This document shows, piece by piece, positions 1 through 64,000 of a DNA stretch of 64,000 nt; the first letter of the stretch is position 1, and each line of letters starts with the position of its first letter. Below the pieces are notes generated by a model, which had not been told where the DNA came from, made no database searches, and was given only the letters and a program-made list of their open reading frames with translations. A program made the translations under genes and the position numbers. This stretch comes from an uncultured Bacteroidales bacterium (lineage in GTDB: Bacteria > Bacteroidota > Bacteroidia > Bacteroidales > Paludibacteraceae): contig ONND01000002.1 of the NCBI GenBank assembly GCA_900319105.1, forward strand, positions 114,275 to 178,274. Direction: 5' to 3'.

Positions 1-618
1 GACCTCGTGGATCGCTACGAGGATCTATGGCTCAAAGAGTACGATGGGGTAGAACCCGAACTGACATTCAAGGCTACGGAGGTGGAATGTCCGAAGACCG
101 AGATGCCGGAGGATGTGCAGGATTTCCTGATCCACGCCATCACCCTCTGTCCGCACGGCGTTTATCGCTTTATTCCGGAGATGCCGGATATCGTAGAGAC
201 GAGTAATAACCTCGCCATCATTGAGACGAAAGATAATACGGTTCAGGTATGCTGCCTGACGCGCTCGAACGTAGAGAGCCGCAAGGAGGAACTGGCATCG
301 GTTATTCAGTCCGCTTTCTCGCTTGCCGGGGCAGAGGTGTCGTTCAGCGGTGCGTACCCCGGATGGCAGCCTAATTTCAAGAGTACGCTGCTCAAGACGA
401 TGAAAGAGACGTACGAGAAAGAGTTCGGCGCATCGCCGCGAATCGTAACCATCCATGCGGGCCTGGAGTGCGGCATCATCGGTTCCAAGTATGAGGGCAT
501 GGAGATGATCTCGTTCGGTCCGACGATCGAGCATCCTCACAGTCCGGATGAGCGAGTTAATATCGCGACGGTACAGAAGTTCTATCAATATGTGCTGGCT
601 GCACTCAAAGCATTATAA
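1..618 (+). CDS. pepD: Aminoacyl-histidine dipeptidase (PepD), 3' part only
   Basis: The reading frame is open from the first base, so this is the C-terminal ~205 residues of a longer gene. The motifs HAGLECGII and SFGPTIEHPHSPDE match the end of M20-family Xaa-His dipeptidases. The histidine in the HSPDE region is a metal ligand in that family. PepD is a cytosolic zinc enzyme that cleaves dipeptides such as carnosine. The stop is one base before the next ATG, so the two genes are probably co-transcribed. The catalytic N-terminal part lies outside the window. Confidence 0.9.
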   Translation, partial: DLVDRYEDLWLKEYDGVEPELTFKATEVECPKTEMPEDVQDFLIHAITLCPHGVYRFIPEMPDIVETSNNLAIIETKDNTVQVCCLTRSNVESRKEELASVIQSAFSLAGAEVSFSGAYPGWQPNFKSTLLKTMKETYEKEFGASPRIVTIHAGLECGIIGSKYEGMEMISFGPTIEHPHSPDERVNIATVQKFYQYVLAALKAL

Positions 619-619
619 G

Positions 620-1693
620 ATGAAACGATTCTTCATGAAGACCGGCCTGAGCGTTGTCCTGCTGCTGATGAGCATGCAGGTCTTCGCTTGGGTCAGTCCG
701 ATCATCATCCCCGATGTAGGCGAAGCGCGGATCCGCGTGGTGGGTCAGAACGCCCGTAATTATCTGAGCGACCTAACGGCCTCCAATGCGGATGCAAAGA
801 CCGAGGCGGATTTCCAGAAGAAGACAGAAAAGATGGCGAACGTGTTCGTTGCGTTGGAGGCGGATATCATAGCCATGTGCGAGGTGCAGGAGGATGATCA
901 GATACTCGGTTATATCACCTCGGCGATGAACACGATCCTCGGTAAGAACGTCTATACGTACGTGACGGATGGCATGCAAGGATCCAAATCGAGTTCGGGT
1001 TACATGCCTGTCAAATCCGGCTATATCTACCGTAGCGACAAGATCGCTACGGTAGGTGGAAGCGGATCGCCCTACAAAAGCAGTATTTATAAAGCCCGGA
1101 TGCGCATCCAGATGTTCAAAGAGATCGCGACGGATGAGGTCTTCGTGCTGTCGATGAACCATTTCAAGGCGAAGGAAGGCACCACTCCTGACCCGTCTGA
1201 GGCGACCCGGATGACGAACGCTACTACTCTGGTGAACGGCTTGTCATGGTGGGACAGCGACCCGGATATCCTGATCATGGGTGATTTGAATGCGATGCCT
1301 GGTGAGGAGCCGATACAGAAAATCGTCAATGCCGGCTATGAAGAGCAGTTACTGCGTTTTGATTCGACCGCCTATTCGTATGTCTATCATCACACCAAGG
1401 AACAATTGATTGACCATGTGATGGCGAATAGCACCATGGCGAGCCAGATCACCGGCGCCTACGTCTATCATATCAATAACGCGCCGAATATCTCCTATAG
1501 CAAATACAATTACTCCGACCATGACGCTTGTCTGGTGGGGCTCTGTTTGGGGGCTAACGGACGTGAGAAACAGGCTATCGATAACCAAAGAGCCAATGAG
1601 GAACGGGCAAAAAAGACCATCGAGAACGGTCGCTTGGTGCTGACCCTTCCCGATGGCACTACGTACAACGTAACCGGCGTACGGATCCGGTAG
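620..1693 (+). CDS. Secreted endonuclease/exonuclease/phosphatase-family protein
   Basis: 357 aa. I start it at the ATG at 620, one base after the pepD stop, because this gives a proper signal peptide (MKRFFMKTG, hydrophobic run, cleavage near VFA-W); the upstream in-frame extension lies inside pepD. The EEP fold shows in order: DIIAMCEVQED (catalytic Glu), MNHFKAK, MGDLNAMP (Asp/Asn) and SDHD near the end. Substrate unknown; the fold covers DNases, phosphodiesterases and lipid phosphatases. The last ~30 residues carry a tail (IENG-LVL-G-TYNVTG) like those on three other secreted proteins in this window, suggesting a shared export or sorting signal. Its stop codon touches the stop codon of the convergent S41 gene. 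Confidence 0.8.
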   Translation: MKRFFMKTGLSVVLLLMSMQVFAWVSPIIIPDVGEARIRVVGQNARNYLSDLTASNADAKTEADFQKKTEKMANVFVALEADIIAMCEVQEDDQILGYITSAMNTILGKNVYTYVTDGMQGSKSSSGYMPVKSGYIYRSDKIATVGGSGSPYKSSIYKARMRIQMFKEIATDEVFVLSMNHFKAKEGTTPDPSEATRMTNATTLVNGLSWWDSDPDILIMGDLNAMPGEEPIQKIVNAGYEEQLLRFDSTAYSYVYHHTKEQLIDHVMANSTMASQITGAYVYHINNAPNISYSKYNYSDHDACLVGLCLGANGREKQAIDNQRANEERAKKTIENGRLVLTLPDGTTYNVTGVRIR

Positions 1694-3304
1694 TTATTTC
1701 GTCAACTCTTCTACCGCTCGCTTCGTGATCTCGTCGTCACGCTCGAAGAGCGGGAAGAAACCTTCATCGCCCAGGATGTTCCGGACGATATAGGCATTGA
1801 GAAGTCGCGTCAGTAGAGGGCGCGATTTTTGTATCTGCTCCTCGTTGGGCGCTACGTCTTTCTCTGCGGCAAAAGCGATGAAATCCTTGAGGATGTTCTG
1901 CTTGTTGAGGTATTGCTCAAGGCTCTGCCAATCCTTCTGTTTCTGCAGTTCTTTGCGGTGCTGATCCGTGTATTGGTAGGCAAACTGATAGGTAAAGGCG
2001 AGGTTCACCACTTTGTTGTAATAGGGGGTGTTGAGGGTAGTGTCCCGCCCGACGAAGATATCTGGCATGATGCCTCCTCCGCCATGAACGATCCGTCCGC
2101 CTTTGGTGCGATAGACGGTAGTGTCGGTCAGATGGACGCTGTCGGCGGAGTAGAACTCACCGTGCTCGAAGCGGTCCATCAGTTCTTTCTCATAATCTTG
2201 CTGTTCTCCTAATTTATAGGGTTTCTGGATGCATCGTCCGGAAGGGGTGTAATAGCGTGCTACGGTGAGTCGCACGGCACTACCGTCAGCGAAAGGCATC
2301 TGTTGCTGTACGAGTCCCTTACCGAAGGAGCGGCGCCCGATGATGGTAGCGCGGTCATTATCCTGCATGGCACCTGAGAAGATCTCACTGGCTGAGGCGG
2401 AGAAATCATCGATGAGGACGACGAGGGGTACGTCCTTGAAGCGTCCGCCGCCATCGGCTTTCGCTTCGTAGCGCGGGTATGCCCGGCCTTCGGAATAGAC
2501 TATTCTTTCGCCGCGGCGCAAGAACTCGTTCGCCATGCGGATGGCCTGATCCATGTAGCCGCCTGAGTTCTCACGCAGGTCAATGATATAGGCTGTTGCA
2601 CCTTTGGCCTTGAGTTCGGCTAAGGCAGTGATGAACTCCTTGTAGGTGGTCTCACTGAACTTATTGACGCGGACGAAACCGAGTTTCTTCCCTTTGCTCT
2701 CAATGATGAATTTGGCATCCACAGAGTTGACAGGTATATCGCCTCGGGTGATTGTGAAATAGAGTGTTTCGGGTGATCCGGCACGCAAAACACCTAATTT
2801 TACTTTCGTTCCTTTGGGGCCCCGGAGGGTCTTCATCACTTTCTCGTTATTCATTTTCTTTCCGACAAAAGTGCTATCATCCACGGTGATGAGTTTATCT
2901 CCGGCAAGCACTCCGACGCCCTCACTCGGTCCGCCTGCAATGACGGCTACGATGCGCACTGTGTCTTGCTGGATGGTGAACTGCACACCGATGCCGGAGA
3001 AAGATCCTGCCAGTTCGGAATTGACCATCTCAAGATCTTCTTTGGGGATATAGGCGGAGTGCGGGTCAAGTTTCTGTACCAGCTCCGTCATAACCTCGTC
3101 CGTGATACTATCTACGTTAATCGGGTCAACGTAGGCGTTCTCCATAAGTTGGAGAAATTGGTCCACTTTCGTTTGCTCTAATTGCCATTGTCCGTTCTGA
3201 AAGATAATGCGTTGAGCGTTTGCTTGCTGGCTGACTGCCATGCCGATAATAAGACCCAATGCTACGCCTAAAACGGTCAATGTAGGTAAGATATACTTCT
3301 TCAT
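1694..3304 (-). CDS. S41 family C-terminal processing peptidase
   Basis: 536 aa. An N-terminal signal or anchor segment (residues ~5-30) is followed by a PDZ domain (~95-175) and the S41 protease core. The Ser/Lys dyad is visible as SASASEIF (Ser304 by spacing) and GRRSFGKG (Lys329), 25 residues apart as in Prc/CtpA. It probably works on the periplasmic side, trimming or degrading envelope proteins. The gene lies 27 bp after the dCMP deaminase gene. This Mpl-deaminase-S41 order is common in Bacteroidales. Confidence 0.92.
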   Translation of the reverse strand: MKKYILPTLTVLGVALGLIIGMAVSQQANAQRIIFQNGQWQLEQTKVDQFLQLMENAYVDPINVDSITDEVMTELVQKLDPHSAYIPKEDLEMVNSELAGSFSGIGVQFTIQQDTVRIVAVIAGGPSEGVGVLAGDKLITVDDSTFVGKKMNNEKVMKTLRGPKGTKVKLGVLRAGSPETLYFTITRGDIPVNSVDAKFIIESKGKKLGFVRVNKFSETTYKEFITALAELKAKGATAYIIDLRENSGGYMDQAIRMANEFLRRGERIVYSEGRAYPRYEAKADGGGRFKDVPLVVLIDDFSASASEIFSGAMQDNDRATIIGRRSFGKGLVQQQMPFADGSAVRLTVARYYTPSGRCIQKPYKLGEQQDYEKELMDRFEHGEFYSADSVHLTDTTVYRTKGGRIVHGGGGIMPDIFVGRDTTLNTPYYNKVVNLAFTYQFAYQYTDQHRKELQKQKDWQSLEQYLNKQNILKDFIAFAAEKDVAPNEEQIQKSRPLLTRLLNAYIVRNILGDEGFFPLFERDDEITKRAVEELTK

Positions 3305-3331
3305 TTTTTCACCCTTTCATTTGTTCATCAC

Positions 3332-3751
3332 TTATTTGTCCGGTAGAAACGCTACCTCTATTCCTGCACGCTTGAGTAACTCGACTCCATCCATGATGCG
3401 GTATTCCTCGCCGTACACGACGCGTTTGATGCCGGATTGGATGATGAGCTTGGAGCACTCCAGGCACGGGCTGGCAGTGACGTAGAGCGTAGCTCCGTCG
3501 GAACTGTTGTTGGAGCGTGCCACTTTGGTCAGTGCGTTCGCCTCAGCGTGCAGCACGTAGGGTTTGGACACATTGTTTTCGTCCTCGCAGATGTTCTCAA
3601 ACCCGGAGGGAGTACCGTTGTAGCCATCAGAGATGATCATCTGGTCTTTCACCAGTAGCGCGCCTACTTTGCGGCGCACACAATAACTGTTCTCCGACCA
3701 CGTACGTGCCATGCGCATGTAAAGATAGTCGCGTTTTTGTTGTTTATCCAT
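3332..3751 (-). CDS. dCMP deaminase family protein
   Basis: 139 aa with the ATG at 3751, which overlaps the mpl stop by 8 bp; an upstream in-frame start would lie deeper inside mpl. The zinc site of the cytidine/deoxycytidylate deaminase fold is present: HAEANAL (His ligand plus catalytic Glu) and PCLECSKL (two Cys ligands). ComEB/dCMP deaminases make dUMP for thymidylate synthesis in the cytosol. The overlap suggests translational coupling to mpl. Substrate is inferred from the family. Confidence 0.88.
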   Translation of the reverse strand: MDKQQKRDYLYMRMARTWSENSYCVRRKVGALLVKDQMIISDGYNGTPSGFENICEDENNVSKPYVLHAEANALTKVARSNNSSDGATLYVTASPCLECSKLIIQSGIKRVVYGEEYRIMDGVELLKRAGIEVAFLPDK

Positions 3752-5075
3752 TATGGTGTAGTAATTGGGTTGCAAATTCCTTTACGTCAATTCCATCGAA
3801 TGTGCCGGACGACATCATCAGCAGGGCTGTATTGGTATAATTGAGTTCTTTCAATTGCTCCTGCAAGGCCTCGCTTTCCGTAAAGACCTCTACATTTTTC
3901 GTGCCAAAAGCATCGCGTACCTCTTCTTTGGTGATCGGAGTGAGCCGTTTATGCTCGATCACTTTCGGATTGAAATATACGTACGCGATATCCGCCTCTG
4001 CCATACAGCCCTTGTACTGCGGCAGGAAGTCCGCCATCAGGCTGCTGAAGGTGTGCAGCTCCATACAGGCTACCAGTTTCTTCTCCGGATAGCGTTCCCG
4101 TACGGCATTGATGGTCGCTTTCAGCTTGGAGGGCGAGTGGGCGAAGTCTTTGTAGGCTACGGAATTCTCCGTCTCGCAGATCTTCTCCAGCCGGTTCGAC
4201 GCTCCGGTGAAGGTACTGATCTCGCGGTAGAAATCCTCCGGCGCTACGCCGATACAATGGCAGGCGAGCATGGCGGCTTGAAGGTTCTGCATGTTATGCC
4301 GTCCAAAGACCTGCATGGGAACATTACCTTCGTACGCGTCATAAGGAATGCACGTGATATCTTTTCGCGCTCCTTCTGCAATCTGTTGTAGGTTCTCGTC
4401 GCCTTGGTAGTAGATGAAACTGCCGTTTGGCTCAAAACTATCCACAAATTTGCGGAAGGTGTCCACGTACTGCGGGAAGGTAGGGAAGACGTTAATATGA
4501 TCCCAAGCGATGCCGGTGAGGATCGCTACGTGTGGGTGGTACCAGAGGAACTTAGACCGCAGGTCGAGCGGCGAGGTGAGGTACTCGTCTCCTTCGAAGA
4601 CGGCGTACTTAGCGGTATCGGAGAGCCGCACCATCCGCTCGAAGCCTTCTATCTGTGCTCCGACCATGTAATCGGCTTCTATACCGAGGCGATTGAGCAC
4701 ATAGAGGATCATGGAGGTAGTGGTGGTCTTACCGTGACTGCCTCCTACGACGATACGGATCTTATCCTTGGTCTGCTCATAGAGGTACTCGGGGAAGGAG
4801 TATATCTTGATGCCCAACTCGCGTGCGCGCACGAGCTCGGGGTTATCCTCGCGTGCGTGCATACCTAATATAATCGCGTCTATGTCGCGCGTGATGCGCT
4901 CGGGGTGCCAACCCAACTCATCGGGCAGCAGACCTGCGTCACGCAGATGGGTGAGGGCAGGATCGAAGATCTCGTCGTCCGATCCGGTCACTTGGTATCC
5001 GGCTTTGGAGGCGACGGCGAGTGCAAGGTTATGCATCGCTGCTCCTCCGATAGCTATAAAATGAAGATGTTTCAT
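3744..5075 (-). CDS. mpl: UDP-N-acetylmuramate:tripeptide ligase (Mpl-type Mur ligase)
   Basis: 443 aa, normal length for Mpl. The N-terminal Rossmann part (HFIAIGGAAMHNLA) and the P-loop GGSHGKTTTTSM are those of Mur ligases. The AMHNLA variant and the EGDEYLTSPLD segment point to Mpl rather than MurC. Mpl joins the recycled tripeptide L-Ala-gamma-D-Glu-meso-Dap to UDP-MurNAc in the cytosol, in peptidoglycan recycling. A CTAG-anchored tandem array sits 7 bp upstream of the ATG. Confidence 0.9.
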   Translation of the reverse strand: MKHLHFIAIGGAAMHNLALAVASKAGYQVTGSDDEIFDPALTHLRDAGLLPDELGWHPERITRDIDAIILGMHAREDNPELVRARELGIKIYSFPEYLYEQTKDKIRIVVGGSHGKTTTTSMILYVLNRLGIEADYMVGAQIEGFERMVRLSDTAKYAVFEGDEYLTSPLDLRSKFLWYHPHVAILTGIAWDHINVFPTFPQYVDTFRKFVDSFEPNGSFIYYQGDENLQQIAEGARKDITCIPYDAYEGNVPMQVFGRHNMQNLQAAMLACHCIGVAPEDFYREISTFTGASNRLEKICETENSVAYKDFAHSPSKLKATINAVRERYPEKKLVACMELHTFSSLMADFLPQYKGCMAEADIAYVYFNPKVIEHKRLTPITKEEVRDAFGTKNVEVFTESEALQEQLKELNYTNTALLMMSSGTFDGIDVKEFATQLLHHNG

Positions 5076-5081
5076 AAAAAT

Positions 5082-5113
5082 CTAGTTGACTAGTAACCTA
5101 GTAGACTAGTTAT
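5082..5113. repeat. CTAG-anchored 8-bp tandem array between tig and mpl
   Basis: Four CTAG tetramers fall exactly 8 bp apart (5082, 5090, 5098, 5106) with variable bases between them. The array fills the junction and runs into the tig stop codon at 5110-5112. It lies 7-38 nt upstream of the mpl start. CTAG is usually a rare tetramer in bacteria. Confidence 0.85.
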
Positions 5114-6195
5114 TTAAACAGTTTGTCGAAATCTTCGTGTGAGATAGTCTTCGGTTCGATCTTCGCAATACCTTTGATGACCTCAAAGACCTTATCCTCT
5201 GCCACGCGCTCTACGATGTTACGCAGTTGGTTATCCTGCTTGAGCATCTCCTGTGCATAGTTGGTGAGCATGTCTTCCTCTACGTTCATCAGACCGTACT
5301 GCATGAACTGCATTTTGGCGACACGCTTGGCAAAGGCTTCCACTTCCTCTTTCTGGACGTCGATCTTGTACTCCTTCATGTACTGGTCTTTCGCGAGGTG
5401 CCATTTGAGTTCCTCAATCATCTTCGGGAAGTCCTTATCGAGTTCCTCCTGCGTCATTTTCTCGTTGGTAGCGAGTACCCAGCGCTTGAGGAAGTCCTCG
5501 GGGAAAGCGATGTTCTCCATTTTCTTGAGCACAGCAGCTTTAGCGTCCACACCGAAACGGTACTTGCTCTCTTCGGCAAGGCTGCGCTCAATGTCCTCTT
5601 TGACGCGTGCGCGGAACTCTTTCTCGTTCTTGGGAGCCTCTTTGCCGTACACTTTGGCGAACAACTCAGCGTCCACCTTGCAGGGTTTTACTTCGGCTTT
5701 GGTGCCTTTCTCTTTGTCCTCGGGGATGTATTCGCCGAAGCGGTTGGTGTACGCCTCTACTTGTTTGTCGATCATCTCGTCGGTGACCTGAATGGTGTAC
5801 TCCGGCAGTTTGTTCTTGCCGTTGAGCTTGGCGTCGAACTCAGGTGCTACTGCGATGTCGAAGGCGAAGGTGAAGGTGTCCTCGTGGTCGAGGTCGATGT
5901 TCTTGGTCTCTGCATCGTTAGGCAGCGGTTCACCGAGGATCTGCAGTTTGTTGTCCTCGATGTGCTTGTTCAGGTTCTCGCCTACGAGTTTGTTCAGCAC
6001 GTCAGCGAGGATTCCCTTGCCGTACATTTTTTTCACTAACCCTGCGGGTACCATACCCGGACGGAAACCCGGCATCTGTGCTTTGTGGCGCACTTCTTTC
6101 AACTGTTTGTTTACTTCTTCCTGATAGTCAGCCGGCTCGATAGTGAGGGTTACGACTGCCTTCAGATCTTTCAATTCACTTTGTTCAATTTTCAT
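5110..6195 (-). CDS. tig: Trigger factor, divergent Bacteroidota type
   Basis: 361 aa, shorter than the ~430 aa E. coli protein. The ribosome-binding N-terminal domain is recognisable (AQMPGFRPGMVPAGLVKKMYG, a variant of the GFRxGxxP signature). A PPIase-like middle region appears shortened, and the C-terminal chaperone domain is rich in charged helices. Trigger factor binds the ribosome exit tunnel and helps nascent chains fold. A 9-bp CTAG array lies 34-78 nt upstream. Confidence 0.88.
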   Translation of the reverse strand: MKIEQSELKDLKAVVTLTIEPADYQEEVNKQLKEVRHKAQMPGFRPGMVPAGLVKKMYGKGILADVLNKLVGENLNKHIEDNKLQILGEPLPNDAETKNIDLDHEDTFTFAFDIAVAPEFDAKLNGKNKLPEYTIQVTDEMIDKQVEAYTNRFGEYIPEDKEKGTKAEVKPCKVDAELFAKVYGKEAPKNEKEFRARVKEDIERSLAEESKYRFGVDAKAAVLKKMENIAFPEDFLKRWVLATNEKMTQEELDKDFPKMIEELKWHLAKDQYMKEYKIDVQKEEVEAFAKRVAKMQFMQYGLMNVEEDMLTNYAQEMLKQDNQLRNIVERVAEDKVFEVIKGIAKIEPKTISHEDFDKLFK

Positions 6196-6228
6196 AAATA
6201 TTGTTGTTTTTGTTTTTTTTCTTATTGT

Positions 6229-6273
6229 CTAGTTTATCTAGTTCTTCTAGTTTATCTAGTTTGACTAGTTTTC
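6229..6273. repeat. CTAG-anchored 9-bp tandem array upstream of tig
   Basis: Five CTAG tetramers lie exactly 9 bp apart (6229, 6238, 6247, 6256, 6265); the units read ctagtttat, ctagttctt, ctagtttat, ctagtttga, ctagttttc. The array is in the 159-bp gap between typA and tig, on the 5' side of tig. The rest of the gap holds only short hairpins (for example cgtcc-agt-ggacg near 6319). Confidence 0.85.
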
Positions 6274-6354
6274 TTTTCTCCCTCCCCTCTATGGGGTGAA
6301 GGGCTTTGCCCGATTGAGCGTCCAGTGGACGGTCATAGAACCTTACGGGTGGGG

Positions 6355-8178
6355 CTATACTCGTCCTGCGCGTTTGCGCTCGAGTTCATCAAGGATAATC
6401 TTGCGGATACGCATCGCGTGCGGGGTTACCTCCACGTATTCGTCCTCTTTGATATACTCCAATGCTTCTTCAAGACTCATACGAACGGGCGGCGGAAGGA
6501 CAGCCTTGTCGTCGGCACTCTTCGAACGCATGTTGGTCAGTTTCTTCGACTTCGTCACATTGATGACGATATCGCCTTCTTTGGCGTTCTCGCCTACCAC
6601 CTGACCGGCATAGACCTCTTCCTGCGGGTCGATGAAGAACTTACCGCGGTCCTGCAACTTGTCCAGCGCATAGGCATAGGCGGTTCCTGCCTCCATGGCG
6701 ATGAGCGAACCGTTATTGCGTTTCACTATCTCGCCTTTCCAGGGCTGGTACTCGAGGAAGCGGTGTGCCATGATCGCCTCGCCGGCGGACACGTTCATCA
6801 CGTACGTACGCATGCCCATGATGCCGCGGCTCGGGATGGTGAACTCCAGATGTACGCGGTCATTCACCATCTCCATCTTCGTCATCTCGCCCTTGTGGGT
6901 GGAGACGAACTCGATGATCTTACCGCTGCACTCTTCGGGGGTATTGACCGTCAGGCTCTCTACCGGTTCGCACTTGACGCCGTCTATCTCTTTGATGATC
7001 ACTTGCGGTTGCCCTACCTGCAGCTCGTAGCCCTCGCGACGCATGGTCTCGATGAGTACCGACAGATGCAGCACGCCTCGTCCATAGACACGCCAGCTGC
7101 TCTCCTCGGCACCTTTCTCCACACGCAAGGCGAGGTTCTTCTCCAGCTCTTTATTGAGGCGATCCTGAATATGCCGGCTGGTGACGAACTTACCGTCCTG
7201 TCCGAAGAAGGGGCTGTCGTTGATGCAGAAAGTCATGGACATCGTCGGTTCGTCGATAGCGATCGGTTTGAGTGCCTCGGGGTTCTCTGCGTCGCAGATG
7301 GTGTCACCTATCTCAAAGCCGTCTATACCGATCATGGCACAGATGTCGCCGTTCTTGACTACATCGGTCTTCACATGACCCATGCCGGAGAAAGTGTGCA
7401 GTTCCTTGATCTTCGTCTTGACCATCGTGCCGTCTTTCTTGGCGAGAGTAACTGCTTGCCCATCTTTGAACTCCCCGCGGTGTACACGTCCGATGGCGAT
7501 ACGGCCTACGTAGGAGTTGTAGTCCAGCGAGGTCACGAGCATCTGGGGCGTTCCGGGATTGTCTTCCGGTGCGGGGATGTACTCGATGATAGCGTCCATG
7601 AGGTCGGTCAGGTCGTTGGTCGGTTTCTTCCAGTCGGTGGACATCCATCCTTGCTTGGCGGAGCCGTAGAGGGTCTGGAAATCGAGCTGGTCGTCCGTTG
7701 CATTGAGGTTACACATGAGGTCGAACACCTCTTCCTGCACCTCGTCGGGCCGGCAGTTGAGTTTATCTACTTTATTGATCACCACGATGGGTTTGAGCCC
7801 TAACTCGAGTGCTTTCTGCAGGACGAATCGTGTCTGCGGCATTGCTCCTTCGAAGGCATCGACGAGTAGCAGCACGCCGTCCGCCATGTTGAGCACACGT
7901 TCTACTTCTCCGCCGAAATCCGCGTGCCCCGGAGTGTCAATAATATTGATCTTCGTCCCTTTGTAGTCGATGGCTACGTTCTTGGCGAGGATCGTGATTC
8001 CGCGTTCGCGCTCGAGGTCGTTGTTGTCCAGGATCAGTTCTTTGGGCTGGTCGCTGAACTCAGACTGCTGTTGTTTGACTACGTTCGCGGTGTACAGCAT
8101 CTTGTCCACGAGCGTTGTTTTGCCGTGGTCCACATGCGCAATGATAGCTATGTTTCTAATGTTTTGCATAATGTTCAT
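6355..8178 (-). CDS. typA: Translational GTPase TypA/BipA
   Basis: 607 aa, full family length. GTPase motifs: AHVDHGKTTLVD (G1), DTPGHADFGGEVERV (G3), NKVDKLNCRPDE (G4), followed by EF-G-like domains and the BipA C-terminal domain. It binds ribosomes and supports 50S assembly and growth at low temperature or stress. The ATG at 8178 follows the TAA of the tolC-like gene with no gap; a second in-frame ATG lies at 8169. Coupling to the efflux operon is therefore likely. Confidence 0.95.
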   Translation of the reverse strand: MNIMQNIRNIAIIAHVDHGKTTLVDKMLYTANVVKQQQSEFSDQPKELILDNNDLERERGITILAKNVAIDYKGTKINIIDTPGHADFGGEVERVLNMADGVLLLVDAFEGAMPQTRFVLQKALELGLKPIVVINKVDKLNCRPDEVQEEVFDLMCNLNATDDQLDFQTLYGSAKQGWMSTDWKKPTNDLTDLMDAIIEYIPAPEDNPGTPQMLVTSLDYNSYVGRIAIGRVHRGEFKDGQAVTLAKKDGTMVKTKIKELHTFSGMGHVKTDVVKNGDICAMIGIDGFEIGDTICDAENPEALKPIAIDEPTMSMTFCINDSPFFGQDGKFVTSRHIQDRLNKELEKNLALRVEKGAEESSWRVYGRGVLHLSVLIETMRREGYELQVGQPQVIIKEIDGVKCEPVESLTVNTPEECSGKIIEFVSTHKGEMTKMEMVNDRVHLEFTIPSRGIMGMRTYVMNVSAGEAIMAHRFLEYQPWKGEIVKRNNGSLIAMEAGTAYAYALDKLQDRGKFFIDPQEEVYAGQVVGENAKEGDIVINVTKSKKLTNMRSKSADDKAVLPPPVRMSLEEALEYIKEDEYVEVTPHAMRIRKIILDELERKRAGRV

Positions 8179-9567
8179 TTATTTGCCTCCGCCTCCGAGG
8201 GCTATGTAGAGTCCGATGATAGCGGTGGCTCCGTTGTAGAGGTTGGTGGCTTCGTTGAGTTGGGCAGCGAGCAGCGACTCCTGTGCGGTGAGCACCTCGA
8301 TATAGGTTGCTTTGCCGGCGTTCATCAGCTCGTGGGTGCCGTTATAGGCGTTATGGAGCACCTCCACCTGATGTTTATAGAGGATATCTTTGTCTTTGGC
8401 TACCTGGCAGTCCGCGAGGGCTTCGTTCACCTGGTTACCTGCCTCGATGACCGTCTGTACGTACCGGTTCAGTTTGTCCTGTTGGTTGTACTTAGCGATC
8501 TTGAGTTGAGCCTGTAGTTTACCTTGTGCGAAGATAGGCTGGCTGACGGACGCGGCTATCTGCATGAGCAGCGCTCCGGGGTCAGCACTCAGTCCGCCGT
8601 TGTTGGTCCATCCGAGCAGTCCCGACAGGTTGAAGGAAGGGTAGAACTGCGCCTTGGCTGCTGCGGTGTTATAGAACGCTTCTGCGAGTGCTTGGTCGGC
8701 AGCCTTGATATCCGGTCTGTTCTCCAGCAGGGCGGCAGGCACGCCGGTGCCGAAACGAACCGGCAGCTCATACGAGTCCCAGGCGGTGCGTTCGATTGCA
8801 CGGGGAGTGATACGCAGCAGTTTGCATATTTCGTTCTCCGTAGTCCGGATCTTACGGCGGATATCGATGATCTGCGTCTTCACGTCCATGCAGGAGCTCT
8901 CCATCTGGTTGACAGCCGTCGAGTAGGCTTTTCCGTTCTCCCAGAGGGCACGCTCCGTCTCCAGCGACTCGCTCCATAGGCTGTCCGTCTCCGTGAGGAT
9001 ATTCAGCTCCTTATCGAGCAGCAAGAGCAGGAAATACTCCTGTGCCATGGTGGAGATGAGGTTCGCCTGCGCAGCGGTACGTTGTGCCTCGGCTTGCGCC
9101 AGCACCGCTTTCGCCTTACGTTTATTGACCGTCACCGAACCCGATATGCCGATGTTCCAATCCAGCTGCAAGGGTAGATGGTAGGTATAGGTCCGTGTGA
9201 TGCCCGATCCGGCAGAGCCGAACGTCTGCCCCGAGAGACTGGCCTGCGGGTTGAGACTCAGGGAGGGCAGGTAGGCTAACTTGGCCGCTTTGAGCGAAGC
9301 TTGGGCTTGCTCGACCGCGAGCCGTGCCGACTCGAGATCGGTGTTGCGCACGAGCGCCGAGTCGATCAGCTGCTGCAGCAACGGATCCGTGAAGAACTCA
9401 CGCCAGGAGAGCTCGGCTATCGAGGCGTTGTCGAGGGCAACCTGCGCGATCGAGTCTCCGCTACCGAATAGGTCAGCGGGGGCATCGCTCTGCGACTGAT
9501 ATTTCTTATACACGCCGCAACTGCTCATCAGGAGCCCGGCCAGTACGATATAGATACATTTTCTCAT
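8179..9567 (-). CDS. TolC/OprM-family outer-membrane efflux lipoprotein
   Basis: 462 aa. The N-terminus is a lipoprotein signal with lipobox LMSSC (Cys17). The body shows the two internally repeated alpha-helical segments of outer-membrane efflux proteins (AQASLKAAKLAYLPSLS and AAAKAQFYPSFNLSG). It forms the trimeric outer-membrane channel of a tripartite pump. Its ATG overlaps the stop of the RND gene by 4 bp (ATGA). It is the third gene of the operon. Confidence 0.92.
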   Translation of the reverse strand: MRKCIYIVLAGLLMSSCGVYKKYQSQSDAPADLFGSGDSIAQVALDNASIAELSWREFFTDPLLQQLIDSALVRNTDLESARLAVEQAQASLKAAKLAYLPSLSLNPQASLSGQTFGSAGSGITRTYTYHLPLQLDWNIGISGSVTVNKRKAKAVLAQAEAQRTAAQANLISTMAQEYFLLLLLDKELNILTETDSLWSESLETERALWENGKAYSTAVNQMESSCMDVKTQIIDIRRKIRTTENEICKLLRITPRAIERTAWDSYELPVRFGTGVPAALLENRPDIKAADQALAEAFYNTAAAKAQFYPSFNLSGLLGWTNNGGLSADPGALLMQIAASVSQPIFAQGKLQAQLKIAKYNQQDKLNRYVQTVIEAGNQVNEALADCQVAKDKDILYKHQVEVLHNAYNGTHELMNAGKATYIEVLTAQESLLAAQLNEATNLYNGATAIIGLYIALGGGGK

Positions 9568-12500
9568 TTCTCTTCCTCCTTTCCTTCCGGGGTTACAGGA
9601 CTCCCGCTGATCTTCTCTTCGATAGTCTGGAAGATGATGAAGAACGCGGGTACAACGAACACGAGTGCGAGTGTACCGATGGACATACCTCCAACGACGC
9701 CGAGCGCGAGGGCACGGTTACCGTTGGCACCGGCGCCGCCCGCGATGATAAGCGGGATCATACCGACGATCATCGTCACGACGGTCATCAGGATCGGACG
9801 CAGACGCTCTCTACAGGACTCCAACGCCGCCTCTACGATCGACAGGCCTTGCTTACGGCGCTCGCTCGCAAACTCGGTAATCAGGATCGCTGTCTTCGCC
9901 AACAGACCGATCAACATGATCACACCCGTCTGGAGGTAGATGTTATTATCCATACCGGGCAGGCCGATCTTATTGCCGATCCACGAGAAGAGGAACGATC
10001 CCATCAGTCCGAACGGCACGGAGAGCAACACCGCGAACGGGGTTACCCAGCTGTTATAGAGCGAACCTAAGATCAGGTAGATCAGGATGATACAGATGAG
10101 ATAAATGAGGACGGTGGTGTTGCTCTTTGCGTTCTCCGCCACCTCACGCGACATAGATCCGTACTCGTACGAGCAGTAGGAGGGCATCGTCTCTTTGAAG
10201 ACCTCGGCTATCGCCTGCTGCGCCTCACCCTCCGAGTAACCGTTCGCTGTTCCTACGGAGCAGGAGATGGTCTGGAAGAGGTTGAAGTGGTTCAGCGAAG
10301 ATGATCCTACGATCTCCTCGAGGCGGACGAACTGCGACAGCGGTGCCATCTTGCCGTCGGCTACCCGGATGAACATGTTATTGAGTGCCGAGGGATCCAA
10401 GCGGTATTCCTGCGCCGCACTGACCCAGATCTGATAGACCTTGCCGTACTGGTTGAAGTTACCGACATACGAACCGCCGCAGTACGCACCGAGGGTGTTG
10501 AGAACCGCCTTGGCACTCGTTCCCGCACGCTCGCATTGGATCGGGTCAACATGCACTTTGAATTTCGGGAAACGCTCCGAGTACGTGGACATCGCACTCG
10601 CGATCTCCGGTCTCTCCTGCAGCTTGGCAAGGAAATTATCCGTATAGTTGCAGAACTCGGTCATGTTACCGTCGCTCCTATCTTGTACCTGGAGGTCGAT
10701 GTTACTGGAGTTACCGTAACCCGGTATCTGCGGCATCTGGAACGGGATCACCTGCGCGTTCTTGATACTCTGGCAATCCAGGTAGAAACGATAGATGACG
10801 GCGTCGATGTAATGCTCAAAGCCCGGACGCTCGCTCCAGTTCTTAAGACGGATGATGAGCGTAGCATAACTCGAACCGTTGGACGAGAGCATACCATAAC
10901 CGCTACACAGACCATAACTCTCCATCTCCGGGATGGCTTTGATCTTCTCCTCGACCTGCTTCATGATCTCCGTGTTCTCATGCAGGGTCGATCCTTCCGG
11001 CATACGTACCTCGCAAATGATCACACCCTGGTCCTCCTGCGGCACCAGGCCCGAAGGCAGGATCTTCATGAACAGCACCATCAGTACGATCGTGCCGGCG
11101 AGAAGAGCAAACGATATCCATGGGCGTTTGAGGTATTTCTGTACCGCGCTCTGGTACTTGCTTAGGATCGCATTGAAGCTGGCCTCATAGGCGATCTTGG
11201 TGTAATAGTCCAGACCTTTCCATCCCTTGCCGGCTTCGCTCTTCTCGTCGTTCGGACGCATCATCAGCGCGCATAAGGCCGGACACAGCACCAGCGCGCT
11301 GATACAGGACAGACCTACCGAGCCGGCGATCGTGATACCGAACTGCGTGAAGAACGTACCCGAAGTACCGCTCATGAACGTCACAGGGATGAACACCGCC
11401 ATGAAGACCAGCGTACACGAGATAACGGCTACCGACACTTCGCTCATCGCCTCGCGGGTAGCCTGGATGGCTTGGTCCTTGGGAGAGCCTTGCATCTTGC
11501 CGCTCTCTAATTTCGCCATCACGGCCTCGACGACGACGATCGCGTCATCTACGACAGTTCCGATGGCGAGCACCAAGGCGAAGAGCGTAAGGATATTCAG
11601 CGAGAAACCGGCCATCTGCACGATCGTGAACGTACCGAGCAACGAGACGATGATCGAGATAGACGGGATCAGGGTTGCTTTGAAATTCTGCAGGAAGAAA
11701 TAAACGACGAGAACCACCAAGATGATCGCGATCACCAGCGTCTCCACCACGTTATGAATAGCGGCGAAAAGGAAGTCATTACTCGTTTGCAGGGTGACGA
11801 ACTCCAAGCCTGCCGGTAAGGTCGGCGCTAACTCTTTGTAGAGCTCGTCGATCTTCTGGTTCACCTGGGTAGCATTGGCACCCGGCGACTGGTTGATGAG
11901 GAAGAACACACCCGGCACACCGTCCATGACAGAAGTCATGGTGTAGGTCTTCGCGCCGATCTCCACCGTTGCTACATCCTTCAGGTACAGGATGGTACTG
12001 TTATCCTGCGTACGGAGCACGATATTCTCAAACTCCTCGATACTCTTCAGCGTTCCTTTGTACTCCATCGGGTATTGGAACGCGTTCTCGGATTGCTGGC
12101 CTAATGTACCGGTCGCCGTCACGAAACTCTGTGCATCAATAGCAGCGGCTACATCGCTCGGCTCCAGACCGTACTGCGCCATTGCTTCCGGTTTGAGCCA
12201 TACACGCAGCGCGTAGGTGTTACCTAAGTTCATGACGTTACCCACGCCCGTCACACGCAGCAGACGGGGCTTGACGTTGATGTCGATATAGTTCGATATG
12301 AAGTCTGCGTCGTACTTGCCGTCCGTCGATTTGAGTCCGGCGATCTGCAGAATACTGTTCTGACGTTTCGTTGTCGTCACACCTACTTTCAGCACGTCAC
12401 TCGGCAGAAGCGGCGAGGCCTGCGATACACGGTTCTGCACGTTCACCGTCGCGATATCCGGATCCGTGCCTTGCTTGAAATACACCGTGATCGATACGTC

Positions 12501-12761
12501 ACCTGTCGAGGTGGCGGTACAGGTCATGTACGTCATGTCTTCTACACCGTTGATCTGCTCCTCAAGGGGCTGGATCACGGATTTCATACAGTTGTAGGCA
12601 TCGGCACCCGAGTAGGAGGTAGATACTTCCACCGTCGGAGGCGCGATGTTCGGATATTGCTCAACGGGCAACGTGTTGAGACTGATATATCCGACCAGCA
12701 TGATCACGATGGCAATCGCACACGCCATCACATGCTTCGATATAAAGATGTTACCTTTCAT
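9564..12761 (-). CDS. HAE1-type RND multidrug efflux permease (AcrB-like)
   Basis: 1065 aa, typical for AcrB homologues. TM1 sits near the N-terminus, the first large periplasmic loop follows (~30-340), then TM2-6 with the paired aspartates in GTVVDDAIVVVEAV that relay protons, the second loop, and TM7-12. It is a proton-driven exporter of drugs, bile salts or similar amphiphiles; the substrate cannot be read from sequence. It lies between the MFP and TolC genes; the gap to the MFP gene is occupied by a short tandem array. Confidence 0.95.
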   Translation of the reverse strand: MKGNIFISKHVMACAIAIVIMLVGYISLNTLPVEQYPNIAPPTVEVSTSYSGADAYNCMKSVIQPLEEQINGVEDMTYMTCTATSTGDVSITVYFKQGTDPDIATVNVQNRVSQASPLLPSDVLKVGVTTTKRQNSILQIAGLKSTDGKYDADFISNYIDINVKPRLLRVTGVGNVMNLGNTYALRVWLKPEAMAQYGLEPSDVAAAIDAQSFVTATGTLGQQSENAFQYPMEYKGTLKSIEEFENIVLRTQDNSTILYLKDVATVEIGAKTYTMTSVMDGVPGVFFLINQSPGANATQVNQKIDELYKELAPTLPAGLEFVTLQTSNDFLFAAIHNVVETLVIAIILVVLVVYFFLQNFKATLIPSISIIVSLLGTFTIVQMAGFSLNILTLFALVLAIGTVVDDAIVVVEAVMAKLESGKMQGSPKDQAIQATREAMSEVSVAVISCTLVFMAVFIPVTFMSGTSGTFFTQFGITIAGSVGLSCISALVLCPALCALMMRPNDEKSEAGKGWKGLDYYTKIAYEASFNAILSKYQSAVQKYLKRPWISFALLAGTIVLMVLFMKILPSGLVPQEDQGVIICEVRMPEGSTLHENTEIMKQVEEKIKAIPEMESYGLCSGYGMLSSNGSSYATLIIRLKNWSERPGFEHYIDAVIYRFYLDCQSIKNAQVIPFQMPQIPGYGNSSNIDLQVQDRSDGNMTEFCNYTDNFLAKLQERPEIASAMSTYSERFPKFKVHVDPIQCERAGTSAKAVLNTLGAYCGGSYVGNFNQYGKVYQIWVSAAQEYRLDPSALNNMFIRVADGKMAPLSQFVRLEEIVGSSSLNHFNLFQTISCSVGTANGYSEGEAQQAIAEVFKETMPSYCSYEYGSMSREVAENAKSNTTVLIYLICIILIYLILGSLYNSWVTPFAVLLSVPFGLMGSFLFSWIGNKIGLPGMDNNIYLQTGVIMLIGLLAKTAILITEFASERRKQGLSIVEAALESCRERLRPILMTVVTMIVGMIPLIIAGGAGANGNRALALGVVGGMSIGTLALVFVVPAFFIIFQTIEEKISGSPVTPEGKEEEK

Positions 12762-12762
12762 A

Positions 12763-12806
12763 AATCTAAAATCTCAAATCTCAAATTTCAAATCTCAAAT
12801 TTAAAA
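12763..12806. repeat. Short tandem array between MFP and RND genes
   Basis: The 39-bp spacer is made of repeated aaatctc/aaatttc words of ~7-8 bp. It starts 2 bp upstream of the RND start codon and runs into the MFP stop codon (TAA at 12801-12803). Confidence 0.75.
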
Positions 12807-13916
12807 AATCACTCTCTGTCCTTCATACACGTTATTGGCTCCTTCGGTCACGATCACGTCGCCCTCTTCGACACCCGAAGCGATGATCAGGTCGCGCTCG
12901 GCACCGATACCTGCCGTCGTCACGATCGTGCTGTATGCACAACTGTCCGGTCCTACTTTATACACCAGGCTCTTGTTCTGCAGCCGAACCACGGCGTTCT
13001 GCGGCACCACAAACACATCGTGTACGTCCAGAGGAATCACTACCGTTCCCTGGATCCCCGAATAGAGCGCACCCTTGGGGTTCGGGAACGTAGCCTTGCA
13101 GGTCAGCGCACCCGTCGTGCGATCGACGGTACCCGTGATACTGGAGATACGACCTTTGTACGGATACTCGGTGCCGTTCTTGTAGTAGAACGTCACGTCC
13201 GGAAAATCCGCCAGCGTCCACTCGTCATCTTCGTCTTTGCCTGCCCCTTTCTTCTGGTTCTTCTCTGTCGCTTTGTCCGGCTCTAAGATTGACTCGCTTA
13301 CCGAGAACTCAGCGTGCATCTTCGCATTTCCGCTCACCATCGTCATGTAGGTGGTGACGTCCACTTGGTCGCCGGCAAACACGGGAATCGAACCGATCAC
13401 GCCATCCACCGGAGCGGTAATCGTGCAGTAGCCTAAGTTCACTCGTGCCCTGTTAGCCGTCGCCTGGCATTGGGCTACCGAGGCCTTCGCTTGGGCGTAA
13501 CTGTTCTCCGCATTGTCCAGCACATACTTGCTGACAATCCCTTTCTCGTACAGGTTCAGACTGCTCTCGTACTCCAGCTTGGCGCTGCTCTCCATGGCCT
13601 TGGCAGACAACAGGTTCGCCTCCGCGGACTCTAACTCCAACTGGGCGTTACGGCTGTCGATACGGAAGAGTACATCCCCTTTCTTCACTTGCTGACCCTC
13701 GGTGATACATACCTCCATCAACTGACCGCTGATCTGCGGTTTGATCGTCACATCCGAAGTACCCTTTAACGTTGCGCTGAACTTCAACGGCACCTTCACA
13801 TTGCTCTTGGTGATGCTCATCGTCGGGTACGATGTGTGTACAACTTGGGGCTCTTTCCCCCCGCACGCCGCCAGCATGACTGCGACTGCAAAAAGTAGTA
13901 AATGTTTGTTTGTCAT
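12801..13916 (-). CDS. RND efflux periplasmic adaptor (membrane fusion protein)
   Basis: 371 aa. I start it at the ATG at 13916, which gives a lipoprotein signal peptide with lipobox LAAC; an upstream extension would cross the promoter. An AcrA/HlyD-like order follows: beta-barrel edge, lipoyl half-motif (GQLMEVCITEGQQVKKGDVLF), alpha-hairpin (~90-165), second lipoyl half (ITAPVDGVIGSIP), then the membrane-proximal domain. It links the RND pump to the TolC-type channel. It is the first gene of the operon, with a good promoter ~40 nt upstream. Confidence 0.93.
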   Translation of the reverse strand: MTNKHLLLFAVAVMLAACGGKEPQVVHTSYPTMSITKSNVKVPLKFSATLKGTSDVTIKPQISGQLMEVCITEGQQVKKGDVLFRIDSRNAQLELESAEANLLSAKAMESSAKLEYESSLNLYEKGIVSKYVLDNAENSYAQAKASVAQCQATANRARVNLGYCTITAPVDGVIGSIPVFAGDQVDVTTYMTMVSGNAKMHAEFSVSESILEPDKATEKNQKKGAGKDEDDEWTLADFPDVTFYYKNGTEYPYKGRISSITGTVDRTTGALTCKATFPNPKGALYSGIQGTVVIPLDVHDVFVVPQNAVVRLQNKSLVYKVGPDSCAYSTIVTTAGIGAERDLIIASGVEEGDVIVTEGANNVYEGQRVIF

Positions 13917-13952
13917 ATAATTGATTTTTATTAGGAAATACAAAATCGCGTG

Positions 13953-13983
13953 CAAAGGTACTGCTTTTTTTTGACATACGCAA
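13953..13983 (-). promoter_or_regulatory. Promoter of the efflux operon
   Basis: On the minus strand TTGC (13980-13983), a 19-bp gap and TACCTTTG (13953-13960) match the Bacteroidota consensus. Transcription should start near 13946, about 30 nt before the MFP ATG. Confidence 0.75.
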
Positions 13984-14263
13984 GGAAAATCGTAGATTTT
14001 TTTGTAGTTAGTCGTTACTCGTTGGTCGTTAGGGGACTATTTTACTTTTTTTTCTGAGCCTTTTGTGAAGAAAAGTATTGATAAAAGAGCGGAATTTCTG
14101 AAAAAATGGCAGAATGGAAATTTACAACATAATTTGGCATGATTTTTGTTGTTAATAGTATAGTTATTTCTTTGTCAGTCTATGTCAGATTGAGGTCAAT
14201 TTTTGGCCTTTTTTTTGACCATTTTTGGTCTAAAAGTAAAGGAATTTCCCATGAATAACAAGA

Positions 14264-14307
14264 GAATCACCTGCGAATCACGCGTCAATCACCCGTGAAT
14301 CACCCGC
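14264..14307. repeat. 11-bp tandem array, core AATCACC, four units
   Basis: Four 11-bp units (gaatcacctgc, gaatcacgcgt, caatcacccgt, gaatcacccgc) stand in perfect register in the gene-free stretch 13984-14480. One helical turn per unit puts the ATCACC cores on one DNA face. Apart from this array, the RNA candidate and short hairpins (for example gacc-atttttg-ggtc near 14216) I see nothing coding in this stretch. Confidence 0.8.
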
Positions 14308-14337
14308 GTTAAGATGTGGAAAAGCTCGGAAAAACCT

Positions 14338-14480
14338 TACATCCGGTGGTGGATGTATGGTAGTTTTGTGGTATGTTTAACGGAGGTTTTGTGGGATGTT
14401 TACGGGCGTCTGTCCGGAGTGGAAAAATAGAACTTTTTGGATTAGTCCGTAAATAGGTTCTTTACAGGTGTTTTCAAAAT
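14338..14480 (-). ncRNA. Candidate small RNA, ~145 nt
   Basis: A consensus promoter (14487-14518, minus) has no open reading frame in front of it. About 145 nt downstream is a terminator-like hairpin (tacatcc-accacc-ggatgta, 14338-14357) followed on the minus strand by aaggttttt. Promoter and terminator together support a short non-coding transcript. The alternative is that it forms a long leader for the efflux operon, with the hairpin as attenuator. Confidence 0.4.
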
Positions 14481-14486
14481 CGGGTA

Positions 14487-14518
14487 CAAAGGTACGAAAA
14501 ATTTTTGATATATGCAAA
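14487..14518 (-). promoter_or_regulatory. Bacteroidota-type promoter
   Basis: Minus strand: TTTG (14515-14518), 20-bp gap, TACCTTTG (14487-14494). The start point should be near 14480. No gene follows for 560 bp. Confidence 0.65.
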
Positions 14519-14582
14519 TTTATTAGCAAGAATAGGCCTTTTTAGGCAGGGATAGGCAGGAATAGGGACGAGAGGGTTGCTG

Positions 14583-14719
14583 TTTTGAGGCTCTAAAGCC
14601 TATGGCTGATGTATTCTCCTCGGAAACGGGCGCTGCCGGCGCCCCCTCCCGTCCGCTTCCCCAAGCGGAAGCCACTGTTTCTACGGAGAACACATCACCT
14701 CTGACGAGGAGCCTCAAAA
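14583..14719. repeat. Nested inverted repeat able to fold as a four-way junction
   Basis: An 11-bp perfect outer arm pair (ttttgaggctc at 14583-14593, gagcctcaaaa at 14709-14719) encloses a second imperfect 20-bp pair (14608-14627 with 14677-14696). Inside are two perfect hairpins: gggcgc-tgccg-gcgccc (14628-14644) and ccgctt-cccc-aagcgg (14653-14668). The element is GC-rich beside AT-rich DNA. It lies 3' of the ATP-grasp gene and could be a structured RNA, a 3' UTR or a small mobile element. A 117-aa minus-strand frame across it is not convincing. Confidence 0.6.
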
Positions 14720-14842
14720 AGACGGGTGTGGGATGAGCCGGAGCACATACGACAAGGCGGGTGTGAGAGAGGGCGGGCGTGGTTGCCGCAAGTATGCGAC
14801 AAAAATGCAAAATGAATAAAACGTAGCGGGCGCGGAGAAAGC

Positions 14843-14859
14843 GGCGGATACGATCCGCC
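14843..14859 (-). terminator. Hairpin just downstream of the ATP-grasp gene
   Basis: ggcggat-cgt-atccgcc forms a perfect 7-bp stem four bases after the TAA of the ATP-grasp/HAD gene. The following gcttt is only weakly T-rich, so termination strength is uncertain. Confidence 0.45.
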
Positions 14860-14862
14860 TCT

Positions 14863-16137
14863 TTATAATTGCACAAGTCCTTTTATCATATCTATACTGA
14901 AAACGGGAATTTTGTGACGAATAGACACCTCTTGTCGCTCTGCAAAACTATCATCTATAAAAATCGCTTCGTTATTATCAATAAAATCCGATTTATGCTG
15001 ATCAGGTGCTATTTGAATTACTCTATCGAATAAATGATCCATTCTTAGTTCCTTTAAACATGCATGAATTTCTGTTTCGTGCTTGGTTAATAATGTAAGG
15101 CGAATGTTTCTATTAATACACCACCACAAATATGCCATTAAGGTATGATTTATTGTTCCATCCCTCATTACCAGACAATCATCGTAATCAACGAAAACCT
15201 CATTATACTGAATATTAATTTTATAAATTGTGTCCAGTGCTCTATCCATTTCTACTTGAAACTCATTTTTACAGATAGAAACATCATGGTCAAATGCATC
15301 AAATAGCGTAAGTGAGGCAAAATTAACGCCTTGTGCTCTAAACAGCGAAGAAGAACCTCCAAAACGCGCCGCAATCTCCATTAATACCAAATGTCCATCC
15401 TTATCTCTTTTAAGTTGCGTAAACCAAGCTCCCCTCATTGGGATAGTAGCATTTATAGCCTCAATAATCTGCGTAAATTCAGTTGTGTCTCCTGCGAATG
15501 GCAGAGTATTTACACTTATTCCATTTGAGATACGTTTTCTTATTCGGACTCCAGAAAATAACAAATTTCTATGCCTATCCGTAAAGCAATCGACCGTATA
15601 TTCTTCGCCCGGCAAATAATCCATTATCAAACATGTGGGTTCTTCCTGCAAGTGTTGCAATAATTCTGTTTTATTGGTGACTTTTTTTGTCCCATGAGCA
15701 CTATAGCCGATTTCCGGTTTAAGGAAAACAGGATATTCAAACTCATCATCAATTTGATATATTTTTGGAACAGGGATGATGTCTTTTAGTCTTTGATAAG
15801 TCTTGAGTTTAGACAAGCACATTTCCGTAACATCAGACTCAGGAGCGATTACTTTACAACCAAGCTCTTTCTCTTTACTTTTTAGATGATAAATTACGCT
15901 ATCCATTGCCGGATAGATTGCGTCAATATTGTATTGTTGAATAATCTTACGTAGTTCCGGAATAATCGCCGGATTCGTAACAAAAGGTAAGCCTCCGATG
16001 TAGGTTTCAAATACAAACCTTCCATGATCGTCTATGCTATTAGCTCCAATTAGACGAAAATGAGTGGAATACTGTAAAGAACGATGTACCTCTAAGGCAA
16101 TTTCCGAACCACACGGAAAGACAAGAATGTTTTTCAT
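14863..16137 (-). CDS. ATP-grasp enzyme fused to a HAD-like domain
   Basis: 424 aa. Residues 1-~300 form a carbamoyl-phosphate-synthase-like ATP-grasp module: pre-ATP-grasp Rossmann part, FLKPEIGYSAHG (Lys140), MDYLPGEEYTVD, and MEIAARFGG (Glu254, Arg258) for Mg-ATP. Residues ~312-424 look like a HAD domain: VDYDDCL (Asp317, Asp319), LLTKHE, and FIDDSFAER (Asp395/396). It probably ligates a carboxylate to an amine or similar nucleophile, with a HAD phosphatase attached; the substrate is unknown. The gene is visibly more AT-rich than its neighbours, suggesting horizontal transfer. It is single, with an unusual structured leader. Confidence 0.75.
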   Translation of the reverse strand: MKNILVFPCGSEIALEVHRSLQYSTHFRLIGANSIDDHGRFVFETYIGGLPFVTNPAIIPELRKIIQQYNIDAIYPAMDSVIYHLKSKEKELGCKVIAPESDVTEMCLSKLKTYQRLKDIIPVPKIYQIDDEFEYPVFLKPEIGYSAHGTKKVTNKTELLQHLQEEPTCLIMDYLPGEEYTVDCFTDRHRNLLFSGVRIRKRISNGISVNTLPFAGDTTEFTQIIEAINATIPMRGAWFTQLKRDKDGHLVLMEIAARFGGSSSLFRAQGVNFASLTLFDAFDHDVSICKNEFQVEMDRALDTIYKINIQYNEVFVDYDDCLVMRDGTINHTLMAYLWWCINRNIRLTLLTKHETEIHACLKELRMDHLFDRVIQIAPDQHKSDFIDNNEAIFIDDSFAERQEVSIRHKIPVFSIDMIKGLVQL

Positions 16138-16144
16138 AAAAAAT

Positions 16145-16279
16145 GCAGATGTTTTTTATCTTGTCGCGAGGCCGTAGGAAGTGCCCAATAATAGAGATAA
16201 GAAACATCTGCACAAACGCAGACGTTCACTTATTATCCTCATCTATTATTGTCTTAGAGTTTCCTACGTTCCGCGACAA
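16145..16279 (-). promoter_or_regulatory. Leader with interleaved inverted repeats before the ATP-grasp gene
   Basis: In minus-strand order four segments alternate. S1 (16242-16279) pairs with S3 (16161-16195) through three blocks: ttgtcgcg, cgtaggaa and caataataga. S2 (16195-16211) pairs with S4 (16145-16161) over 16 of 17 positions (gcagatgttt-ttatct). S2 can also pair with gcagac at 16218-16223. S4 ends 7 nt before the ATG at 16137. The pairs interlock, so the RNA must form a pseudoknot or switch between folds, one of which covers the translation start. No known riboswitch consensus was recognised. Confidence 0.65.
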
Positions 16280-16383
16280 CTGATGAATAAATAGCAAACG
16301 CTTATTTACTGTTGTTTAATATGTTATGGCGCAACGCTTTGCGCTATTTTATGTCTTTTATCACCGTTTTTTTTACGCTGTCG

Positions 16384-16405
16384 GAGCCAGCGAAGGGCTC
16401 TTTTT
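16384..16405 (+). terminator. Weak terminator-like hairpin
   Basis: gagcc-agcgaag-ggctc followed by ttttt on the plus strand. No plus-strand gene ends here. The 16280-16456 stretch otherwise holds only a gcgcaa-cgct-ttgcgc hairpin near 16334 and no convincing gene. Confidence 0.3.
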
Positions 16406-16456
16406 ATGTCATATTTGCTAAAAAATGCAGATTTTTTGCATTTTATGGTTCAAATA

Positions 16457-16488
16457 TTTGCTGGTTTCAATTTTTTGTAGTACTTTTG
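16457..16488 (+). promoter_or_regulatory. Promoter of the plus-strand RNA candidate
   Basis: TTTG (16457-16460), 20-bp gap, TACTTTTG (16481-16488) fit the Bacteroidota consensus. The start point should be near 16495. No plus-strand ORF of note follows before 17253. Confidence 0.65.
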
Positions 16489-16494
16489 CAGTCA

Positions 16495-16676
16495 CAAAAG
16501 TTTATTGAGCGCGTGTGGCTCACTACCTGCGTCTGGTTGCATTCCGTTTTTACTTGTTGCAATTCAGCGGTACAGAGGTAAGGCTGAACGGAGGTCTTAT
16601 GTTAAGAGCGGGGTTTAACACACACCAACTCAATTTTTCGCAGCCTGCCCCAATTCATTGGGCGGGCTGATTTTAT
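16495..16676 (+). ncRNA. Candidate structured RNA, antisense to the 3' end of the nuclease-like gene
   Basis: A consensus promoter and an intrinsic terminator (16641-16669 plus T-rich tail) bound a ~180-nt transcript. Its ends can pair: attgag (16504-16509) with ctcaat (16629-16634), and gtgtg (16513-16517) with cacac (16619-16625). Internal hairpins include ttgca/tgcaa, ttcagc/gctgaa (16563-16586) and tgttaa/ttaaca (16600-16620). The 3' ~75 nt are complementary to the end of the convergent nuclease-like gene. Length and closed-ended fold are compatible with 6S RNA, but I cannot confirm that family. A regulatory antisense RNA is the other reading. Confidence 0.5.
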
Positions 16677-17057
16677 TACATAGACCTTTTTCTTGCCCAT
16701 CCATTCGATTTTCAGTTCGACTACTGCACATTGTTCCAAGTCACTATCCGTCTTACGTGCGCCTGAAACAACAAAGAACAAGGCGTCCCTGCTATCCTTT
16801 CGTACTTCGTTCGACTGATTGATGATCATCGTCACGTAGTTGTATGCTTCCATGCCGAGCGATGATAACTCATGGCTGTGTTTATTGGCAATGTGAACTA
16901 TTTCGCGTTCGGAAATGATAATATCAGCCGCCGGCAACTTCTCATTCATCCAACTATGTAAGCGTACACGACCGATTTTGATAAATTGGTTTTCATTGTG
17001 CGCCTTTTTGCCACTGGTCGCGTTAGTGCGTTTATGTAGTTGCATTTTAGCTTTCAT
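16602..17057 (-). CDS. Small nuclease-like protein, possibly PBECR/BECR fold
   Basis: 151 aa, basic N-terminus, no signal peptide. The segment IIISEREIVHIANKHSHEL followed by a helix and VVELKIEWMGKKKVYVIKSARPM resembles phage Barnase-EndoU-ColicinE5/D-RelE-like (PBECR) nuclease domains, in which an HI--H pattern is typical. The assignment is by eye and tentative. A clear promoter lies 26 nt upstream. Its last ~25 codons overlap an oppositely transcribed RNA candidate. No antitoxin ORF is adjacent. If it is an RNase, the antisense RNA could restrain it. Confidence 0.55.
   Translation of the reverse strand: MKAKMQLHKRTNATSGKKAHNENQFIKIGRVRLHSWMNEKLPAADIIISEREIVHIANKHSHELSSLGMEAYNYVTMIINQSNEVRKDSRDALFFVVSGARKTDSDLEQCAVVELKIEWMGKKKVYVIKSARPMNWGRLRKIELVCVKPRS
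16641..16674 (+). terminator. Intrinsic terminator inside the nuclease-like coding end
   Basis: cagcctgccc (16641-16650) pairs with gggcgggctg (16660-16669) around a 9-nt loop, followed by attttatt on the plus strand. On the minus strand the hairpin is followed by gcgaaaaatt, so it is directional for the plus-strand RNA even though it lies in minus-strand coding sequence. Confidence 0.6.
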
Positions 17058-17082
17058 TACTGCCCCAAAAGTTTTGCGGCTG

Positions 17083-17114
17083 CAAAGTTACAATAAAAAA
17101 ATGACATACGCAAA
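17083..17114 (-). promoter_or_regulatory. Promoter of the nuclease-like gene
   Basis: Minus strand TTTG (17111-17114), 20-bp gap, TAACTTTG (17083-17090). The leader would be ~20-25 nt. It is divergent from the grpE promoter. Confidence 0.65.
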
Positions 17115-17143
17115 TAAAAAGATGAAAAAATGCGCGCGCGGGC

Positions 17144-17174
17144 TTGCATATCTCAAAAAAAAGCAGTACCTTTG
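17144..17174 (+). promoter_or_regulatory. Promoter of grpE-dnaJ with a start-site palindrome
   Basis: TTGC (17144-17147), 19-bp gap, TACCTTTG (17167-17174). A perfect hairpin ctgcca-aat-tggcag (17184-17198) lies within the first ~20 nt of the mRNA. It is not the CIRCE sequence. It could be an operator or an mRNA-stabilising stem. Confidence 0.65.
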
Positions 17175-17252
17175 CACCCAAATCTGCCAAATTGGCAGCA
17201 ATAGACCCTTTGGCACGGGATTTGACCTTGCCTAAGTGTAAAATTATGCATT

Positions 17253-17867
17253 ATGAAAAAAGAAGAAAAAATAGATGAAATGAACGCGGCAGAGCCGCTC
17301 AATGGTGAAAATGGTGCCAATGGTGACGCTTCGCTTAATGGTGAAAATGGTGCCAATGGTGACGCTTCGCTCAATGGTGAAAATGGTGACGTAGAGGCGT
17401 CCGAGGAACCGACCATAGAGGAGCAGTTGGCACAAGCGCAGGAACGCATCGCTGAACTGGAGGACAAGAACCTGCGTATGATGGCGGAGTTCGATAACTA
17501 CCGCCGCCGCACGAACAAGGAGAAACTGGAACTCATGGCTACCGCCGGCGAACGGATCTTTAAAGAAATGCTGCCGCTCGTCGATGATTTTGAGCGTGCA
17601 GTGGCAGTCATGGATAAGACCAACGACATTGATGCCGTGCGCGAAGGGATCAAGCTCATCCAGCAGAAGTTCCTCTCGTTCCTTGACAAGAACGATGTGC
17701 ATCCCATCGAGACCGAAGACTCGGATTTCAATACCGACGAGCACGAAGCCGTGACGACTTTCGCAGCCGGCGAGGACAAGAAAGGCAAGGTGATCGACTG
17801 TACGCAGAAAGGTTATAAACTCGGCGAAAAAGTCATCCGCTTCGCCAAAGTAGTAGTAGGAGAATAG
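17253..17867 (+). CDS. grpE: Nucleotide exchange factor GrpE
   Basis: 204 aa. After an acidic tail with a 12-residue tandem repeat (residues ~16-46) comes the long coiled coil (~50-105), then the GrpE core with [12 protein letters not shown] and the C-terminal beta domain ([27 protein letters not shown]). It drives ADP release from DnaK. dnaJ follows after 4 bp, so the two are co-transcribed; dnaK is not in the window. Confidence 0.95.
17298..17390 (+). repeat. 36-bp tandem repeat inside grpE
   Basis: Two nearly identical 36-bp copies (17298-17333, 17334-17369) differ at one base, and a third partial copy follows (17370-17390). Each encodes [12 protein letters not shown]. The low divergence points to recent expansion; the length is a multiple of three, so copy number can change without breaking the frame. 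Confidence 0.95.
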
Positions 17868-17871
17868 GTTT

Positions 17872-19038
17872 ATGGCAGAAAAACGTGATTATTATGAGGT
17901 CTTGGAGGTTGCGAAGAACGCGACCCCTGAAGAGATAAAGAAAGCGTACCGCAAGAAAGCGATACAATACCACCCTGACAAGAACCCCGGCGACAAAGAA
18001 GCCGAGGAGAAATTCAAGGAGGCCGCTGAGGCGTATGAAGTGCTTTCCGACCCGCAGAAACGTGCGCGGTACGACCAGTACGGTTTTGCCGGCATGGGCG
18101 GCGCAGGCGGCTTCAGCGGCGGAGGTATGTCCATGGAAGATATCTTCTCGCATTTCGGTGATATATTCCAGGGCGCAGGCTTCGACATCGGCGATATCGG
18201 CGAGATGTTCATGGGCGGCGGAGGTCGCAGCCGTGGTCCGCGTGTGCGCCGTGGATCCGACATGCGCGTCAAGGTGCATCTGACCCTCGAAGAGATAGCC
18301 ACAGGCTGTGAGAAGAAGATCAAAGTGCGCAAGCTCGTGCAGTGTAAGGACTGTAACGGTTCGGGCTCTGCCGACGGCCGCACGGAGACCTGTCCGACCT
18401 GTAAAGGTTCCGGACGAACGATCCGCCAGCAGCGCGGCATCTTCGGAATGATGCAGGTACAGTCGGAGTGCGAGACCTGCGGCGGCGAAGGTACGATCAT
18501 TAAGAACAAGTGCCCGAAATGTGGCGGTCAGGGCGTCATTCGCGACGAGGAGATCATCTCCATCACGATCCCTGCCGGCGTCATGGGCGGTATGCAACTG
18601 ACCGTTCCCGGCAAGGGCAATGCCGCTCCGCACGGCGGCGTCAACGGCGACCTGCTCGTCCTCATCGAGGAAGAGGAACACAAAGATTTCGTGCGCCAGG
18701 AGAGCGACCTGATCTACAACCTGCTGCTCGACATGCCGACGGCGGTTCTCGGCGGACAGGTACAGATACCGACCCTCACCGGCGATGTGAAGATCACCAT
18801 CACCCCGGGCACACAGCCGGGCAAAGTGCTCCGCATGCGGGGCAAAGGACTGCCGCGTATCGACCAGTACGGACGTAACTATGGCACGGGCGACCTGCTC
18901 ATCAACGTGGGCGTTTATATCCCGGAGAAACTGAGTAAGGACGAGCGTGCGCTCATCGAGAAACTGCAGGACAGCCCGAACATCGCTCCGGGGGCTGCAG
19001 ACAAGAAGAACTTCTTCCGTAACCTCTTTGGCATTTAG
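17872..19038 (+). CDS. dnaJ: Chaperone DnaJ
   Basis: 388 aa, full length. J domain at residues 1-70 with HPD (YHPDKNPGD), Gly/Phe-rich linker (~75-125), and four zinc-finger motifs: [32 protein letters not shown]. The C-terminal substrate-binding domains follow. It delivers unfolded clients to DnaK and stimulates its ATPase. Confidence 0.97.
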
Positions 19039-19102
19039 ACCGGCCTACGGCCTGATAGAATAAAGACCGCTCACTATGTTCGCTGACAGAATAAAGACAA
19101 AA

Positions 19103-19972
19103 ATGATTCGACCGATCCTGTTCGGTCTTTATTCCTTATTCCTTATTCCTTACTCCGCCCAGGCGGAAGTACCGATAGAGAAACCGGATCTGAGTAAGCC
19201 GACGGGTATAGCGCCGGCTTACTTCGGTCCTAATGCCTTACCGATCATCGACATGCTGGACGGCCGTACGTCGTCTGTTCTGCGCGTCGAGTTGGCAGGA
19301 GAAGGGTACATCGGCTACAAGGAGAAGAACCGTACGGCGGATCTTTTTGCGCGCGTGTGCGTGCCCCTGTTCACGCGATGGGCGAACCTCACCGTCTGGA
19401 TGCCTGTTTTCGGATGGTACGACCAGTATGACGGCACAGGCAAAGGTGCCGGAGACGCGTATGTGTCCGCGGATATTCAGATCCTCCATAATGAGTGGTT
19501 CAAGTCTCCCAAGGCGAAGTATATCCCCCAGATGACCGTCCGCGCCGGTATTAAGTCTGCCAGCGGTGAGCAGTTCGAGCGCCGTCGGCATTTCGACTGT
19601 CCGGGTTATTTCTTCGATCTGGCGATCGGTCAGTCTATCCCCATCCAATCCGTAGAGTTGCGTTTTGCCGGAACAGCCGGTTTCCTTTGCTGGCAGACCG
19701 ACAACGCGCGGCAGAACGATGCCGTCATGTATGGCCTGCAAGCCCAGCTCAAGCACGAGTATTTCTCGGTGCAGGCCACCTGGGGCGGCTATGTCGGATG
19801 GGAGAAACACGGCGATGCGCCGATGAGTATCAAAGCCCGCGCCGCCGGACATATCAAAGGATTTGAACCCTACATCCAATACCAGTACGGCATCAAGGAT
19901 TATCCTTTCCACCAGATCCGTCTCGGACTCGTCTATAATATTAATATCTTACGCCGCGCAGCAAAAAAATGA
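19103..19972 (+). CDS. Predicted outer-membrane beta-barrel protein
   Basis: 289 aa from the ATG at 19103, which directly opens a signal peptide (MIRPILFGLYSLFLIPYSAQA). The mature part alternates hydrophobic and polar residues with many aromatic strand ends (YGLQAQLKHEYFSVQATWGGYVGW), as in small barrels, and ends in a strand-like segment. Function unknown. It overlaps the next barrel gene by 4 bp (ATGA), so the two are likely made together. The signal-peptide core is encoded by a 7-bp tandem array, and an agaataaagac word is repeated just upstream. Confidence 0.65.
   Translation: MIRPILFGLYSLFLIPYSAQAEVPIEKPDLSKPTGIAPAYFGPNALPIIDMLDGRTSSVLRVELAGEGYIGYKEKNRTADLFARVCVPLFTRWANLTVWMPVFGWYDQYDGTGKGAGDAYVSADIQILHNEWFKSPKAKYIPQMTVRAGIKSASGEQFERRRHFDCPGYFFDLAIGQSIPIQSVELRFAGTAGFLCWQTDNARQNDAVMYGLQAQLKHEYFSVQATWGGYVGWEKHGDAPMSIKARAAGHIKGFEPYIQYQYGIKDYPFHQIRLGLVYNINILRRAAKK
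19129..19156 (+). repeat. 7-bp tandem array encoding a signal-peptide core
   Basis: Four 7-bp units (ttattcc three times, then ttactcc) lie inside the signal sequence of the barrel gene and encode SLFLIPYS. Three 7-bp units equal seven codons, so all three frames are used. Confidence 0.85.
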
Positions 19973-22401
19973 AACGACTGATCGTATATTGTCTTTACTC
20001 CTTACTCCTTATTCCTTGCTCCGCATGGGCTCTGGAGGTCAGCCACACCGCCATGGACGGTAGCGACAGTGTGCCGGCGGAGTATTTCCGTAAATGGTAC
20101 CACCGCTCCGACCTCATCTATTATCTCGAGGCGCTCAATGATCATGTGATCGTAGAGAACACGGTGACCGGTCAGTGGTGGCATCCCGACCGTCTCAGCC
20201 TTGCCGTAGCAGGTCTGCCCTGTACGATGACTGCCTATACGATAGACGGCATGCGGGTGGACGACCGTTTTGCCCCGGGCAACAGCGTTTTTACGCCGAA
20301 CATGCAGCAGTACGACCTGCTCATCAATACCCATAACGGGCAACTCCAGTTCACCGCCGACACCGCTGCACGCGATTATGTGCAGTTCCAGTACAACGTC
20401 GGTCAGGTAGGCAACGGCAAACCAGCCCCCGGTACGGCGGCAATCGTTAATATCACCCATCGCACCGCCATGCAGAGTGCCGACCAGTTCAAGCATATTA
20501 CCGCCCGCCGTCATCTGCGCGGAGCAGGAAACATAGACGCCGCTTACACTTTCCGCGACAAAGAGGGCAACCCCTTCCGCCAACATCTCTATGCCACCTT
20601 TGGCGAACGGCGTATCACCCGTGAGAACCAGCAAGGCCTGATCACCGAGCAGCCGTACTACAACGCCTTTTATTACAAAGTGCAGGCAGACGGACTCTTC
20701 CCCATGAAGCCCAACCGCGTCTTTACCCGTCTCGGGTACCGTCTCAATTTCTCCGGTAAGCAGGACGGCGGCAGTGAGTACCTCTATAACTACAACGAGA
20801 TATACGACCATAAGAACTACACTGCCCAGCTCTTCGCGCAGCGGCAGTACCTCACGACCGGTCTGACTTGGTCCACCAATACCGTCAAGCACGACTCGCT
20901 GAATTTCCGTAAGAATATCCTTGATATCGACGGCGAGAGTTTTGCGCCGTGGGTGGCAGACGGCAAGACGCATGAGTTGAGTTGGTCCGTCAACTACGAG
21001 CAGCCCGTTCTGCCGTGGCTGTCCGTGCATGTGCGGTCGTTCAACTCGCTCATCTTCTTCCGTCCTACGCAGAACCATTTCAGCAACGAGGTCTATTTCC
21101 GTTCTCCTATTGCGACGGCCGATACGGCTCTCTATCGCTACGAGTGGACCAGCCGTGCGTTCACCGGAGGCATCCTGGAGAACACGATCGGACTCAATGC
21201 GGACTATACTATCTGCCGCCAACTCGACCTCCACGCCCATCTGGACTTTACGCTGGACGGACTGTTGCTCGGGCATGGTAAAAGCAAAGTGTCCCCGAAC
21301 TTCCAGGCGGGCATTAACTTCGATCTGCATCCCTGCCGTTGGTTCGAGATGGGCTTGAATATAGCGTACGAGCGCATGCCCTACAACAGCGACTACCTCC
21401 GTTATTTCTCCGACGATTACATGAACGCCGATATCTACCTGGCAGGGACGAACACGCTCTGCGCTACCACCGGAGGTAAATACCATCATTACAAGAAAAA
21501 ACTGCAGCAGACCTCCTATCTGGAACTGCATATCCCGATCCGTTTTATCTTCCGCACGTCCGGCGGTCAGCATGAGATCGTGCTGCAGAACGCCTATAGA
21601 AAATTCTTCAATGTATGGCATACGTACTATGCCGGCGGCGCGGATGCTAATGGTACCTACCAGGACTTCCCCGAGGCGAAGGATGTCTTCTTCCCTAACT
21701 ATGGCGAGAGCCAGTACGAGGTCGGTACTACACCCGGTTTCGGCAAGAATATACTCTTCAATTCGCCGTATTATTTCTCCCAACTCACCCGCTATACTTT
21801 CACCGGCAAGAGAGTGACGGTAGGCGTTTCATGGCAGTCCATGCAGGCCGCCGGATATACCGGGCTCGGTAATGGCGCGAATAGCAATACGATGGGTGTC
21901 CTCTCGGAGTCGACCGCCAATCCCAATACCCTCCGTGCCGTTTCTAACCCCGATGGCCCGCACCAAGGCGTAGGACGCATGGACCTCGACAAGGGCTTTG
22001 TGGCGCGTTTCTATCTGGGCTATAACATCTGCAAATGGGTACAAGCCGGTCTGACTATCAAGTGGACGGACGGCAAACCCGTCAATTCCTACCGCTATTA
22101 CTACGACTCGGCGTCCAAACAGATGGCGATCATGCCTTGGACTTCGCGAGGCACAAACCCTACCGACGGAGATTTCGGACGCCGGCATGGCGCGATCTAT
22201 AATATCGACCTGCATGTGCAGGGCTCATGGACAATCAACGGCGTGCCGATGCGATTGAATGTCGAGTGCTACAACCTCTGGGATTTCTGTCATGACTTAG
22301 CGGAACTGTCCTTCGAGCAAGACACTCCGCAAGCCGTCCGCTCATCCATCATCCTTCACGTCCCCACCGGACTCTTGATTACCTATGCAATCGACCTATA
22401 A
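19969..22401 (+). CDS. Large outer-membrane barrel, TonB-dependent-receptor-like
   Basis: 810 aa. Signal peptide (CLYSLLLIPCSAWA), then a plug-like region (residues ~20-170: YTIDGMRV, ITARRHLRGAGN) and a long barrel with repeated aromatic strands. The C-terminus is strand-like (HVPTGLLITYAIDL). I see no convincing TonB box and no carboxypeptidase-like domain, so it may be a divergent or TonB-independent barrel. Coupled to the preceding barrel gene by a 4-bp overlap. The substrate is unknown. Three conserved-looking cysteines (residues ~73, 416, 500) are unusual for a barrel. Confidence 0.65.
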   Translation: MKRLIVYCLYSLLLIPCSAWALEVSHTAMDGSDSVPAEYFRKWYHRSDLIYYLEALNDHVIVENTVTGQWWHPDRLSLAVAGLPCTMTAYTIDGMRVDDRFAPGNSVFTPNMQQYDLLINTHNGQLQFTADTAARDYVQFQYNVGQVGNGKPAPGTAAIVNITHRTAMQSADQFKHITARRHLRGAGNIDAAYTFRDKEGNPFRQHLYATFGERRITRENQQGLITEQPYYNAFYYKVQADGLFPMKPNRVFTRLGYRLNFSGKQDGGSEYLYNYNEIYDHKNYTAQLFAQRQYLTTGLTWSTNTVKHDSLNFRKNILDIDGESFAPWVADGKTHELSWSVNYEQPVLPWLSVHVRSFNSLIFFRPTQNHFSNEVYFRSPIATADTALYRYEWTSRAFTGGILENTIGLNADYTICRQLDLHAHLDFTLDGLLLGHGKSKVSPNFQAGINFDLHPCRWFEMGLNIAYERMPYNSDYLRYFSDDYMNADIYLAGTNTLCATTGGKYHHYKKKLQQTSYLELHIPIRFIFRTSGGQHEIVLQNAYRKFFNVWHTYYAGGADANGTYQDFPEAKDVFFPNYGESQYEVGTTPGFGKNILFNSPYYFSQLTRYTFTGKRVTVGVSWQSMQAAGYTGLGNGANSNTMGVLSESTANPNTLRAVSNPDGPHQGVGRMDLDKGFVARFYLGYNICKWVQAGLTIKWTDGKPVNSYRYYYDSASKQMAIMPWTSRGTNPTDGDFGRRHGAIYNIDLHVQGSWTINGVPMRLNVECYNLWDFCHDLAELSFEQDTPQAVRSSIILHVPTGLLITYAIDL
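19995..20022 (+). repeat. Second 7-bp array encoding a signal-peptide core
   Basis: Four units ttactcc, ttactcc, ttattcc, ttgctcc encode YSLLLIPCS of the large barrel protein. Unit and phase match those in the adjacent gene's signal peptide. Confidence 0.85.
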
Positions 22402-22425
22402 TCTTGAATTTTGAATCTTGAATTT
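22402..22425. repeat. Junction array upstream of the sulfatase-fold gene
   Basis: Repeated ttgaat words fill the 24 bp exactly between the TAA of the barrel gene and the ATG at 22426. There is no other spacer sequence. Confidence 0.75.
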
Positions 22426-24225
22426 ATGAAGGCCTTCATCAAATATTACCTCTTCTGGATCCTGTTCTTCCTCGTGCAGAAACCGCTTTTTATGCTCTTC
22501 AATCTGCCGTTGATGGGTTCGTTGAGTTGGCAGGACTGGTTTCTGGTTCCGATCCATTCGTTCCCCTTGGACCTTAGTGTCGCTTCGTACGTCGCGGCGC
22601 TCTTTGGTTTGATCTTGACGGTCTTTTATCTCTGGCCGTCCCGTCTTCTGGCGCGTATCGCCGACGGGTGTACCGCCTTGCTGCTCTTGGTGGCACTCCT
22701 CACCTATATCAGCGACCTTGCTGTCTTCCCTTCCTGGGGTTTTCACTTGGATAAGACCGTCTTCATCTACCTCGCTACGCCGCGTGAGGTGCTTGCCTGC
22801 GCCGAAGGGTGGGTGTGGTGCTTAGGGTTCGTAGTGCTCATCGCCGCCTGGGTAGGCAGTTTTGCCCTCTATCGCTTTTGGATGCGAGGGTGGGAGAAGA
22901 TGCCTGTACCCGCATCGTGGACCAAGAGAGCTCTCTCTTCCTTTGGCATGTTGCTCTTGACCGGACTGCTCTTCCTGCCGATCCGAGGCAGTGTGACCAC
23001 CTCGACGATGAACACCGGGCGCGTTTATTTCTCTCAGAAACAGCCGCTTAACATAGCCGCTATCAACCCGCTCTTTAATATCGTGGAGTCACTCAGCGAG
23101 AACACGTTCGACGCCCGCCGCTATACCTACATGCCTTCCGAAGAAGCGCACGCTTTGGTGGCAGACCTGCTGCCTGCGAAAACCGACACCGTTGCTCCGC
23201 AGCGTGTGCTGACGACCACACGACCTAATATCGTACTCTTCATCTTGGAGAGTTTCTCGCTCAATGCCTGGGAAGCGATGCCTCGCCTTCGGGAGTTGGC
23301 GGAGGAAGGGCTCTTCTTCTCTCATGTCGAAGCGTCCAGTTTCCGTACCGACCGAGGCGTGGTAGCTGTCATGAGTGCTTTCCCGGGTCAACCGACCTCC
23401 TCGCTTATGGTGCAGCCCGACAAATCCCGCAACCTGCCGCAATTAGGTAAGTCGTTGGCTAATGAAGGGTATCGGCTTAAGTTCTGGTACGGCGGCGACG
23501 AAGATTTCACGAACATGCGTTCGTACCTCATCAGCGGCGGTTTTCTCGACCGTGTGAATGACCATTCTTTCCCGCTCTCGCAGCGTCTCTCCAAATGGGG
23601 CGTACACGATCATCTGCTCTTTGCCAAAGCCTCATCGGAGATCCTCTCGCGAGCCGATACGAACCCTACCTTGGACGTCATCCTTTCGCTCAGCAGTCAT
23701 GAGCCCTTTGAGGTGCCTGCCTCTACCCATTTCGAAAACCCGTACCTCAATTCCATTGCTTATACCGACAGTTGTATCGGCGCTTTTGCCGGCTCGCTCC
23801 GTCAGTCCCCGGCATGGGACAAGACGCTGCTCGTCTTCGTAGCCGACCATGGCTTCCCGTACCCCTCTAACCTGCAGAACCATGAGCCTCTTCGCTATGC
23901 TATTCCGATCGTCTGGGCAGGCGGTGCTGTAAAAGACGCTCGTGAAGTACCGACTCTCTGCTCGCAGATAGACCTCGTGCCGACGTTGCTCGCACAAATG
24001 GACATTGATCACTCGGCTTATTTATTCGGAAAAGATATATTGGACACTACCTCCGTGCCCTTCGCTTTCTATAGCTTCAACGACGGTTTTGCGCTACTTA
24101 CCGCGCAGGACACCATCGTCGTGGATGCCAAGGCGGACCGCTGTATCTTGGGCTCAAACCCGCAGACGGAGCGCCACGCCCGGGCGTTCGTGCAGCGTAT
24201 CATGGAGGAAATAGAAAAACTGTAA
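22426..24225 (+). CDS. LTA-synthase-like membrane sulfatase-fold transferase
   Basis: 599 aa from the ATG at 22426 (an upstream TTG lies in the junction repeat). About five N-terminal membrane segments (residues ~5-200) precede a sulfatase/alkaline-phosphatase-fold domain (~250-590): NIVLFILESFSLNAWE (first metal site), SSFRTDRGVVAVMSAF (candidate Thr nucleophile), and VADHGFPYP. Relatives move phosphoglycerol or phosphoethanolamine onto envelope glycans or lipids. Here it opens the envelope glycan cluster, so modification of LPS or an exported glycan is likely. Confidence 0.8.
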   Translation: MKAFIKYYLFWILFFLVQKPLFMLFNLPLMGSLSWQDWFLVPIHSFPLDLSVASYVAALFGLILTVFYLWPSRLLARIADGCTALLLLVALLTYISDLAVFPSWGFHLDKTVFIYLATPREVLACAEGWVWCLGFVVLIAAWVGSFALYRFWMRGWEKMPVPASWTKRALSSFGMLLLTGLLFLPIRGSVTTSTMNTGRVYFSQKQPLNIAAINPLFNIVESLSENTFDARRYTYMPSEEAHALVADLLPAKTDTVAPQRVLTTTRPNIVLFILESFSLNAWEAMPRLRELAEEGLFFSHVEASSFRTDRGVVAVMSAFPGQPTSSLMVQPDKSRNLPQLGKSLANEGYRLKFWYGGDEDFTNMRSYLISGGFLDRVNDHSFPLSQRLSKWGVHDHLLFAKASSEILSRADTNPTLDVILSLSSHEPFEVPASTHFENPYLNSIAYTDSCIGAFAGSLRQSPAWDKTLLVFVADHGFPYPSNLQNHEPLRYAIPIVWAGGAVKDAREVPTLCSQIDLVPTLLAQMDIDHSAYLFGKDILDTTSVPFAFYSFNDGFALLTAQDTIVVDAKADRCILGSNPQTERHARAFVQRIMEEIEKL

Positions 24226-24227
24226 CG

Positions 24228-25331
24228 ATGGGACTCAAGATAGCATTTGATGCCAAACGGGCGTTCGCTAACCGCCGCGGTTTGGGAAACTACAGCAGGG
24301 ACGTCATCCGTCTCATGACAACCTATGCGCCGGGGAACGAGTATATCCTATTCGGTAGGCCGACGCCGCTTTGTGACGCATCGCGTACGCGAGTGGTTAG
24401 TCCGCAGGGCCTGTGGCGGCTCTGTCCTTCTCTCTGGCGCAGTTTCGGATGTTTGTCCCAGCTCAATGGGGTGGATATCTACCATGGTCTCTCCGGCGAA
24501 CTGCCTTTCGGTATTCATCGCAAACCGGTCAAGACCGTTGTTACGATGCACGATGCGATCTTCATGCGCTACCCGGAACTGTACAGTACCACGTATCGCC
24601 TTCTCTTTGCCCGTAAGGTCCAGTACGCCTGCGACCATGTGGATTGCATTATTGCTATCTCCGAGCAGACGAAAAAGGACCTGATGCACTTCTTCCATGC
24701 CGACGAGCGTAAGATTCGTGTGGTCTATCAGGGCTGTAACAACCGTTTCCGTGAACCCGTCTCGGACGCACAAATGATGCAAGTCCGTCAGCAGTACAAC
24801 CTGCCGCCCCGGTATATCCTTACCGTCGGCGCTATCGAGCCGCGCAAGAACCTCCGCAACCTCATCGAGGCGATGAGCCTTGCCAAGATCAACCTGCCTC
24901 TCATTGCCGTAGGTGGAAAGAGTGCCTATGCCGCCGAAATGGCGGAACTGGCGAAGCAGCGCGGCGTCGATCTGAGGTTCCTGCACGGTCTGCCCTTCGA
25001 GGACCTGCCTGCGGTCTATAAAGCAGCGGAACTCTTCTGCTATCCCTCTATCTTCGAGGGCTTCGGTATTCCCATCCTCGAAGCCATGTGCATCGGTACA
25101 CCTGTACTGACCTCCACCGGCAGTTGCTTTGCTGAGACAGGCGGTGAAGCGGCGCTTTATGCCGACCCGCTGGATGCGGAAGAGATAGGCGCGCAGTTAA
25201 CGCGAATCCTTGCCGACTCGGCTCTGCGCGAGGCGATGCGCACCAAGGGAAAAGAGCAGGCAGAAAAATTCACCGATGAAAAAGTAGCTAACCATTTAAT
25301 ACAAGTATATCACGAATTATGCGCATCTTAA
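24228..25331 (+). CDS. Glycosyltransferase family 4 protein
   Basis: 367 aa with GT-B architecture. The C-terminal donor site has VGAIEPRKNLRNLIEA and FEGFGIPILEAMCIGTPVL (the E-x7-E motif). Probably uses a UDP- or GDP-sugar at the cytoplasmic face. It starts 2 bp after the preceding stop and overlaps the next GT4 gene by 13 bp. The two GT4 proteins share a layout but are diverged, so they probably add different sugars. Confidence 0.9.
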   Translation: MGLKIAFDAKRAFANRRGLGNYSRDVIRLMTTYAPGNEYILFGRPTPLCDASRTRVVSPQGLWRLCPSLWRSFGCLSQLNGVDIYHGLSGELPFGIHRKPVKTVVTMHDAIFMRYPELYSTTYRLLFARKVQYACDHVDCIIAISEQTKKDLMHFFHADERKIRVVYQGCNNRFREPVSDAQMMQVRQQYNLPPRYILTVGAIEPRKNLRNLIEAMSLAKINLPLIAVGGKSAYAAEMAELAKQRGVDLRFLHGLPFEDLPAVYKAAELFCYPSIFEGFGIPILEAMCIGTPVLTSTGSCFAETGGEAALYADPLDAEEIGAQLTRILADSALREAMRTKGKEQAEKFTDEKVANHLIQVYHELCAS

Positions 25332-26377
25332 TTGATCTATCCATTTTAAAAAATATCCACTGCGGTTTAGGACAAGTAGCCCTCAACTACGGGTATTATT
25401 TTCGGGACGTGTATCAAGCCCAAGAAGGAGAAGAGATTACGCTCATGGTCCCCAAGAAATTCATGGGCGCATTTGGTGATAAGGTGAAGTATGTCCGCTC
25501 TTGGAAGATATATCGCCTCTTACCGCAGTTGATGGGTGCCAAATATGATGTCTGGCATGCGATTCATCAGCTCTCGCGATATACCCCCAATACCCGCCGT
25601 TATATACTGACTATCCATGATTTCAATTTTGTGTATGAGAAAGAGGGTAGAAAAGTGCAGGAATACCTGCATAAGATCCAGCGCAAAGTGGATCGAGCAG
25701 ACAGGATTGTGGCAATCTCGCAGTTCGCTAAATCGGAGATAGAGAAGTATATGCGTCTGGATGGCAAACAAGTGGACGTTATCTATAATGGTATTGAGCG
25801 CATCGACCTCACGCGCGAGCAGGCACCCGTGGGCGTATGCGCGCCGTTCCTTTTTAGTATTGGTGAAATCAAGGAGAAGAAGAATTTCCACGTGCTGGTA
25901 GATATCATGAAGCAGATGCCGGAGTACCAACTCTATATCGCCGGCAATAACAGCACACCTTATGCGCATGAGATAGAGCAAATGTTGCGCGAGAAAGGGG
26001 TGACGAATATGCACCTGATAGGAAAAGTGTCGGCGGAGGAGAAAGTATGGCTCTATCGTCATTGCGAGGCCTTCGTCTTCCCCTCGCTCTTTGAGGGATT
26101 TGGCCTGCCGGTAGTGGAAGCAATGCTTTTCCGCAAACCCGTCATTTGCAGCCATGAGACTAGCCTCGTCGAGATCGGTAACAAGCATGTATTCTTCTTT
26201 GAAAAAGGCTATCCCGCTGAGGCTTCTGCACAACTGATCCGACAAGCCATTGAAAAGAGCACCGACAAAACGCTGAAGGATGCCTTCGATTATGCTACTT
26301 CGTTCTCGTGGACGAATCACATGCAGGCATATCTGGCGCTTTATCGCAGTTTAAGGCGTTGTGATGACCAAAAATGA
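25319..26377 (+). CDS. Glycosyltransferase family 4 protein
   Basis: 352 aa. N-terminal acceptor domain, then FSIGEIKEKKNFHVLVDIM and FPSLFEGFGLPVVEAMLFRKPV in the donor domain. The ATG lies inside the preceding GT4 gene (13-bp overlap), implying coupled translation. Its last 83 bp overlap the end of the convergent ligase gene. Likely builds the same glycan as its neighbour. Confidence 0.9.
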   Translation: MRILIDLSILKNIHCGLGQVALNYGYYFRDVYQAQEGEEITLMVPKKFMGAFGDKVKYVRSWKIYRLLPQLMGAKYDVWHAIHQLSRYTPNTRRYILTIHDFNFVYEKEGRKVQEYLHKIQRKVDRADRIVAISQFAKSEIEKYMRLDGKQVDVIYNGIERIDLTREQAPVGVCAPFLFSIGEIKEKKNFHVLVDIMKQMPEYQLYIAGNNSTPYAHEIEQMLREKGVTNMHLIGKVSAEEKVWLYRHCEAFVFPSLFEGFGLPVVEAMLFRKPVICSHETSLVEIGNKHVFFFEKGYPAEASAQLIRQAIEKSTDKTLKDAFDYATSFSWTNHMQAYLALYRSLRRCDDQK

Positions 26378-27752
26378 AGCATAGGAAGAAGGCAATAATT
26401 GTCGTACCTCCCAAGAAACGGAACGGCATTTCGATAAGCATGAAAAAGAAGACGGCAGTCATATACACAAAGCCGATGAAATTCCGCTGATGGATAGCTT
26501 CGTAAAAACCTATTCCAACGATTCCTAACGATACAATAAGTCCGATAATACCAGCTTGCATCCAGTCTCCCAAGAATTGGTTATGCGGGTATTGGGGCCA
26601 GAAGTCTTTGATCTCATAGCCAATAACAGGCTCCATGTGCTCATACGTCATACCACCAAGACCGCATCCGACCCAAGGATCGGCATGCAGATAATCGTAT
26701 GTGATTCGGAAAATACGTTCACGGACAGGATCGGAGTATAGATCTATTATCGCATCCAAGTGCATCAGGCAGAAGGCGAGCACACTTCCTACGGAAAGTA
26801 CCAATATGCCCGTTAATACATATTTGTATTTTCGTAAACAGTATATAATGCCCAAAAATACAATCATCAGCCACATTACCGAGCCTACGCGGCTCTGAGT
26901 AGCAATCACGATAAACAGGGTTAGCATGCAGCCGAATGCCAATTCAAACCAGGAAATATATTGTTTGTCAGCAAGATAGAAACTGCAAGTCAAGCCGGCC
27001 ATTATCCATAAGGCATTGTAAGACGGGTGTCCGGCACCACTCCAAGCAAACAGGATTTGAAAGGGGAAATAATCATGCAGATTGATCTTGCGGAACTGAA
27101 TAAATTCAGATAGATCAAATCCTAACCGTTGTGTCTCATATATGCCGCTGGCTACGCATAGCAAGCATGCAATACATACGATATGCCAGAATATAGTCAG
27201 CAGACGTGCATAATTTTGTTTGGAAAGGGATACAAAAGCAAAAGCAAGGGAGTAGGATGCCAATGGTACAAGGCGATTGAAATAGGTAGATACCTCTCTG
27301 CTATGAGGCGTCCATAGTAGGCTGAGTGACATACAAATGACGTATATCCAGCAGGCGTAATAGAAGATAGGCTGTTTGCGCCATTCACGGGTTTGGGAGG
27401 CAATAAAAGCAATGAACGTAAAGGCAAAAAAGAAAATCTGTGCACGCAGGTAAGGAGCCGGACGGCAGACAATAGTGCTGAGCATCATAACAATACCGAT
27501 GGACTGCAATTGCTCTTGCCATCGGAGTTCGCGGAACTCATGGCGGAACAGGTAAACAATTCCCGGAAGTGAGAGACATGCCAAAGAAATATATCCGACG
27601 ATCGGCAGATAAACAGGATTGTTCTCTTCTATCAGAATAGGAACGCTGGGATGTATCATGCGGCATAGAAACCACCATAATAAGATTCCGATTCCGCATA
27701 GTAGTACGAATAGGTTCTGATAAATCCAGTCAGAGATTTTATTTGTTTGCAT
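26295..27752 (-). CDS. O-antigen ligase/polymerase-like membrane protein
   Basis: 485 aa with about 10-12 membrane segments and a large hydrophilic loop near residues 330-400 (GCGLGGMTYEH-, PHNQFLGDWMQAG), as in WaaL/Wzy family proteins. It would join or polymerise a lipid-linked glycan on the periplasmic side. The last ~26 residues (HHNALNCDKAPDMPACDSS) are read from DNA that also encodes the end of the convergent GT4 gene, and look like a read-on extension after a lost stop. Confidence 0.85.
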   Translation of the reverse strand: MQTNKISDWIYQNLFVLLCGIGILLWWFLCRMIHPSVPILIEENNPVYLPIVGYISLACLSLPGIVYLFRHEFRELRWQEQLQSIGIVMMLSTIVCRPAPYLRAQIFFFAFTFIAFIASQTREWRKQPIFYYACWIYVICMSLSLLWTPHSREVSTYFNRLVPLASYSLAFAFVSLSKQNYARLLTIFWHIVCIACLLCVASGIYETQRLGFDLSEFIQFRKINLHDYFPFQILFAWSGAGHPSYNALWIMAGLTCSFYLADKQYISWFELAFGCMLTLFIVIATQSRVGSVMWLMIVFLGIIYCLRKYKYVLTGILVLSVGSVLAFCLMHLDAIIDLYSDPVRERIFRITYDYLHADPWVGCGLGGMTYEHMEPVIGYEIKDFWPQYPHNQFLGDWMQAGIIGLIVSLGIVGIGFYEAIHQRNFIGFVYMTAVFFFMLIEMPFRFLGGTTIIAFFLCFIFGHHNALNCDKAPDMPACDSSTRTK

Positions 27753-27779
27753 ATACGCGTTAAATTATTTGTTATTTCC

Positions 27780-28496
27780 CTATTTGCGAAAACGCCAAAA
27801 ACGCTTCCAGTATTTAATCGTTAGAAGGATGCATTGCTCCTCGTCAAAACCGCGTGCCTTGGCGTATTCCTTTGCCAGCAAGATGAAGAAATCCTCTTTC
27901 CCCCATAACCGGCAGAAATTACGGCAAGCCGTGTCTAATCCTACCGGTTTGTCGAACACCATCCGGTTGATATCCACAATCTCAAACGCCACCGTGCCGT
28001 CTCCTCGGCGGTCAAAGAGAATATTACCCGGCGAATAATCCTTATGAAGGATCCCTTGCTCATGCATGGCGGCCGTAAAACGGGCAAAAGCACAAATGAT
28101 ATCTTCGTCGCCCGCTAAGGGATGATGCCGGAACTCATAGAAATTGCGTGTCAGGACGCTCTTGCGGCATACCAGATAAGACTCGCGCAACAGTCCCTTC
28201 TCTGTGATCAGGATATACGCGATGGGTTCCGGTGTTCCTACACCTGCCGCCTGTAAACGCACTGCATTCTCGTATGCCCGCACGGCCTTTGGGGTACGCC
28301 AATGTATATAAACCCAGCTATTCAGCCCTTTGGGCGCATGAAAACGCTTCACGCAAGTCTCTGTTCCGTCCGGCGCAACGATCAAACGGATCTGGTTGCG
28401 GGCGTCATAGATGACCTCGCCTTGCTTTTCAAACGTATCCGGCAAGGCCTCTATCCATGCGCGCAGATGTTCATATGTAGGATGAATTACTATCAT
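27780..28496 (-). CDS. LPS core kinase-like protein (Kdo kinase/WaaP-type)
   Basis: 238 aa. Protein-kinase-like fold with CVKRFHAPKG (Lys), the catalytic loop HKDYSPGNILF (Asp, Asn) and the metal motif VDINRM in place of DFG. Such small kinases phosphorylate Kdo or heptose in the LPS inner core in the cytosol. The start overlaps the GT90 stop by 4 bp (ATGA), and the genes are in the same direction. Confidence 0.85.
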   Translation of the reverse strand: MIVIHPTYEHLRAWIEALPDTFEKQGEVIYDARNQIRLIVAPDGTETCVKRFHAPKGLNSWVYIHWRTPKAVRAYENAVRLQAAGVGTPEPIAYILITEKGLLRESYLVCRKSVLTRNFYEFRHHPLAGDEDIICAFARFTAAMHEQGILHKDYSPGNILFDRRGDGTVAFEIVDINRMVFDKPVGLDTACRNFCRLWGKEDFFILLAKEYAKARGFDEEQCILLTIKYWKRFWRFRK

Positions 28497-29461
28497 GCGT
28501 TGACGAATTGCAGGTATTTATCCATCACGCCAAGCGCAATCAGTCGTTCGCGGTGGGTATCGAAGAAGGGCGCCACGTACGCATGGGCGTTGGCGATGAT
28601 CTGTTTTGCCTCCTCGGGGTGGCGGTTGTAATAATCAAGCCTTTCCTTCAGGTCGCTGAAGTCCGGACGGATCTCTATATAGTGATAATTGGGAACGAGC
28701 GTACCTTCCATGAACCAGGTCTCACAGGTCGGCTTGGGCATAACCGCAATCGAGTTGCTGGACATTACCCATTTGAGGTTACTTGCTACATCATTCCCCT
28801 CCAGCGCCATGATATACCGGTACGCCAGATGTTCGCGGATGGTCTTTTTCTCTGTCTGCCACTCCGGCGGTACGGTCCCCGGTCTGCTCACATCGCCGCA
28901 ATCGCAAACAGGACTGCCGAAATACATACGCATGAAATCCAGACGGGACTGCTTGCCTGCTGCTTTGCCGCGGAAGATTGCCATCGGTTTCTTGTTCTCC
29001 CAAGGCAGCGGATCATCCACGAAAATAAAATGCCGCACCTTGTCCATCTTCAGCAGGGTACTGTTGCTCACATCTTCCGCCAGCGGACGGCTCTTGACGA
29101 TCGAAGGCACCTCCGGCACATACGTGATATCTCCCGGCAGCAATGCCCAACGAAGCGAAGGGTCAAAATAACGCGTCACTTCACGGCTGTCGAAATAATA
29201 GACTTTCTGCTTCTTGGGAATCCGTTGTTCGCCGATGGTGGGGTAGGTCTCCGGCAATACACGCGGCGCATTCAACGGACAATAATAGTCAATCCGTTCC
29301 CGAATAGCCGCTGCATCATCCCTACGAGCGATCTCTGCTAACAGTCGTTCCCGTTGGAGGCGCCATACGCACGCAGGAACTAATTGCGAGGTGTATCCTC
29401 GCAGGTAATAAAGAAACTTCGAGTTCTTCCCGCTATTCAATATGTAGCGCAATCCCTTCAA
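28493..29461 (-). CDS. GT90 (CAP10-type) glycosyltransferase, TTG start
   Basis: 322 aa. GT90 hallmarks: PLPWENKKPMAIFRGKAAG, CDCGDVSRPG, YRYIMALEGNDVASNLKW and CETWFMEG. GT90 members in Gram-negatives add sugars to LPS or capsule. No ATG lies before residue ~180, and upstream in-frame extension is blocked near the GT9 stop, so the start is the TTG at 29461. A gattgatgattga-type array lies directly upstream and encodes the end of GT9. Confidence 0.88.
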   Translation of the reverse strand: MKGLRYILNSGKNSKFLYYLRGYTSQLVPACVWRLQRERLLAEIARRDDAAAIRERIDYYCPLNAPRVLPETYPTIGEQRIPKKQKVYYFDSREVTRYFDPSLRWALLPGDITYVPEVPSIVKSRPLAEDVSNSTLLKMDKVRHFIFVDDPLPWENKKPMAIFRGKAAGKQSRLDFMRMYFGSPVCDCGDVSRPGTVPPEWQTEKKTIREHLAYRYIMALEGNDVASNLKWVMSSNSIAVMPKPTCETWFMEGTLVPNYHYIEIRPDFSDLKERLDYYNRHPEEAKQIIANAHAYVAPFFDTHRERLIALGVMDKYLQFVNA

Positions 29462-29464
29462 TTC

Positions 29465-30409
29465 TCAATCATCAATCATCAATCTCTCCACAATCTTCTC
29501 CGGCGCAATATCCATGCATCGGTAGTCGCCAAACTTACAGGCCTTATTGCCGTAGATAGAGCACGGTCGGCACGGCAGATCGCGTTGGATGCAGTCGTCT
29601 TCGCTTTGTCCGAAACCTAAGAACCCGGCGAAAGGATGGGTAGCACCCCAGATAGAAACGACTCGTGTGCCGACGAGGGAGGCCAAGTGCATATTACCAG
29701 AGTCCATCGTCAGCATTACGCGCAAGCCGCGCATGAGTGCCAACTCCTCTTTCATCGTCAGTTGTCCTGCTACGGATGTGACGTTCGGGTACTTGTCTGC
29801 CCATACGCCAAGGATCTCTTTCTCTTTCTTTCCTCCACCGAAAAGCACAATGCGCTCGCCCTTTTGGCTCAGCATTTCAATCACGCGTTCCATCCGTTCG
29901 ATTGGGTAGATCTTCCCTTGGTGGGCAGCAAAAGGTGCAATCCCGATGCCGTTCCCTTCGCCGGAACAACGATGTGCGGGGAGCGTGATCGGCATTCCGA
30001 GGGATGCAAACACCTCTGCGTACCGCTCCGTCGTATGTTGCAGCGGGTGATGGATATTACCTTTCGTTAACTGCCGTTTCTCTTCGCGGCCTTTGTGGAT
30101 AGAGGCGATCTTTGCGCCCTTGAAGAGCATTGCCGCACGGATATAAACCGATCGGATCACACTGTGCATGTCGGCAACTAAATCATACGAATCCAAACCC
30201 GACACGATATTTAGCAACGACTGCTTCTTCAGGTCCACACCATGGAACTTCACGTTCAACGGCAGGCCGCTGAACAAGTCTGCAAAACGCTGCTGGGAAA
30301 GCATCGTGAACTCGACATCCGGATACTGCTCCGCTGCCGCACGCACGATAGGTACGAGCATCGCTACGTCACCTAATGCTGAGAATCGTATGACAAGAAC
30401 CCTCTTCAA
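29465..30409 (-). CDS. GT9 heptosyltransferase-family protein, TTG start
   Basis: 314 aa. VLVIRFSALGDVAMLVPIV at the N-terminus and MTMDSGNMHLASLVGTRVVSIWG in the donor domain are GT9 (WaaC/WaaF/WaaQ) signatures. It probably adds a heptose-type sugar to the LPS inner core. The start must be the TTG at 30409: the next ATG would cut into the core motif, and an in-frame stop lies upstream. The last residues RLMIDD are encoded by the junction repeat. Confidence 0.9.
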   Translation of the reverse strand: MKRVLVIRFSALGDVAMLVPIVRAAAEQYPDVEFTMLSQQRFADLFSGLPLNVKFHGVDLKKQSLLNIVSGLDSYDLVADMHSVIRSVYIRAAMLFKGAKIASIHKGREEKRQLTKGNIHHPLQHTTERYAEVFASLGMPITLPAHRCSGEGNGIGIAPFAAHQGKIYPIERMERVIEMLSQKGERIVLFGGGKKEKEILGVWADKYPNVTSVAGQLTMKEELALMRGLRVMLTMDSGNMHLASLVGTRVVSIWGATHPFAGFLGFGQSEDDCIQRDLPCRPCSIYGNKACKFGDYRCMDIAPEKIVERLMIDD

Positions 30410-30428
30410 AACCCCTAACCACTAATCA

Positions 30429-31037
30429 CTAACCCTTCTTCCCGTACAATACGGGATTGAGATTCGGGTCGTTGTACATCTTCATCTGGCGATAGACTTT
30501 CATGATCCGTACACCGGCAGCATAGTCCTCCAACAGCTGGCTGATAGAGGTTGTCATGTCGGATAACTGCTCTTTGAGCACCGCCATCTTCGCTACGCAT
30601 TGTGCGTGTTGCTCCGGGCTGACGTCCGTGCGGTCCACCTGTTCCTGCATGTGCCATAACTTGACGTGCAGGATGCTCAGTCGGTCAATCGCCCATGCCG
30701 GACTCTCCGTGTTGATCTTCGCATTCGGCTGAGGCTTCACGTCGTGGTATTGCTCCCAGAAATAGCTGTCAATACGCTCTACCAGGTCTGTACGGTCCTG
30801 GTTGCTGTGGTCGATGCGGCGCTTGAGTGCCAAGGCTGCCACTGGGTCGATGTTCGGATCGCGGATGATATCCTCCAAATGCCATTGAACGACATCAATC
30901 CAGTTCTTGACGTACAGGTCGTGCTCGATCGTACCGGCCTGATACGGGTTGTTGATCGGCGCATCGACATCATCTGTACGGTGATAGTCCTTGACTGCCT
31001 GCGCAAAAATGCGGTTACTTAGTTCTACAAAATTCAT
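30429..31037 (-). CDS. DUF4254 family protein
   Basis: 202 aa from the ATG at 31037 (MNFVELSNRIFAQAV). Helical, soluble, no signal peptide. Sequence and position directly before a GT9 gene fit DUF4254, a family that accompanies heptosyltransferase genes in Bacteroidales. Its biochemical role is unknown to me; a helper in LPS core assembly is an inference from context. Confidence 0.8.
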   Translation of the reverse strand: MNFVELSNRIFAQAVKDYHRTDDVDAPINNPYQAGTIEHDLYVKNWIDVVQWHLEDIIRDPNIDPVAALALKRRIDHSNQDRTDLVERIDSYFWEQYHDVKPQPNAKINTESPAWAIDRLSILHVKLWHMQEQVDRTDVSPEQHAQCVAKMAVLKEQLSDMTTSISQLLEDYAAGVRIMKVYRQMKMYNDPNLNPVLYGKKG

Positions 31038-31041
31038 ATAT

Positions 31042-32475
31042 TTACCAATTTTTAATGATTCCTTGTTTGCGTACGGTGATCTGTCCACCGAACTGATTGC
31101 CGTACTGATCTCCGAAATCGCCTGCCAAAGCGATACCGAACTCTAATCCCCAAGCCTGAGGCACATATTTGGATACTTCCATGAGGAACGCCGTGTTATG
31201 GCTGCGGGCGGGCGTCTGGTACGTCCCGTAGTTATCGGCATAGGTGCATAGCACGCGGTACTTATAGCCGTATATATCTCCTTTGACTCCTGCATGGTAT
31301 GCCCATACACGGCTGTTCGTCGGTGTCATCAGCGCGTTGCCTATGGTACGGCCGAAATAGGTCCAGCCTTGCTGGTAGATACTATTCATGTAATACGAGT
31401 CATTGCCGCCGAAAACCATTCCGTCCCGATCGTGCCACGGACCGCTCTGGTCGGTCGTCTGCAACACCTCAAACGTGAAGCCGCTGAGGAACGGCCATCG
31501 GCTTTGCTCCATACTCACACCCCATAGACCGTCTTTCTTGTTCTGCCCCGTTCCGATGAAGCGCGGACGGGCGTCTTCCTGGATGTCTTGCCAGTAGAGA
31601 TCGACATGCCATCCTTCCCCTTTCGCGGTTACGCATAAGGTCTGACTCAGCAGATGGTTCCCCTGCGCGTTGAGTTGCTCATTGCGGGTGCTGCCTCCGC
31701 TGCTGGCGAAGAAGACATTACGAAAACTCCTCCAATCATGACCTAAATCGCCGTTTGTAGCCGAAGTGCCGCCCCATTGTGCCGCGTGGTGGAACTCATA
31801 ACGGATATTCACCGGTAACTTACCGCCTACACGTCCGCCGATATACTTATGGTGAAACAGCGTGTGTTTGACATATTCGTTCTTGTCATGCAACCATCCG
31901 AAACTCATTCCTCCTTTGACCTCCAAGTACCCGTATAGTCCCGGGAACGCGGTCCAGCGGTCTATACCGACGCTGACACGCGGGATGGGATGCGCATTAT
32001 TCGAGATAAGCAGACTTCCGCTACTCAACTCCTCATCGCCCGGTCCCGTGTACATCGGCTGGATGCCGGCGGTAATATCCACGATGTACAAGCGCACGTG
32101 CGCGTATAGTTCGTCGAAGAAACCCGTACCTTCTATCTTGTACGGATCAGCCGATCTTTGTGAACCCGCAAGACGTCCGTTCAGGATCACGGCGCCGTCA
32201 TAGTCAAACCATCGGTTCGGTCGCGTAGCAGGCTTGCGTATGCCCGCGCGTATATTACCGCTATGCGGCAGCGAAGAGATCGCACCGTGACGATTCGCTT
32301 GCAGCCAGGTAGGCGCACTCGTGCCGCTCGATGAGAGAACATCGATCTCGCCCACGTACAACAGACTGTCGCGGCACGTGTCCGGCTCTGCCATCGGTAA
32401 TGGCCACCAATCCCAAGCCTGTATCTGTAACGCCAGACTGAGCATCCATACTATGACAAGCACTTTATTCTTCAA
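31042..32475 (-). CDS. Wzi-family capsule assembly outer-membrane protein
   Basis: 477 aa with a signal peptide (MKNKVLVIVWMLSLALQIQA) and a barrel rich in aromatic strand ends (GTGFFDELYAHVRLYIVD, YIGGRVGGKLPVNIRYEFHH), as in the Wzi capsule assembly family. Wzi anchors or organises surface polysaccharide at the outer membrane. The start is the TTG at 32475, overlapping the kelch gene by 11 bp. Its presence argues that this cluster serves an exported glycan as well as the LPS core. Confidence 0.8.
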   Translation of the reverse strand: MKNKVLVIVWMLSLALQIQAWDWWPLPMAEPDTCRDSLLYVGEIDVLSSSGTSAPTWLQANRHGAISSLPHSGNIRAGIRKPATRPNRWFDYDGAVILNGRLAGSQRSADPYKIEGTGFFDELYAHVRLYIVDITAGIQPMYTGPGDEELSSGSLLISNNAHPIPRVSVGIDRWTAFPGLYGYLEVKGGMSFGWLHDKNEYVKHTLFHHKYIGGRVGGKLPVNIRYEFHHAAQWGGTSATNGDLGHDWRSFRNVFFASSGGSTRNEQLNAQGNHLLSQTLCVTAKGEGWHVDLYWQDIQEDARPRFIGTGQNKKDGLWGVSMEQSRWPFLSGFTFEVLQTTDQSGPWHDRDGMVFGGNDSYYMNSIYQQGWTYFGRTIGNALMTPTNSRVWAYHAGVKGDIYGYKYRVLCTYADNYGTYQTPARSHNTAFLMEVSKYVPQAWGLEFGIALAGDFGDQYGNQFGGQITVRKQGIIKNW

Positions 32476-33439
32476 GGCAGTAGAGCTGATTGATCATTGT
32501 TCCGTTCTCGTCTTCTCCCAAACCGAAATATACTTTCCCGTTAATCGCAAAAGCGATCTGGTTCTCCGCCCGCCCGCACGGCATTTCACCCGCATGACGC
32601 CATTCATCCTCTTTTGGGGAGTATTGTAATATATCCGGAAAAACCTCACCGCCGGTCATCTCTCCCGCAAAACATCGTCCGCCGAAGACATAGATAGCAT
32701 CTTTCGATGCCGCGCAGGCACTGAACGTCCGTCCCTTGCCTGGCGCACTGTGCAGACGAGTCCAGTCGTCCGCCTCTAAATCAACGGTGTACCATTGCTT
32801 GAGATTAGTGGTGTTATTTCCCAGACCATAGAAACAGCGTCCGTCATAGACGGCGCCGACGCTGCCGAATGCAGACAACGCGCGGTAGCGGCTGTCCGGT
32901 GTCGAATGCCAACGGTTGGTTTTAGTATCGTAATAATTGATCTCACGGGTGAAACAACCCGAGGTGCCATAGATGGCGTATATACGTGAACCTACCGCGA
33001 AGAGGGTAGGAGAGACGGTCGTTTCTTGGGGATAGGAGGCTAACTCGGTCCATTGGTCTGTATTAGGATCCCAACGCCACCAGTCGTGAAGATAACTGCT
33101 GTCTGCATAGATCTTACCTTTGCCGTACCCCAGACCCATATAGAGCGCACCGTCGTAGGCGATCATGGCGGCACTCACGCGCGCTTTGCCCGGGAATGAG
33201 GAGACCTGCTTCCATTGATCCGTAGCCGCATCGTATTCCCATAGATCCTTGAGATAAGCGCCGTTCTGAGCCCGTCCACTGAAGACGAACCCTTTGCCGT
33301 TCAAGCTGCACGACACGGCGCTCGCACGAGGCACAGGCATCGAAGCGCACTCTCGCGCGCGCACCTCCACCTCCGGCACATGATGACAACTCATCATCAC
33401 CATCGCCATCACGAATACTATGAATCTCTCAACTCTCAC
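32465..33439 (-). CDS. Kelch-repeat lipoprotein
   Basis: 324 aa. Lipobox MMSC near residue 17, then five to six kelch blades with the W-x6-P-F/Y-G pattern (DLWEYDAATDQWKQVSSFPG, DWWRWDPNTDQWTELASYP), forming a beta-propeller. Probably faces the periplasm or surface and binds glycan or protein; some relatives are sialic-acid mutarotases (NanM). The start is the GTG at 33439, and its first codons (MRVER) are part of a ctctcaa junction repeat. Confidence 0.75.
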   Translation of the reverse strand: MRVERFIVFVMAMVMMSCHHVPEVEVRARECASMPVPRASAVSCSLNGKGFVFSGRAQNGAYLKDLWEYDAATDQWKQVSSFPGKARVSAAMIAYDGALYMGLGYGKGKIYADSSYLHDWWRWDPNTDQWTELASYPQETTVSPTLFAVGSRIYAIYGTSGCFTREINYYDTKTNRWHSTPDSRYRALSAFGSVGAVYDGRCFYGLGNNTTNLKQWYTVDLEADDWTRLHSAPGKGRTFSACAASKDAIYVFGGRCFAGEMTGGEVFPDILQYSPKEDEWRHAGEMPCGRAENQIAFAINGKVYFGLGEDENGTMINQLYCLEE

Positions 33440-33442
33440 CTC

Positions 33443-34192
33443 TCAACTTTCCGTCGGTCTTGACTTTTTCTTCAATTCGAAATCGCGACCAAGATAGTTC
33501 TTACGCACCGTCGGGTTGGCGGCTAACTCTTCCGGCGTGCCATGGAAAAGGATCTTTCCCTCGAAAAGCAGGTACGCACGGTCGGTGATCATCAGCGTCT
33601 CATCTACGTTGTGGTCGGTGATCAGAATACCGATGTTCTTGTCCTTGAGACGCCAAACGACATCCTGAATCTCTTGCACGGCGATCGGATCGACTCCAGC
33701 AAAAGGCTCGTCAAGCATCACAAACTTCGGCTCGATAGCCAGACACCGGGCGATCTCCGTACGGCGGCGCTCACCGCCACTCAGACGGTCGCCTAAGTTC
33801 TTACGGACGTGTGCCAGATTGAACTCCTTGATCAACTGCTCTAATTTCTCGGCTTGGTACTCTTTGCTAAAATCGGTCAACTCCAACACCGAGCGGATGT
33901 TATCTTCTACGGTCAGTTTGCGGAAGACGCTGGCTTCCTGCGGCAGATATCCGATGCCTAACTTGGCGCGTTTGTACATCGGGTACGTCGTGATATCCTG
34001 GTCGTTGAGGAAGATCTTACCATTATTGGCGGTCACGAGACCCGTGGTCATGTAGAACGTGGTGGTCTTACCGGCTCCGTTAGGACCCAACAGACCTACA
34101 ATCTCGCCTTGCTCCAGCTCGATTGACACATCGTTTACCACGGTTCGCTTCCCGTATTTCTTTATCAGATGTTCTGTTCTCAGTTTATCCAT
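33443..34192 (-). CDS. lptB: LPS export ABC transporter ATP-binding protein LptB
   Basis: 249 aa. Walker [10 protein letters not shown], signature LSGGERRR, Walker [14 protein letters not shown], and the LptB-typical [18 protein letters not shown]. It powers LPS extraction from the inner membrane with LptF/G, which are not in the window. Its 5' flank carries a hairpin-plus-16-bp repeat element shared with the exonuclease III gene next door. Confidence 0.93.
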
Positions 34193-34198
34193 ATTTCT

Positions 34199-34262
34199 TT
34201 CAGCAACTTTAGTTGCGGTCTTTCAGTGTAACGGTCTTTCAACGTAGTGGTCTTTCAGCCGC
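34199..34262 (-). repeat. Hairpin plus 16-bp repeat element upstream of lptB
   Basis: In plus order: tctttca, a hairpin gcaac-ttta-gttgc (34203-34216), then units ggtctttcagtgtaac, ggtctttcaacgtagt and ggtctttcagccgcagg. It ends 7 bp from the lptB ATG and covers the exonuclease III stop. The same design recurs at 35043-35100. Confidence 0.8.
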
Positions 34263-35034
34263 AGGCGGTCTGGTCATCAACGATGACCATTACCGGGCAA
34301 TGATCGCTATGTACTGCCTCTGTTAAGATTTTACCATCTTTGAGTCGGTCTTTCAGACTCTCGCTGACCCATAAATAATCAATTCGCCAGCCTACGTTGC
34401 GGGCTCTCGCACCGGCTCTCCAGCTCCACCAGCTGTAGCGCTCGGCACTCTGGTCGAATACGCGGAAGGAATCCACTAAGCCGCTCGCCTCCCAGCGATC
34501 CATCCATTCCCGCTCTTCAGGCAGGAAGCCCGACACGCCGATCTGTCGCTCGGGATGGTTGATGTCTATCGGCTTGTGGCAGATGTTATAGTCGCCGCAG
34601 ATGACGATGTTCGGCCGCTCCTTGCGCAACTCGTTCACCCATACCAGGAAATCCTCCAGAAATTCCATCTTGAAATCCTGCCGTACGTCGCCTGTCGTGC
34701 CGCTCGGGATATAGGCATCAATAATGGTCAGGTCGCCGAAATCTACGCGCAGCACACGGCCCTCGCGGTCGTATTTGGGATTGTCCATGCCAGCCACCAC
34801 CCGGTCCGGCTCCTTCTTGCAGAAGATACAAACACCCGAGTAGCCTTTTTTCTCCGCCGAGTGGATATAACTATGGTATCCTAACTCTTGGAAGGCGAGA
34901 ACGTCTATCTGGTCCGGCTGAGCTTTGCTCTCCTGAATGCAGAACACATCCGGATTTTCCGTCGCTAACCATTCGAGCAACCCTTTGTTGATTGCCGAAC
35001 GGATGCCATTCAAATTATAACTGATGATTTTCAT
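34255..35034 (-). CDS. xth: Exodeoxyribonuclease III family AP endonuclease
   Basis: 259 aa. [29 protein letters not shown] (catalytic Glu), ICGDYNICH (Asp, Asn) and HSDHCPVMV are the EEP motifs in the Xth arrangement. It cuts DNA at abasic sites and trims 3' ends in base-excision repair. Both flanks carry copies of one repeat element, so the gene is bracketed by direct repeats. Confidence 0.93.
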
Positions 35035-35042
35035 TTCTCTTT

Positions 35043-35100
35043 TATCTTACAGACGATTTATCGTCGGTCCTACAGTGTAACGGTCTTACAGCGTAGCGAT
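35043..35100 (-). repeat. Second copy of the hairpin plus 16-bp element, upstream of xth
   Basis: In plus order: tcttaca, hairpin gacga-ttta-tcgtc (35052-35065), then ggtcctacagtgtaac, ggtcttacagcgtagc and gatcctacgac. The hairpin arms differ from the lptB copy, yet the pairing and the TTTA loop are kept. It ends ~9 bp before the xth ATG and covers the M6 protease stop. Confidence 0.8.
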
Positions 35101-36678
35101 CCTACGACCCATTAGGTCGTACATCTGTCCTTTGTACATCAGGTAGATTTGTCCGTTACGCATGATCTTCCTGGGCTTGCCGTCTTCACTCGTTACGTCT
35201 TCTACCGCAGAAGGAACACCGCCGCGGTATTTGAAACTCACGGCTCCGGTCGTAGCGTCGCGGGTGATATCGGTGATCTCATGATTCGAGTACGCTGTCC
35301 ATTCCGTTGCGCCGGCGGGGTATGCATCGGTATATGCAGCGTAACTTGTGGTGTTTTCCTTGGCCTCTAAGATATCCATACCGAACGCACGGCCGTTGTT
35401 ATTGACTCGATTATAGATCCAGTTACTATAAACGAAATCCACTTTGGTGATCAGCATTCCCGGACCCGGTAGATATTCGTCCCATCCTGTTAGAGTACGT
35501 ACCTCCAATAGATAGAATGTAGTGGGGTTGGGATTCCAACCCGACATGTTGTGGGTGTTGGCGGTGGAGATCAAAAGGGACGAACCGGTGCCTTCGTTAA
35601 TCGGATACAACGTCACGTTCTCCGCCTTACTCAGCATGCGCGGCGTAAGCCATCCCATGTAGAAACGCTCGTAGGCGGAATAGGAGGGAGGCGTGTTGCC
35701 GTCGTTGTTATAGGGACCATAGTCCATGATATCCCATTCGGATAAAGTGTGCAAACCTGTCTGCGGATTGTTCGTCTCGTAGAAATCCGGCAAGCCTAAC
35801 ACGTGGCCGAACTCATGGCAGAAGGTGCCGATACCATTATATACATCGCTCCATTTGCTTATCTCATTGCCGCACGCGTAACGGTCGATATACTTGCCAT
35901 CTAACTTAAGCGTTATACCTGCGGAGGATCGAAGGTTCCATTGATGCGGCCATACGGTTTCTTCTCCACCGCCGTCGGCCTCGCCATAACCCGCATAAAC
36001 AACATAGACGAAATCGACATATCCGTCATTATCGTTGTCGTACTGCGAGAAATCAGCACCTGCTTGGTCCGCTAATTCACACGCCTCCTTGATCATCTTT
36101 GGCGCATTGGCATCTTTATTGCTGCCGTAGTAAGAAACCGTATTGCTCAACTGCAGCGGACCGATGAGGTCAAAGACCGGGTTGTACTGACCATAACTCT
36201 GGTCTTGGAAATACTTCCGCGCGCTACCTTCCGAGGTATAGTGTAATGTATGGCCGCTGTACTTGTACTTGTAATCACGAGTGAAATGCTCCCCATTATG
36301 CAAGCTGTCCAAAGTATCTCTGGGCGTCACGAACGACTTGTCCTGGAAATTAACCAGGATCACCAAGCCGCGCGGAGCCGGATTAGGTTCGTCGCCGATA
36401 CCCGCAGTCTGTTGGGCGGCGCGGCGAACCTGTCTCAACCTTGCCTCACCTGCCTGCTGCAGACGCGCTTTCTCGCTCTCACTCAGCGGAACCAAACTCT
36501 GCTCGTCTAACCATTGACCCTGCTCGTCTGTCATATAGTGGAAATGCTCATTACCGTGCAGATAAACGGTCTTCTCTTTTCCGTCTGCGCCTGTGCGGAC
36601 AAAACCTCCGCGTCGCGCCGGAATACCCCAAACGCCTACGCTGATAAATAGCGTGGCTATCAATAAGATTTTTTTCAT
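35086..36678 (-). CDS. Secreted M6-family metalloprotease
   Basis: 530 aa. Signal peptide to ~residue 20, propeptide to ~100, then the M6 catalytic domain with HEFGHVLGLPD (residues 288-298, zinc ligands His288, His292 and a downstream Asp). QYDNDNDGYVDFVY precedes it, as in immune-inhibitor-A-like proteases. The last ~30 residues (RKIMRNGQIYLMYKGQ) match the short C-terminal tail of other secreted proteins here. The ATG overlaps the mlaF stop by 4 bp, an odd pairing of an extracellular protease with a lipid-transport operon. Confidence 0.88.
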   Translation of the reverse strand: MKKILLIATLFISVGVWGIPARRGGFVRTGADGKEKTVYLHGNEHFHYMTDEQGQWLDEQSLVPLSESEKARLQQAGEARLRQVRRAAQQTAGIGDEPNPAPRGLVILVNFQDKSFVTPRDTLDSLHNGEHFTRDYKYKYSGHTLHYTSEGSARKYFQDQSYGQYNPVFDLIGPLQLSNTVSYYGSNKDANAPKMIKEACELADQAGADFSQYDNDNDGYVDFVYVVYAGYGEADGGGEETVWPHQWNLRSSAGITLKLDGKYIDRYACGNEISKWSDVYNGIGTFCHEFGHVLGLPDFYETNNPQTGLHTLSEWDIMDYGPYNNDGNTPPSYSAYERFYMGWLTPRMLSKAENVTLYPINEGTGSSLLISTANTHNMSGWNPNPTTFYLLEVRTLTGWDEYLPGPGMLITKVDFVYSNWIYNRVNNNGRAFGMDILEAKENTTSYAAYTDAYPAGATEWTAYSNHEITDITRDATTGAVSFKYRGGVPSAVEDVTSEDGKPRKIMRNGQIYLMYKGQMYDLMGRRIATL

Positions 36679-37433
36679 AACTGTGCCTCTTTAACTTTCT
36701 TGAACAACTCACTCGCAAACACAAAATCATTCAGCGCTTCGTTGTCACTTTTGATGATCTCATGACGGCTGCCTTCCCATTCTTTCTTGCCGTTCTTGAG
36801 AAAAACTATGTTATCGCCGATCTCTAAGATCGAGTTCATGTCGTGGCTGTTAACCACCGTACAGATGTTATACTCTCGGGTGATGTCCTGGATCAATGCA
36901 TCAATCACAAGACTGGTCTTCGGATCCAGACCCGAGTTCGGCTCGTCGCAGAACAGGTATTTCGGGTCGAGTACGATCGCCCGTGCGATGGCTACACGTT
37001 TCTGTTGACCGCCGCTGATCTCGCTCGGCATCAGGTTCCATACGCGCTCGGGTATCTCCACGCGCTGCAGGCAAAACTCTGCGCGTGCCTGCATCTCTTC
37101 GCGCGTCATGTGGCTGAACATCTCCATCGGAAAGAACACGTTCTCCATTACGCTCATGCTATCGAACAATGCCGAGCCCTGGAACAGCATGCCTACCTCG
37201 CGGTGAAGCATTCGGATATCTTTATGGCGCATGTCCGCCAAGTCGCGGCCGTCGTATAGGATCTGCCCGCTATCGACCTCGTGCAAACCGATCATGCTCT
37301 TCATCAGTACGGTCTTACCCGAACCCGATTGACCGATGATCATGTTCACCTCTCCGTCCCGGAACGTCGCACTCACATGATCCAGTACCACATTCCCGTC
37401 AAAACTCTTTACTATATCTTTTACTTCTATCAT
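36675..37433 (-). CDS. mlaF: Mla-type ABC transporter ATP-binding protein
   Basis: 252 aa. Walker A GQSGSGKTVLMK, signature ISGGQQKRVAIAR, Walker B YLFCDEPNSGLDP. The SVMENVFFPMEM and lipid-transport (MlaF/Ttg2A) features, together with the adjacent permease, support phospholipid transport between membranes. The MCE substrate-binding protein (MlaD) is not in the window. Confidence 0.88.
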   Translation of the reverse strand: MIEVKDIVKSFDGNVVLDHVSATFRDGEVNMIIGQSGSGKTVLMKSMIGLHEVDSGQILYDGRDLADMRHKDIRMLHREVGMLFQGSALFDSMSVMENVFFPMEMFSHMTREEMQARAEFCLQRVEIPERVWNLMPSEISGGQQKRVAIARAIVLDPKYLFCDEPNSGLDPKTSLVIDALIQDITREYNICTVVNSHDMNSILEIGDNIVFLKNGKKEWEGSRHEIIKSDNEALNDFVFASELFKKVKEAQL

Positions 37434-37509
37434 TTGTCATTTGACTTACTGCTTCGTCCCTTGCCTTTCTTTGACTTCGTCCATTACAGGCGAATTGAAT
37501 TCGCCGCCC

Positions 37510-38247
37510 TTACAGCAACAATTTACTTAATATCAAGTCGAGGAACAAAATCATGATATTGCTGTTCACCACAGCGTTCGTACTCGCTTTTCCTACGTCT
37601 AACGCTCCGCCGCGTACCACGTACCCGTAGTAACTGCTCATGCTCGTGATCACAAACGCAAACACCAGAGCCTTGATAATTCCGTACCAAACGTAATAGG
37701 GGTTGAACGCGTACTGCACGCCCAGCAAATAGTCATGTATCGTGATGATGTCCGTGAACGCACCTACCGCCCAACCGCCTAAAATACCCACAGCCGTGGA
37801 GACGATCACTAACATCGGCATCATCGTTACAAACGCCAATATCTTCGGCAAGATCAGATAGTTAGCGCTGTTCACGCCCATGATCTCCAACGCGTCAATC
37901 TGTTCCGTGATACGCATCGTTCCGATCTCCGAGGCGATGTTCGAACCCACTTTGCCGGCGAGAATCAGACATAAGATGGTGCTCGAGAACTCCAGCAGCA
38001 GCGTCTCGCGTGTCAGCAAACCTACCGTGTACGTCGGCAGCAACGGGTTCTCCGTGTTGATCTTCGCCTGTATGGTCAGGATCGCTCCGATAAAAATAGA
38101 GATGATCAGTACGATCGGCAGACTCTGCAAACCCTGCTTCTCCAACTCCCTGCTGTACTGACGCCAGAACATCCGTTGCCGATCCGGCATTCGAAGCACT
38201 TTCTGCATCAGCAAGAAGTATTCTCCTATGTGTTGTAAAATACGCAT
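37510..38247 (-). CDS. mlaE: MlaE-family lipid ABC permease
   Basis: 245 aa from the ATG at 38247. Five to six membrane segments and the MlaE signature (LAGKVGSNIASEIGTMRITEQIDALEIMGVNS). Works with the ATPase encoded next to it. A 17-bp palindrome ggcgaatt-g-aattcgcc (37489-37505) sits directly after its stop, in the 76-bp gap to mlaF. Confidence 0.9.
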   Translation of the reverse strand: MRILQHIGEYFLLMQKVLRMPDRQRMFWRQYSRELEKQGLQSLPIVLIISIFIGAILTIQAKINTENPLLPTYTVGLLTRETLLLEFSSTILCLILAGKVGSNIASEIGTMRITEQIDALEIMGVNSANYLILPKILAFVTMMPMLVIVSTAVGILGGWAVGAFTDIITIHDYLLGVQYAFNPYYVWYGIIKALVFAFVITSMSSYYGYVVRGGALDVGKASTNAVVNSNIMILFLDLILSKLLL

Positions 38248-38274
38248 ATTACCTTTAGTATAACAAAAAGCGTG

Positions 38275-38306
38275 CAAAAGTACAAAAAAATTTGCATATA
38301 TGCAAA
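38275..38306 (-). promoter_or_regulatory. Promoter of the mla operon, overlapped by a palindrome
   Basis: Minus strand TTTG (38303-38306), 20-bp gap, TACTTTTG (38275-38282). The perfect 16-bp palindrome tttgcatatatgcaaa (38291-38306) covers the upstream element and could be an operator. Confidence 0.65.
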
Positions 38307-38393
38307 GTTTTTAACATAAAAATGCTAATTTATTACGATTTTCTCTTAAATCTTTAAGATGAACAACTATTCCATGGCCGGATTAGATAAAAA

Positions 38394-38419
38394 ACAGCCC
38401 CGCATTTCTGCGGAGCTGT
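38394..38419 (-). terminator. Intrinsic terminator of the 615-aa secreted-protein gene
   Basis: Minus strand: acagctccgca-gaaa-tgcggggctgt followed by tttttatc. It lies 46 bp after the stop. A second hairpin cccttcc-tttta-ggaaggg (38428-38447) precedes it. Confidence 0.85.
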
Positions 38420-38464
38420 CTATCCTCCCTTCCTTTTAGGGAAGGGTTGGGGTTAGGCTTTTTC

Positions 38465-40312
38465 TTACTTTACGATTACACCTTGTGCATTGTACAGCAC
38501 ACCGTTCTTCTCAATAAAGAGTTTACCGTCACGGATCACTTTCACTGCCTTTACTGCAGCGTCAGCATTGCCAATACCGGTAGCAATATCTCCAAACGAA
38601 GCCGCAACAGTAACAGCCTCTGCAGGCATTGTGAAGCTGATCGGAGCGCCCGGAGCCGGTTGTACCATCTCGGTGCCGTTATAGGTGAGGCTAGTCAAAG
38701 TGTATCCTTCGTTGGCGGTGATGTTCATGACAACTTCCTCGCCCGGATAAGCTACGGTCCAGCCGCTAACCTCGCCGTTCTCTGCTGCTGCATAAGTGAT
38801 CGGATACATCCAGGTTACGAGCGGCTTATCAATCATGATCTGCTTGATAACAACGGTCTTGTCGGAGGTCGTCTGGAGCTTAACGGATGTCTCAACCGCG
38901 ATCGGGAACGACAGATTAGCTATCTTATTGTTGGTCGGATTCAAAGGCAGCGTATCACCACCGGCGATTGCCAAAACTTTATCTCCAACATAACCGAACT
39001 TAATGCGGATGGTCGTACCCGGCAGAACGTTGCAAGCGAGGTAGCCGCCTTGTTTCTTGATCTTCAGACCCAGATACGGTTCGTTACGAGCTGCACCCTT
39101 TTCGTTGTTGAGCGAATCCAATGCGTCGATAGTCTTGTAATCGTAATACTTAGCATCCAAAGCGGACTTCACATCATAACTCTTACCGTTATTTATAACC
39201 ATTCCCTCAAAGTCAATCGATTCAGCATAAGCCTTGGAGAACTTAGCGTAGAAAGTAACATCTGCTGAAATGACTTCGGCAGCCATAGATTCAACCTTCT
39301 GGGTCAATTCAGCGTCTTTGTACCATCCGCCGAAGGTTGCAAGAGGCATGGTCTCATATTGTGCGTATTCTGCTGGATTTCCGTTAGCCGCAACGATTTC
39401 AGTACCCAGAACTTGCTCGCCATACATGTAGGTAACGGTGCGGCTGGCAGCTTTTGAAGTATATACATAGTATGAGTTACCATTGATCGTAGCAGAAGCA
39501 CCCCATGTAGTAGTTGCTGGCTGGGAGGTTACTTCAATGACTTCGTCTTTCTCCTTGGTGGATGCATCATCATAGGTGATGACGGTGTGCTTAGTGAACT
39601 TAACGACCGGAGCGGTAACATACGCATCCGCAAGGAAAAGATACTTGTTTGATACTAGAGAGGCGAGATCAGTTGCGCTGATAGCTACGTCGTTAATAGT
39701 AACGGCCGTTAAGCTCTCTTCGGTAGAAACGACGGTCTTGGTCTCGCGCACCCAGACGCGGATACCCAGGATGTTTACCGTCTGGTTGTCTCCGAGGTTA
39801 GACTGCTGTTGACCGTCAATAATGGCTTTCTTGATTTGACGAGCTAACATAACAGCTTTGAAATCGTAGCCGGAGAGGTCAATCTTCTGCCAGATAGCAG
39901 CTTCGTAGCTTTTAGAAGCCGCGTACGTCTCGGTTTTTCCCATAGCAACGACCGTCTGGTTAAGCAGCTGAGATGCTTCTTCCCATCCTGCCCACGCAAC
40001 ACTGGTGTTGTTGGAACCATTAGGAGCCCAGAATACCTCGATAGAATCGATAGGAGCATCTGCTGTGATGCCGAAATAAGGAGTCGGAGAGCTTGCACTC
40101 ATGTCGGTACCGCCGCCTAATGCAACGTACTGAATACCACTGAAATTACCTTTCCATGCAGAAGCATCCGAGGAAAGAACAATGCCGTCATGGTTTGTAA
40201 ATACGGTTGCGAAATCATTGGCTCCCCAATCGTAAGAACCATAGTTCGGCTCTGCTGCCATCAAGCTAAAGCTTGCCAGTACGGCAGCGGCTAATGTGAA
40301 AAATTTCTTCAT
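38465..40312 (-). CDS. Large secreted repeat protein with InlB-type repeat
   Basis: 615 aa. Signal peptide (MKKFFTLAAAVLASFSLMA), beta-rich N-terminal domains, a beta-grasp InlB-type repeat around residues 300-365 (VLGTEIVAANGNP..TFGGWYKDAELTQKVES) and a second Ig/Big-like module (ENGEVSGWTVAYPGEEVVMNITANEGYTL). The C-terminus ends in the short tail VIRDGKLFIEKNGVLYNAQG. Probably surface-exposed or secreted, function unknown. Has its own promoter with a ~180-nt leader and a strong terminator. Confidence 0.75.
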   Translation of the reverse strand: MKKFFTLAAAVLASFSLMAAEPNYGSYDWGANDFATVFTNHDGIVLSSDASAWKGNFSGIQYVALGGGTDMSASSPTPYFGITADAPIDSIEVFWAPNGSNNTSVAWAGWEEASQLLNQTVVAMGKTETYAASKSYEAAIWQKIDLSGYDFKAVMLARQIKKAIIDGQQQSNLGDNQTVNILGIRVWVRETKTVVSTEESLTAVTINDVAISATDLASLVSNKYLFLADAYVTAPVVKFTKHTVITYDDASTKEKDEVIEVTSQPATTTWGASATINGNSYYVYTSKAASRTVTYMYGEQVLGTEIVAANGNPAEYAQYETMPLATFGGWYKDAELTQKVESMAAEVISADVTFYAKFSKAYAESIDFEGMVINNGKSYDVKSALDAKYYDYKTIDALDSLNNEKGAARNEPYLGLKIKKQGGYLACNVLPGTTIRIKFGYVGDKVLAIAGGDTLPLNPTNNKIANLSFPIAVETSVKLQTTSDKTVVIKQIMIDKPLVTWMYPITYAAAENGEVSGWTVAYPGEEVVMNITANEGYTLTSLTYNGTEMVQPAPGAPISFTMPAEAVTVAASFGDIATGIGNADAAVKAVKVIRDGKLFIEKNGVLYNAQGVIVK

Positions 40313-40488
40313 GTGTTTTGTGTTTTTAGTTAAACGAAAATTTTGGGTTTTTATATAATATTATATATTATATTTTTTTTGTTGGGGTCCCCGGGAATTT
40401 TAATTTCTGGGGAGAGCGGAGCGGTATAAACTCCTGCACACTTGCTACCGACGCGATGTTTGCTAAATGCACTTTGCAAAATCAGCCG

Positions 40489-40519
40489 CAAAGATACTGC
40501 TTTTCTCGCATATACGCAA
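40489..40519 (-). promoter_or_regulatory. Promoter with long leader for the 615-aa protein
   Basis: Minus strand TTGC (40516-40519), 19-bp gap, TATCTTTG (40489-40496). The leader to the ATG at 40312 is ~170 nt with a cccc-gggg stem near 40390 and a palindromic AT tract near 40355-40370; the long leader may be regulatory. Confidence 0.6.
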
Positions 40520-40632
40520 GCCCACCCGCCTAAAATGTAAACATTTATACATATTTCGTCAATTTTTCCACATTCCCAATACATCAGCCCATGAGAGTAT
40601 ATCATCAGATCAATAATCCTCGTATCTGCATG

Positions 40633-40819
40633 GTTTTATTTTTGTTTATCGCTTTTGGATAGTAGTGACCGCTCTGCGGTGAGGATGGTTGGGATAAGGC
40701 GGCTGAGGAGCTTGCTCATCGAGACGACTAAGCCTACGCATACTCATGAGCGCTATTTAGCGCGGCTACTATTCAAAAGGGTTTATCTATGTTTATGTTC
40801 TAAAAAAAACAATCTATGC
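40633..40819. repeat. 187-bp structured direct repeat, copy 1
   Basis: About 93% identical to 41411-41596. Outer inverted arms (atagtag/ctactat, 40659-40665 with 40767-40773) enclose ccgc-tct-gcgg, gagc-tt-gctc and gcgct-attt-agcgc hairpins. The tail repeats ctatgtttatgttct / ctatgcttatgttct. No ORF. Confidence 0.85.
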
Positions 40820-40888
40820 TTATGTTCTTTTTGAGGGACGCAGCCGACCGCCGGCAGCTAATCGTAGGCAGGGGCGCTTATCGGACCA

Positions 40889-40932
40889 AAGGATTACCCA
40901 ACCATTACCGAAGGATTACCCAAGGATAAAAC
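40889..40932. repeat. 11-bp tandem array, core ATTACC, four units
   Basis: Units aaggattaccc, aaccattaccg, aaggattaccc, aaggataaaac in strict 11-bp register, in the gene-free stretch between repeat copy 1 and pqqD. Confidence 0.8.
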
Positions 40933-40959
40933 CATAAAAATAGGAAAAATGCCGCAAAT

Positions 40960-40984
40960 ACTATATATACGTAGTATATATACT
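40960..40984. promoter_or_regulatory. 25-bp near-perfect palindrome
   Basis: actatatatac-gta-gtatatatact has 10 of 11 paired positions. It lies ~80 bp downstream of pqqD in AT-rich DNA and resembles a dimeric operator. No gene assignment. Confidence 0.4.
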
Positions 40985-41064
40985 TTCGTATGTCATCTTT
41001 TGCGTAAGAAGACTTGTTTTTTTGTGGGCTTTTGTATATTTTTAATGGGACACTACAGATTCAT

Positions 41065-41346
41065 CTACTCAACAACACCGGCCTCAAGCCATGAAGCGAT
41101 GGTACTCTCTACATCCGTCATGGCCTGCGAAGCATCTACTTCATACTCCTCGCACAGCGCTTTGCACAGCCCCGCGGCAGTAAACTCACCGTGCGCAGCC
41201 GTCTCTTTCTCTGCCTGTTCCCAGAGGAAACCTGCCGTCTCATTAAGCGTGATCATCTTGTTAAAATTGATCAGCGCCATCGATTCGCCCACTAAGATAT
41301 ATTCATTGCCCAGCTTCCGCAATTTAAATCCTTCAATCGTTCTCAT
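41065..41346 (-). CDS. PqqD family protein
   Basis: 93 aa, the usual size. LNETAGFLWEQAE and the winged-helix-like layout match PqqD domains, the recognition elements that present precursor peptides to RiPP-modifying enzymes. No radical-SAM partner is in the window. It is flanked by two copies of a 187-bp structured repeat and lies downstream of an S26-type peptidase gene, a pairing seen in other Bacteroidales. Role in peptide maturation is inferred. Confidence 0.82.
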   Translation of the reverse strand: MRTIEGFKLRKLGNEYILVGESMALINFNKMITLNETAGFLWEQAEKETAAHGEFTAAGLCKALCEEYEVDASQAMTDVESTIASWLEAGVVE

Positions 41347-41410
41347 ATAATAGTTATTTTGTTGATATATAATACGTTATAGAGCTAAATTTTCTTAATG
41401 ATTCGAAAAT

Positions 41411-41596
41411 GTTTTATTTATGTTTATCGCTTTTGAATAGTAGCAACTGCTTTGCGGTGAGGATGTGTGGGGTAAGGCGGCTGAGGAGCTTGCTCATCGA
41501 GACAACTTAGCCTACGCATACTCATGAGCGCTATTTAGCGCGGCTACTATTCATAAGGGTTTATCTATGTTTATGTTCTAAAAAAAAATCTATGCT
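41411..41596. repeat. 187-bp structured direct repeat, copy 2
   Basis: Same orientation as copy 1, 778 bp away. Outer arms tgaatagtagc and gctactattca pair perfectly. Differences from copy 1 mostly fall in loops or keep pairing (ccgc:gcgg against ctgc:gcgg by G-U). The last 7 bp run into the stop codon of the S26 peptidase gene. Confidence 0.85.
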
Positions 41597-42033
41597 CTTA
41601 AAAGAATTACCTTTCGATAAATCTTTAGCAGCAACCATCGCCACCTCCGCAAATGGTACCATAATCTCCCGCGTGTCAGTAACTTCCGCCTTCCCGAAGG
41701 AGCCTTGATCCGTATTACTGTACCGATAATATCCCCTAATGCGCAAACCTCTTCGCCTGCCAAGTTGCCATCTCCCTGTAGTACAACTCGCTCTCCCTCA
41801 ATACGAATCACCCGATGCAACACGTACGAACTCCTTCCGCATGGCGTCTCGGCCTTCGCTAAAATGATGTCTCCAATACGCGGTGCACGACTCATCTTCG
41901 CCAATATAACGCTGTCTCGGTCGCCTTCTATGTACGGACGCATACTGACTCCCGAAGGCGTGAATCGTACTTCCTTCCCCTCTTGCAGCAGCCTTGCGAT
42001 CTCAGGAATCAATATATCGTTCTCTACCTTCAT
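41590..42033 (-). CDS. S26 signal-peptidase-like protein, SipW (Ser/His) type
   Basis: 147 aa from the ATG at 42033, overlapping the upstream gene by 4 bp. FTPSGVSMRPYI holds the nucleophile (Ser30). In place of the usual lysine, SYVLHRVIRI carries His73, and QGDGN follows, as in SipW/Sec11-type (S26B) peptidases. There is no clear N-terminal membrane anchor; a basic, tryptophan-rich C-terminus (WYHLRRWRWLLLKIYRK) could associate with membrane. Probably cleaves a dedicated exported peptide or protein; adjacent pqqD suggests a peptide substrate. Confidence 0.8.
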   Translation of the reverse strand: MKVENDILIPEIARLLQEGKEVRFTPSGVSMRPYIEGDRDSVILAKMSRAPRIGDIILAKAETPCGRSSYVLHRVIRIEGERVVLQGDGNLAGEEVCALGDIIGTVIRIKAPSGRRKLLTRGRLWYHLRRWRWLLLKIYRKVILLRA

Positions 42034-42566
42034 TCCGCCTCGTAAATAAAGCAATTACAATGATCCTGATACCAGATGATACTAAGAATAGAAACATCTG
42101 TAGAGGCATTATTGCGAAACCGAACGTAATAATTGTTGCGAGGAACTGTTACATTGATCGTTCCGGCTGAATACGTAATGGCATCTCCGGAAAGCGGAAG
42201 ACCCCAGGAAACACCGTCTGTAGAAACATAAACTTTGAGGTCCTCGTATTTGGTTGGAGGATAGTGAGCAAGCTGAAATTCAGCGAGTTCGTTAATGCGG
42301 GTGGTGGTTACAGTGCTTCCATTATCCAACATCTTAAAACTCCAAAGTGTGCCCGAATAATGATCTTTGGCGAACGTGCAGTTGGTTCCGCTGCAATTAT
42401 ATGTTGTGAGAGCCGTTTCCGCTGTTTTGTAGGAATTGGTAACAGTTATTTCGGATTTGGTTACCATCGTTTGAAAGTTGTGTGGTGTGCTAATTCTCTC
42501 TGCGTGAACCATTATAGGCATTGCCATTAGAATAACCCAAAGTCTTGTCTCTAGAAAGTTCTTCAT
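42030..42566 (-). CDS. Small secreted protein with a discoidin-like domain
   Basis: 178 aa. Signal peptide ends near VHA-E. The rest is beta-rich (YEDLKVYVSTDGVSW, NNYYVRFRNNASTDVSIL) and resembles the F5/8-type segment in the 1861-aa protein nearby. Two cysteine pairs (NCSGTNC and DHCNC) suggest disulfides. It is coupled to the S26 peptidase gene by ATGA. It lacks the C-terminal tail found on other secreted proteins here. Function unknown. Confidence 0.6.
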   Translation of the reverse strand: MKNFLETRLWVILMAMPIMVHAERISTPHNFQTMVTKSEITVTNSYKTAETALTTYNCSGTNCTFAKDHYSGTLWSFKMLDNGSTVTTTRINELAEFQLAHYPPTKYEDLKVYVSTDGVSWGLPLSGDAITYSAGTINVTVPRNNYYVRFRNNASTDVSILSIIWYQDHCNCFIYEAE

Positions 42567-42588
42567 TTCTGTTTCATTAATTCGGGCA

Positions 42589-42619
42589 CAAAGGTACTAC
42601 AAAAATTGCACATACGCAA
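42589..42619 (-). promoter_or_regulatory. Promoter of the secreted-protein/S26 pair
   Basis: Minus strand TTGC (42616-42619), 19-bp gap, TACCTTTG (42589-42596), about 23 bp upstream of the ATG at 42566. Confidence 0.7.
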
Positions 42620-42624
42620 GCGTT

Positions 42625-42753
42625 CGGACATTTTTTGCCAAATAAAATGGAATTTTATCTGTTTTGTACGGATAGATAGCGGCTATGCTTGCATAAGACG
42701 GTATATATTGGTGCAAAACAGGGAAAGCCGTTAGGCTTGGCAAAAAATGTCCG
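42625..42753. repeat. Perfect 17-bp inverted repeat, 129-bp element
   Basis: cggacattttttgccaa (42625-42641) and its exact reverse complement (42737-42753) enclose 95 bp with smaller stems (ataaaat-gga-attttat, gcc-gtta-ggc). Further hairpins follow (tccccg-ttaat-cgggga near 42800). The 42567-43174 stretch holds no gene; it contains two promoters, this element and the 42898 motif. Confidence 0.7.
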
Positions 42754-42897
42754 CGGTGGTGTATGTCCGGCAGGACGCGACCGTACTTTCGGGGGCTAGG
42801 TGTCCCCGTTAATCGGGGAAACCGTAACACGGGAAGGGGTATAAATAATTGGGGGAGGAGGTCGAAGGTACAACAAAAATTGCCTGCTCTATAGTTC

Positions 42898-42955
42898 GTT
42901 TATCTATGTTTATGTTTTTAAATTATCGCACCTGCTATGTTTTTGTTCTTTTTTT
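42898..42955. repeat. Partial third copy of the 187-bp repeat tail
   Basis: gtttatctatgtttatgtt followed after ~15 bp by ctatgtttttgttct repeats the final ~55 bp of the two full copies, upstream of the 1861-aa gene. Confidence 0.6.
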
Positions 42956-43028
42956 GAAGAAAACAAGTGTATTTTATTAATATTCGACTATACCTTATTA
43001 TTATTCGCACGCGCAAGGGGGTGTAAAA

Positions 43029-43060
43029 TTTGCATAATCCAAAGAATAATATTAATTTTG
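43029..43060 (+). promoter_or_regulatory. Promoter of the 1861-aa secreted-protein gene
   Basis: TTTG (43029-43032), 20-bp gap, TAATTTTG (43053-43060); leader ~110 nt. A second TAnnTTTG (43114-43121) lacks a good upstream element. Confidence 0.6.
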
Positions 43061-43174
43061 CACCCGTTTTTGAGTATTTCCGTTATGAAAACGCACAGAA
43101 ATGCTTAAAAATAGTACATTTGCCAAATAGACTTGACAAAATTAACAAACAATAGAAATAAAAGGTACAAAAAT

Positions 43175-46100
43175 ATGAAAAACGAAGTTAATCGTACCCT
43201 TGTGGTTAAGAAAAAATTTACACAATTTTTTATAATTCTCCTTTCCTTCCTCACCCTCGGTGCATGGAATAGTGTAGCTTGGGGAAATGAATCTTCAATT
43301 AAGAAAGCAAGTTTAAATACTAGCAATAATAGTAATAGGGAATGGGATGGTCTGCATGTGCGTTTTAAACTTTCTGGTCAGGCTGATTATAATAGAACAT
43401 TGCAAGCTCTCAATATGGTAAAGAATAGAGACTATACTTTAAGTTGGACAGTTAATAAAAATTGTACAATTAAAGTAACCTCTGTATATGCAGAAGTAGG
43501 GTCTGAATGGGGAAATTTTACTGTGTATGTGGGATCTGCTTCAGGAACTATCAAACACTGGACGACAGGTTCTGTGACAGCATCCGGGTTGTCTTTGGGT
43601 AATAAGTCAAGTATTGTTATAAAGGCAAATAGTGATAAAGCGAGGCTATATGAGGTAAAAGTTACTTACACAATTACTCCTGATGCTCCAGGGGCAGTAT
43701 CTACTGAACATACTATTTATGTAACGCTGAACAATAGCAATATTGCTGCGAATGAGAAGTTGCAGATAAACACATCCTCTTGCTTTACAGTACCGGCTAA
43801 TGATGCTCATTTCTATAACTATCTATCATATTTTAGAAGTGCTGAGGCTGGGATTGATGCAACTTCTAAGAGCCAAGTAAAAACCACAATATCCGGTGAT
43901 AATAAGTATGATTATTTCAACGCTACTCAAAAGGGAAAGTATTTTGTAAAAGCTAAAATATCATCAAAAGCAGATTGTCACGAAGCATCAAATGGCTATA
44001 GCGGAAATATAACTATTAATGTAGTCGGACATCCGTCTTCTATTCAGATGAATGATGGAGAGGTGTTTGTCAAAGTAGCAGAAGGCATTTCTGCATCTCA
44101 ATTGGATTTGAACTCGCTTATTAAGAAAAAGGTTGGTGAAGGAGATGTATCTTATATGGTAACAAGTGCCAATAAGATAAATGCAACAATAAGCGGTTCT
44201 ACTTTTTCGGCGACCGAATGCGGAGAATATACCATTTCTGCTTCTGTGGGTGTTTCTGACAAGTATGAGGCGAGCACAACTCCTGCGACATTCAAAGTGA
44301 CTGTTAAAAAGATTACGCCTACAATAACTACTCTCCCAACGGCAAGTGAGATAGATTATCTACAGACACTGGATAAATCTACTTTCACAGGTGGAGCTGT
44401 AACTTGGAACGGCTATACAGTAGATGGTTCTTTCTACTGGGTTGATGAAAGTATTGCTCCTGCTGCAGGAAATTCTTGTGTTGTAGGTTTTACTCCGAGT
44501 GACATAACTCGCTTTGATGAGCCTCAAACTAAGAATATTAACGTGCCTATTAACCCGATAGACCAATATATTACATGGAATCTGTTAGACGGGAAGAATC
44601 CAAGAGACAAGTATTATGAATACGCAACGGGTGAGACCTTTGACGCAACTTCGTTTGGTACAGCGAATAACAATCCTACGGGTTTGACAGTAACTTATAG
44701 TTCAAGCAATTCTGCTTTTGCTACCATTACCGATGGAAATAAACTGAATGTGGTGAAATCTAACGAGGTTGTTACTATTACGGCAACTTGTGTGGATCCG
44801 GCGGGTAATTGGAATGATGCAGTGTCGGTAACCAAGACCTTCAAGACTTGCGGCGCGAAACCGGATAAATGGAATGTTTCTGCAACCGGTTTGGTATATG
44901 GTCAGTTGTTGGAAGAATCCACGCTGAGCGGTGTAGTCAAATTAGGCGATGTGGCTGTTCCCGGTATACTGGAATGGGTGGCGCCGACTACCTTGCCCAA
45001 TGCCGGAAATCATAGTTATTCCGTTCTCTTTACTCCTGAAAACGAGGATGCCTACGGCAGCGTTACCTTTGACGTACCTGTAACGGTAGCCAAGGCAGAC
45101 CCTGTTATAACATGGAACATAGGCGAGCGCCTGCGCGAGAACTCACGTTATAGAAATTTCGTCATTTCTTCCAATACCGAGAAAGCATTGAATATCAGTG
45201 TATCGGGTAGTCCTCTTTCTGTAGATGGCAATGTGTTGACCACAGGAGAGGTGGAGAACGCGCAAAACGGATGGATCAAAGTGAGCCAACCTGCTTCCGA
45301 TAACTATAACGCAGTTCCTGAACAGATACTCAATGTGACAATCAATCCTAAATCCAATGTGTGCCTGCCGCTCATACTCGATGAGAATAAGTTCAATGAT
45401 GCCAAGGAGAGTTCTGTTGATAAGGTGTCCTGGTGCTCTACAAATGAGGATGGGTACAGTGAGAACTATATTGCCCATTTCGATGTTCGATATACTCAGC
45501 GTGTTGGTATCGCCCTTGGTTCTTGGGATGAAGGATTGTCCGGTCTGTCATGGACAAAATTCTGGGGACTCATTTCTGGTGATGGTTTTGAATGGTCACC
45601 CAAGTCTGTGGATTTGGCCTTCACAGGTGTACCGGATAAAATCAGTTTTGATGTGGAATCTCAGAAAGTGACTTCTTCTCCTCCTGACGCTACATGGAAA
45701 GCTTCGGCTACAGATTGGTACCTGTATGAGAGTGCGGACGGCGTAAATTATACGCAAGTAGGGGACAAGTTCGTTAGCGGTCACCAAGTACGGAACCGCC
45801 AGTTGAAGGTAGATACCCGTTATATCCGCATCAAATATTCCGGTAACTTCACGGGCTTTGTGAAGAACTTGCAAATTACCCAGAAGAAATATCTGAATGT
45901 AGATAAACCTACTTTGACTTTTGGTACTGAGGCTAATCCGCTCCAAGAGCCACAGACAATCAAGTTGAGTTATGCTTCGCTGGGCTACTGTGGAGACCAG
46001 AACAGCAAGATAACCGTAACCAGCAGTAACCCTGCATTCTACGTGGATGAATCAGAGATTACGGAGAATGTGGACATCGACCAAATGGGCGAATATACGA

Positions 46101-48760
46101 TCCGCGTACGCTGCAACGATGTGAACCAGACCGGTACACTGACTATCGAAGCAAACGATGGTACAAAGGCCACGGTTAATGTACATTCTACCAAACCGGA
46201 TTTGACTACAGCGCATAAGGAAACACTAATCTTCCAAACAGGAACAGAGCATGCTGTTTCTGAGGGTTCAGCTTATCGCGCTCAACAGACGCATAATTTC
46301 ACTGCCTGCTTCAATGGTGGTAACCCGATTTTTGACACCCTATATATTTATGGTGTATCCGAGTCCGCTGCCGCTGAGCGCCTTTGGGAGATGGATGCTT
46401 TGAAGGGATATAAAGTGCCGGCATTGAATGTAGCGGAAGGAAATGTACATACTCCGTGTTTCGTGTATGCCAAGAGCGGAGCGCAGTATGAATATATTCG
46501 CACCTTTGATGCCGCAACAGGCTCTCTGGATATAGATGCAGCAGGCAAGAAACTCGGCTTTATCGGTTATAAACCGGTTAACGAAACTGTAGCTACTCCG
46601 GCTATTCAGCTGAGCGGAGCTACTGAGATATATCTGAATAATGCAGAGATAGCATCCAAAGGCTCTGTCATGGTATTAAACGGCGCGAATACGATTCATG
46701 CCCGTGGCAATAATACATGCTCTTCCTCCAATGCTGCGGCTATTCAGTTAGGCTCCAGCGCATCGGCGTTGACGATAGAGGATAGTTGGGCAGGAGACGC
46801 AATGCCGGGTAATCTGGCTTTGATTCCTGCGGCAGGCAAGCCTTCGATTGATTTGAACGGCGCAAACAGCGTCATCATTAATGGCACCCAATTGGAATTG
46901 CATAATGCCGATAAGATGGCTATCGTGCATATGGACGGCAATACGGAGAAGACGGATGGTAGCGTGAAGATCAACGACGGTACTATCATCGGTGAGAGTA
47001 CTCTCGGTCTGCCACAAAACACCGTCATCGATGGTGGCACATTCAATGACGGTACCATTGTTTGCTATAATGCAAAAGGCAAAACCGTTCGTCCGTTCAA
47101 TAGTCGTGACGAAGTGTTAGCGCGTGCAGAAAAAGAGTATGCAGAACTGCCCGACTGGTACGGTAAATCGCATTTAGTTCAGATTGCAGGTCGTGTTTAT
47201 CCGATGCTCTACGGAGGGGAAGGATTGTGTATTTTCGAAAATACAAAAGAAGACCATGACGCGCAGAATAACCTCAACTGGACAGAGAACCCGGTAGCTA
47301 CCAGTGATGCCGTAATCGCAGAAAACATGGAAGTGAATGGCCCGCTGACAGTAAATAGTATGACGATCAACGAAGGCGTAACTGTCACAGTGAAGAATGG
47401 CGCTACGCTAACTATTGGTGATGGTGATTCCTTCCGTGAGCAGGCTGGTAACCTCCATATCGAGAATGGCGGTAAGGTGGTATTGACTACCGGTGAATTG
47501 ATCGTGAATGACTTCATCCTGGATGCAGCATTGGGTATGACGGACGAACAAACAACTACTGCGTCCACCTCGGGACAGATAACAAGTGAGTCACAGATTA
47601 CAGTTAAGGGTGACGCGTATTTCCGCTTAGCGGTAGATCCTTCTGGTCATAATACTTTAGGTTGGTACGACTTCGTTGTTCCGTTCCCGGTAGATGTCAT
47701 CGGTGGCATCAGTATTGCAGAAGATCCGACTGCTGTAATGCAATTCAATGTCAATTACGCTGTCATGAATTACGACGAGGCAAAAAATGCTCAAAGAGGC
47801 AAACATTGGAACAAATTTACCGGAACAATGTTGCCGGGTAGAGCTTATACTATTACTCTGGATGAGACGAAACCTTGGAATACCGTTGTCTTCAAGAAGA
47901 AAGCCGGCGAAGCCGTCACGGGATACCGCTCGTTTACAACAGAATACTCCGGACTCGGAGCAACCAAAGATAATGGTTGGAATGGCTTCGGTAATGGCAC
48001 ATTGCATCATACGGAATTGAATGTGGCCCCTGGAACACTGATCCAGCTATATGACCATGCACACAGATGCTATCAACCGCGTGAGGCAAAAGACTATACT
48101 ATCGCTGTCGGTCTGTCCTTCTTCATGCAATTTGATAGAGTAGAGACCGTTAACTTATTGGCGGCAGAGGGGAATGGCACCAACTTCCGTGCACCCGAAC
48201 GTGCTATAAGCAATGTGGAGAAGTTCCGTTTGGCTTTGACGGCTGAGGATGCCATCAATCCTGCGGATTACATCTGGGTTTCCGCCTCGGAAGAGGCAAC
48301 CGATGAATATATTATCGGTCGCGACGTACTCAAGATGGGCTCTATGAACGAATCTACAGTAGCTCGTATGTGGACCACCCGTGCGGGAATGGGACTCTGC
48401 AGCAATGAGATGCCGCTGGTTGATAATATAGCACAATGCGCACTCGGTTTGTATGCGCCGCAAGCACGTACCTATACCATCGCCGTAGAGGAAGCTCCGC
48501 AAGACGCAAATCTCTACTTGACGTACAATGACCAGGTTATTTGGGATTTGACATTAGGTGCTTACACAATCGACCTCGCGAAAGGAAAGACTACTGGTTA
48601 CGGTTTGCGTATCGAGGCACGCACACCGCAGGTAGCGACTGGCATTGAGAGCACCGCTACGGATACGAACTCCGCACGTAAGGTAATGATCAATAATACC
48701 CTCTATGTCGTTACTCCGGAAGGGGAAATGTATGATATAACCGGCAAATTTGTAAAATAA
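43175..48760 (+). CDS. Giant modular secreted protein, 1861 aa
   Basis: ATG at 43175 opens a long signal peptide (to ~residue 37); the upstream TTG is less likely. Residues ~40-180 form a beta-rich domain, then come Ig/MBG-like repeats (about 275-730; YITWNLLDG, DPVITWNIGE), a discoidin-like segment (~760-910), another Ig-like domain, a beta-helix-like region (~1120-1460: TIIGESTLG, TVIDGGTFNDGTIV) and a C-terminal part ending in the short tail KVMINNTLYVVTPEGEMYDI. Likely secreted or surface-attached; adhesion or glycan binding is possible. The first ~2 kb is clearly more AT-rich than the rest. Confidence 0.75.
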   Translation: MKNEVNRTLVVKKKFTQFFIILLSFLTLGAWNSVAWGNESSIKKASLNTSNNSNREWDGLHVRFKLSGQADYNRTLQALNMVKNRDYTLSWTVNKNCTIKVTSVYAEVGSEWGNFTVYVGSASGTIKHWTTGSVTASGLSLGNKSSIVIKANSDKARLYEVKVTYTITPDAPGAVSTEHTIYVTLNNSNIAANEKLQINTSSCFTVPANDAHFYNYLSYFRSAEAGIDATSKSQVKTTISGDNKYDYFNATQKGKYFVKAKISSKADCHEASNGYSGNITINVVGHPSSIQMNDGEVFVKVAEGISASQLDLNSLIKKKVGEGDVSYMVTSANKINATISGSTFSATECGEYTISASVGVSDKYEASTTPATFKVTVKKITPTITTLPTASEIDYLQTLDKSTFTGGAVTWNGYTVDGSFYWVDESIAPAAGNSCVVGFTPSDITRFDEPQTKNINVPINPIDQYITWNLLDGKNPRDKYYEYATGETFDATSFGTANNNPTGLTVTYSSSNSAFATITDGNKLNVVKSNEVVTITATCVDPAGNWNDAVSVTKTFKTCGAKPDKWNVSATGLVYGQLLEESTLSGVVKLGDVAVPGILEWVAPTTLPNAGNHSYSVLFTPENEDAYGSVTFDVPVTVAKADPVITWNIGERLRENSRYRNFVISSNTEKALNISVSGSPLSVDGNVLTTGEVENAQNGWIKVSQPASDNYNAVPEQILNVTINPKSNVCLPLILDENKFNDAKESSVDKVSWCSTNEDGYSENYIAHFDVRYTQRVGIALGSWDEGLSGLSWTKFWGLISGDGFEWSPKSVDLAFTGVPDKISFDVESQKVTSSPPDATWKASATDWYLYESADGVNYTQVGDKFVSGHQVRNRQLKVDTRYIRIKYSGNFTGFVKNLQITQKKYLNVDKPTLTFGTEANPLQEPQTIKLSYASLGYCGDQNSKITVTSSNPAFYVDESEITENVDIDQMGEYTIRVRCNDVNQTGTLTIEANDGTKATVNVHSTKPDLTTAHKETLIFQTGTEHAVSEGSAYRAQQTHNFTACFNGGNPIFDTLYIYGVSESAAAERLWEMDALKGYKVPALNVAEGNVHTPCFVYAKSGAQYEYIRTFDAATGSLDIDAAGKKLGFIGYKPVNETVATPAIQLSGATEIYLNNAEIASKGSVMVLNGANTIHARGNNTCSSSNAAAIQLGSSASALTIEDSWAGDAMPGNLALIPAAGKPSIDLNGANSVIINGTQLELHNADKMAIVHMDGNTEKTDGSVKINDGTIIGESTLGLPQNTVIDGGTFNDGTIVCYNAKGKTVRPFNSRDEVLARAEKEYAELPDWYGKSHLVQIAGRVYPMLYGGEGLCIFENTKEDHDAQNNLNWTENPVATSDAVIAENMEVNGPLTVNSMTINEGVTVTVKNGATLTIGDGDSFREQAGNLHIENGGKVVLTTGELIVNDFILDAALGMTDEQTTTASTSGQITSESQITVKGDAYFRLAVDPSGHNTLGWYDFVVPFPVDVIGGISIAEDPTAVMQFNVNYAVMNYDEAKNAQRGKHWNKFTGTMLPGRAYTITLDETKPWNTVVFKKKAGEAVTGYRSFTTEYSGLGATKDNGWNGFGNGTLHHTELNVAPGTLIQLYDHAHRCYQPREAKDYTIAVGLSFFMQFDRVETVNLLAAEGNGTNFRAPERAISNVEKFRLALTAEDAINPADYIWVSASEEATDEYIIGRDVLKMGSMNESTVARMWTTRAGMGLCSNEMPLVDNIAQCALGLYAPQARTYTIAVEEAPQDANLYLTYNDQVIWDLTLGAYTIDLAKGKTTGYGLRIEARTPQVATGIESTATDTNSARKVMINNTLYVVTPEGEMYDITGKFVK

Positions 48761-48761
48761 A

Positions 48762-48793
48762 TTTGCGTATGTCAAAAAAATGTAGTACCTTTG
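48762..48793 (+). promoter_or_regulatory. Promoter of the 44-aa peptide gene
   Basis: TTTG (48762-48765), 20-bp gap, TACCTTTG (48786-48793). It starts 2 bp after the giant-gene stop. The start point should be within ~5 nt of the ATG at 48803, giving an almost leaderless mRNA. Confidence 0.7.
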
Positions 48794-48802
48794 CACCCGC
48801 AA

Positions 48803-48937
48803 ATGAAAATGGCTAAGAAGAAATACGAAGTTCCGGCATTGGAGATAATCCAACTGCATACCAATATAGCCGTCATGATAGCGGATAGTTATCATGATGG
48901 ACATTTTGCCCCTGAGCGGCGTCCGCCTGCATTCTAA
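48803..48937 (+). CDS. Small peptide, 44 aa, possible precursor peptide
   Basis: Reads MKMAKKKYEVPALEI, then IQLHTNIAVMIADSY, then HDGHFAPERRPPAF and TAA; a second ATG at 48809 gives 42 aa. The KKKYEVPxLEIIxL start resembles many unannotated short Bacteroidales peptides with a conserved front and variable end. It has its own promoter and lies between a stop and a hairpin. With PqqD and a SipW-type peptidase ~7 kb away it could be a modified or cleaved peptide, but that link is only inferred. Confidence 0.6.
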   Translation: MKMAKKKYEVPALEIIQLHTNIAVMIADSYHDGHFAPERRPPAF

Positions 48938-48950
48938 GGCATTACAAAAA

Positions 48951-48969
48951 CGGACCCCGAGAGGGTCCG
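48951..48969 (-). terminator. Terminator for the leftward GH28/DUF4861 transcript
   Basis: cggaccc-tctcg-gggtccg is a perfect 7-bp stem followed on the minus strand by tttttg. Confidence 0.7.
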
Positions 48970-49023
48970 AAACGAGGGTAAAACGGTACAGTGACGTCCG
49001 TAATGGTAACGAGATGCTAACGT

Positions 49024-49056
49024 AAATGACCGCTAAATAACCGCTAAATGACAGAT
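49024..49056. repeat. 11-bp tandem array, core AATNACC
   Basis: Units aaatgaccgct, aaataaccgct, aaatgacagat in exact 11-bp register between two opposed terminators. The 48970-49023 stretch has related but less regular words. Confidence 0.75.
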
Positions 49057-49082
49057 AAACGGCACCCGAAAGGATGCCGTTT
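49057..49082 (+). terminator. Hairpin for rightward transcription
   Basis: aaacggca-cccgaaagga-tgccgttt followed by actcttttt on the plus strand, 8 bp before the DUF4861 stop. Confidence 0.6.
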
Positions 49083-49089
49083 ACTCTTT

Positions 49090-50166
49090 TTACTTCAGTT
49101 TAGCCGCCCAGCGGCGAAGATATGCATACCACTCCTCGGCACTTGTTGCCACGGGGTGGTTTTCTTTCGTCACTCCGCAGCAGGTCAGGTAGAAATGTGC
49201 GGTATAAGGCATATCTGACTTCTGACCGCTGATTTCTGATTTCTGACTTCTGGCTTCTGACTTCTGTTTTAGCAGGCAGAGATTGTTCTGTTTGTCATGA
49301 ACAACTTCTCCCGCATATTCTTTGGGAATAAACACTCCTAAGCCTACCGTCTCTTTGGCATATTTGGCAGAATCGTTTACCGGCCAATCGGTGCCCCAGG
49401 AACCTAATAACACACCATTCGGAAGAATAATCGTTATAGTGTCCTTGCCCCCTTTGGCAGGAATGGTTTGCACACCCGTACAGAGGCCTTCAATGCCCCT
49501 CTCAGTTCCCCCGTGAAGAGGGGATGAGCAAAATACATCGCATCGCATATCGCGATGGCCCGCTTTTAATGTGTATCGGACGTTCATATCTATACCATTC
49601 TCCTTCCCTTCAGGGGAGGTCCGGAGAGGCTTCCAATCCTTCACCGCTACTTCTATGGTGGCAGCGTTGCGGGTTTGGCGAACGATACGTTGGCTGCGTT
49701 CGGCCACAGGCTCGATATGTACCATTTTTTTGCCGTTCCAGTACTTGACACTACCGACACCTACTGTGCCGGATACGCGCAGAATATCATCGCCGTAGCC
49801 GGCAGCGAGCAGACTGTCGTTCGGGTACCAATAACTGGCACCCAATTCCAACTGCGGCTTCCGTTTGCAATAAGGATCGATGGTCTGTTTCTTGTCGAAA
49901 TAGATGCGGTACGCCATTACTTCGCTTTCCACCGCTACGCCGTGGTGGTGAAGCGAATGATAGGTGTCCACTTTCTCGTCATTGGACGTCCATTCGGTAA
50001 TAGGGTAGCAGTGCCGGGTTTTACCTTCGGCATGGATAACCGTGTACCCCGGACGGATACTATCTGCCGGAGTGCCGATTTTCCAAAACGAGGTCGCTAC
50101 CCGCGGGGCGCACCCCGCGAGTAACAAACTCATTAGCGATAGTCCGATATTTCGATATATCGACAT
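49090..50166 (-). CDS. DUF4861 lipoprotein
   Basis: 358 aa from the ATG at 50166; an ATG at 50184 adds MMIDIE encoded by the junction repeat. Lipobox LLAGC. The sequence (YHSLHHHGVAVESEVMAYRIYFDKKQTID, ASYWYPNDSLLAAGYGDDILRV) fits DUF4861, found with pectin and uronate utilisation genes. A pectin role is supported by the GH28 gene just upstream. Residues ~308-325 (KQKSEARSQKSEISGQKSD) are encoded by a tandem DNA array (49213-49266) and look like an insertion in the fold. Confidence 0.8.
   Translation of the reverse strand: MSIYRNIGLSLMSLLLAGCAPRVATSFWKIGTPADSIRPGYTVIHAEGKTRHCYPITEWTSNDEKVDTYHSLHHHGVAVESEVMAYRIYFDKKQTIDPYCKRKPQLELGASYWYPNDSLLAAGYGDDILRVSGTVGVGSVKYWNGKKMVHIEPVAERSQRIVRQTRNAATIEVAVKDWKPLRTSPEGKENGIDMNVRYTLKAGHRDMRCDVFCSSPLHGGTERGIEGLCTGVQTIPAKGGKDTITIILPNGVLLGSWGTDWPVNDSAKYAKETVGLGVFIPKEYAGEVVHDKQNNLCLLKQKSEARSQKSEISGQKSDMPYTAHFYLTCCGVTKENHPVATSAEEWYAYLRRWAAKLK
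49213..49266 (-). repeat. Tandem array inside the DUF4861 coding sequence
   Basis: Repeated tctgacttctgattt words of 7-8 bp, reading frame open through the whole array. They add a Gln/Lys/Ser-rich loop. Confidence 0.8.
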
Positions 50167-50187
50167 TTCAATATCAATCATCAATCA

Positions 50188-51722
50188 TCAATTGATCTGT
50201 ACATTCTCTACCGTCGGCGCAAGAGAGAAAGCTTCGCCTTTCTTAGCCTTGATATCTACATGATCGATGATGAGTCCGTTCGTCTGGCGGAAGAGAGCTC
50301 CTTCGTCAGCAGAGATCACAATGTTACGCAGGGTCACATTCTGGATCTTCATCTCCGGCAGACCGTTGAAATAGATGGCGCGTTTGATATTCGTGCCCTT
50401 CACGTTCTCAATGACGATATTCTTGAAGGCCGGCGTCTCTTCGCTTGCCTCCGGAGCCTCGGCATTCATGCGTGCGGCCAACTCTTCTTCGGTCTCTTCG
50501 CCTGCGCCCTTACCGCCGTAGAAGAGATCAAAGAGCAGACCCTCGTTCGGGATATTGACCATGTTTACGCCGTTGATGTAGATGTTCTCCACTACACCAC
50601 CGCGACCGCGAGTCGATTTGAAACGCAGACCGACATCGGTTCCTATATAGAGGTTGTTGCGCACCTCGACATTCTTAATACCGCCTGACATCTCCGACCC
50701 GCATACGAAACCGCCGTGACCATGATAAACGACACAATCATCAACTACTACGTTCTCCGTCGGAATACCTCTGTCGCGACCGGGTTTATCTTTTCCGGAC
50801 TTCATGCAGATGGCATCGTCGCCCACGTCGAACGAGCAATGACAGATCACTACGTTCTTACAACTCTCTACATCCACGCCGTCGCCGTTCTGGCTGTACC
50901 ACGGGTTACGGACGTTGAGGTTGTTCATAATCAGGTTCTCGCAGCACATCGGGTGGAGATTCCATGCCGGGCTGTTCTCAAACGTAACTCCTTCAAGCAG
51001 GATATTCTTGCATCCTACGAAATGCAGCATTACCGGACGGAGGAAAGACTTCACTACCTGCCAAAGGCTGTCATCGGTAATAACCGGCACGTTCTGGTCC
51101 AGGCAGTAGGTCTGCGCGAGAATAGAAGCGCTATCCGGGTACCAGATATCGTTATCTACAACGCCGCCTTTCTCCTTCAGGTGTTTCTTCCATTGACTTG
51201 GAGCCATTTTGCCCTTCTTGAGCGGACGCCACCAATCGCCGTTACCATTGAACGTACCATAACCGGTGATAGCGATATTCTCTGCGTCGCGTGCATTGAG
51301 CGGGCTGGTGCAACGCTTGGTCGGGATGCCCTCAAACCACTCGTCGTAGATCTCATATCATGAGAGAAGAGAATGAAACTGTTCTTCTCCGTGTAGAGAC
51401 GCACGTTGGATTTTAAGGTGATAGGTCCGGTGGTGTAAATGCCTTCCGGGATAATAACGGTACCGCCACCGGCAACTGTACACTCGTCAATGGCTTTCTG
51501 GATAGCCTCCGTTGCCAGAACAACACCTGTGTTGTCCGCTCCGAAATCCAGCACATTGTACGTGCGGCTCGGGAAAGAGGGGACTTCCACTTTAGGCATC
51601 TTGAACGAAGCGGACTTGGTCAGCTTGTTGATTTCCTTTTGCGTCGTTGTTTGGTACTGTGGCGCGTTGCAAGCGCCCATCATCGCTGCGGTAAGCAGCA
51701 ATAGAATGAATCTGTTTCTCAT
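50188..51722 (-). pseudogene. GH28 polygalacturonase-family gene interrupted by a frameshift
   Basis: The N-terminal frame (51722 to ~51360) has a lipoprotein signal (MMGAC) and YNVLDFGADNTGV, ending in GH28 sequence at FILFSHD. Past ~51360 the family sequence continues in the other frame: YEIYDEWFEGIP, then NIAITGYGTFNGNGDWW, and on through CHCSFDVGDDAICMKSGKD (catalytic Asp pair) to 50188. A missing base near 51358-51362 restores one ~510-aa protein. It would cleave galacturonan in the periplasm. A sequencing error is as likely as true decay, since the rest is intact. Confidence 0.85.
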
Positions 51723-51747
51723 GAATTAAACATTTAAAAATGATGAA

Positions 51748-52494
51748 TTATATGTTATAAATGAATTCCGGATAAGTTATTTCTACTAATGATAATCCCT
51801 CCGCAGGCGCAGAATGACCTGCACAACATCGGCAACGCGCCGCAATTACATCGTCAAACGCTTCTTCGTCCATTTTGCCTCTCCCTACTTCGAAAAGCGT
51901 TCCGACGATTGCCCGAACCATGTTACGCAGGAATCGGTCTGCGGTAATGACGAAATAAGCCTCCGTCTCGTTCTCCTCTATCCATCGTGCCTCGCGAACG
52001 TCGCAGATGGTTGTCCTGGCGTCCGTGTGTGCGCGGCAGAAAGAAGCGAAATCCTGTTTGCCCAGTAGTCGCTGTGCGGCAGCATTCATGGCGTCGAAAT
52101 CAAGCCCCTCCGCTACGCGCGCATGATTAATATAGAGAAATGGATCCTTGCGGGTGGTGATCCGATAGTAGTACGTTCGCGAAGTGGCATCAAAGCGTGC
52201 GTGCGCCAATTCTATCACAGGACGAATAGAGTGAACGGCAATCGAATTAGGTAGCAGGTTATTCAGCCGCGCGCCAAGATTAGCCGGTATATCCTTCATT
52301 ACGTCAAAATGCGCTATCATCTTCTCTGCATGGACACCCGCGTCCGTGCGCCCGGCGAAAGTAAGAGAGACCGGTTCCCGCATGATCGTTGCAAAAGCAG
52401 ACTCTAACGATGCCTGTACTGTATCTCCGTTCGGCTGTATCTGCGAGCCGTGGAAATCCGTTCCCCGATATGCAAATTCAATAAAATAACGCAT
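51748..52494 (-). CDS. truA: tRNA pseudouridine synthase A
   Basis: 248 aa. RYFIEFAYRGTDFHGSQIQPNGDTVQ and FAGRTDAGVHAEKM (catalytic Asp in the GRTDAGVHA motif) identify TruA, which modifies U38-40 of tRNA anticodon stems. A 23-bp tandem repeat directly abuts its ATG. Confidence 0.96.
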   Translation of the reverse strand: MRYFIEFAYRGTDFHGSQIQPNGDTVQASLESAFATIMREPVSLTFAGRTDAGVHAEKMIAHFDVMKDIPANLGARLNNLLPNSIAVHSIRPVIELAHARFDATSRTYYYRITTRKDPFLYINHARVAEGLDFDAMNAAAQRLLGKQDFASFCRAHTDARTTICDVREARWIEENETEAYFVITADRFLRNMVRAIVGTLFEVGRGKMDEEAFDDVIAARCRCCAGHSAPAEGLSLVEITYPEFIYNI

Positions 52495-52551
52495 GGTCTT
52501 TAGTCTTTGTGCGAAGTGGTCTTTAGTCGTTGTGCGAAATGGTCTATCTGG
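52495..52551. repeat. 23-bp tandem repeat between flippase and truA
   Basis: ggtctttagtc(t/g)ttgtgcgaa(g/a)t occurs twice in tandem with a partial third copy. It starts at the base after the truA ATG and encodes the last residues of the flippase, including its stop at 52500. Confidence 0.85.
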
Positions 52552-54017
52552 CTATTTACCTCTGGCGATAGTTTGGCTATATACGCGATCCCTGCTCCGC
52601 CTCCGATAATAACGATACTCCGTACGATACTATCCACCCATATATTCATCGCCGGAAGGCAGGCCTGCCATAAGGCGTTCGCCGCAAAAAGGACCACTAA
52701 AAGCAGGGCAATCAACCACCACCGCCCATCTACCACATGGAAGCGGCAAAGCGGCACAATGGTACCAATAATCAACAGGTAGTATAATCCGTACGAGAAG
52801 AGATTACTGAGTGCGGCACCCTCCATCCCCCATAATGGAACAAGGTAATTATTCAGCAGTAACGCACTAATCGTCAGTACTAACGATAGTAATAGACTGA
52901 AGGCGTAATACCGCGAATAATTGAGCGTGGTCAAACATATAGTAAATGTCCCCAAAACCAATTGGCTGACACCTAAAATCAGCACTACGTCCTTCGCTAT
53001 CGCGAAAGTAGCGCCATTCGGGAGAATATAGAAAATAAGGTCAATATTCACCCAGATACCTAATAAAATGAATCCGCCGATAAGTAGCATGTTCCGCGTT
53101 ACCTGGCGAATGAGGAAGGAACATTCTTCCTTGTTCCCCTCCTTAATAGCTCTCGCTAATTGCGGCGAAGCGATAGCCGATACCGAGCGGTTCGGAACAC
53201 TGACCAACACTGCCATATACGTGGCAATCGCGAAGATGCCGGTACTATCCAGACCCATCTTCGCCGTCACAAAGAACGAAGACAGAGTGGGGGCCAAGAC
53301 TGTCGTTACGGCTGAAATAATCAGAAAACCCGTATAGACAATATAGCGGTACACAAGTTGTTTGTTCGCCCGCAGGAATGCCCAATCCGGCCGCATACGG
53401 ATAGGTTTGAGAGTAAAGAAATAGCAGAGGTTAATCAGAGCCGCTACCGCGTAGTTGGCGCATAGACCAACCACAAACCCGTCTAAAGACAAGTACCGGA
53501 AAGCGTATAGCAGATACAGCACCAACAGCCCTATTCGTACAATCAGTTCCCTGACCGCACGCGGCAGAACGATGTGCATCAGTACGTTACAGGTACTCTC
53601 GCAAATCGTCTGGTAGAGCATGAAGAACGCTAACGGAATAACGAAATAGTAGTAATCGACGAAGAGCGGAGACTTATCGCCAAACCATTCGCCTAAAGGT
53701 ACGCGGCACGCCCAGTAGATACAGGCGATGAGGATAAATCCGATGAACGGTACAACTAATGCCCAGAAGAAGAAACCATGATCCTCGTCACTGCCTTTCT
53801 CTCGAAAATAAGGGTAGAATCGGATAATACTGGCGTTGGTGCCTAACTGCGCCAGACCGATGAAGAGCGTCGCTGCATCAATAAGCACTCGCGCTAACCC
53901 GATTTCCTCGGTTGTGAGGAAACGGGTTAACACGAAGAACGTGGTAACAACGCCTACGGCGATGCCTAAATAGGTCACGATGGTACCACGTATGGATTGC
54001 TTAGCGATGACGCCCAT
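52500..54017 (-). CDS. Polysaccharide flippase-like membrane protein (MATE/MurJ/Wzx superfamily)
   Basis: 505 aa, 12-14 membrane segments. YLGIAVGVVTTFFVLTRFLTTEEIG at the N-terminus and YRYIVYTGFLIISAVTTVLAPTL mid-protein are typical of polysaccharide biosynthesis flippases. It would move a lipid-linked sugar across the inner membrane. The C-terminal ~13 residues are encoded by the truA-side repeat. Confidence 0.85.
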   Translation of the reverse strand: MGVIAKQSIRGTIVTYLGIAVGVVTTFFVLTRFLTTEEIGLARVLIDAATLFIGLAQLGTNASIIRFYPYFREKGSDEDHGFFFWALVVPFIGFILIACIYWACRVPLGEWFGDKSPLFVDYYYFVIPLAFFMLYQTICESTCNVLMHIVLPRAVRELIVRIGLLVLYLLYAFRYLSLDGFVVGLCANYAVAALINLCYFFTLKPIRMRPDWAFLRANKQLVYRYIVYTGFLIISAVTTVLAPTLSSFFVTAKMGLDSTGIFAIATYMAVLVSVPNRSVSAIASPQLARAIKEGNKEECSFLIRQVTRNMLLIGGFILLGIWVNIDLIFYILPNGATFAIAKDVVLILGVSQLVLGTFTICLTTLNYSRYYAFSLLLSLVLTISALLLNNYLVPLWGMEGAALSNLFSYGLYYLLIIGTIVPLCRFHVVDGRWWLIALLLVVLFAANALWQACLPAMNIWVDSIVRSIVIIGGGAGIAYIAKLSPEVNSQIDHFAQRLKTTSHKD

Positions 54018-54034
54018 GGAATGTTGAAAGTAAA

Positions 54035-55276
54035 CTATTTAATATCCAGCAACTCTACCGTGAAGATCAACGCTGCGTACGGCGGAATAGATTGACCTGC
54101 GCCACGCTCACCGTAAGCTAATTCGTACGGGATATACAGTTTGTATTTCGAGCCTACCGGCATGAGTTGCAGACCCTCGGTCCAACCCTTGATCACACCG
54201 CTCAACGGGAACTCGATCGGCTCGCCGCGTTGGTAACTGCTGTCAAAAACGGTTCCGTCGATCAGCGTACCCTCATAGTGAACCTTAACGGTAGATTCTG
54301 CGGTCGGCTTCGGACCCTTACCTTCCGTGATTACCTCGTATTGCAAACCGCTCTCGGTCGTTTTTACCTCAGTGCGCAGAGCGTTCTCTTGGAGGAATTT
54401 CTCACCGGCAGCTTTGGTCTCGCCGTACTTGAGGGTAGCAATAGCACCATCAACATATGCGCCGGCAGACTGCAAATCGAATTGTTGGGTGTAGTTGTAC
54501 AGACCGTTGATGAAACCTTGTTTGATGCAGTCGAAATTGGTCTCCAGACCTTCGATACCCAGCAGACCTACCGGTTCCTGCTCACGGATCGACTTACCGA
54601 TGTTCTTTGCCAGACCTACGATTTGCGGATTGCGTACTTTCTCTTTCATGCCGGCATTCACATTGTCGATGAACTCTTCGATACTATCTTCTCCGCCGTC
54701 TGCCATCAGATAAGCCTTGATCTGCGTACCGTTCAACAAACCGAATGCGTAGTTGAGCGAGTCGTTCAGGTTCTTCAACTCAACGGTCTTTGCGCTCTTC
54801 GGGCACTTGGCAGAGATAGCCTCGCCGGCTGTGCCTTCGGTCTTCGATTGATAAGCCGCCATGAAGAATGCCTGTGCATCGTCCGGGTTCATCATCGTCG
54901 TGTCGTTGTAGAAAGCATTCACCAACCCCTGCAGGTACAACTCGCCGTTGAAGGTCCATGCCGGGTTCTCGGCCAAGCCGTTCTTCTCAAAACCTTTGAC
55001 GGAAGTACCGAACTGGCGACCTGCCTGAGCTATCTCGCTCAGTTGCTCGTCCTTGTCCTGATAAGCTTTCTCCAGCGCGTCAATGAATTCCGCTACGGCC
55101 TCGTCGCTGCTGTCGTTAGCCATGTAATACATCTTGATCTGCAAACCGTTGAGCAGACCCACTGCATAGTTGATGGAGTCGCTCTGGTTGCTTAATTTGG
55201 CATCTTGTGCTTTGTAACTGTTGCCGCACGAAATCATCATCAGTGCAGCCAAAAGAAAAATACTTGTTTTTTTCAT
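54035..55276 (-). CDS. FKBP-type peptidyl-prolyl isomerase lipoprotein with two dimerisation domains
   Basis: 413 aa. Lipobox MISCG. Two FKBP_N-like helical domains (about 28-150 and 165-290; NQSDSINYAVGLLNG and LNDSLNYAFGLLNG are paralogous) precede one FKBP domain (~310-413: VKVHYEGTLIDGTVFDSSY, YGERGAGQSIPPYAALIF). The duplicated N-terminal domain is uncommon. It folds envelope proteins in the periplasm. Adjacent to a simpler FKBP gene, so tandem duplication is likely. Confidence 0.9.
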   Translation of the reverse strand: MKKTSIFLLAALMMISCGNSYKAQDAKLSNQSDSINYAVGLLNGLQIKMYYMANDSSDEAVAEFIDALEKAYQDKDEQLSEIAQAGRQFGTSVKGFEKNGLAENPAWTFNGELYLQGLVNAFYNDTTMMNPDDAQAFFMAAYQSKTEGTAGEAISAKCPKSAKTVELKNLNDSLNYAFGLLNGTQIKAYLMADGGEDSIEEFIDNVNAGMKEKVRNPQIVGLAKNIGKSIREQEPVGLLGIEGLETNFDCIKQGFINGLYNYTQQFDLQSAGAYVDGAIATLKYGETKAAGEKFLQENALRTEVKTTESGLQYEVITEGKGPKPTAESTVKVHYEGTLIDGTVFDSSYQRGEPIEFPLSGVIKGWTEGLQLMPVGSKYKLYIPYELAYGERGAGQSIPPYAALIFTVELLDIK

Positions 55277-55297
55277 TGTTGTTATTATTTAATTTTT

Positions 55298-55329
55298 CGA
55301 TATTTCGGTATATCGGTATATCGTGTATT
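55298..55329. repeat. 8-bp tandem array upstream of the double-domain FKBP gene
   Basis: Units cgatattt, cggtatat, cggtatat, cgtgtatt in exact 8-bp register, 22 bp upstream of the ATG at 55276 and ending next to the stop of the preceding FKBP gene. Confidence 0.85.
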
Positions 55330-55330
55330 T

Positions 55331-55915
55331 TTACTCAATTCCTAACAACTCTACCGTGAAGATGAGGGCTGCGTAGGGCGGGATAGATGCACCTGCGCCG
55401 CGCTCGCCGTAAGCTAATTGGTACGGGATGAAGAATTTGTACTTCGAACCGATTGACATGAGCTGCAGACCTTCGGTCCAACCCTTGATCACGCTGTTCA
55501 GCGGGAAGGAGATAGACTCGCCGCGTTTGTAACTGCTGTCGAAAACAGTACCATCAATGAGGGTGCCCTCATAATGAACACGTACCGTGTCTGTGGCCTT
55601 CGGTTTCTGGCCCAGCGAGGGTTCAAGTACTTCGTACTGCAATCCGCTGGCGGTTACTTTGACGCCTTCGCGTTTCGCGTTCTCAGCAAGGAACTTCTCT
55701 CCGTCTGCCTTTGCTGCACCGGCTACTTTGGCTTCCAACTCCTGGAAGAACGTGTTCAATACTTGTTGCGCCTCTTGATAACTGATCTTCGGCTGTTGAT
55801 GAGTAAGTACATCTTCGATGCCGGCTGCGAGATCCTGATAATTCAGTTTCTCTACACCGCTACCCATCAGATTCTGACCCATTGAGAGGCCTAATGCATA
55901 ACTGATTTTGTCCAT
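55331..55915 (-). CDS. FKBP-type peptidyl-prolyl cis-trans isomerase (FklB-like)
   Basis: 194 aa. FKBP_N domain (~1-85, SYALGLSMGQNLMGSG) and FKBP domain (~100-194, VRVHYEGTLIDGTVFDSSYKRGE). No signal peptide, so probably cytosolic, unlike its neighbour. It speeds prolyl isomerisation. An attttt word array (55917-55958) fills the upstream junction and encodes the end of ribE. Confidence 0.9.
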   Translation of the reverse strand: MDKISYALGLSMGQNLMGSGVEKLNYQDLAAGIEDVLTHQQPKISYQEAQQVLNTFFQELEAKVAGAAKADGEKFLAENAKREGVKVTASGLQYEVLEPSLGQKPKATDTVRVHYEGTLIDGTVFDSSYKRGESISFPLNSVIKGWTEGLQLMSIGSKYKFFIPYQLAYGERGAGASIPPYAALIFTVELLGIE

Positions 55916-55941
55916 AAAATATAATTTTGAATTCGTAATTT

Positions 55942-56562
55942 TTAATTTTTAATTTGCGATAAGTACCGCGCCATGTATTTGCCGAGGATGTCAAACTCGA
56001 TATTCACCACGGTACCCGCTTCTATATACTTGAAGTTGGTATTCTCCTCGGTATAGGGGATGATACAAACAGATACATAGCCTTTGTTGCCTTGGATATC
56101 CGGTTCGCAGACCGTCAGGCTGACGCCATTGATGGTTACTGATCCTTTGTCCACGCAGAAATAGCCGCGTTCAACCATCTCTTTGGTCGAGTCATATTCA
56201 AAGCGGTAGTACCAACTGCCGTCGGTCTCATGCGCGTCGATACAAACGGCTTTCTGATCCACGTGGCCCTGTACAATATGTCCGTCCAAGCGGCCGCCCA
56301 TGAGCATTGAGCGCTCTACGTTAACCCAATCGCCCTCTTTAAGCAGGTCAAGATTGGTCAGACGGAGCGTCTCCTGCATGGCGGTGACGGTATAGAGGTC
56401 GCCCTCAATCTTCACCACGGTCAGACACACGCCGTTATGAGCGATCGATTGGTCAATACTCAACGCTTCGCCAAACGGATTGCGAAGTGTGAAATGTTTA
56501 TTGGTTTGCTCGGTCTCAATCTTAACGACCTGAGCCATTGTTTCTACAATTCCTGAAAACAT
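55942..56562 (-). CDS. ribE: Riboflavin synthase alpha subunit
   Basis: 206 aa with two lumazine-binding repeats; MFSGIVETMAQV at the start, SIAHNGVCLTVV and SVTINGVSLTV in the two halves. It converts two 6,7-dimethyl-8-ribityllumazine molecules to riboflavin. No RFN element is seen; other rib genes are not in the window. Confidence 0.95.
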   Translation of the reverse strand: MFSGIVETMAQVVKIETEQTNKHFTLRNPFGEALSIDQSIAHNGVCLTVVKIEGDLYTVTAMQETLRLTNLDLLKEGDWVNVERSMLMGGRLDGHIVQGHVDQKAVCIDAHETDGSWYYRFEYDSTKEMVERGYFCVDKGSVTINGVSLTVCEPDIQGNKGYVSVCIIPYTEENTNFKYIEAGTVVNIEFDILGKYMARYLSQIKN

Positions 56563-56564
56563 AA

Positions 56565-56594
56565 AACTATTTACGATTTAACTATTTACGATTT
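56565..56594. repeat. 15-bp perfect tandem repeat upstream of ribE
   Basis: aactatttacgattt occurs twice in tandem, starting 3 bp upstream of the ribE ATG and reaching the stop codon of the flippase gene. Confidence 0.9.
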
Positions 56595-58041
56595 ATTTCT
56601 TAAAGTATTTTCCCACAACCGGTAGTCCGCTAAGCGGAAAATCGCTGCGGGTCATTTTGATAATATACACCACTATGAAGAATGTACCGATCGCCATCAG
56701 TACCCACATGTTCAAGTTGAAATAATGGCGTATATAGTAATATACCGCTAATAAACCGAAGGTCAGCAGGGTATAGTCGCCGATGCTCTTGAGATCGTAC
56801 GGGATCGGGGCTTTCTTCTGACCGATGAAATAGGACAGCAGCATAATGGTAAAATAGCATACAAGACTACTGCCGCAACTTGCCCAGTACCCGATTCGCG
56901 GCACACCCACGATTTGCAGCACCAATGTGATTACCAGTCCGATTAATGAGAAATACGCGCCCCATTTGGTCTCATCCGTCAACTTATACCAGAAACTGAG
57001 GTTGAAATAGACCCCTTGGAACACATATGTCCATAGCACTACCGGCACGATCTTCAATCCCTCCCAGTACGCACTGGAAACGATGTAACGGAAGATGTCC
57101 AGATAGAAGATCACACCTAACAGGATGAGGTACGAGAAGATGATATAATACTTCATCGCATCGGCGTACGCCTCGACAGACTGACGGTCTTTATGCTTGG
57201 AAAAGACAAAGGGTTCGTAGGCATACCGGAAGGCTTGGGTGAACATCATCATCACCATCGCTACCTTGAAGCAGGCACCGTAGATACCGAGTTGCGATTG
57301 AGCGTCTTCGCCGGGATAGAGGTACGGGAAGAGAATACGGTCCAGCGTCTGGTTCATGATACCTGCCACACCTAATACCAGTAACGGCAAAGAGTAACGT
57401 AGCATCTCTTTGAGTGCCTTTCCGTCAAACTGTCCGCCTTTCGGCATCGTGAACGGCAATAAACAAAGCGTCTGAATACCTGTCGCCATCAGATTGCTGA
57501 GGAAGACATAGAAGACGTCGTTCTTACCCAGAATAACCAGGAAGAGAAGGTTAAAAGCGATGTTGAGAATGACGAACAGCAGTTTCAGGGCGGCAAAGAG
57601 GATCGGGCGTTTCTGGTTGCGTAGGTGAGCAAAAGGAATGGATGCAAACGCGTCAACTGCTACCGTCACGAACATCATCGCTACGAACTCCGCATGGTCG
57701 GCATAACCCAGCACACTGGCCAAGGGTTGCTGAAAGACGATGACCAACAGCGCAAACAACGTACTCGTGCTGAGTAAGGTCCAATAGGCGGTCTTATAGA
57801 CACTCTTCGCGTCGTAGTCCTCGCGGTTGGCGAAACGGAAGAAGCCGGTCTCCATGCCGTACGTCAGCAACACTAACAGCAATGCAGTCCAGGCGTACAG
57901 GTTCGTAACGATACCGTAATCGTCCGTACGCGCCAAAGCGTAGGTATAGAGCGGCACTAACAGGTAGTTCAGGAACTTACCTATTATCGAACTCAAACCA
58001 TAGATGGCGGTGTCCTTCGCCAAGGATTTCATTTCACTCAT
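56593..58041 (-). CDS. Oligosaccharide flippase-like membrane protein
   Basis: 482 aa, about 14 membrane segments. KSLAKDTAIYGLSSIIGKFLNYL is a typical Wzx/MVF-family start. It would export a lipid-linked glycan repeat unit. It is only distantly similar to the other flippase here. An in-frame ATG at 58032 is an alternative start. The start overlaps rsmI by 8 bp. Confidence 0.87.
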   Translation of the reverse strand: MSEMKSLAKDTAIYGLSSIIGKFLNYLLVPLYTYALARTDDYGIVTNLYAWTALLLVLLTYGMETGFFRFANREDYDAKSVYKTAYWTLLSTSTLFALLVIVFQQPLASVLGYADHAEFVAMMFVTVAVDAFASIPFAHLRNQKRPILFAALKLLFVILNIAFNLLFLVILGKNDVFYVFLSNLMATGIQTLCLLPFTMPKGGQFDGKALKEMLRYSLPLLVLGVAGIMNQTLDRILFPYLYPGEDAQSQLGIYGACFKVAMVMMMFTQAFRYAYEPFVFSKHKDRQSVEAYADAMKYYIIFSYLILLGVIFYLDIFRYIVSSAYWEGLKIVPVVLWTYVFQGVYFNLSFWYKLTDETKWGAYFSLIGLVITLVLQIVGVPRIGYWASCGSSLVCYFTIMLLSYFIGQKKAPIPYDLKSIGDYTLLTFGLLAVYYYIRHYFNLNMWVLMAIGTFFIVVYIIKMTRSDFPLSGLPVVGKYFKK

Positions 58042-58723
58042 TTTCTCTTTCGACTTTTGTCTTGCGACCTTCGACTATGATTACGATCTCGCCTTTCGGA
58101 GCTTTCTCTTTGAAATGCGCTATCAGTTCGGCTAATGTCCCCCGAACGGTCTCTTCGTGTACCTTGCTGATTTCACGGCTTACCGACGCTTTGCGTTCTT
58201 CGCTGCATACCGATGCCAACTGCTCTAAGGTCTTTACCAGCCGGAAGGGCGATTCATACACAATGAAGGTCTCGTCCAATTGGGCAAGGTACTGCAACCT
58301 GGTCTGCCTTCCTTTCTTCTGCGGCAAAAAGCCCTCGAAGTAAAAATGGTTATTGGGCAAACCGCTGTCCACCAGTGCCGGCACGAACGCTGTTGCACCC
58401 GGTAAACATTGGATCTCAATATCCGCCTCTGCTGCGGCTCTTACCAGGAAGAAGCCCGGATCACTGATAGCCGGCGTACCGGCATCGGAGATCAAGGCGA
58501 TATTGGCGCCGGCTTTTAATCGCTCCACGATATCCGCACTCGTCTCGTGCTCATTGAACTTATGGTGTGATTTTAAGGGGGTATGGATATCGAAATGCTG
58601 CAATAAGACACCACTTGTACGGGTGTCCTCTGCTAAAATCAGATCCACTGATTTCAGCACCTCAATCGCGCGGAACGTCATGTCCTGCAGATTGCCTACC
58701 GGTGTCGGAACGAGGTATAACAT
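58034..58723 (-). CDS. rsmI: 16S rRNA (cytidine1402-2'-O)-methyltransferase
   Basis: 229 aa. LYLVPTPVGNLQDMTFRAIEVL, LAEDTRTS and ALISDAGTPAISDPGF are RsmI signatures of the tetrapyrrole-methylase fold. It uses SAM to methylate C1402 in the decoding centre. A repeating tttaac word array (58724-58746) separates it from the next gene. Confidence 0.95.
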   Translation of the reverse strand: MLYLVPTPVGNLQDMTFRAIEVLKSVDLILAEDTRTSGVLLQHFDIHTPLKSHHKFNEHETSADIVERLKAGANIALISDAGTPAISDPGFFLVRAAAEADIEIQCLPGATAFVPALVDSGLPNNHFYFEGFLPQKKGRQTRLQYLAQLDETFIVYESPFRLVKTLEQLASVCSEERKASVSREISKVHEETVRGTLAELIAHFKEKAPKGEIVIIVEGRKTKVERENE

Positions 58724-58740
58724 CTTAACAATTTAACGGT

Positions 58741-59334
58741 TTAACCGAATCTACGATGCAGCGTCACGATGAACTGCTGGTAAGTGTTACTCTCTGTGTC
58801 CCATCCGAAGCGACTGATATAACTCATCGCCTCGTCAAACGAACCCAACTCGTTCAGTTCGGTCAGCGTCTTTTGCATCAGCTCGGCATTCTGACCGAAT
58901 AGCTCACGCTGGTACAAGAAACGGTCTCCTAACGAGATAGCCAGACGGATATCATCCACTGCCTTGCCATATACTGCCGCCTTGGGCGAAGCTACTTCGG
59001 CTATCACGGGTTCTTCTTTGGCGGGCTCAGGTGCAACAACAGGCTCCGGCGCTACAACCGGTACGGGCTCGATTGCAGGTTCCGGTGCTACCACCGGTTC
59101 TGCCGGTTTCTCGACCATCACTTCTTTGACTACCTCTTTGATTACCTCCACAGGCTTCTCTACAATCTTCTCTACAACTTTCTCCACTACCTGCGGTTCG
59201 GCAGCAGGGCGGTTCTTCAGTTCTTCCACCTCTGCCTCCAACGAAGCGATCACCGCTTCATTCGTCTGCTGAGCCTCTTCCAACGCTGCGATGCGTGCTT
59301 CCAGCGCTTCAAAATATTTTACAAGCTCTTCCAT
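58741..59334 (-). CDS. Coiled-coil protein with Pro/Val/Glu-rich linker
   Basis: 197 aa. Residues ~1-45 are a coiled coil (EALEARIAALEEAQQTNEAV), ~46-120 a low-complexity linker of VVEKIVEKPVEV and VVAPEPA words, ~125-197 a conserved-looking helical domain (VDDIRLAISLGDRFLYQREL, SRFGWDTESNTYQQFI). No signal peptide. It resembles small Bacteroidota proteins whose C-terminal domain is conserved; the function is unknown. A ctttgtc-type array lies directly upstream. Confidence 0.7.
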   Translation of the reverse strand: MEELVKYFEALEARIAALEEAQQTNEAVIASLEAEVEELKNRPAAEPQVVEKVVEKIVEKPVEVIKEVVKEVMVEKPAEPVVAPEPAIEPVPVVAPEPVVAPEPAKEEPVIAEVASPKAAVYGKAVDDIRLAISLGDRFLYQRELFGQNAELMQKTLTELNELGSFDEAMSYISRFGWDTESNTYQQFIVTLHRRFG

Positions 59335-59371
59335 AAAATCCTTTGTCCTTTGTACTTGGTCCCTTTGTTCC

Positions 59372-60910
59372 TTATTTTGTTGCGTCTTCGAGTTTACCCA
59401 TCATGGCAAACATGAAGATGGCAGCAATGAGACAAACGCCGATGAACACGCTCCAAACGAGCCACAGCGGCAGACTGCCCCAGAGGAAACCACCCACAGA
59501 AACAAGGAAGTTACCCAGTGCTGTAGCTACAAACCAGCCACCCATCATCATTCCTTTGTATTGCGGAGGTGCCACTTTGCTTACAAATGAGATACCCATC
59601 GGACTGAGAAGCAACTCGCCGAAAGTCAAAATCAGATACGTATAGATCAGTACGTTCGAGTTTACAAACGTAGCCTCGCCGCTCACGCGAGCCAACTCCT
59701 GCTCTGCCGGGGTCAGCAGACCGATAGAGCAGAAAGCCATCAAGGCGTACGCAGCTGCGGCTACCAGCATTCCATAAGCAATCTTGCGCGGAGCACTCGG
59801 CTCTTTGCCTTTCTTTGCCAGCGCACCGAAAATAGCCATGCTAACCGGCGTCAGAGCTACTACGTAGAACGGGTTAAACTGCTGGAAAATAGGCGCGGAG
59901 ATACCCAACTCAATCGGGTGGTGGAAGTACTTATATGCCAGCGCTACGAGAACTGTTACACCAACACAACTCCAGATCATCTTCGCTTTCTTCTCTCCAT
60001 CGCCGAACACGCCAAACAGCGCATAAACGAGGATGGCTACCAAAACAAGATTCCAAATATCAAATGCCATCGTCTGGACGCCCGTCACTACCGGCGTTAC
60101 AAACTCATTGGCGAAATACGTCAGCGTCAGTCCGTTCTGGTGGAATGCCATCCAGAAGAAGAGCACTACGGCGAATACGAGGCACAATGCCACGATACGT
60201 TTTTTCGTCTGCTCCGGCGAGAGTTCCTCTACTTTCTGACCGCTTGCAGCTGCTTGTTTGGCGGTGTTCTCTACGTGCTTGAACCAAGGACGGCAAGCGT
60301 AATAAATAGCGATACTGAGTACCAGCGAAGCGCAGGCTACAGCGAAAGCAAAGTGGTAACTGTCGTTCACGCTTGTGCCCAGACTCTCCTGTGCCCAAGC
60401 CATGATCTTCACGGCCGCCGTCGGTGCGAACATGGCACCGATGTTGATCGCCATGTAGAACAGCGAGAAAGCGGCGTCGCGGCGATCTGCATAGGCGGGA
60501 TCGTCATAGAGGTTGCCGACCATCACCTGCAAATTGCCCTTGAAAAGACCCGTACCGAAACTGATGAGCACCAAAGCTCCGATCATGCCCGCCATCGCTA
60601 CTGCGGTACTGCCGTACTCCACGCCGCCCATAGGAATCGCCAAGAGCACGTATCCTAAGAACATAATGATAATACCTATCGTCACGCATTTGCCGTAACC
60701 GATTTTATCGGCTACAATACCGCCGATGAGCGGCAGGAAATATACGAACGCAAGGAACGTAGAGTAAATAGCGCCTGCAGCCGAAGCGGACAGACCAAAA
60801 TTAGCGCGCAAGAAAAGCGCAAACACGGCTAACATCGTGTAGTAGCCGAAACGCTCGCCTGTGTTGGCAAGCGCCAACGCGAACAATCCTTTGGGTTGAT
60901 TCTTAAACAT
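59372..60910 (-). CDS. POT/PTR2-family proton-dependent peptide transporter
   Basis: 512 aa, about 12-14 membrane segments. FYMAINIGAMFAP is a PTR2 signature and LANTGERFGYYTMLAVFALFL holds the ExxERFxYY-like motif. It imports di- and tripeptides with protons. It is preceded by an 8-bp CTAG array and ends beside the ctttgtc array. Confidence 0.93.
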   Translation of the reverse strand: MFKNQPKGLFALALANTGERFGYYTMLAVFALFLRANFGLSASAAGAIYSTFLAFVYFLPLIGGIVADKIGYGKCVTIGIIIMFLGYVLLAIPMGGVEYGSTAVAMAGMIGALVLISFGTGLFKGNLQVMVGNLYDDPAYADRRDAAFSLFYMAINIGAMFAPTAAVKIMAWAQESLGTSVNDSYHFAFAVACASLVLSIAIYYACRPWFKHVENTAKQAAASGQKVEELSPEQTKKRIVALCLVFAVVLFFWMAFHQNGLTLTYFANEFVTPVVTGVQTMAFDIWNLVLVAILVYALFGVFGDGEKKAKMIWSCVGVTVLVALAYKYFHHPIELGISAPIFQQFNPFYVVALTPVSMAIFGALAKKGKEPSAPRKIAYGMLVAAAAYALMAFCSIGLLTPAEQELARVSGEATFVNSNVLIYTYLILTFGELLLSPMGISFVSKVAPPQYKGMMMGGWFVATALGNFLVSVGGFLWGSLPLWLVWSVFIGVCLIAAIFMFAMMGKLEDATK

Positions 60911-60935
60911 AAATTATTTGGTTTTTTGTTATTTT

Positions 60936-60975
60936 CTAGTTTACTAGTAGACTAGGGTCCTAGGGTCCTAGTCAA
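60936..60975. repeat. CTAG-anchored 8-bp array upstream of the peptide transporter
   Basis: Five CTAG tetramers exactly 8 bp apart (60936, 60944, 60952, 60960, 60968). The last one supplies the ilvE stop codon (TAG on the minus strand, 60968-60970). Confidence 0.9.
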
Positions 60976-62008
60976 TCACGGTGCACCATCCGTGCTTGTC
61001 TTCCGCCCGCCCGTACTGGATATCCTTCAGTGCGTGGTAGAGTTTCGTCAGCACTGGACCCGGTTCGTCGCCGAAATGGTAAGTGATGTTTTTATCCGGG
61101 TCATATACTTTTCCGATAGGGGAGATGACGCAGGCGGTACCGCAGGCTGCGGCTTCGTCCATCTGAGCCAACTCCTCGACGCGTATGTGACGCCTTGTCA
61201 CTTTCATGCCCATTTCCTTTGCCAGCGTAATCAGACTGTCGTTCGTGATACTCGGCAGAATAGCACTGCTCCGCGGAGTCAGGTACTCGTACTCGCCGCA
61301 TGGCTTGCTGCCACCGGCGACACGCCGGATGCCTATAAAATTCGCTGCGCTGCATTCGTCGATATACTTATGGGTCTTTGCGTCGGTGAACATGCAGTCG
61401 TACCCTTGGGCGTGTGCCGCTTCGGTGGCGCGGAAGGACGCTCCGTAGTTGCCGCCTACTTTCCATGTGCCTGTGCCGAACGGGGCTGCGCGATCTACGT
61501 GGCGCTCCACAATGAACGGCGTGCAATGGAATTTCCCCGGGAAATAGGCGCCGATGGGAGTGGCTACGATGATCAGTTCGCAGTCCTTGCCCGGAGCCAC
61601 GGAAATCTCATGAGTGGTGGCTATCAGGATCGGACGGAAATAAAGCGTCGCTCCTGTCTCGTACGGAGGCAGATAGTCTATATTCTTTTTCAGAGCCAGC
61701 ACGATAGCGCGGCAGAAAATATCCTCGGGAGGAGGCGTCATCATCAGCCCTTCTGCGCTTTTCGCCATGCGTCTCGCGTTCTCCCACATCCGAAAAATAC
61801 GCACTTTTCCGTCCACTCCCCGGAATGCTTTCAATCCCTCGAAAGCTTGCTGACCGTACTGCAGTCCCGTAGAGGCTACATGCAGTTGGATGGTCTTGTC
61901 CTTCGTGGCGTATGGTTCTTCCCATACACCGTCTTTACAGGCAGAGCGGACAATGTAGTCCGTCTCCGTGTAATGAAAACTCAGTTTACTCCAATCAATC
62001 TCTTTCAT
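60968..62008 (-). CDS. ilvE: Branched-chain amino acid aminotransferase
   Basis: 346 aa from the ATG at 62008. Class-IV PLP enzyme: GTGTWKVGGNYGASFRAT holds the PLP lysine, and YIDECSAANFIGI follows. It transfers amino groups between glutamate and branched-chain keto acids. It overlaps the WbqC-like gene by 14 bp. Confidence 0.94.
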   Translation of the reverse strand: MKEIDWSKLSFHYTETDYIVRSACKDGVWEEPYATKDKTIQLHVASTGLQYGQQAFEGLKAFRGVDGKVRIFRMWENARRMAKSAEGLMMTPPPEDIFCRAIVLALKKNIDYLPPYETGATLYFRPILIATTHEISVAPGKDCELIIVATPIGAYFPGKFHCTPFIVERHVDRAAPFGTGTWKVGGNYGASFRATEAAHAQGYDCMFTDAKTHKYIDECSAANFIGIRRVAGGSKPCGEYEYLTPRSSAILPSITNDSLITLAKEMGMKVTRRHIRVEELAQMDEAAACGTACVISPIGKVYDPDKNITYHFGDEPGPVLTKLYHALKDIQYGRAEDKHGWCTVID

Positions 62009-62510
62009 CAAATAATCTGTCTAATATACTTATCTCCGTTTGCCACGGATGTTTGTCGGTCCAAATCTGTCCGCTCCAGTCGGCGGTGCGTTCTGAATGC
62101 TGAATGCTGACGGCTGCCGGCCTTTCCCGTTTTATCAGCGAGGCGAGCGTTGCGTTCAGTTCGTCATTGAGGTCCAGCAACCACTTGTATTCCTGCTCGT
62201 AGAACGGCTTGAGGTAGTCCGCGAAATACATGAAATACGGTGTGTGTTGGTAGGCGCTGACGAGGGTGATCCAGTGTTGGTGTTGCCAACGCGTCTGATA
62301 ACTGATCTCGATGTCCCGCGTGAGCTGTTTGTGCTCCACTTTCTTCACCGGTATCGTCAGTCGCACCAACTCGCCTTTGGCGTCGCGGATGAGTGCCCGG
62401 TTGCGGAACGTCTGTTTCTCAAACGTCTCCATCTGCTCGATCGTACAGGGTTCGCTCATCAGTGCCTCCATGTACGACAAGGGCGGCAAATATGCGGTAG
62501 GTAGGATCAT
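61995..62510 (-). CDS. WbqC-like family protein
   Basis: 171 aa from the ATG at 62510 (MILPTAYLPPLSYMEAL), overlapping lepB by 4 bp; a longer frame would lie inside lepB. TFRNRALIRDAKGELVRLTIPV and YFADYLKPFYEQEYKWLLDLN are typical of the WbqC family. WbqC members sit in O-antigen loci, but here the gene order dapB-lepB-wbqC is the one common in Bacteroidales. Role unknown. Confidence 0.85.
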   Translation of the reverse strand: MILPTAYLPPLSYMEALMSEPCTIEQMETFEKQTFRNRALIRDAKGELVRLTIPVKKVEHKQLTRDIEISYQTRWQHQHWITLVSAYQHTPYFMYFADYLKPFYEQEYKWLLDLNDELNATLASLIKRERPAAVSIQHSERTADWSGQIWTDKHPWQTEISILDRLFDERD

Positions 62511-63871
62511 CTGCCTGTTGCTTTGCGACCGAGCCGCTCCCAGCGGATACCGTGTTTGTCTTTGTCGATACTCAGCCATATGAATACCGGCCGTCCGACG
62601 ATGTGGTCCTCCGGCACGAAACCCCAATAACGGCTGTCCGCGCTATTATGCCGATTGTCTCCCTGCATCCAGTAGTAGTCCATCGCAAACTCATACTCCT
62701 CACCGATGTGCATCGGCTTGAACTCATACGCCTCGGCAATTCGCTTATAAACCCAATAGTTCTCCTCCGTAATCATCAGCTTGTCGCCTTTTCGTGGAAT
62801 ATAAATCGGACCGTAGTTGTCACGCGTCCAGTCGTTGTGCCCCAAAGGATATACAGCACCGCCGCGATCTGCCGGCTCTACTTCGATACGCACTACATGC
62901 GGGTTCTTCTCCAACTCTGCCTTCATGGCTTCGGTCAACGGGAAATGCCAGATTGTCGGCTCTACCTGCACACGGTCTGCCACACTGATGCCGATTTTCT
63001 CCAGGTATTTTGCCCCGAAGAGATGTCCGTCTGTATGTACAAAATAATTGAGTTGCACACCCTCGCGGAAAGGCTCTTCTTGCCAATCATTTTTGTCTTT
63101 TGTCCATTGTCCATTGTCCTTCGTCCAAATCGTGTTGTCCACGATTTTCAACGAGTCTCCCGGCTCGCCCACGCAGCGTTTTACGTAGTTCTCTCGCCTG
63201 TCCACAGGACGCGTGACGATCTCACCGAAAACATCCTTTCTGCTTTGGATCATGTTCTCGCCGTAGTAATATTTGAGCGTGTAGTAATCAGGATTTTGCA
63301 TCTTCAGACAAACGGTGTCGCCTGCCGGGAAGTTGAATACAACAATGTCGCCCTTCTTCGGACTTGTCCAGCCCTTGAGACGCTTGTATTCCCAATGCGG
63401 CCAATCCAGATAACTCTTCCCGCCACCCAACCAATCCGGCATCGTGTGTTGTACCAACGGCATACTCAACGGTGTCTGCGGCACACGGGCGCCGTAAGCC
63501 ATCTTGCTGACATACAGAAAATCACCGACACGCAGGGATTTTTCCAAAGACGACGAAGGAATCTGGTAGTTCTGGAAGATATACACATTGATGAAATACA
63601 CTGCCACTAATGCAAAAACAATCGCATCGATCCATGAGCAGAGGGTGTAGAGGGCAGGTTGGGTGTCTTTGTATTTCCGCCACCAACTATAGTTGATGTA
63701 CCGCGTAGTGAACATATCTACGATCAGCGGCAGCAACGCCAGCCAACCCAAACTCTTCCAGTCGCCCCATGCGACCCAAATAACGAACGCGATATACAAC
63801 GCGCTCCAGACACACGCGCGGATCCATCCGCTACGCGGCACTTCGTTGATTCTATCTTGCAAACTTTTCAT
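62507..63871 (-). CDS. lepB: Signal peptidase I
   Basis: 454 aa from the ATG at 63871. Two N-terminal membrane segments (~20-60), a third near 80-100, then IPSSSLEKSLRVGDFL with Ser108 as nucleophile and NYVKRCVGEPGDS with Lys231. The distance is long, with large insertions typical of Bacteroidota LepB. It removes signal peptides at the periplasmic face. Residues ~245-258 (TIWTKDNGQWTKDKND) are encoded by a 7-bp tandem array. Confidence 0.93.
   Translation of the reverse strand: MKSLQDRINEVPRSGWIRACVWSALYIAFVIWVAWGDWKSLGWLALLPLIVDMFTTRYINYSWWRKYKDTQPALYTLCSWIDAIVFALVAVYFINVYIFQNYQIPSSSLEKSLRVGDFLYVSKMAYGARVPQTPLSMPLVQHTMPDWLGGGKSYLDWPHWEYKRLKGWTSPKKGDIVVFNFPAGDTVCLKMQNPDYYTLKYYYGENMIQSRKDVFGEIVTRPVDRRENYVKRCVGEPGDSLKIVDNTIWTKDNGQWTKDKNDWQEEPFREGVQLNYFVHTDGHLFGAKYLEKIGISVADRVQVEPTIWHFPLTEAMKAELEKNPHVVRIEVEPADRGGAVYPLGHNDWTRDNYGPIYIPRKGDKLMITEENYWVYKRIAEAYEFKPMHIGEEYEFAMDYYWMQGDNRHNSADSRYWGFVPEDHIVGRPVFIWLSIDKDKHGIRWERLGRKATGR
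63092..63126 (-). repeat. 7-bp tandem array inside lepB
   Basis: Five units in register: tttgtct, tttgtcc, attgtcc, attgtcc, ttcgtcc. They encode a Lys/Asp/Trp-rich loop between the catalytic lysine box and the C-terminal part. Confidence 0.85.
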
Positions 63872-63893
63872 TCTCACTCGTGCTTTTGTACTT

Positions 63894-63926
63894 ATTGTTA
63901 CCTGGTTTTTACCTGATTATTACCTG
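63894..63926. repeat. 11-bp tandem array between lepB and dapB
   Basis: Units attgttacctg, gtttttacctg, attattacctg in exact register. The third contains the dapB stop codon. Confidence 0.8.
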
Positions 63927-64000
63927 ATCCCAATTTTTTCAGCTGCTAATACTGCTCCTAATGCAAAGCCCCTTCTTCCCTTGGCGATGTGGGTAATAAT
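63920..64000 (-). CDS. dapB: 4-hydroxy-tetrahydrodipicolinate reductase, C-terminal end
   Basis: The minus strand reads IITHIAKGRRGFALGAVLAA then EKIGIR and TAA at 63920-63922. The RxGFALGAVLAAE ending is that of DapB, the NAD(P)H-dependent reductase of lysine/Dap synthesis. The gene continues beyond the window edge. dapB directly upstream of lepB is the usual order in Bacteroidales. Confidence 0.8.
   Translation of the reverse strand: MITHIAKGRRGFALGAVLAAEKIGIR

What the first reader, a model, noticed from the sequence alone, without database searches (positions are those of the whole stretch)
5076..63929. Private short-unit tandem arrays at operon junctions, placed just before start codons
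At least fifteen junctions carry a degenerate tandem array with its own unit sequence, usually 7-9 bp (sometimes 15, 16 or 23 bp). Clear cases lie upstream of mpl (5082), tig (6229), RND (12763), the sulfatase-fold gene (22402), GT90 (29462), GT9 (30411), the kelch gene (33424), lptB (34199), xth (35043), truA (52495), both FKBPs (55298, 55917), ribE (56565), rsmI (58724), the coiled-coil gene (59341) and the POT gene (60936). They usually lie between 0 and 40 nt from the start and often include the neighbour's stop codon. Units differ between loci, so this is not one dispersed repeat; the shared property is position and period. Possible explanations: slippage products kept because they give unstructured, tunable initiation regions, or an active repeat-generating process. 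I know of no description of it.
Basis: partly seen in the sequence, partly recalled or inferred. Interest (0 to 1): 0.75.

Follow-up and report, generated by a model that had tools for sequence, protein, structure and literature searches.

The report
Species-specific short DNA repeat arrays
In a group of uncultured bacteria, many of them from animal guts, many small gaps between genes and some loops inside proteins consist of short repeated DNA 'words' that differ from species to species; the feature is real and changes fast, but it is not tied to the start of genes as first thought.

Summary
Three corrections. (1) Not tied to start codons: in gaps of 80 nt or more, arrays lie next to 61 of 262 stops and 57 of 356 starts; they also fill convergent gaps and sit inside genes. 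Closeness to starts mostly reflects a 31-nt median gap. (2) Not wholly private: words recur at several loci of one genome. (3) Not generally unstructured: period-8 arrays fold more than shuffles. New here: of 126 orthologous junction pairs with an array in both species, 7 share a 9-mer. One Mpl ligase loop, array-free in the window, holds different arrays in 14 of 41 distinct sequences. Some words have fixed and free positions (CGnnATnn, TTTGAnA). Orientation tracks stop codons, partly by definition. Most likely: a 7-nt-dominated repeat-forming process plus retention at permissive sites; the writing step is unidentified. Intergenic heptamer arrays are a known kind (Xanthomonas, Nostoc, Beggiatoaceae); this is a multi-word, fast-changing variant.

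The parts
5082..5110 (-). CTAG-type 8-mer array filling the tig/mpl gap
   Evidence: the same junction in congeners is an overlap, a short palindrome or another word
6225..6271 (-). CTAG-type 9/18-mer array upstream of tig
   Evidence: a similar CTAG array at this junction in L066 and L069, not in L059 and L010
12762..12806 (-). TTTGAnA heptamer array (14-nt higher-order unit) filling the RND gene gap
   Evidence: 26 further BLAST matches in the genome
22400..22430 (+). 7/14-mer array at the sulfatase gene start, includes the upstream stop
   Evidence: Sulfatase Pfam match
29465..29501 (-). TGATTGA heptamers covering the stop of the gene at 29465-30361, plus an 11-mer, both in its coding tail
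30410..30434 (-). AGTGGTT heptamer array
33426..33448 (-). TTGAGAG heptamer array at the kelch gene gap
34216..34259 (-). 16-mer array (AAAGACCGTTACGCTG) at lptB
35065..35105 (-). related 16-mer array at xth, extending 20 nt into the upstream gene
50137..50192 (-). CGnnATnn 8-mer array beside TGATTGA heptamers
52493..52545 (-). 23-mer array, 2.3 copies, mostly in the coding tail of the gene at 52500-54017 and across the 5-nt gap to the truA gene
55297..55328 (-). CGnnATnn 8-mer array upstream of an FKBP gene
55922..55955 (-). AAAAATT heptamers at the second FKBP gene, extending 14 nt into the upstream gene
56565..56595 (-). 15-mer (7+8) array AAATCGTAAATAGTT at ribE
59339..59373 (-). GGACAAA-type heptamers at the coiled-coil gene
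60914..60971 (-). CTAG 8-mers plus A-rich 7-mers at the POT gene
49023..49052 (.). 11-mer array in a convergent gap (no start codon adjacent)
49214..49266 (-). heptamer array inside the coding sequence of a DUF4861 gene (49090-50133)
4350..4376 (-). Mpl loop, residues 234-242, where 20 of 41 distinct sequences have a longer form, 14 of them with a TRF array; no array in the window itself

Best explanation
The arrays are products of an ongoing, genome-wide tandem-repeat-forming process with a preferred step (7 nt in this species, also 8 and 11), using words that recur within a genome and differ between species. Arrays survive where they do little harm: gaps between genes of any arrangement, gene 3' tails and tolerant protein loops. 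Stop codons filter them: stop-rich orientation between co-directional genes, stop-poor inside genes. They sit just before start codons here because the median operon gap is 31 nt. Shown: excess over chance, difference between congeners at orthologous sites, word sharing within two congeners and in the own-genome sample, presence in a coding loop, and position-specific variation for three words. Inferred: that the writing step is replication slippage or a related copying event (a heptamer preference from polymerase contact is attributed to Mrazek et al. in PMC4679880), that locus-to-locus sharing reflects copying between arrays, and that the orientation bias is selection rather than gene-calling definition. 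The writing step is not identified.
For: Excess over shuffles: window, own genome, 20 congener stretches 86 in sum against 11.4 (2 of the 20, L081 and L084, show no clear excess), two congeners in larger samples 65 against 8 and 80 against 10. No start preference. Arrays in convergent gaps and coding; coding period 7: 39 against 5-9 in four synonymous shuffles. Turnover: 7 of 126 orthologous array pairs share a 9-mer, against 1.6% of random cross-genome pairs and 13 of 192 (6.8%) of arrays at different junctions of one genome. Words recur within genomes: 105 identical pairs in G034 and G055, permutation p = 0.0005; TTTGAnA x3 matches per genome, overlapping ones counted, range from 0 to 96. 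Orientation: co-directional 101 against 40, coding 27 against 77. Mpl loop. Lag 7 has 706 trinucleotide runs against 17-171 at the other lags from 5 to 16.
Against: Period-7 units next to each other are not more alike than distant ones: lag-1 identity 0.284 against 0.269 order-shuffled, 85 arrays, which simple unit-by-unit slippage does not predict; period 8 shows none either (16 arrays), while period 11 does fall from 0.246 to 0.087 with distance (14 arrays), as slippage would. Within-array changes concentrate at certain positions, so neutral drift alone does not explain the words. In the window alone identical words are no more common (1 of 210) than between window and G055 (9 of 1491). The orientation bias is partly built in: a called gene cannot hold an in-frame stop, and stop-free junction arrays tend to be called as coding. 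Of 36 coding arrays looked at, only one (L093) was an insertion against nearly all relatives. MutS1 is over its cut-off in 56 of 61 genomes, including array-rich G034, G055, G015 and the own genome, so loss of mismatch repair is not the cause. The sense strand is A-rich (0.388 against 0.319 outside arrays), as a translation role would also predict.
Confidence: 0.6

Rival explanations
1. Arrays act in translation initiation or coupling: an A-rich, stop-rich pad that ends upstream translation in all frames and loads ribosomes for the next gene.
For: Co-directional junctions have the highest density (3.28 per kb) and a stop-rich sense orientation; the sense strand is A-rich. MacGregor 2015 proposed translational roles for TAACTGA arrays before start codons (PMC4679880, section read).
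Against: No excess at starts where start and stop separate; convergent gaps are also rich, divergent gaps with two starts are poorest (in the own genome alone the divergent density is not lower than the convergent one); period-8 arrays more structured; several congeners have an overlap or a very short gap at the same junction.
Confidence: 0.12
2. Arrays are binding platforms for a DNA- or RNA-binding protein; fixed positions are the recognised bases, free positions are not read.
For: Within-array substitutions at free positions: CGNNATNN 45 of 49 (expected half), new stretches 6 of 6; TTTGANA 30 of 42 (expected 0.14), new stretches 9 of 16; CTAGNNNN 30 of 40, no array in the new stretches. CGnnATnn x3 plus CG in 40 of 61 genomes, up to 95 matches per strand with overlapping ones counted, reversed control 0-1. 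Fixed positions of the 8-mers are dyad-symmetric.
Against: Many unrelated words per genome; the same junction changes word between species; arrays inside coding loops. A single reader protein for all words is implausible.
Confidence: 0.13
3. A templated or element-like writer inserts word arrays, and arrays are swapped by it rather than grown by slippage.
For: Same word at several loci of one genome, different words at one site, period-7 units exchangeable along an array, species-specific step, for example intergenic period 11 without 7 in the 40 kb of G009.
Against: No element or enzyme found; a RAYT/IS200-type Y1 transposase has no match in array-rich G034, G050 and G015. Convergent seeds plus slippage could give the same picture; period-11 arrays do show the neighbour likeness of slippage.
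Confidence: 0.12

Closest known systems
TAACTGA heptamer direct repeats of marine Beggiatoaceae, cyanobacteria and five Bacteroidetes (MacGregor 2015, PMC4679880; abstract, introduction, part 1 of the results, the cyanobacteria/Bacteroidetes and summary sections read)
   Same: 7-nt units, intergenic, stop codons in the unit, some overlap the end of the upstream ORF, interior copies mostly in the reverse, stop-free orientation, some Bacteroidetes included
   Different: There one word dominates and most sets end just before a start codon; here many words per genome, no start preference, word differs between congeners. TAACTGA x3 is absent from the window's genome.
GGGANTN heptamers of Xanthomonas and GGGGA(T/C)T of Nostoc (PMC4692102; abstract start, passages and one section read)
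   Different: G-rich, with quadruplex potential, one word studied, the majority between the same genes in the two Xanthomonas compared; here A/T-rich, many words, little sharing at orthologous junctions
Borg tandem repeats (PMC9879509; abstract, sections 2.1.2 and 2.1.3 and first part of the discussion read)
   Same: Fast-evolving, formed independently at intergenic and coding sites, A-rich
   Different: Borg repeats are perfect, essentially unique at each region, and virtually always a multiple of three in ORFs; here degenerate, words recur, and period 7 is the commonest class counted in coding
Long simple sequence repeats with heptamer excess (Mrazek et al. 2007, known to me only as cited in PMC4679880 and PMC4692102); cyanobacterial STRR (recalled, and seen only as mentions in a search listing)
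   Same: Heptamers the most abundant class
   Different: Survey-level in what I saw; no orthologous-site comparison seen

Membership tests
Prokaryotic heptamer-dominated intergenic tandem arrays (broad kind) | Period 7 in excess over neighbouring periods and over shuffles | tested here: met
   not so in every congener (G009)
Prokaryotic heptamer-dominated intergenic tandem arrays (broad kind) | Enriched between genes relative to coding | tested here: met
   3.28, 2.24 and 0.99 per kb between genes against 0.13 per kb in coding (score 34 or more, periods 7, 8, 10, 11, 14, 16)
TAACTGA repeats (MacGregor 2015) | Unit TAACTGA | tested here: not met
   TAACTGA x3: 0 forward, 0 reverse in the own genome; 9 of 149 genomes of the order
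[quoted passage not shown]
   start 57 of 356, stop 61 of 262 in gaps of 80 nt or more
Xanthomonas/Nostoc G-rich heptamers | G-rich quadruplex-forming unit | tested here: not met
   sense composition of co-directional arrays A 0.388, G 0.180
Borg tandem repeats | ORF repeats a multiple of three | tested here: not met
   coding arrays of the own genome, all periods from 5: period 7 is the largest class, 39 of 143
REP elements moved by RAYT | Y1 transposase accompanies the repeats | tested here: not met
   Y1_Tnp match in 23 of 61 genomes, 18 over the cut-off, none in array-rich G034, G050, G015
Phase-variable SSR | Copy number varies between strains | not testable with these tools
   one genome per species held

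The most novel reading that the evidence does not exclude
A lineage-specific process writes and rewrites short word arrays at permissive sites across the genome, following a word grammar of fixed and free positions (dyad-symmetric for the 8-mers CGnnATnn and CTAGnnnn), with exchangeable units in the 7-mers, a species-specific step length, and reuse of the same words at unrelated loci. It would be a DNA-writing activity other than polymerase slippage.
Probability: 0.16. Interest if true: 0.87.

Novelty: new variant of a known kind. Interest (0 to 1): 0.57.

Why it matters
It shows a bacterial genus of more than 100 species in which many operon spacers, and a loop of a cell-wall recycling enzyme, hold species-specific repeats that change at orthologous sites although the flanking proteins are mostly 85% or more identical. 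That makes the old question why heptamer repeats are favoured in bacteria testable by comparison: the congeners differ in word, step and density, and one sampled congener (G028) shows no excess in 40 kb. It also warns that small ORFs, N-termini and protein tails in such genomes can be array-derived.

Tried and rejected
Start-codon pad: not supported. Loss of MutS: not supported; mutS1 over its cut-off in 56 of 61 genomes; the five without are 54-92% complete and include array-rich G018 and G059. RAYT/Y1 transposase as writer: no match in three array-rich genomes. Array-by-array concentration test: 2 of 41 at p<0.05, underpowered; tests pooled by word used instead, then repeated on new stretches of two congeners, G034 and G055, of which one 20-kb stretch each was in the first set (CTAGNNNN had no array there). 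The word patterns were picked after looking at arrays, so the p-values are not pre-registered; a pattern with the free position moved gave no effect (TTTNAGA 2 of 27, TTTGNGA 2 of 29), NTCTAGAN gave 9 of 12, AAATCGT had one array only. Counts with reversed controls: for TTTGAnA the control is not zero in many congeners and exceeds the match in some (for example G056 and G070). A CAANNNN skeleton was tried genus-wide: 47 of 61 genomes, but its reversed control is high in several, so I do not use it. Palindromic gaps in CGnnATnn runs: match 0.434 against 0.320 shuffled, but direct match 0.584 is stronger, so a fold-back origin is not shown. Rfam and tRNA scans of the window: nothing. Taxon survey rests on small stretches: another genus of the family 3 arrays against 3.0; elsewhere in the order G349 13 against 0.8, G376 7 against 0.6, G433 6 against 0.6, G303 4 against 0.6, G386 3 against 0.8, five others 0 or 1; in the class G214 9 against 2.0, G101 3 against 0.2, two others 0 and 1. 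The G349, G433 and G214 stretches were chosen because a pattern search had hit there. No strain-level comparison was possible. XisH/XisI, discussed beside such repeats by MacGregor, was looked up in papers only, not searched in the genomes.
Full report
What is there. The window (64 kb) belongs to a 2.26-Mb, 30-contig genome. Relatives of its trigger factor in named records are Bacteroidales and Paludibacteraceae MAGs, several labelled rumen or pig (21 loci; records very near the window may be left out there). TRF lists 65 rows in the window. In the window's 31 intergenic regions of 15-1500 nt there are 22 arrays, in 14 regions, against a mean of 2.3 and a maximum of 6 in 100 dinucleotide shuffles. 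In 457 kb of the same genome the counts are 93 against 8.4 (co-directional), 22 against 3.6 (divergent) and 11 against 1.0 (convergent), with periods 7, 8 and 11 favoured. Many of those stretches were picked because an array had been hit there; six without a hit give 26 against 2.4.

Position. The gene caller is my own; stops are reliable, starts less so. The median co-directional gap is 31 nt, so an array in a gap is close to both a stop and a start. In gaps of 80 nt or more over 61 loci, an array covers at least 10 of the 40 nt next to a start at 57 of 356 starts and next to a stop at 61 of 262 stops (p = 0.03 towards stops, p = 0.39 within co-directional gaps alone; own genome alone 22 of 129 and 20 of 99, p = 0.6). 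Array density per kb is 3.28 in co-directional gaps, 2.24 in convergent ones, 0.99 in divergent ones and 0.13 in coding (score 34 or more, six periods). Arrays cover the stop codon in 113 of 837 genes and the start codon in 49 of 837. So the start codon is not the shared property.

Words recur within a genome. A BLAST of the RND-gap array gives 26 further matches in the genome. Identical period-7/8 words at different places of G034 (71 of 2016 pairs) and G055 (34 of 2485) are more common than between the two (17 of 4544; permutation p = 0.0005); in the window alone there is 1 of 210, no more than between window and G055 (9 of 1491). Three TTTGAnA in a row give 96 matches in G034, 47 in the own genome and 0 in many congeners, overlapping matches counted; 43 of 101 genomes, own included, have any, and 23 of 198 drawn from the class. 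The reversed control is 0 and 5 on the two strands of the own genome but exceeds the matches in some congeners. The step differs too: in 40 kb of G009, periods 10 and 11 make up 13 of 18 intergenic arrays, with no 7 among them.

Turnover. At orthologous junctions of the mpl region, the gap is an overlap, a short palindrome, or an array of another word (four junctions shown). Of 612 orthologous junction pairs among 21 genomes (pairs not independent), 126 have arrays in both, 315 in one and 171 in neither. Of the 126, 7 share a 9-mer, although 515 of the 612 pairs have flanking proteins at a mean identity of 85% or more. Arrays at different junctions of the same genome share one in 13 of 192 cases, and random arrays of different genomes in 1.6%.

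Inside genes. Coding sequence of the own genome has 39 period-7 arrays against 5-9 in four synonymous shuffles. The clearest case is the Mpl ligase. Of 51 loci asked, 45 gave the loop region (41 distinct sequences): 21 have the 31-residue form, the window among them, and 20 a longer form of 32-42 residues. TRF at score 30 finds an array in the loop in 14 of the 20 longer forms and in none of the 21 short ones; two others hold a REP-like palindrome (L031, L068). The words differ between many of the species. In L096 and L090 the same word also lies at neighbouring junctions. In one search, of 36 coding arrays in the mpl region of 21 genomes, only one, in a 618-residue protein of L093, is an insertion against nearly all relatives (17 of 18); most align without a gap to something in the relatives.

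Orientation. Between co-directional genes, arrays have more stopped frames in sense than in antisense in 101 cases against 40 (76 equal); in coding the balance is 27 against 77 (36 equal; Fisher p = 1e-12); divergent gaps give 5 against 9 and convergent gaps 10 against 5. Part of this is definition, because a called gene has no in-frame stop and a stop-free junction array tends to be called as coding. It fits insertion in either direction with stop-bearing copies removed from genes.

Word grammar. Within arrays of the CGNNATNN type (20 arrays), 45 of 49 substitutions fall on the four free positions; TTTGANA (27 arrays) 30 of 42 on one of seven positions; CTAGNNNN (12 arrays) 30 of 40. New stretches of two congeners give 6 of 6 (3 arrays) and 9 of 16 (9 arrays); no CTAG array was there. 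Genus-wide, CGnnATnn three times plus CG is found in 40 of 61 genomes, up to 95 matches per strand in one, with a reversed-pattern control of 0 or 1. Fixed positions mean that something other than neutral drift shapes the words, but I cannot say whether it is binding, structure or the writing step. A fixed-and-free heptamer, GGGANTN, is already known in Xanthomonas (PMC4692102, passages).

Structure. Against 60 dinucleotide shuffles each, period-7 arrays are near neutral (mean z -0.20, n = 50), period-8 arrays more structured (-1.45, n = 38), period-14 arrays too (-1.51, n = 14), period 11 slightly (-0.57, n = 27). 'Unstructured initiation region' is therefore not a general property.

Mechanism. 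I favour a repeat-forming process with a 7-nt-dominated step and retention at permissive sites. Slippage is the usual candidate; a heptamer preference from polymerase contact length is attributed to Mrazek et al. 2007 in PMC4679880 (introduction read). Against plain slippage, period-7 units next to each other are no more alike than units further apart (85 arrays), though period-11 arrays (14) do show that decline, and words recur between loci. Loss of MutS and a Y1 transposase do not explain it.

Known or new. Nine completed paper searches in a partial open-access library listed no description for this clade. The kind is known: TAACTGA arrays (PMC4679880), G-rich heptamers (PMC4692102), Borg repeats (PMC9879509). 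What I did not find described is many words per genome, near absence of sharing at orthologous junctions, and one protein loop that carries different arrays across a genus.

Noticed in passing
window:19129-19156 and 19995-20022: Two adjacent genes both carry a heptamer array (TTATTCC / TTACTCC) 27 nt after the called start, coding LYSLFLIPYS and LYSLLLIPCS.
   Followed up: no
L051, L052, L053, L057, L058: Genes called with a start such as ATGTCAAATATCAAATATC, so the called start codon lies inside or at the edge of an array and the N-terminus (MSNIKYQIS and the like) is array-coded; the true start may lie downstream.
   Followed up: partly
window:6196-6354; L031 and L068 Mpl loop: REP-like G/C-rich palindromic stretches (CCTCCCTTGAGGGGAGG type in the loop) in gaps, and in two congeners inside the Mpl loop where others have arrays.
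   Followed up: no
window:43175-48760: 1861-residue ORF with no Pfam match at E 0.001, in a low-GC part of the window.
   Followed up: no
L140, L141 (G028): A 98%-complete congener with no excess of arrays in 40 kb (1 against 1.2 shuffled), a natural contrast for gene-content comparison.
   Followed up: partly
L108 (G349), L110 (G376), L112 (G433): Other Bacteroidales families with array excess (13, 7 and 6 against 0.8, 0.6 and 0.6), so the feature looks patchy across the order (L108 and L112 were chosen by a pattern hit).
   Followed up: partly
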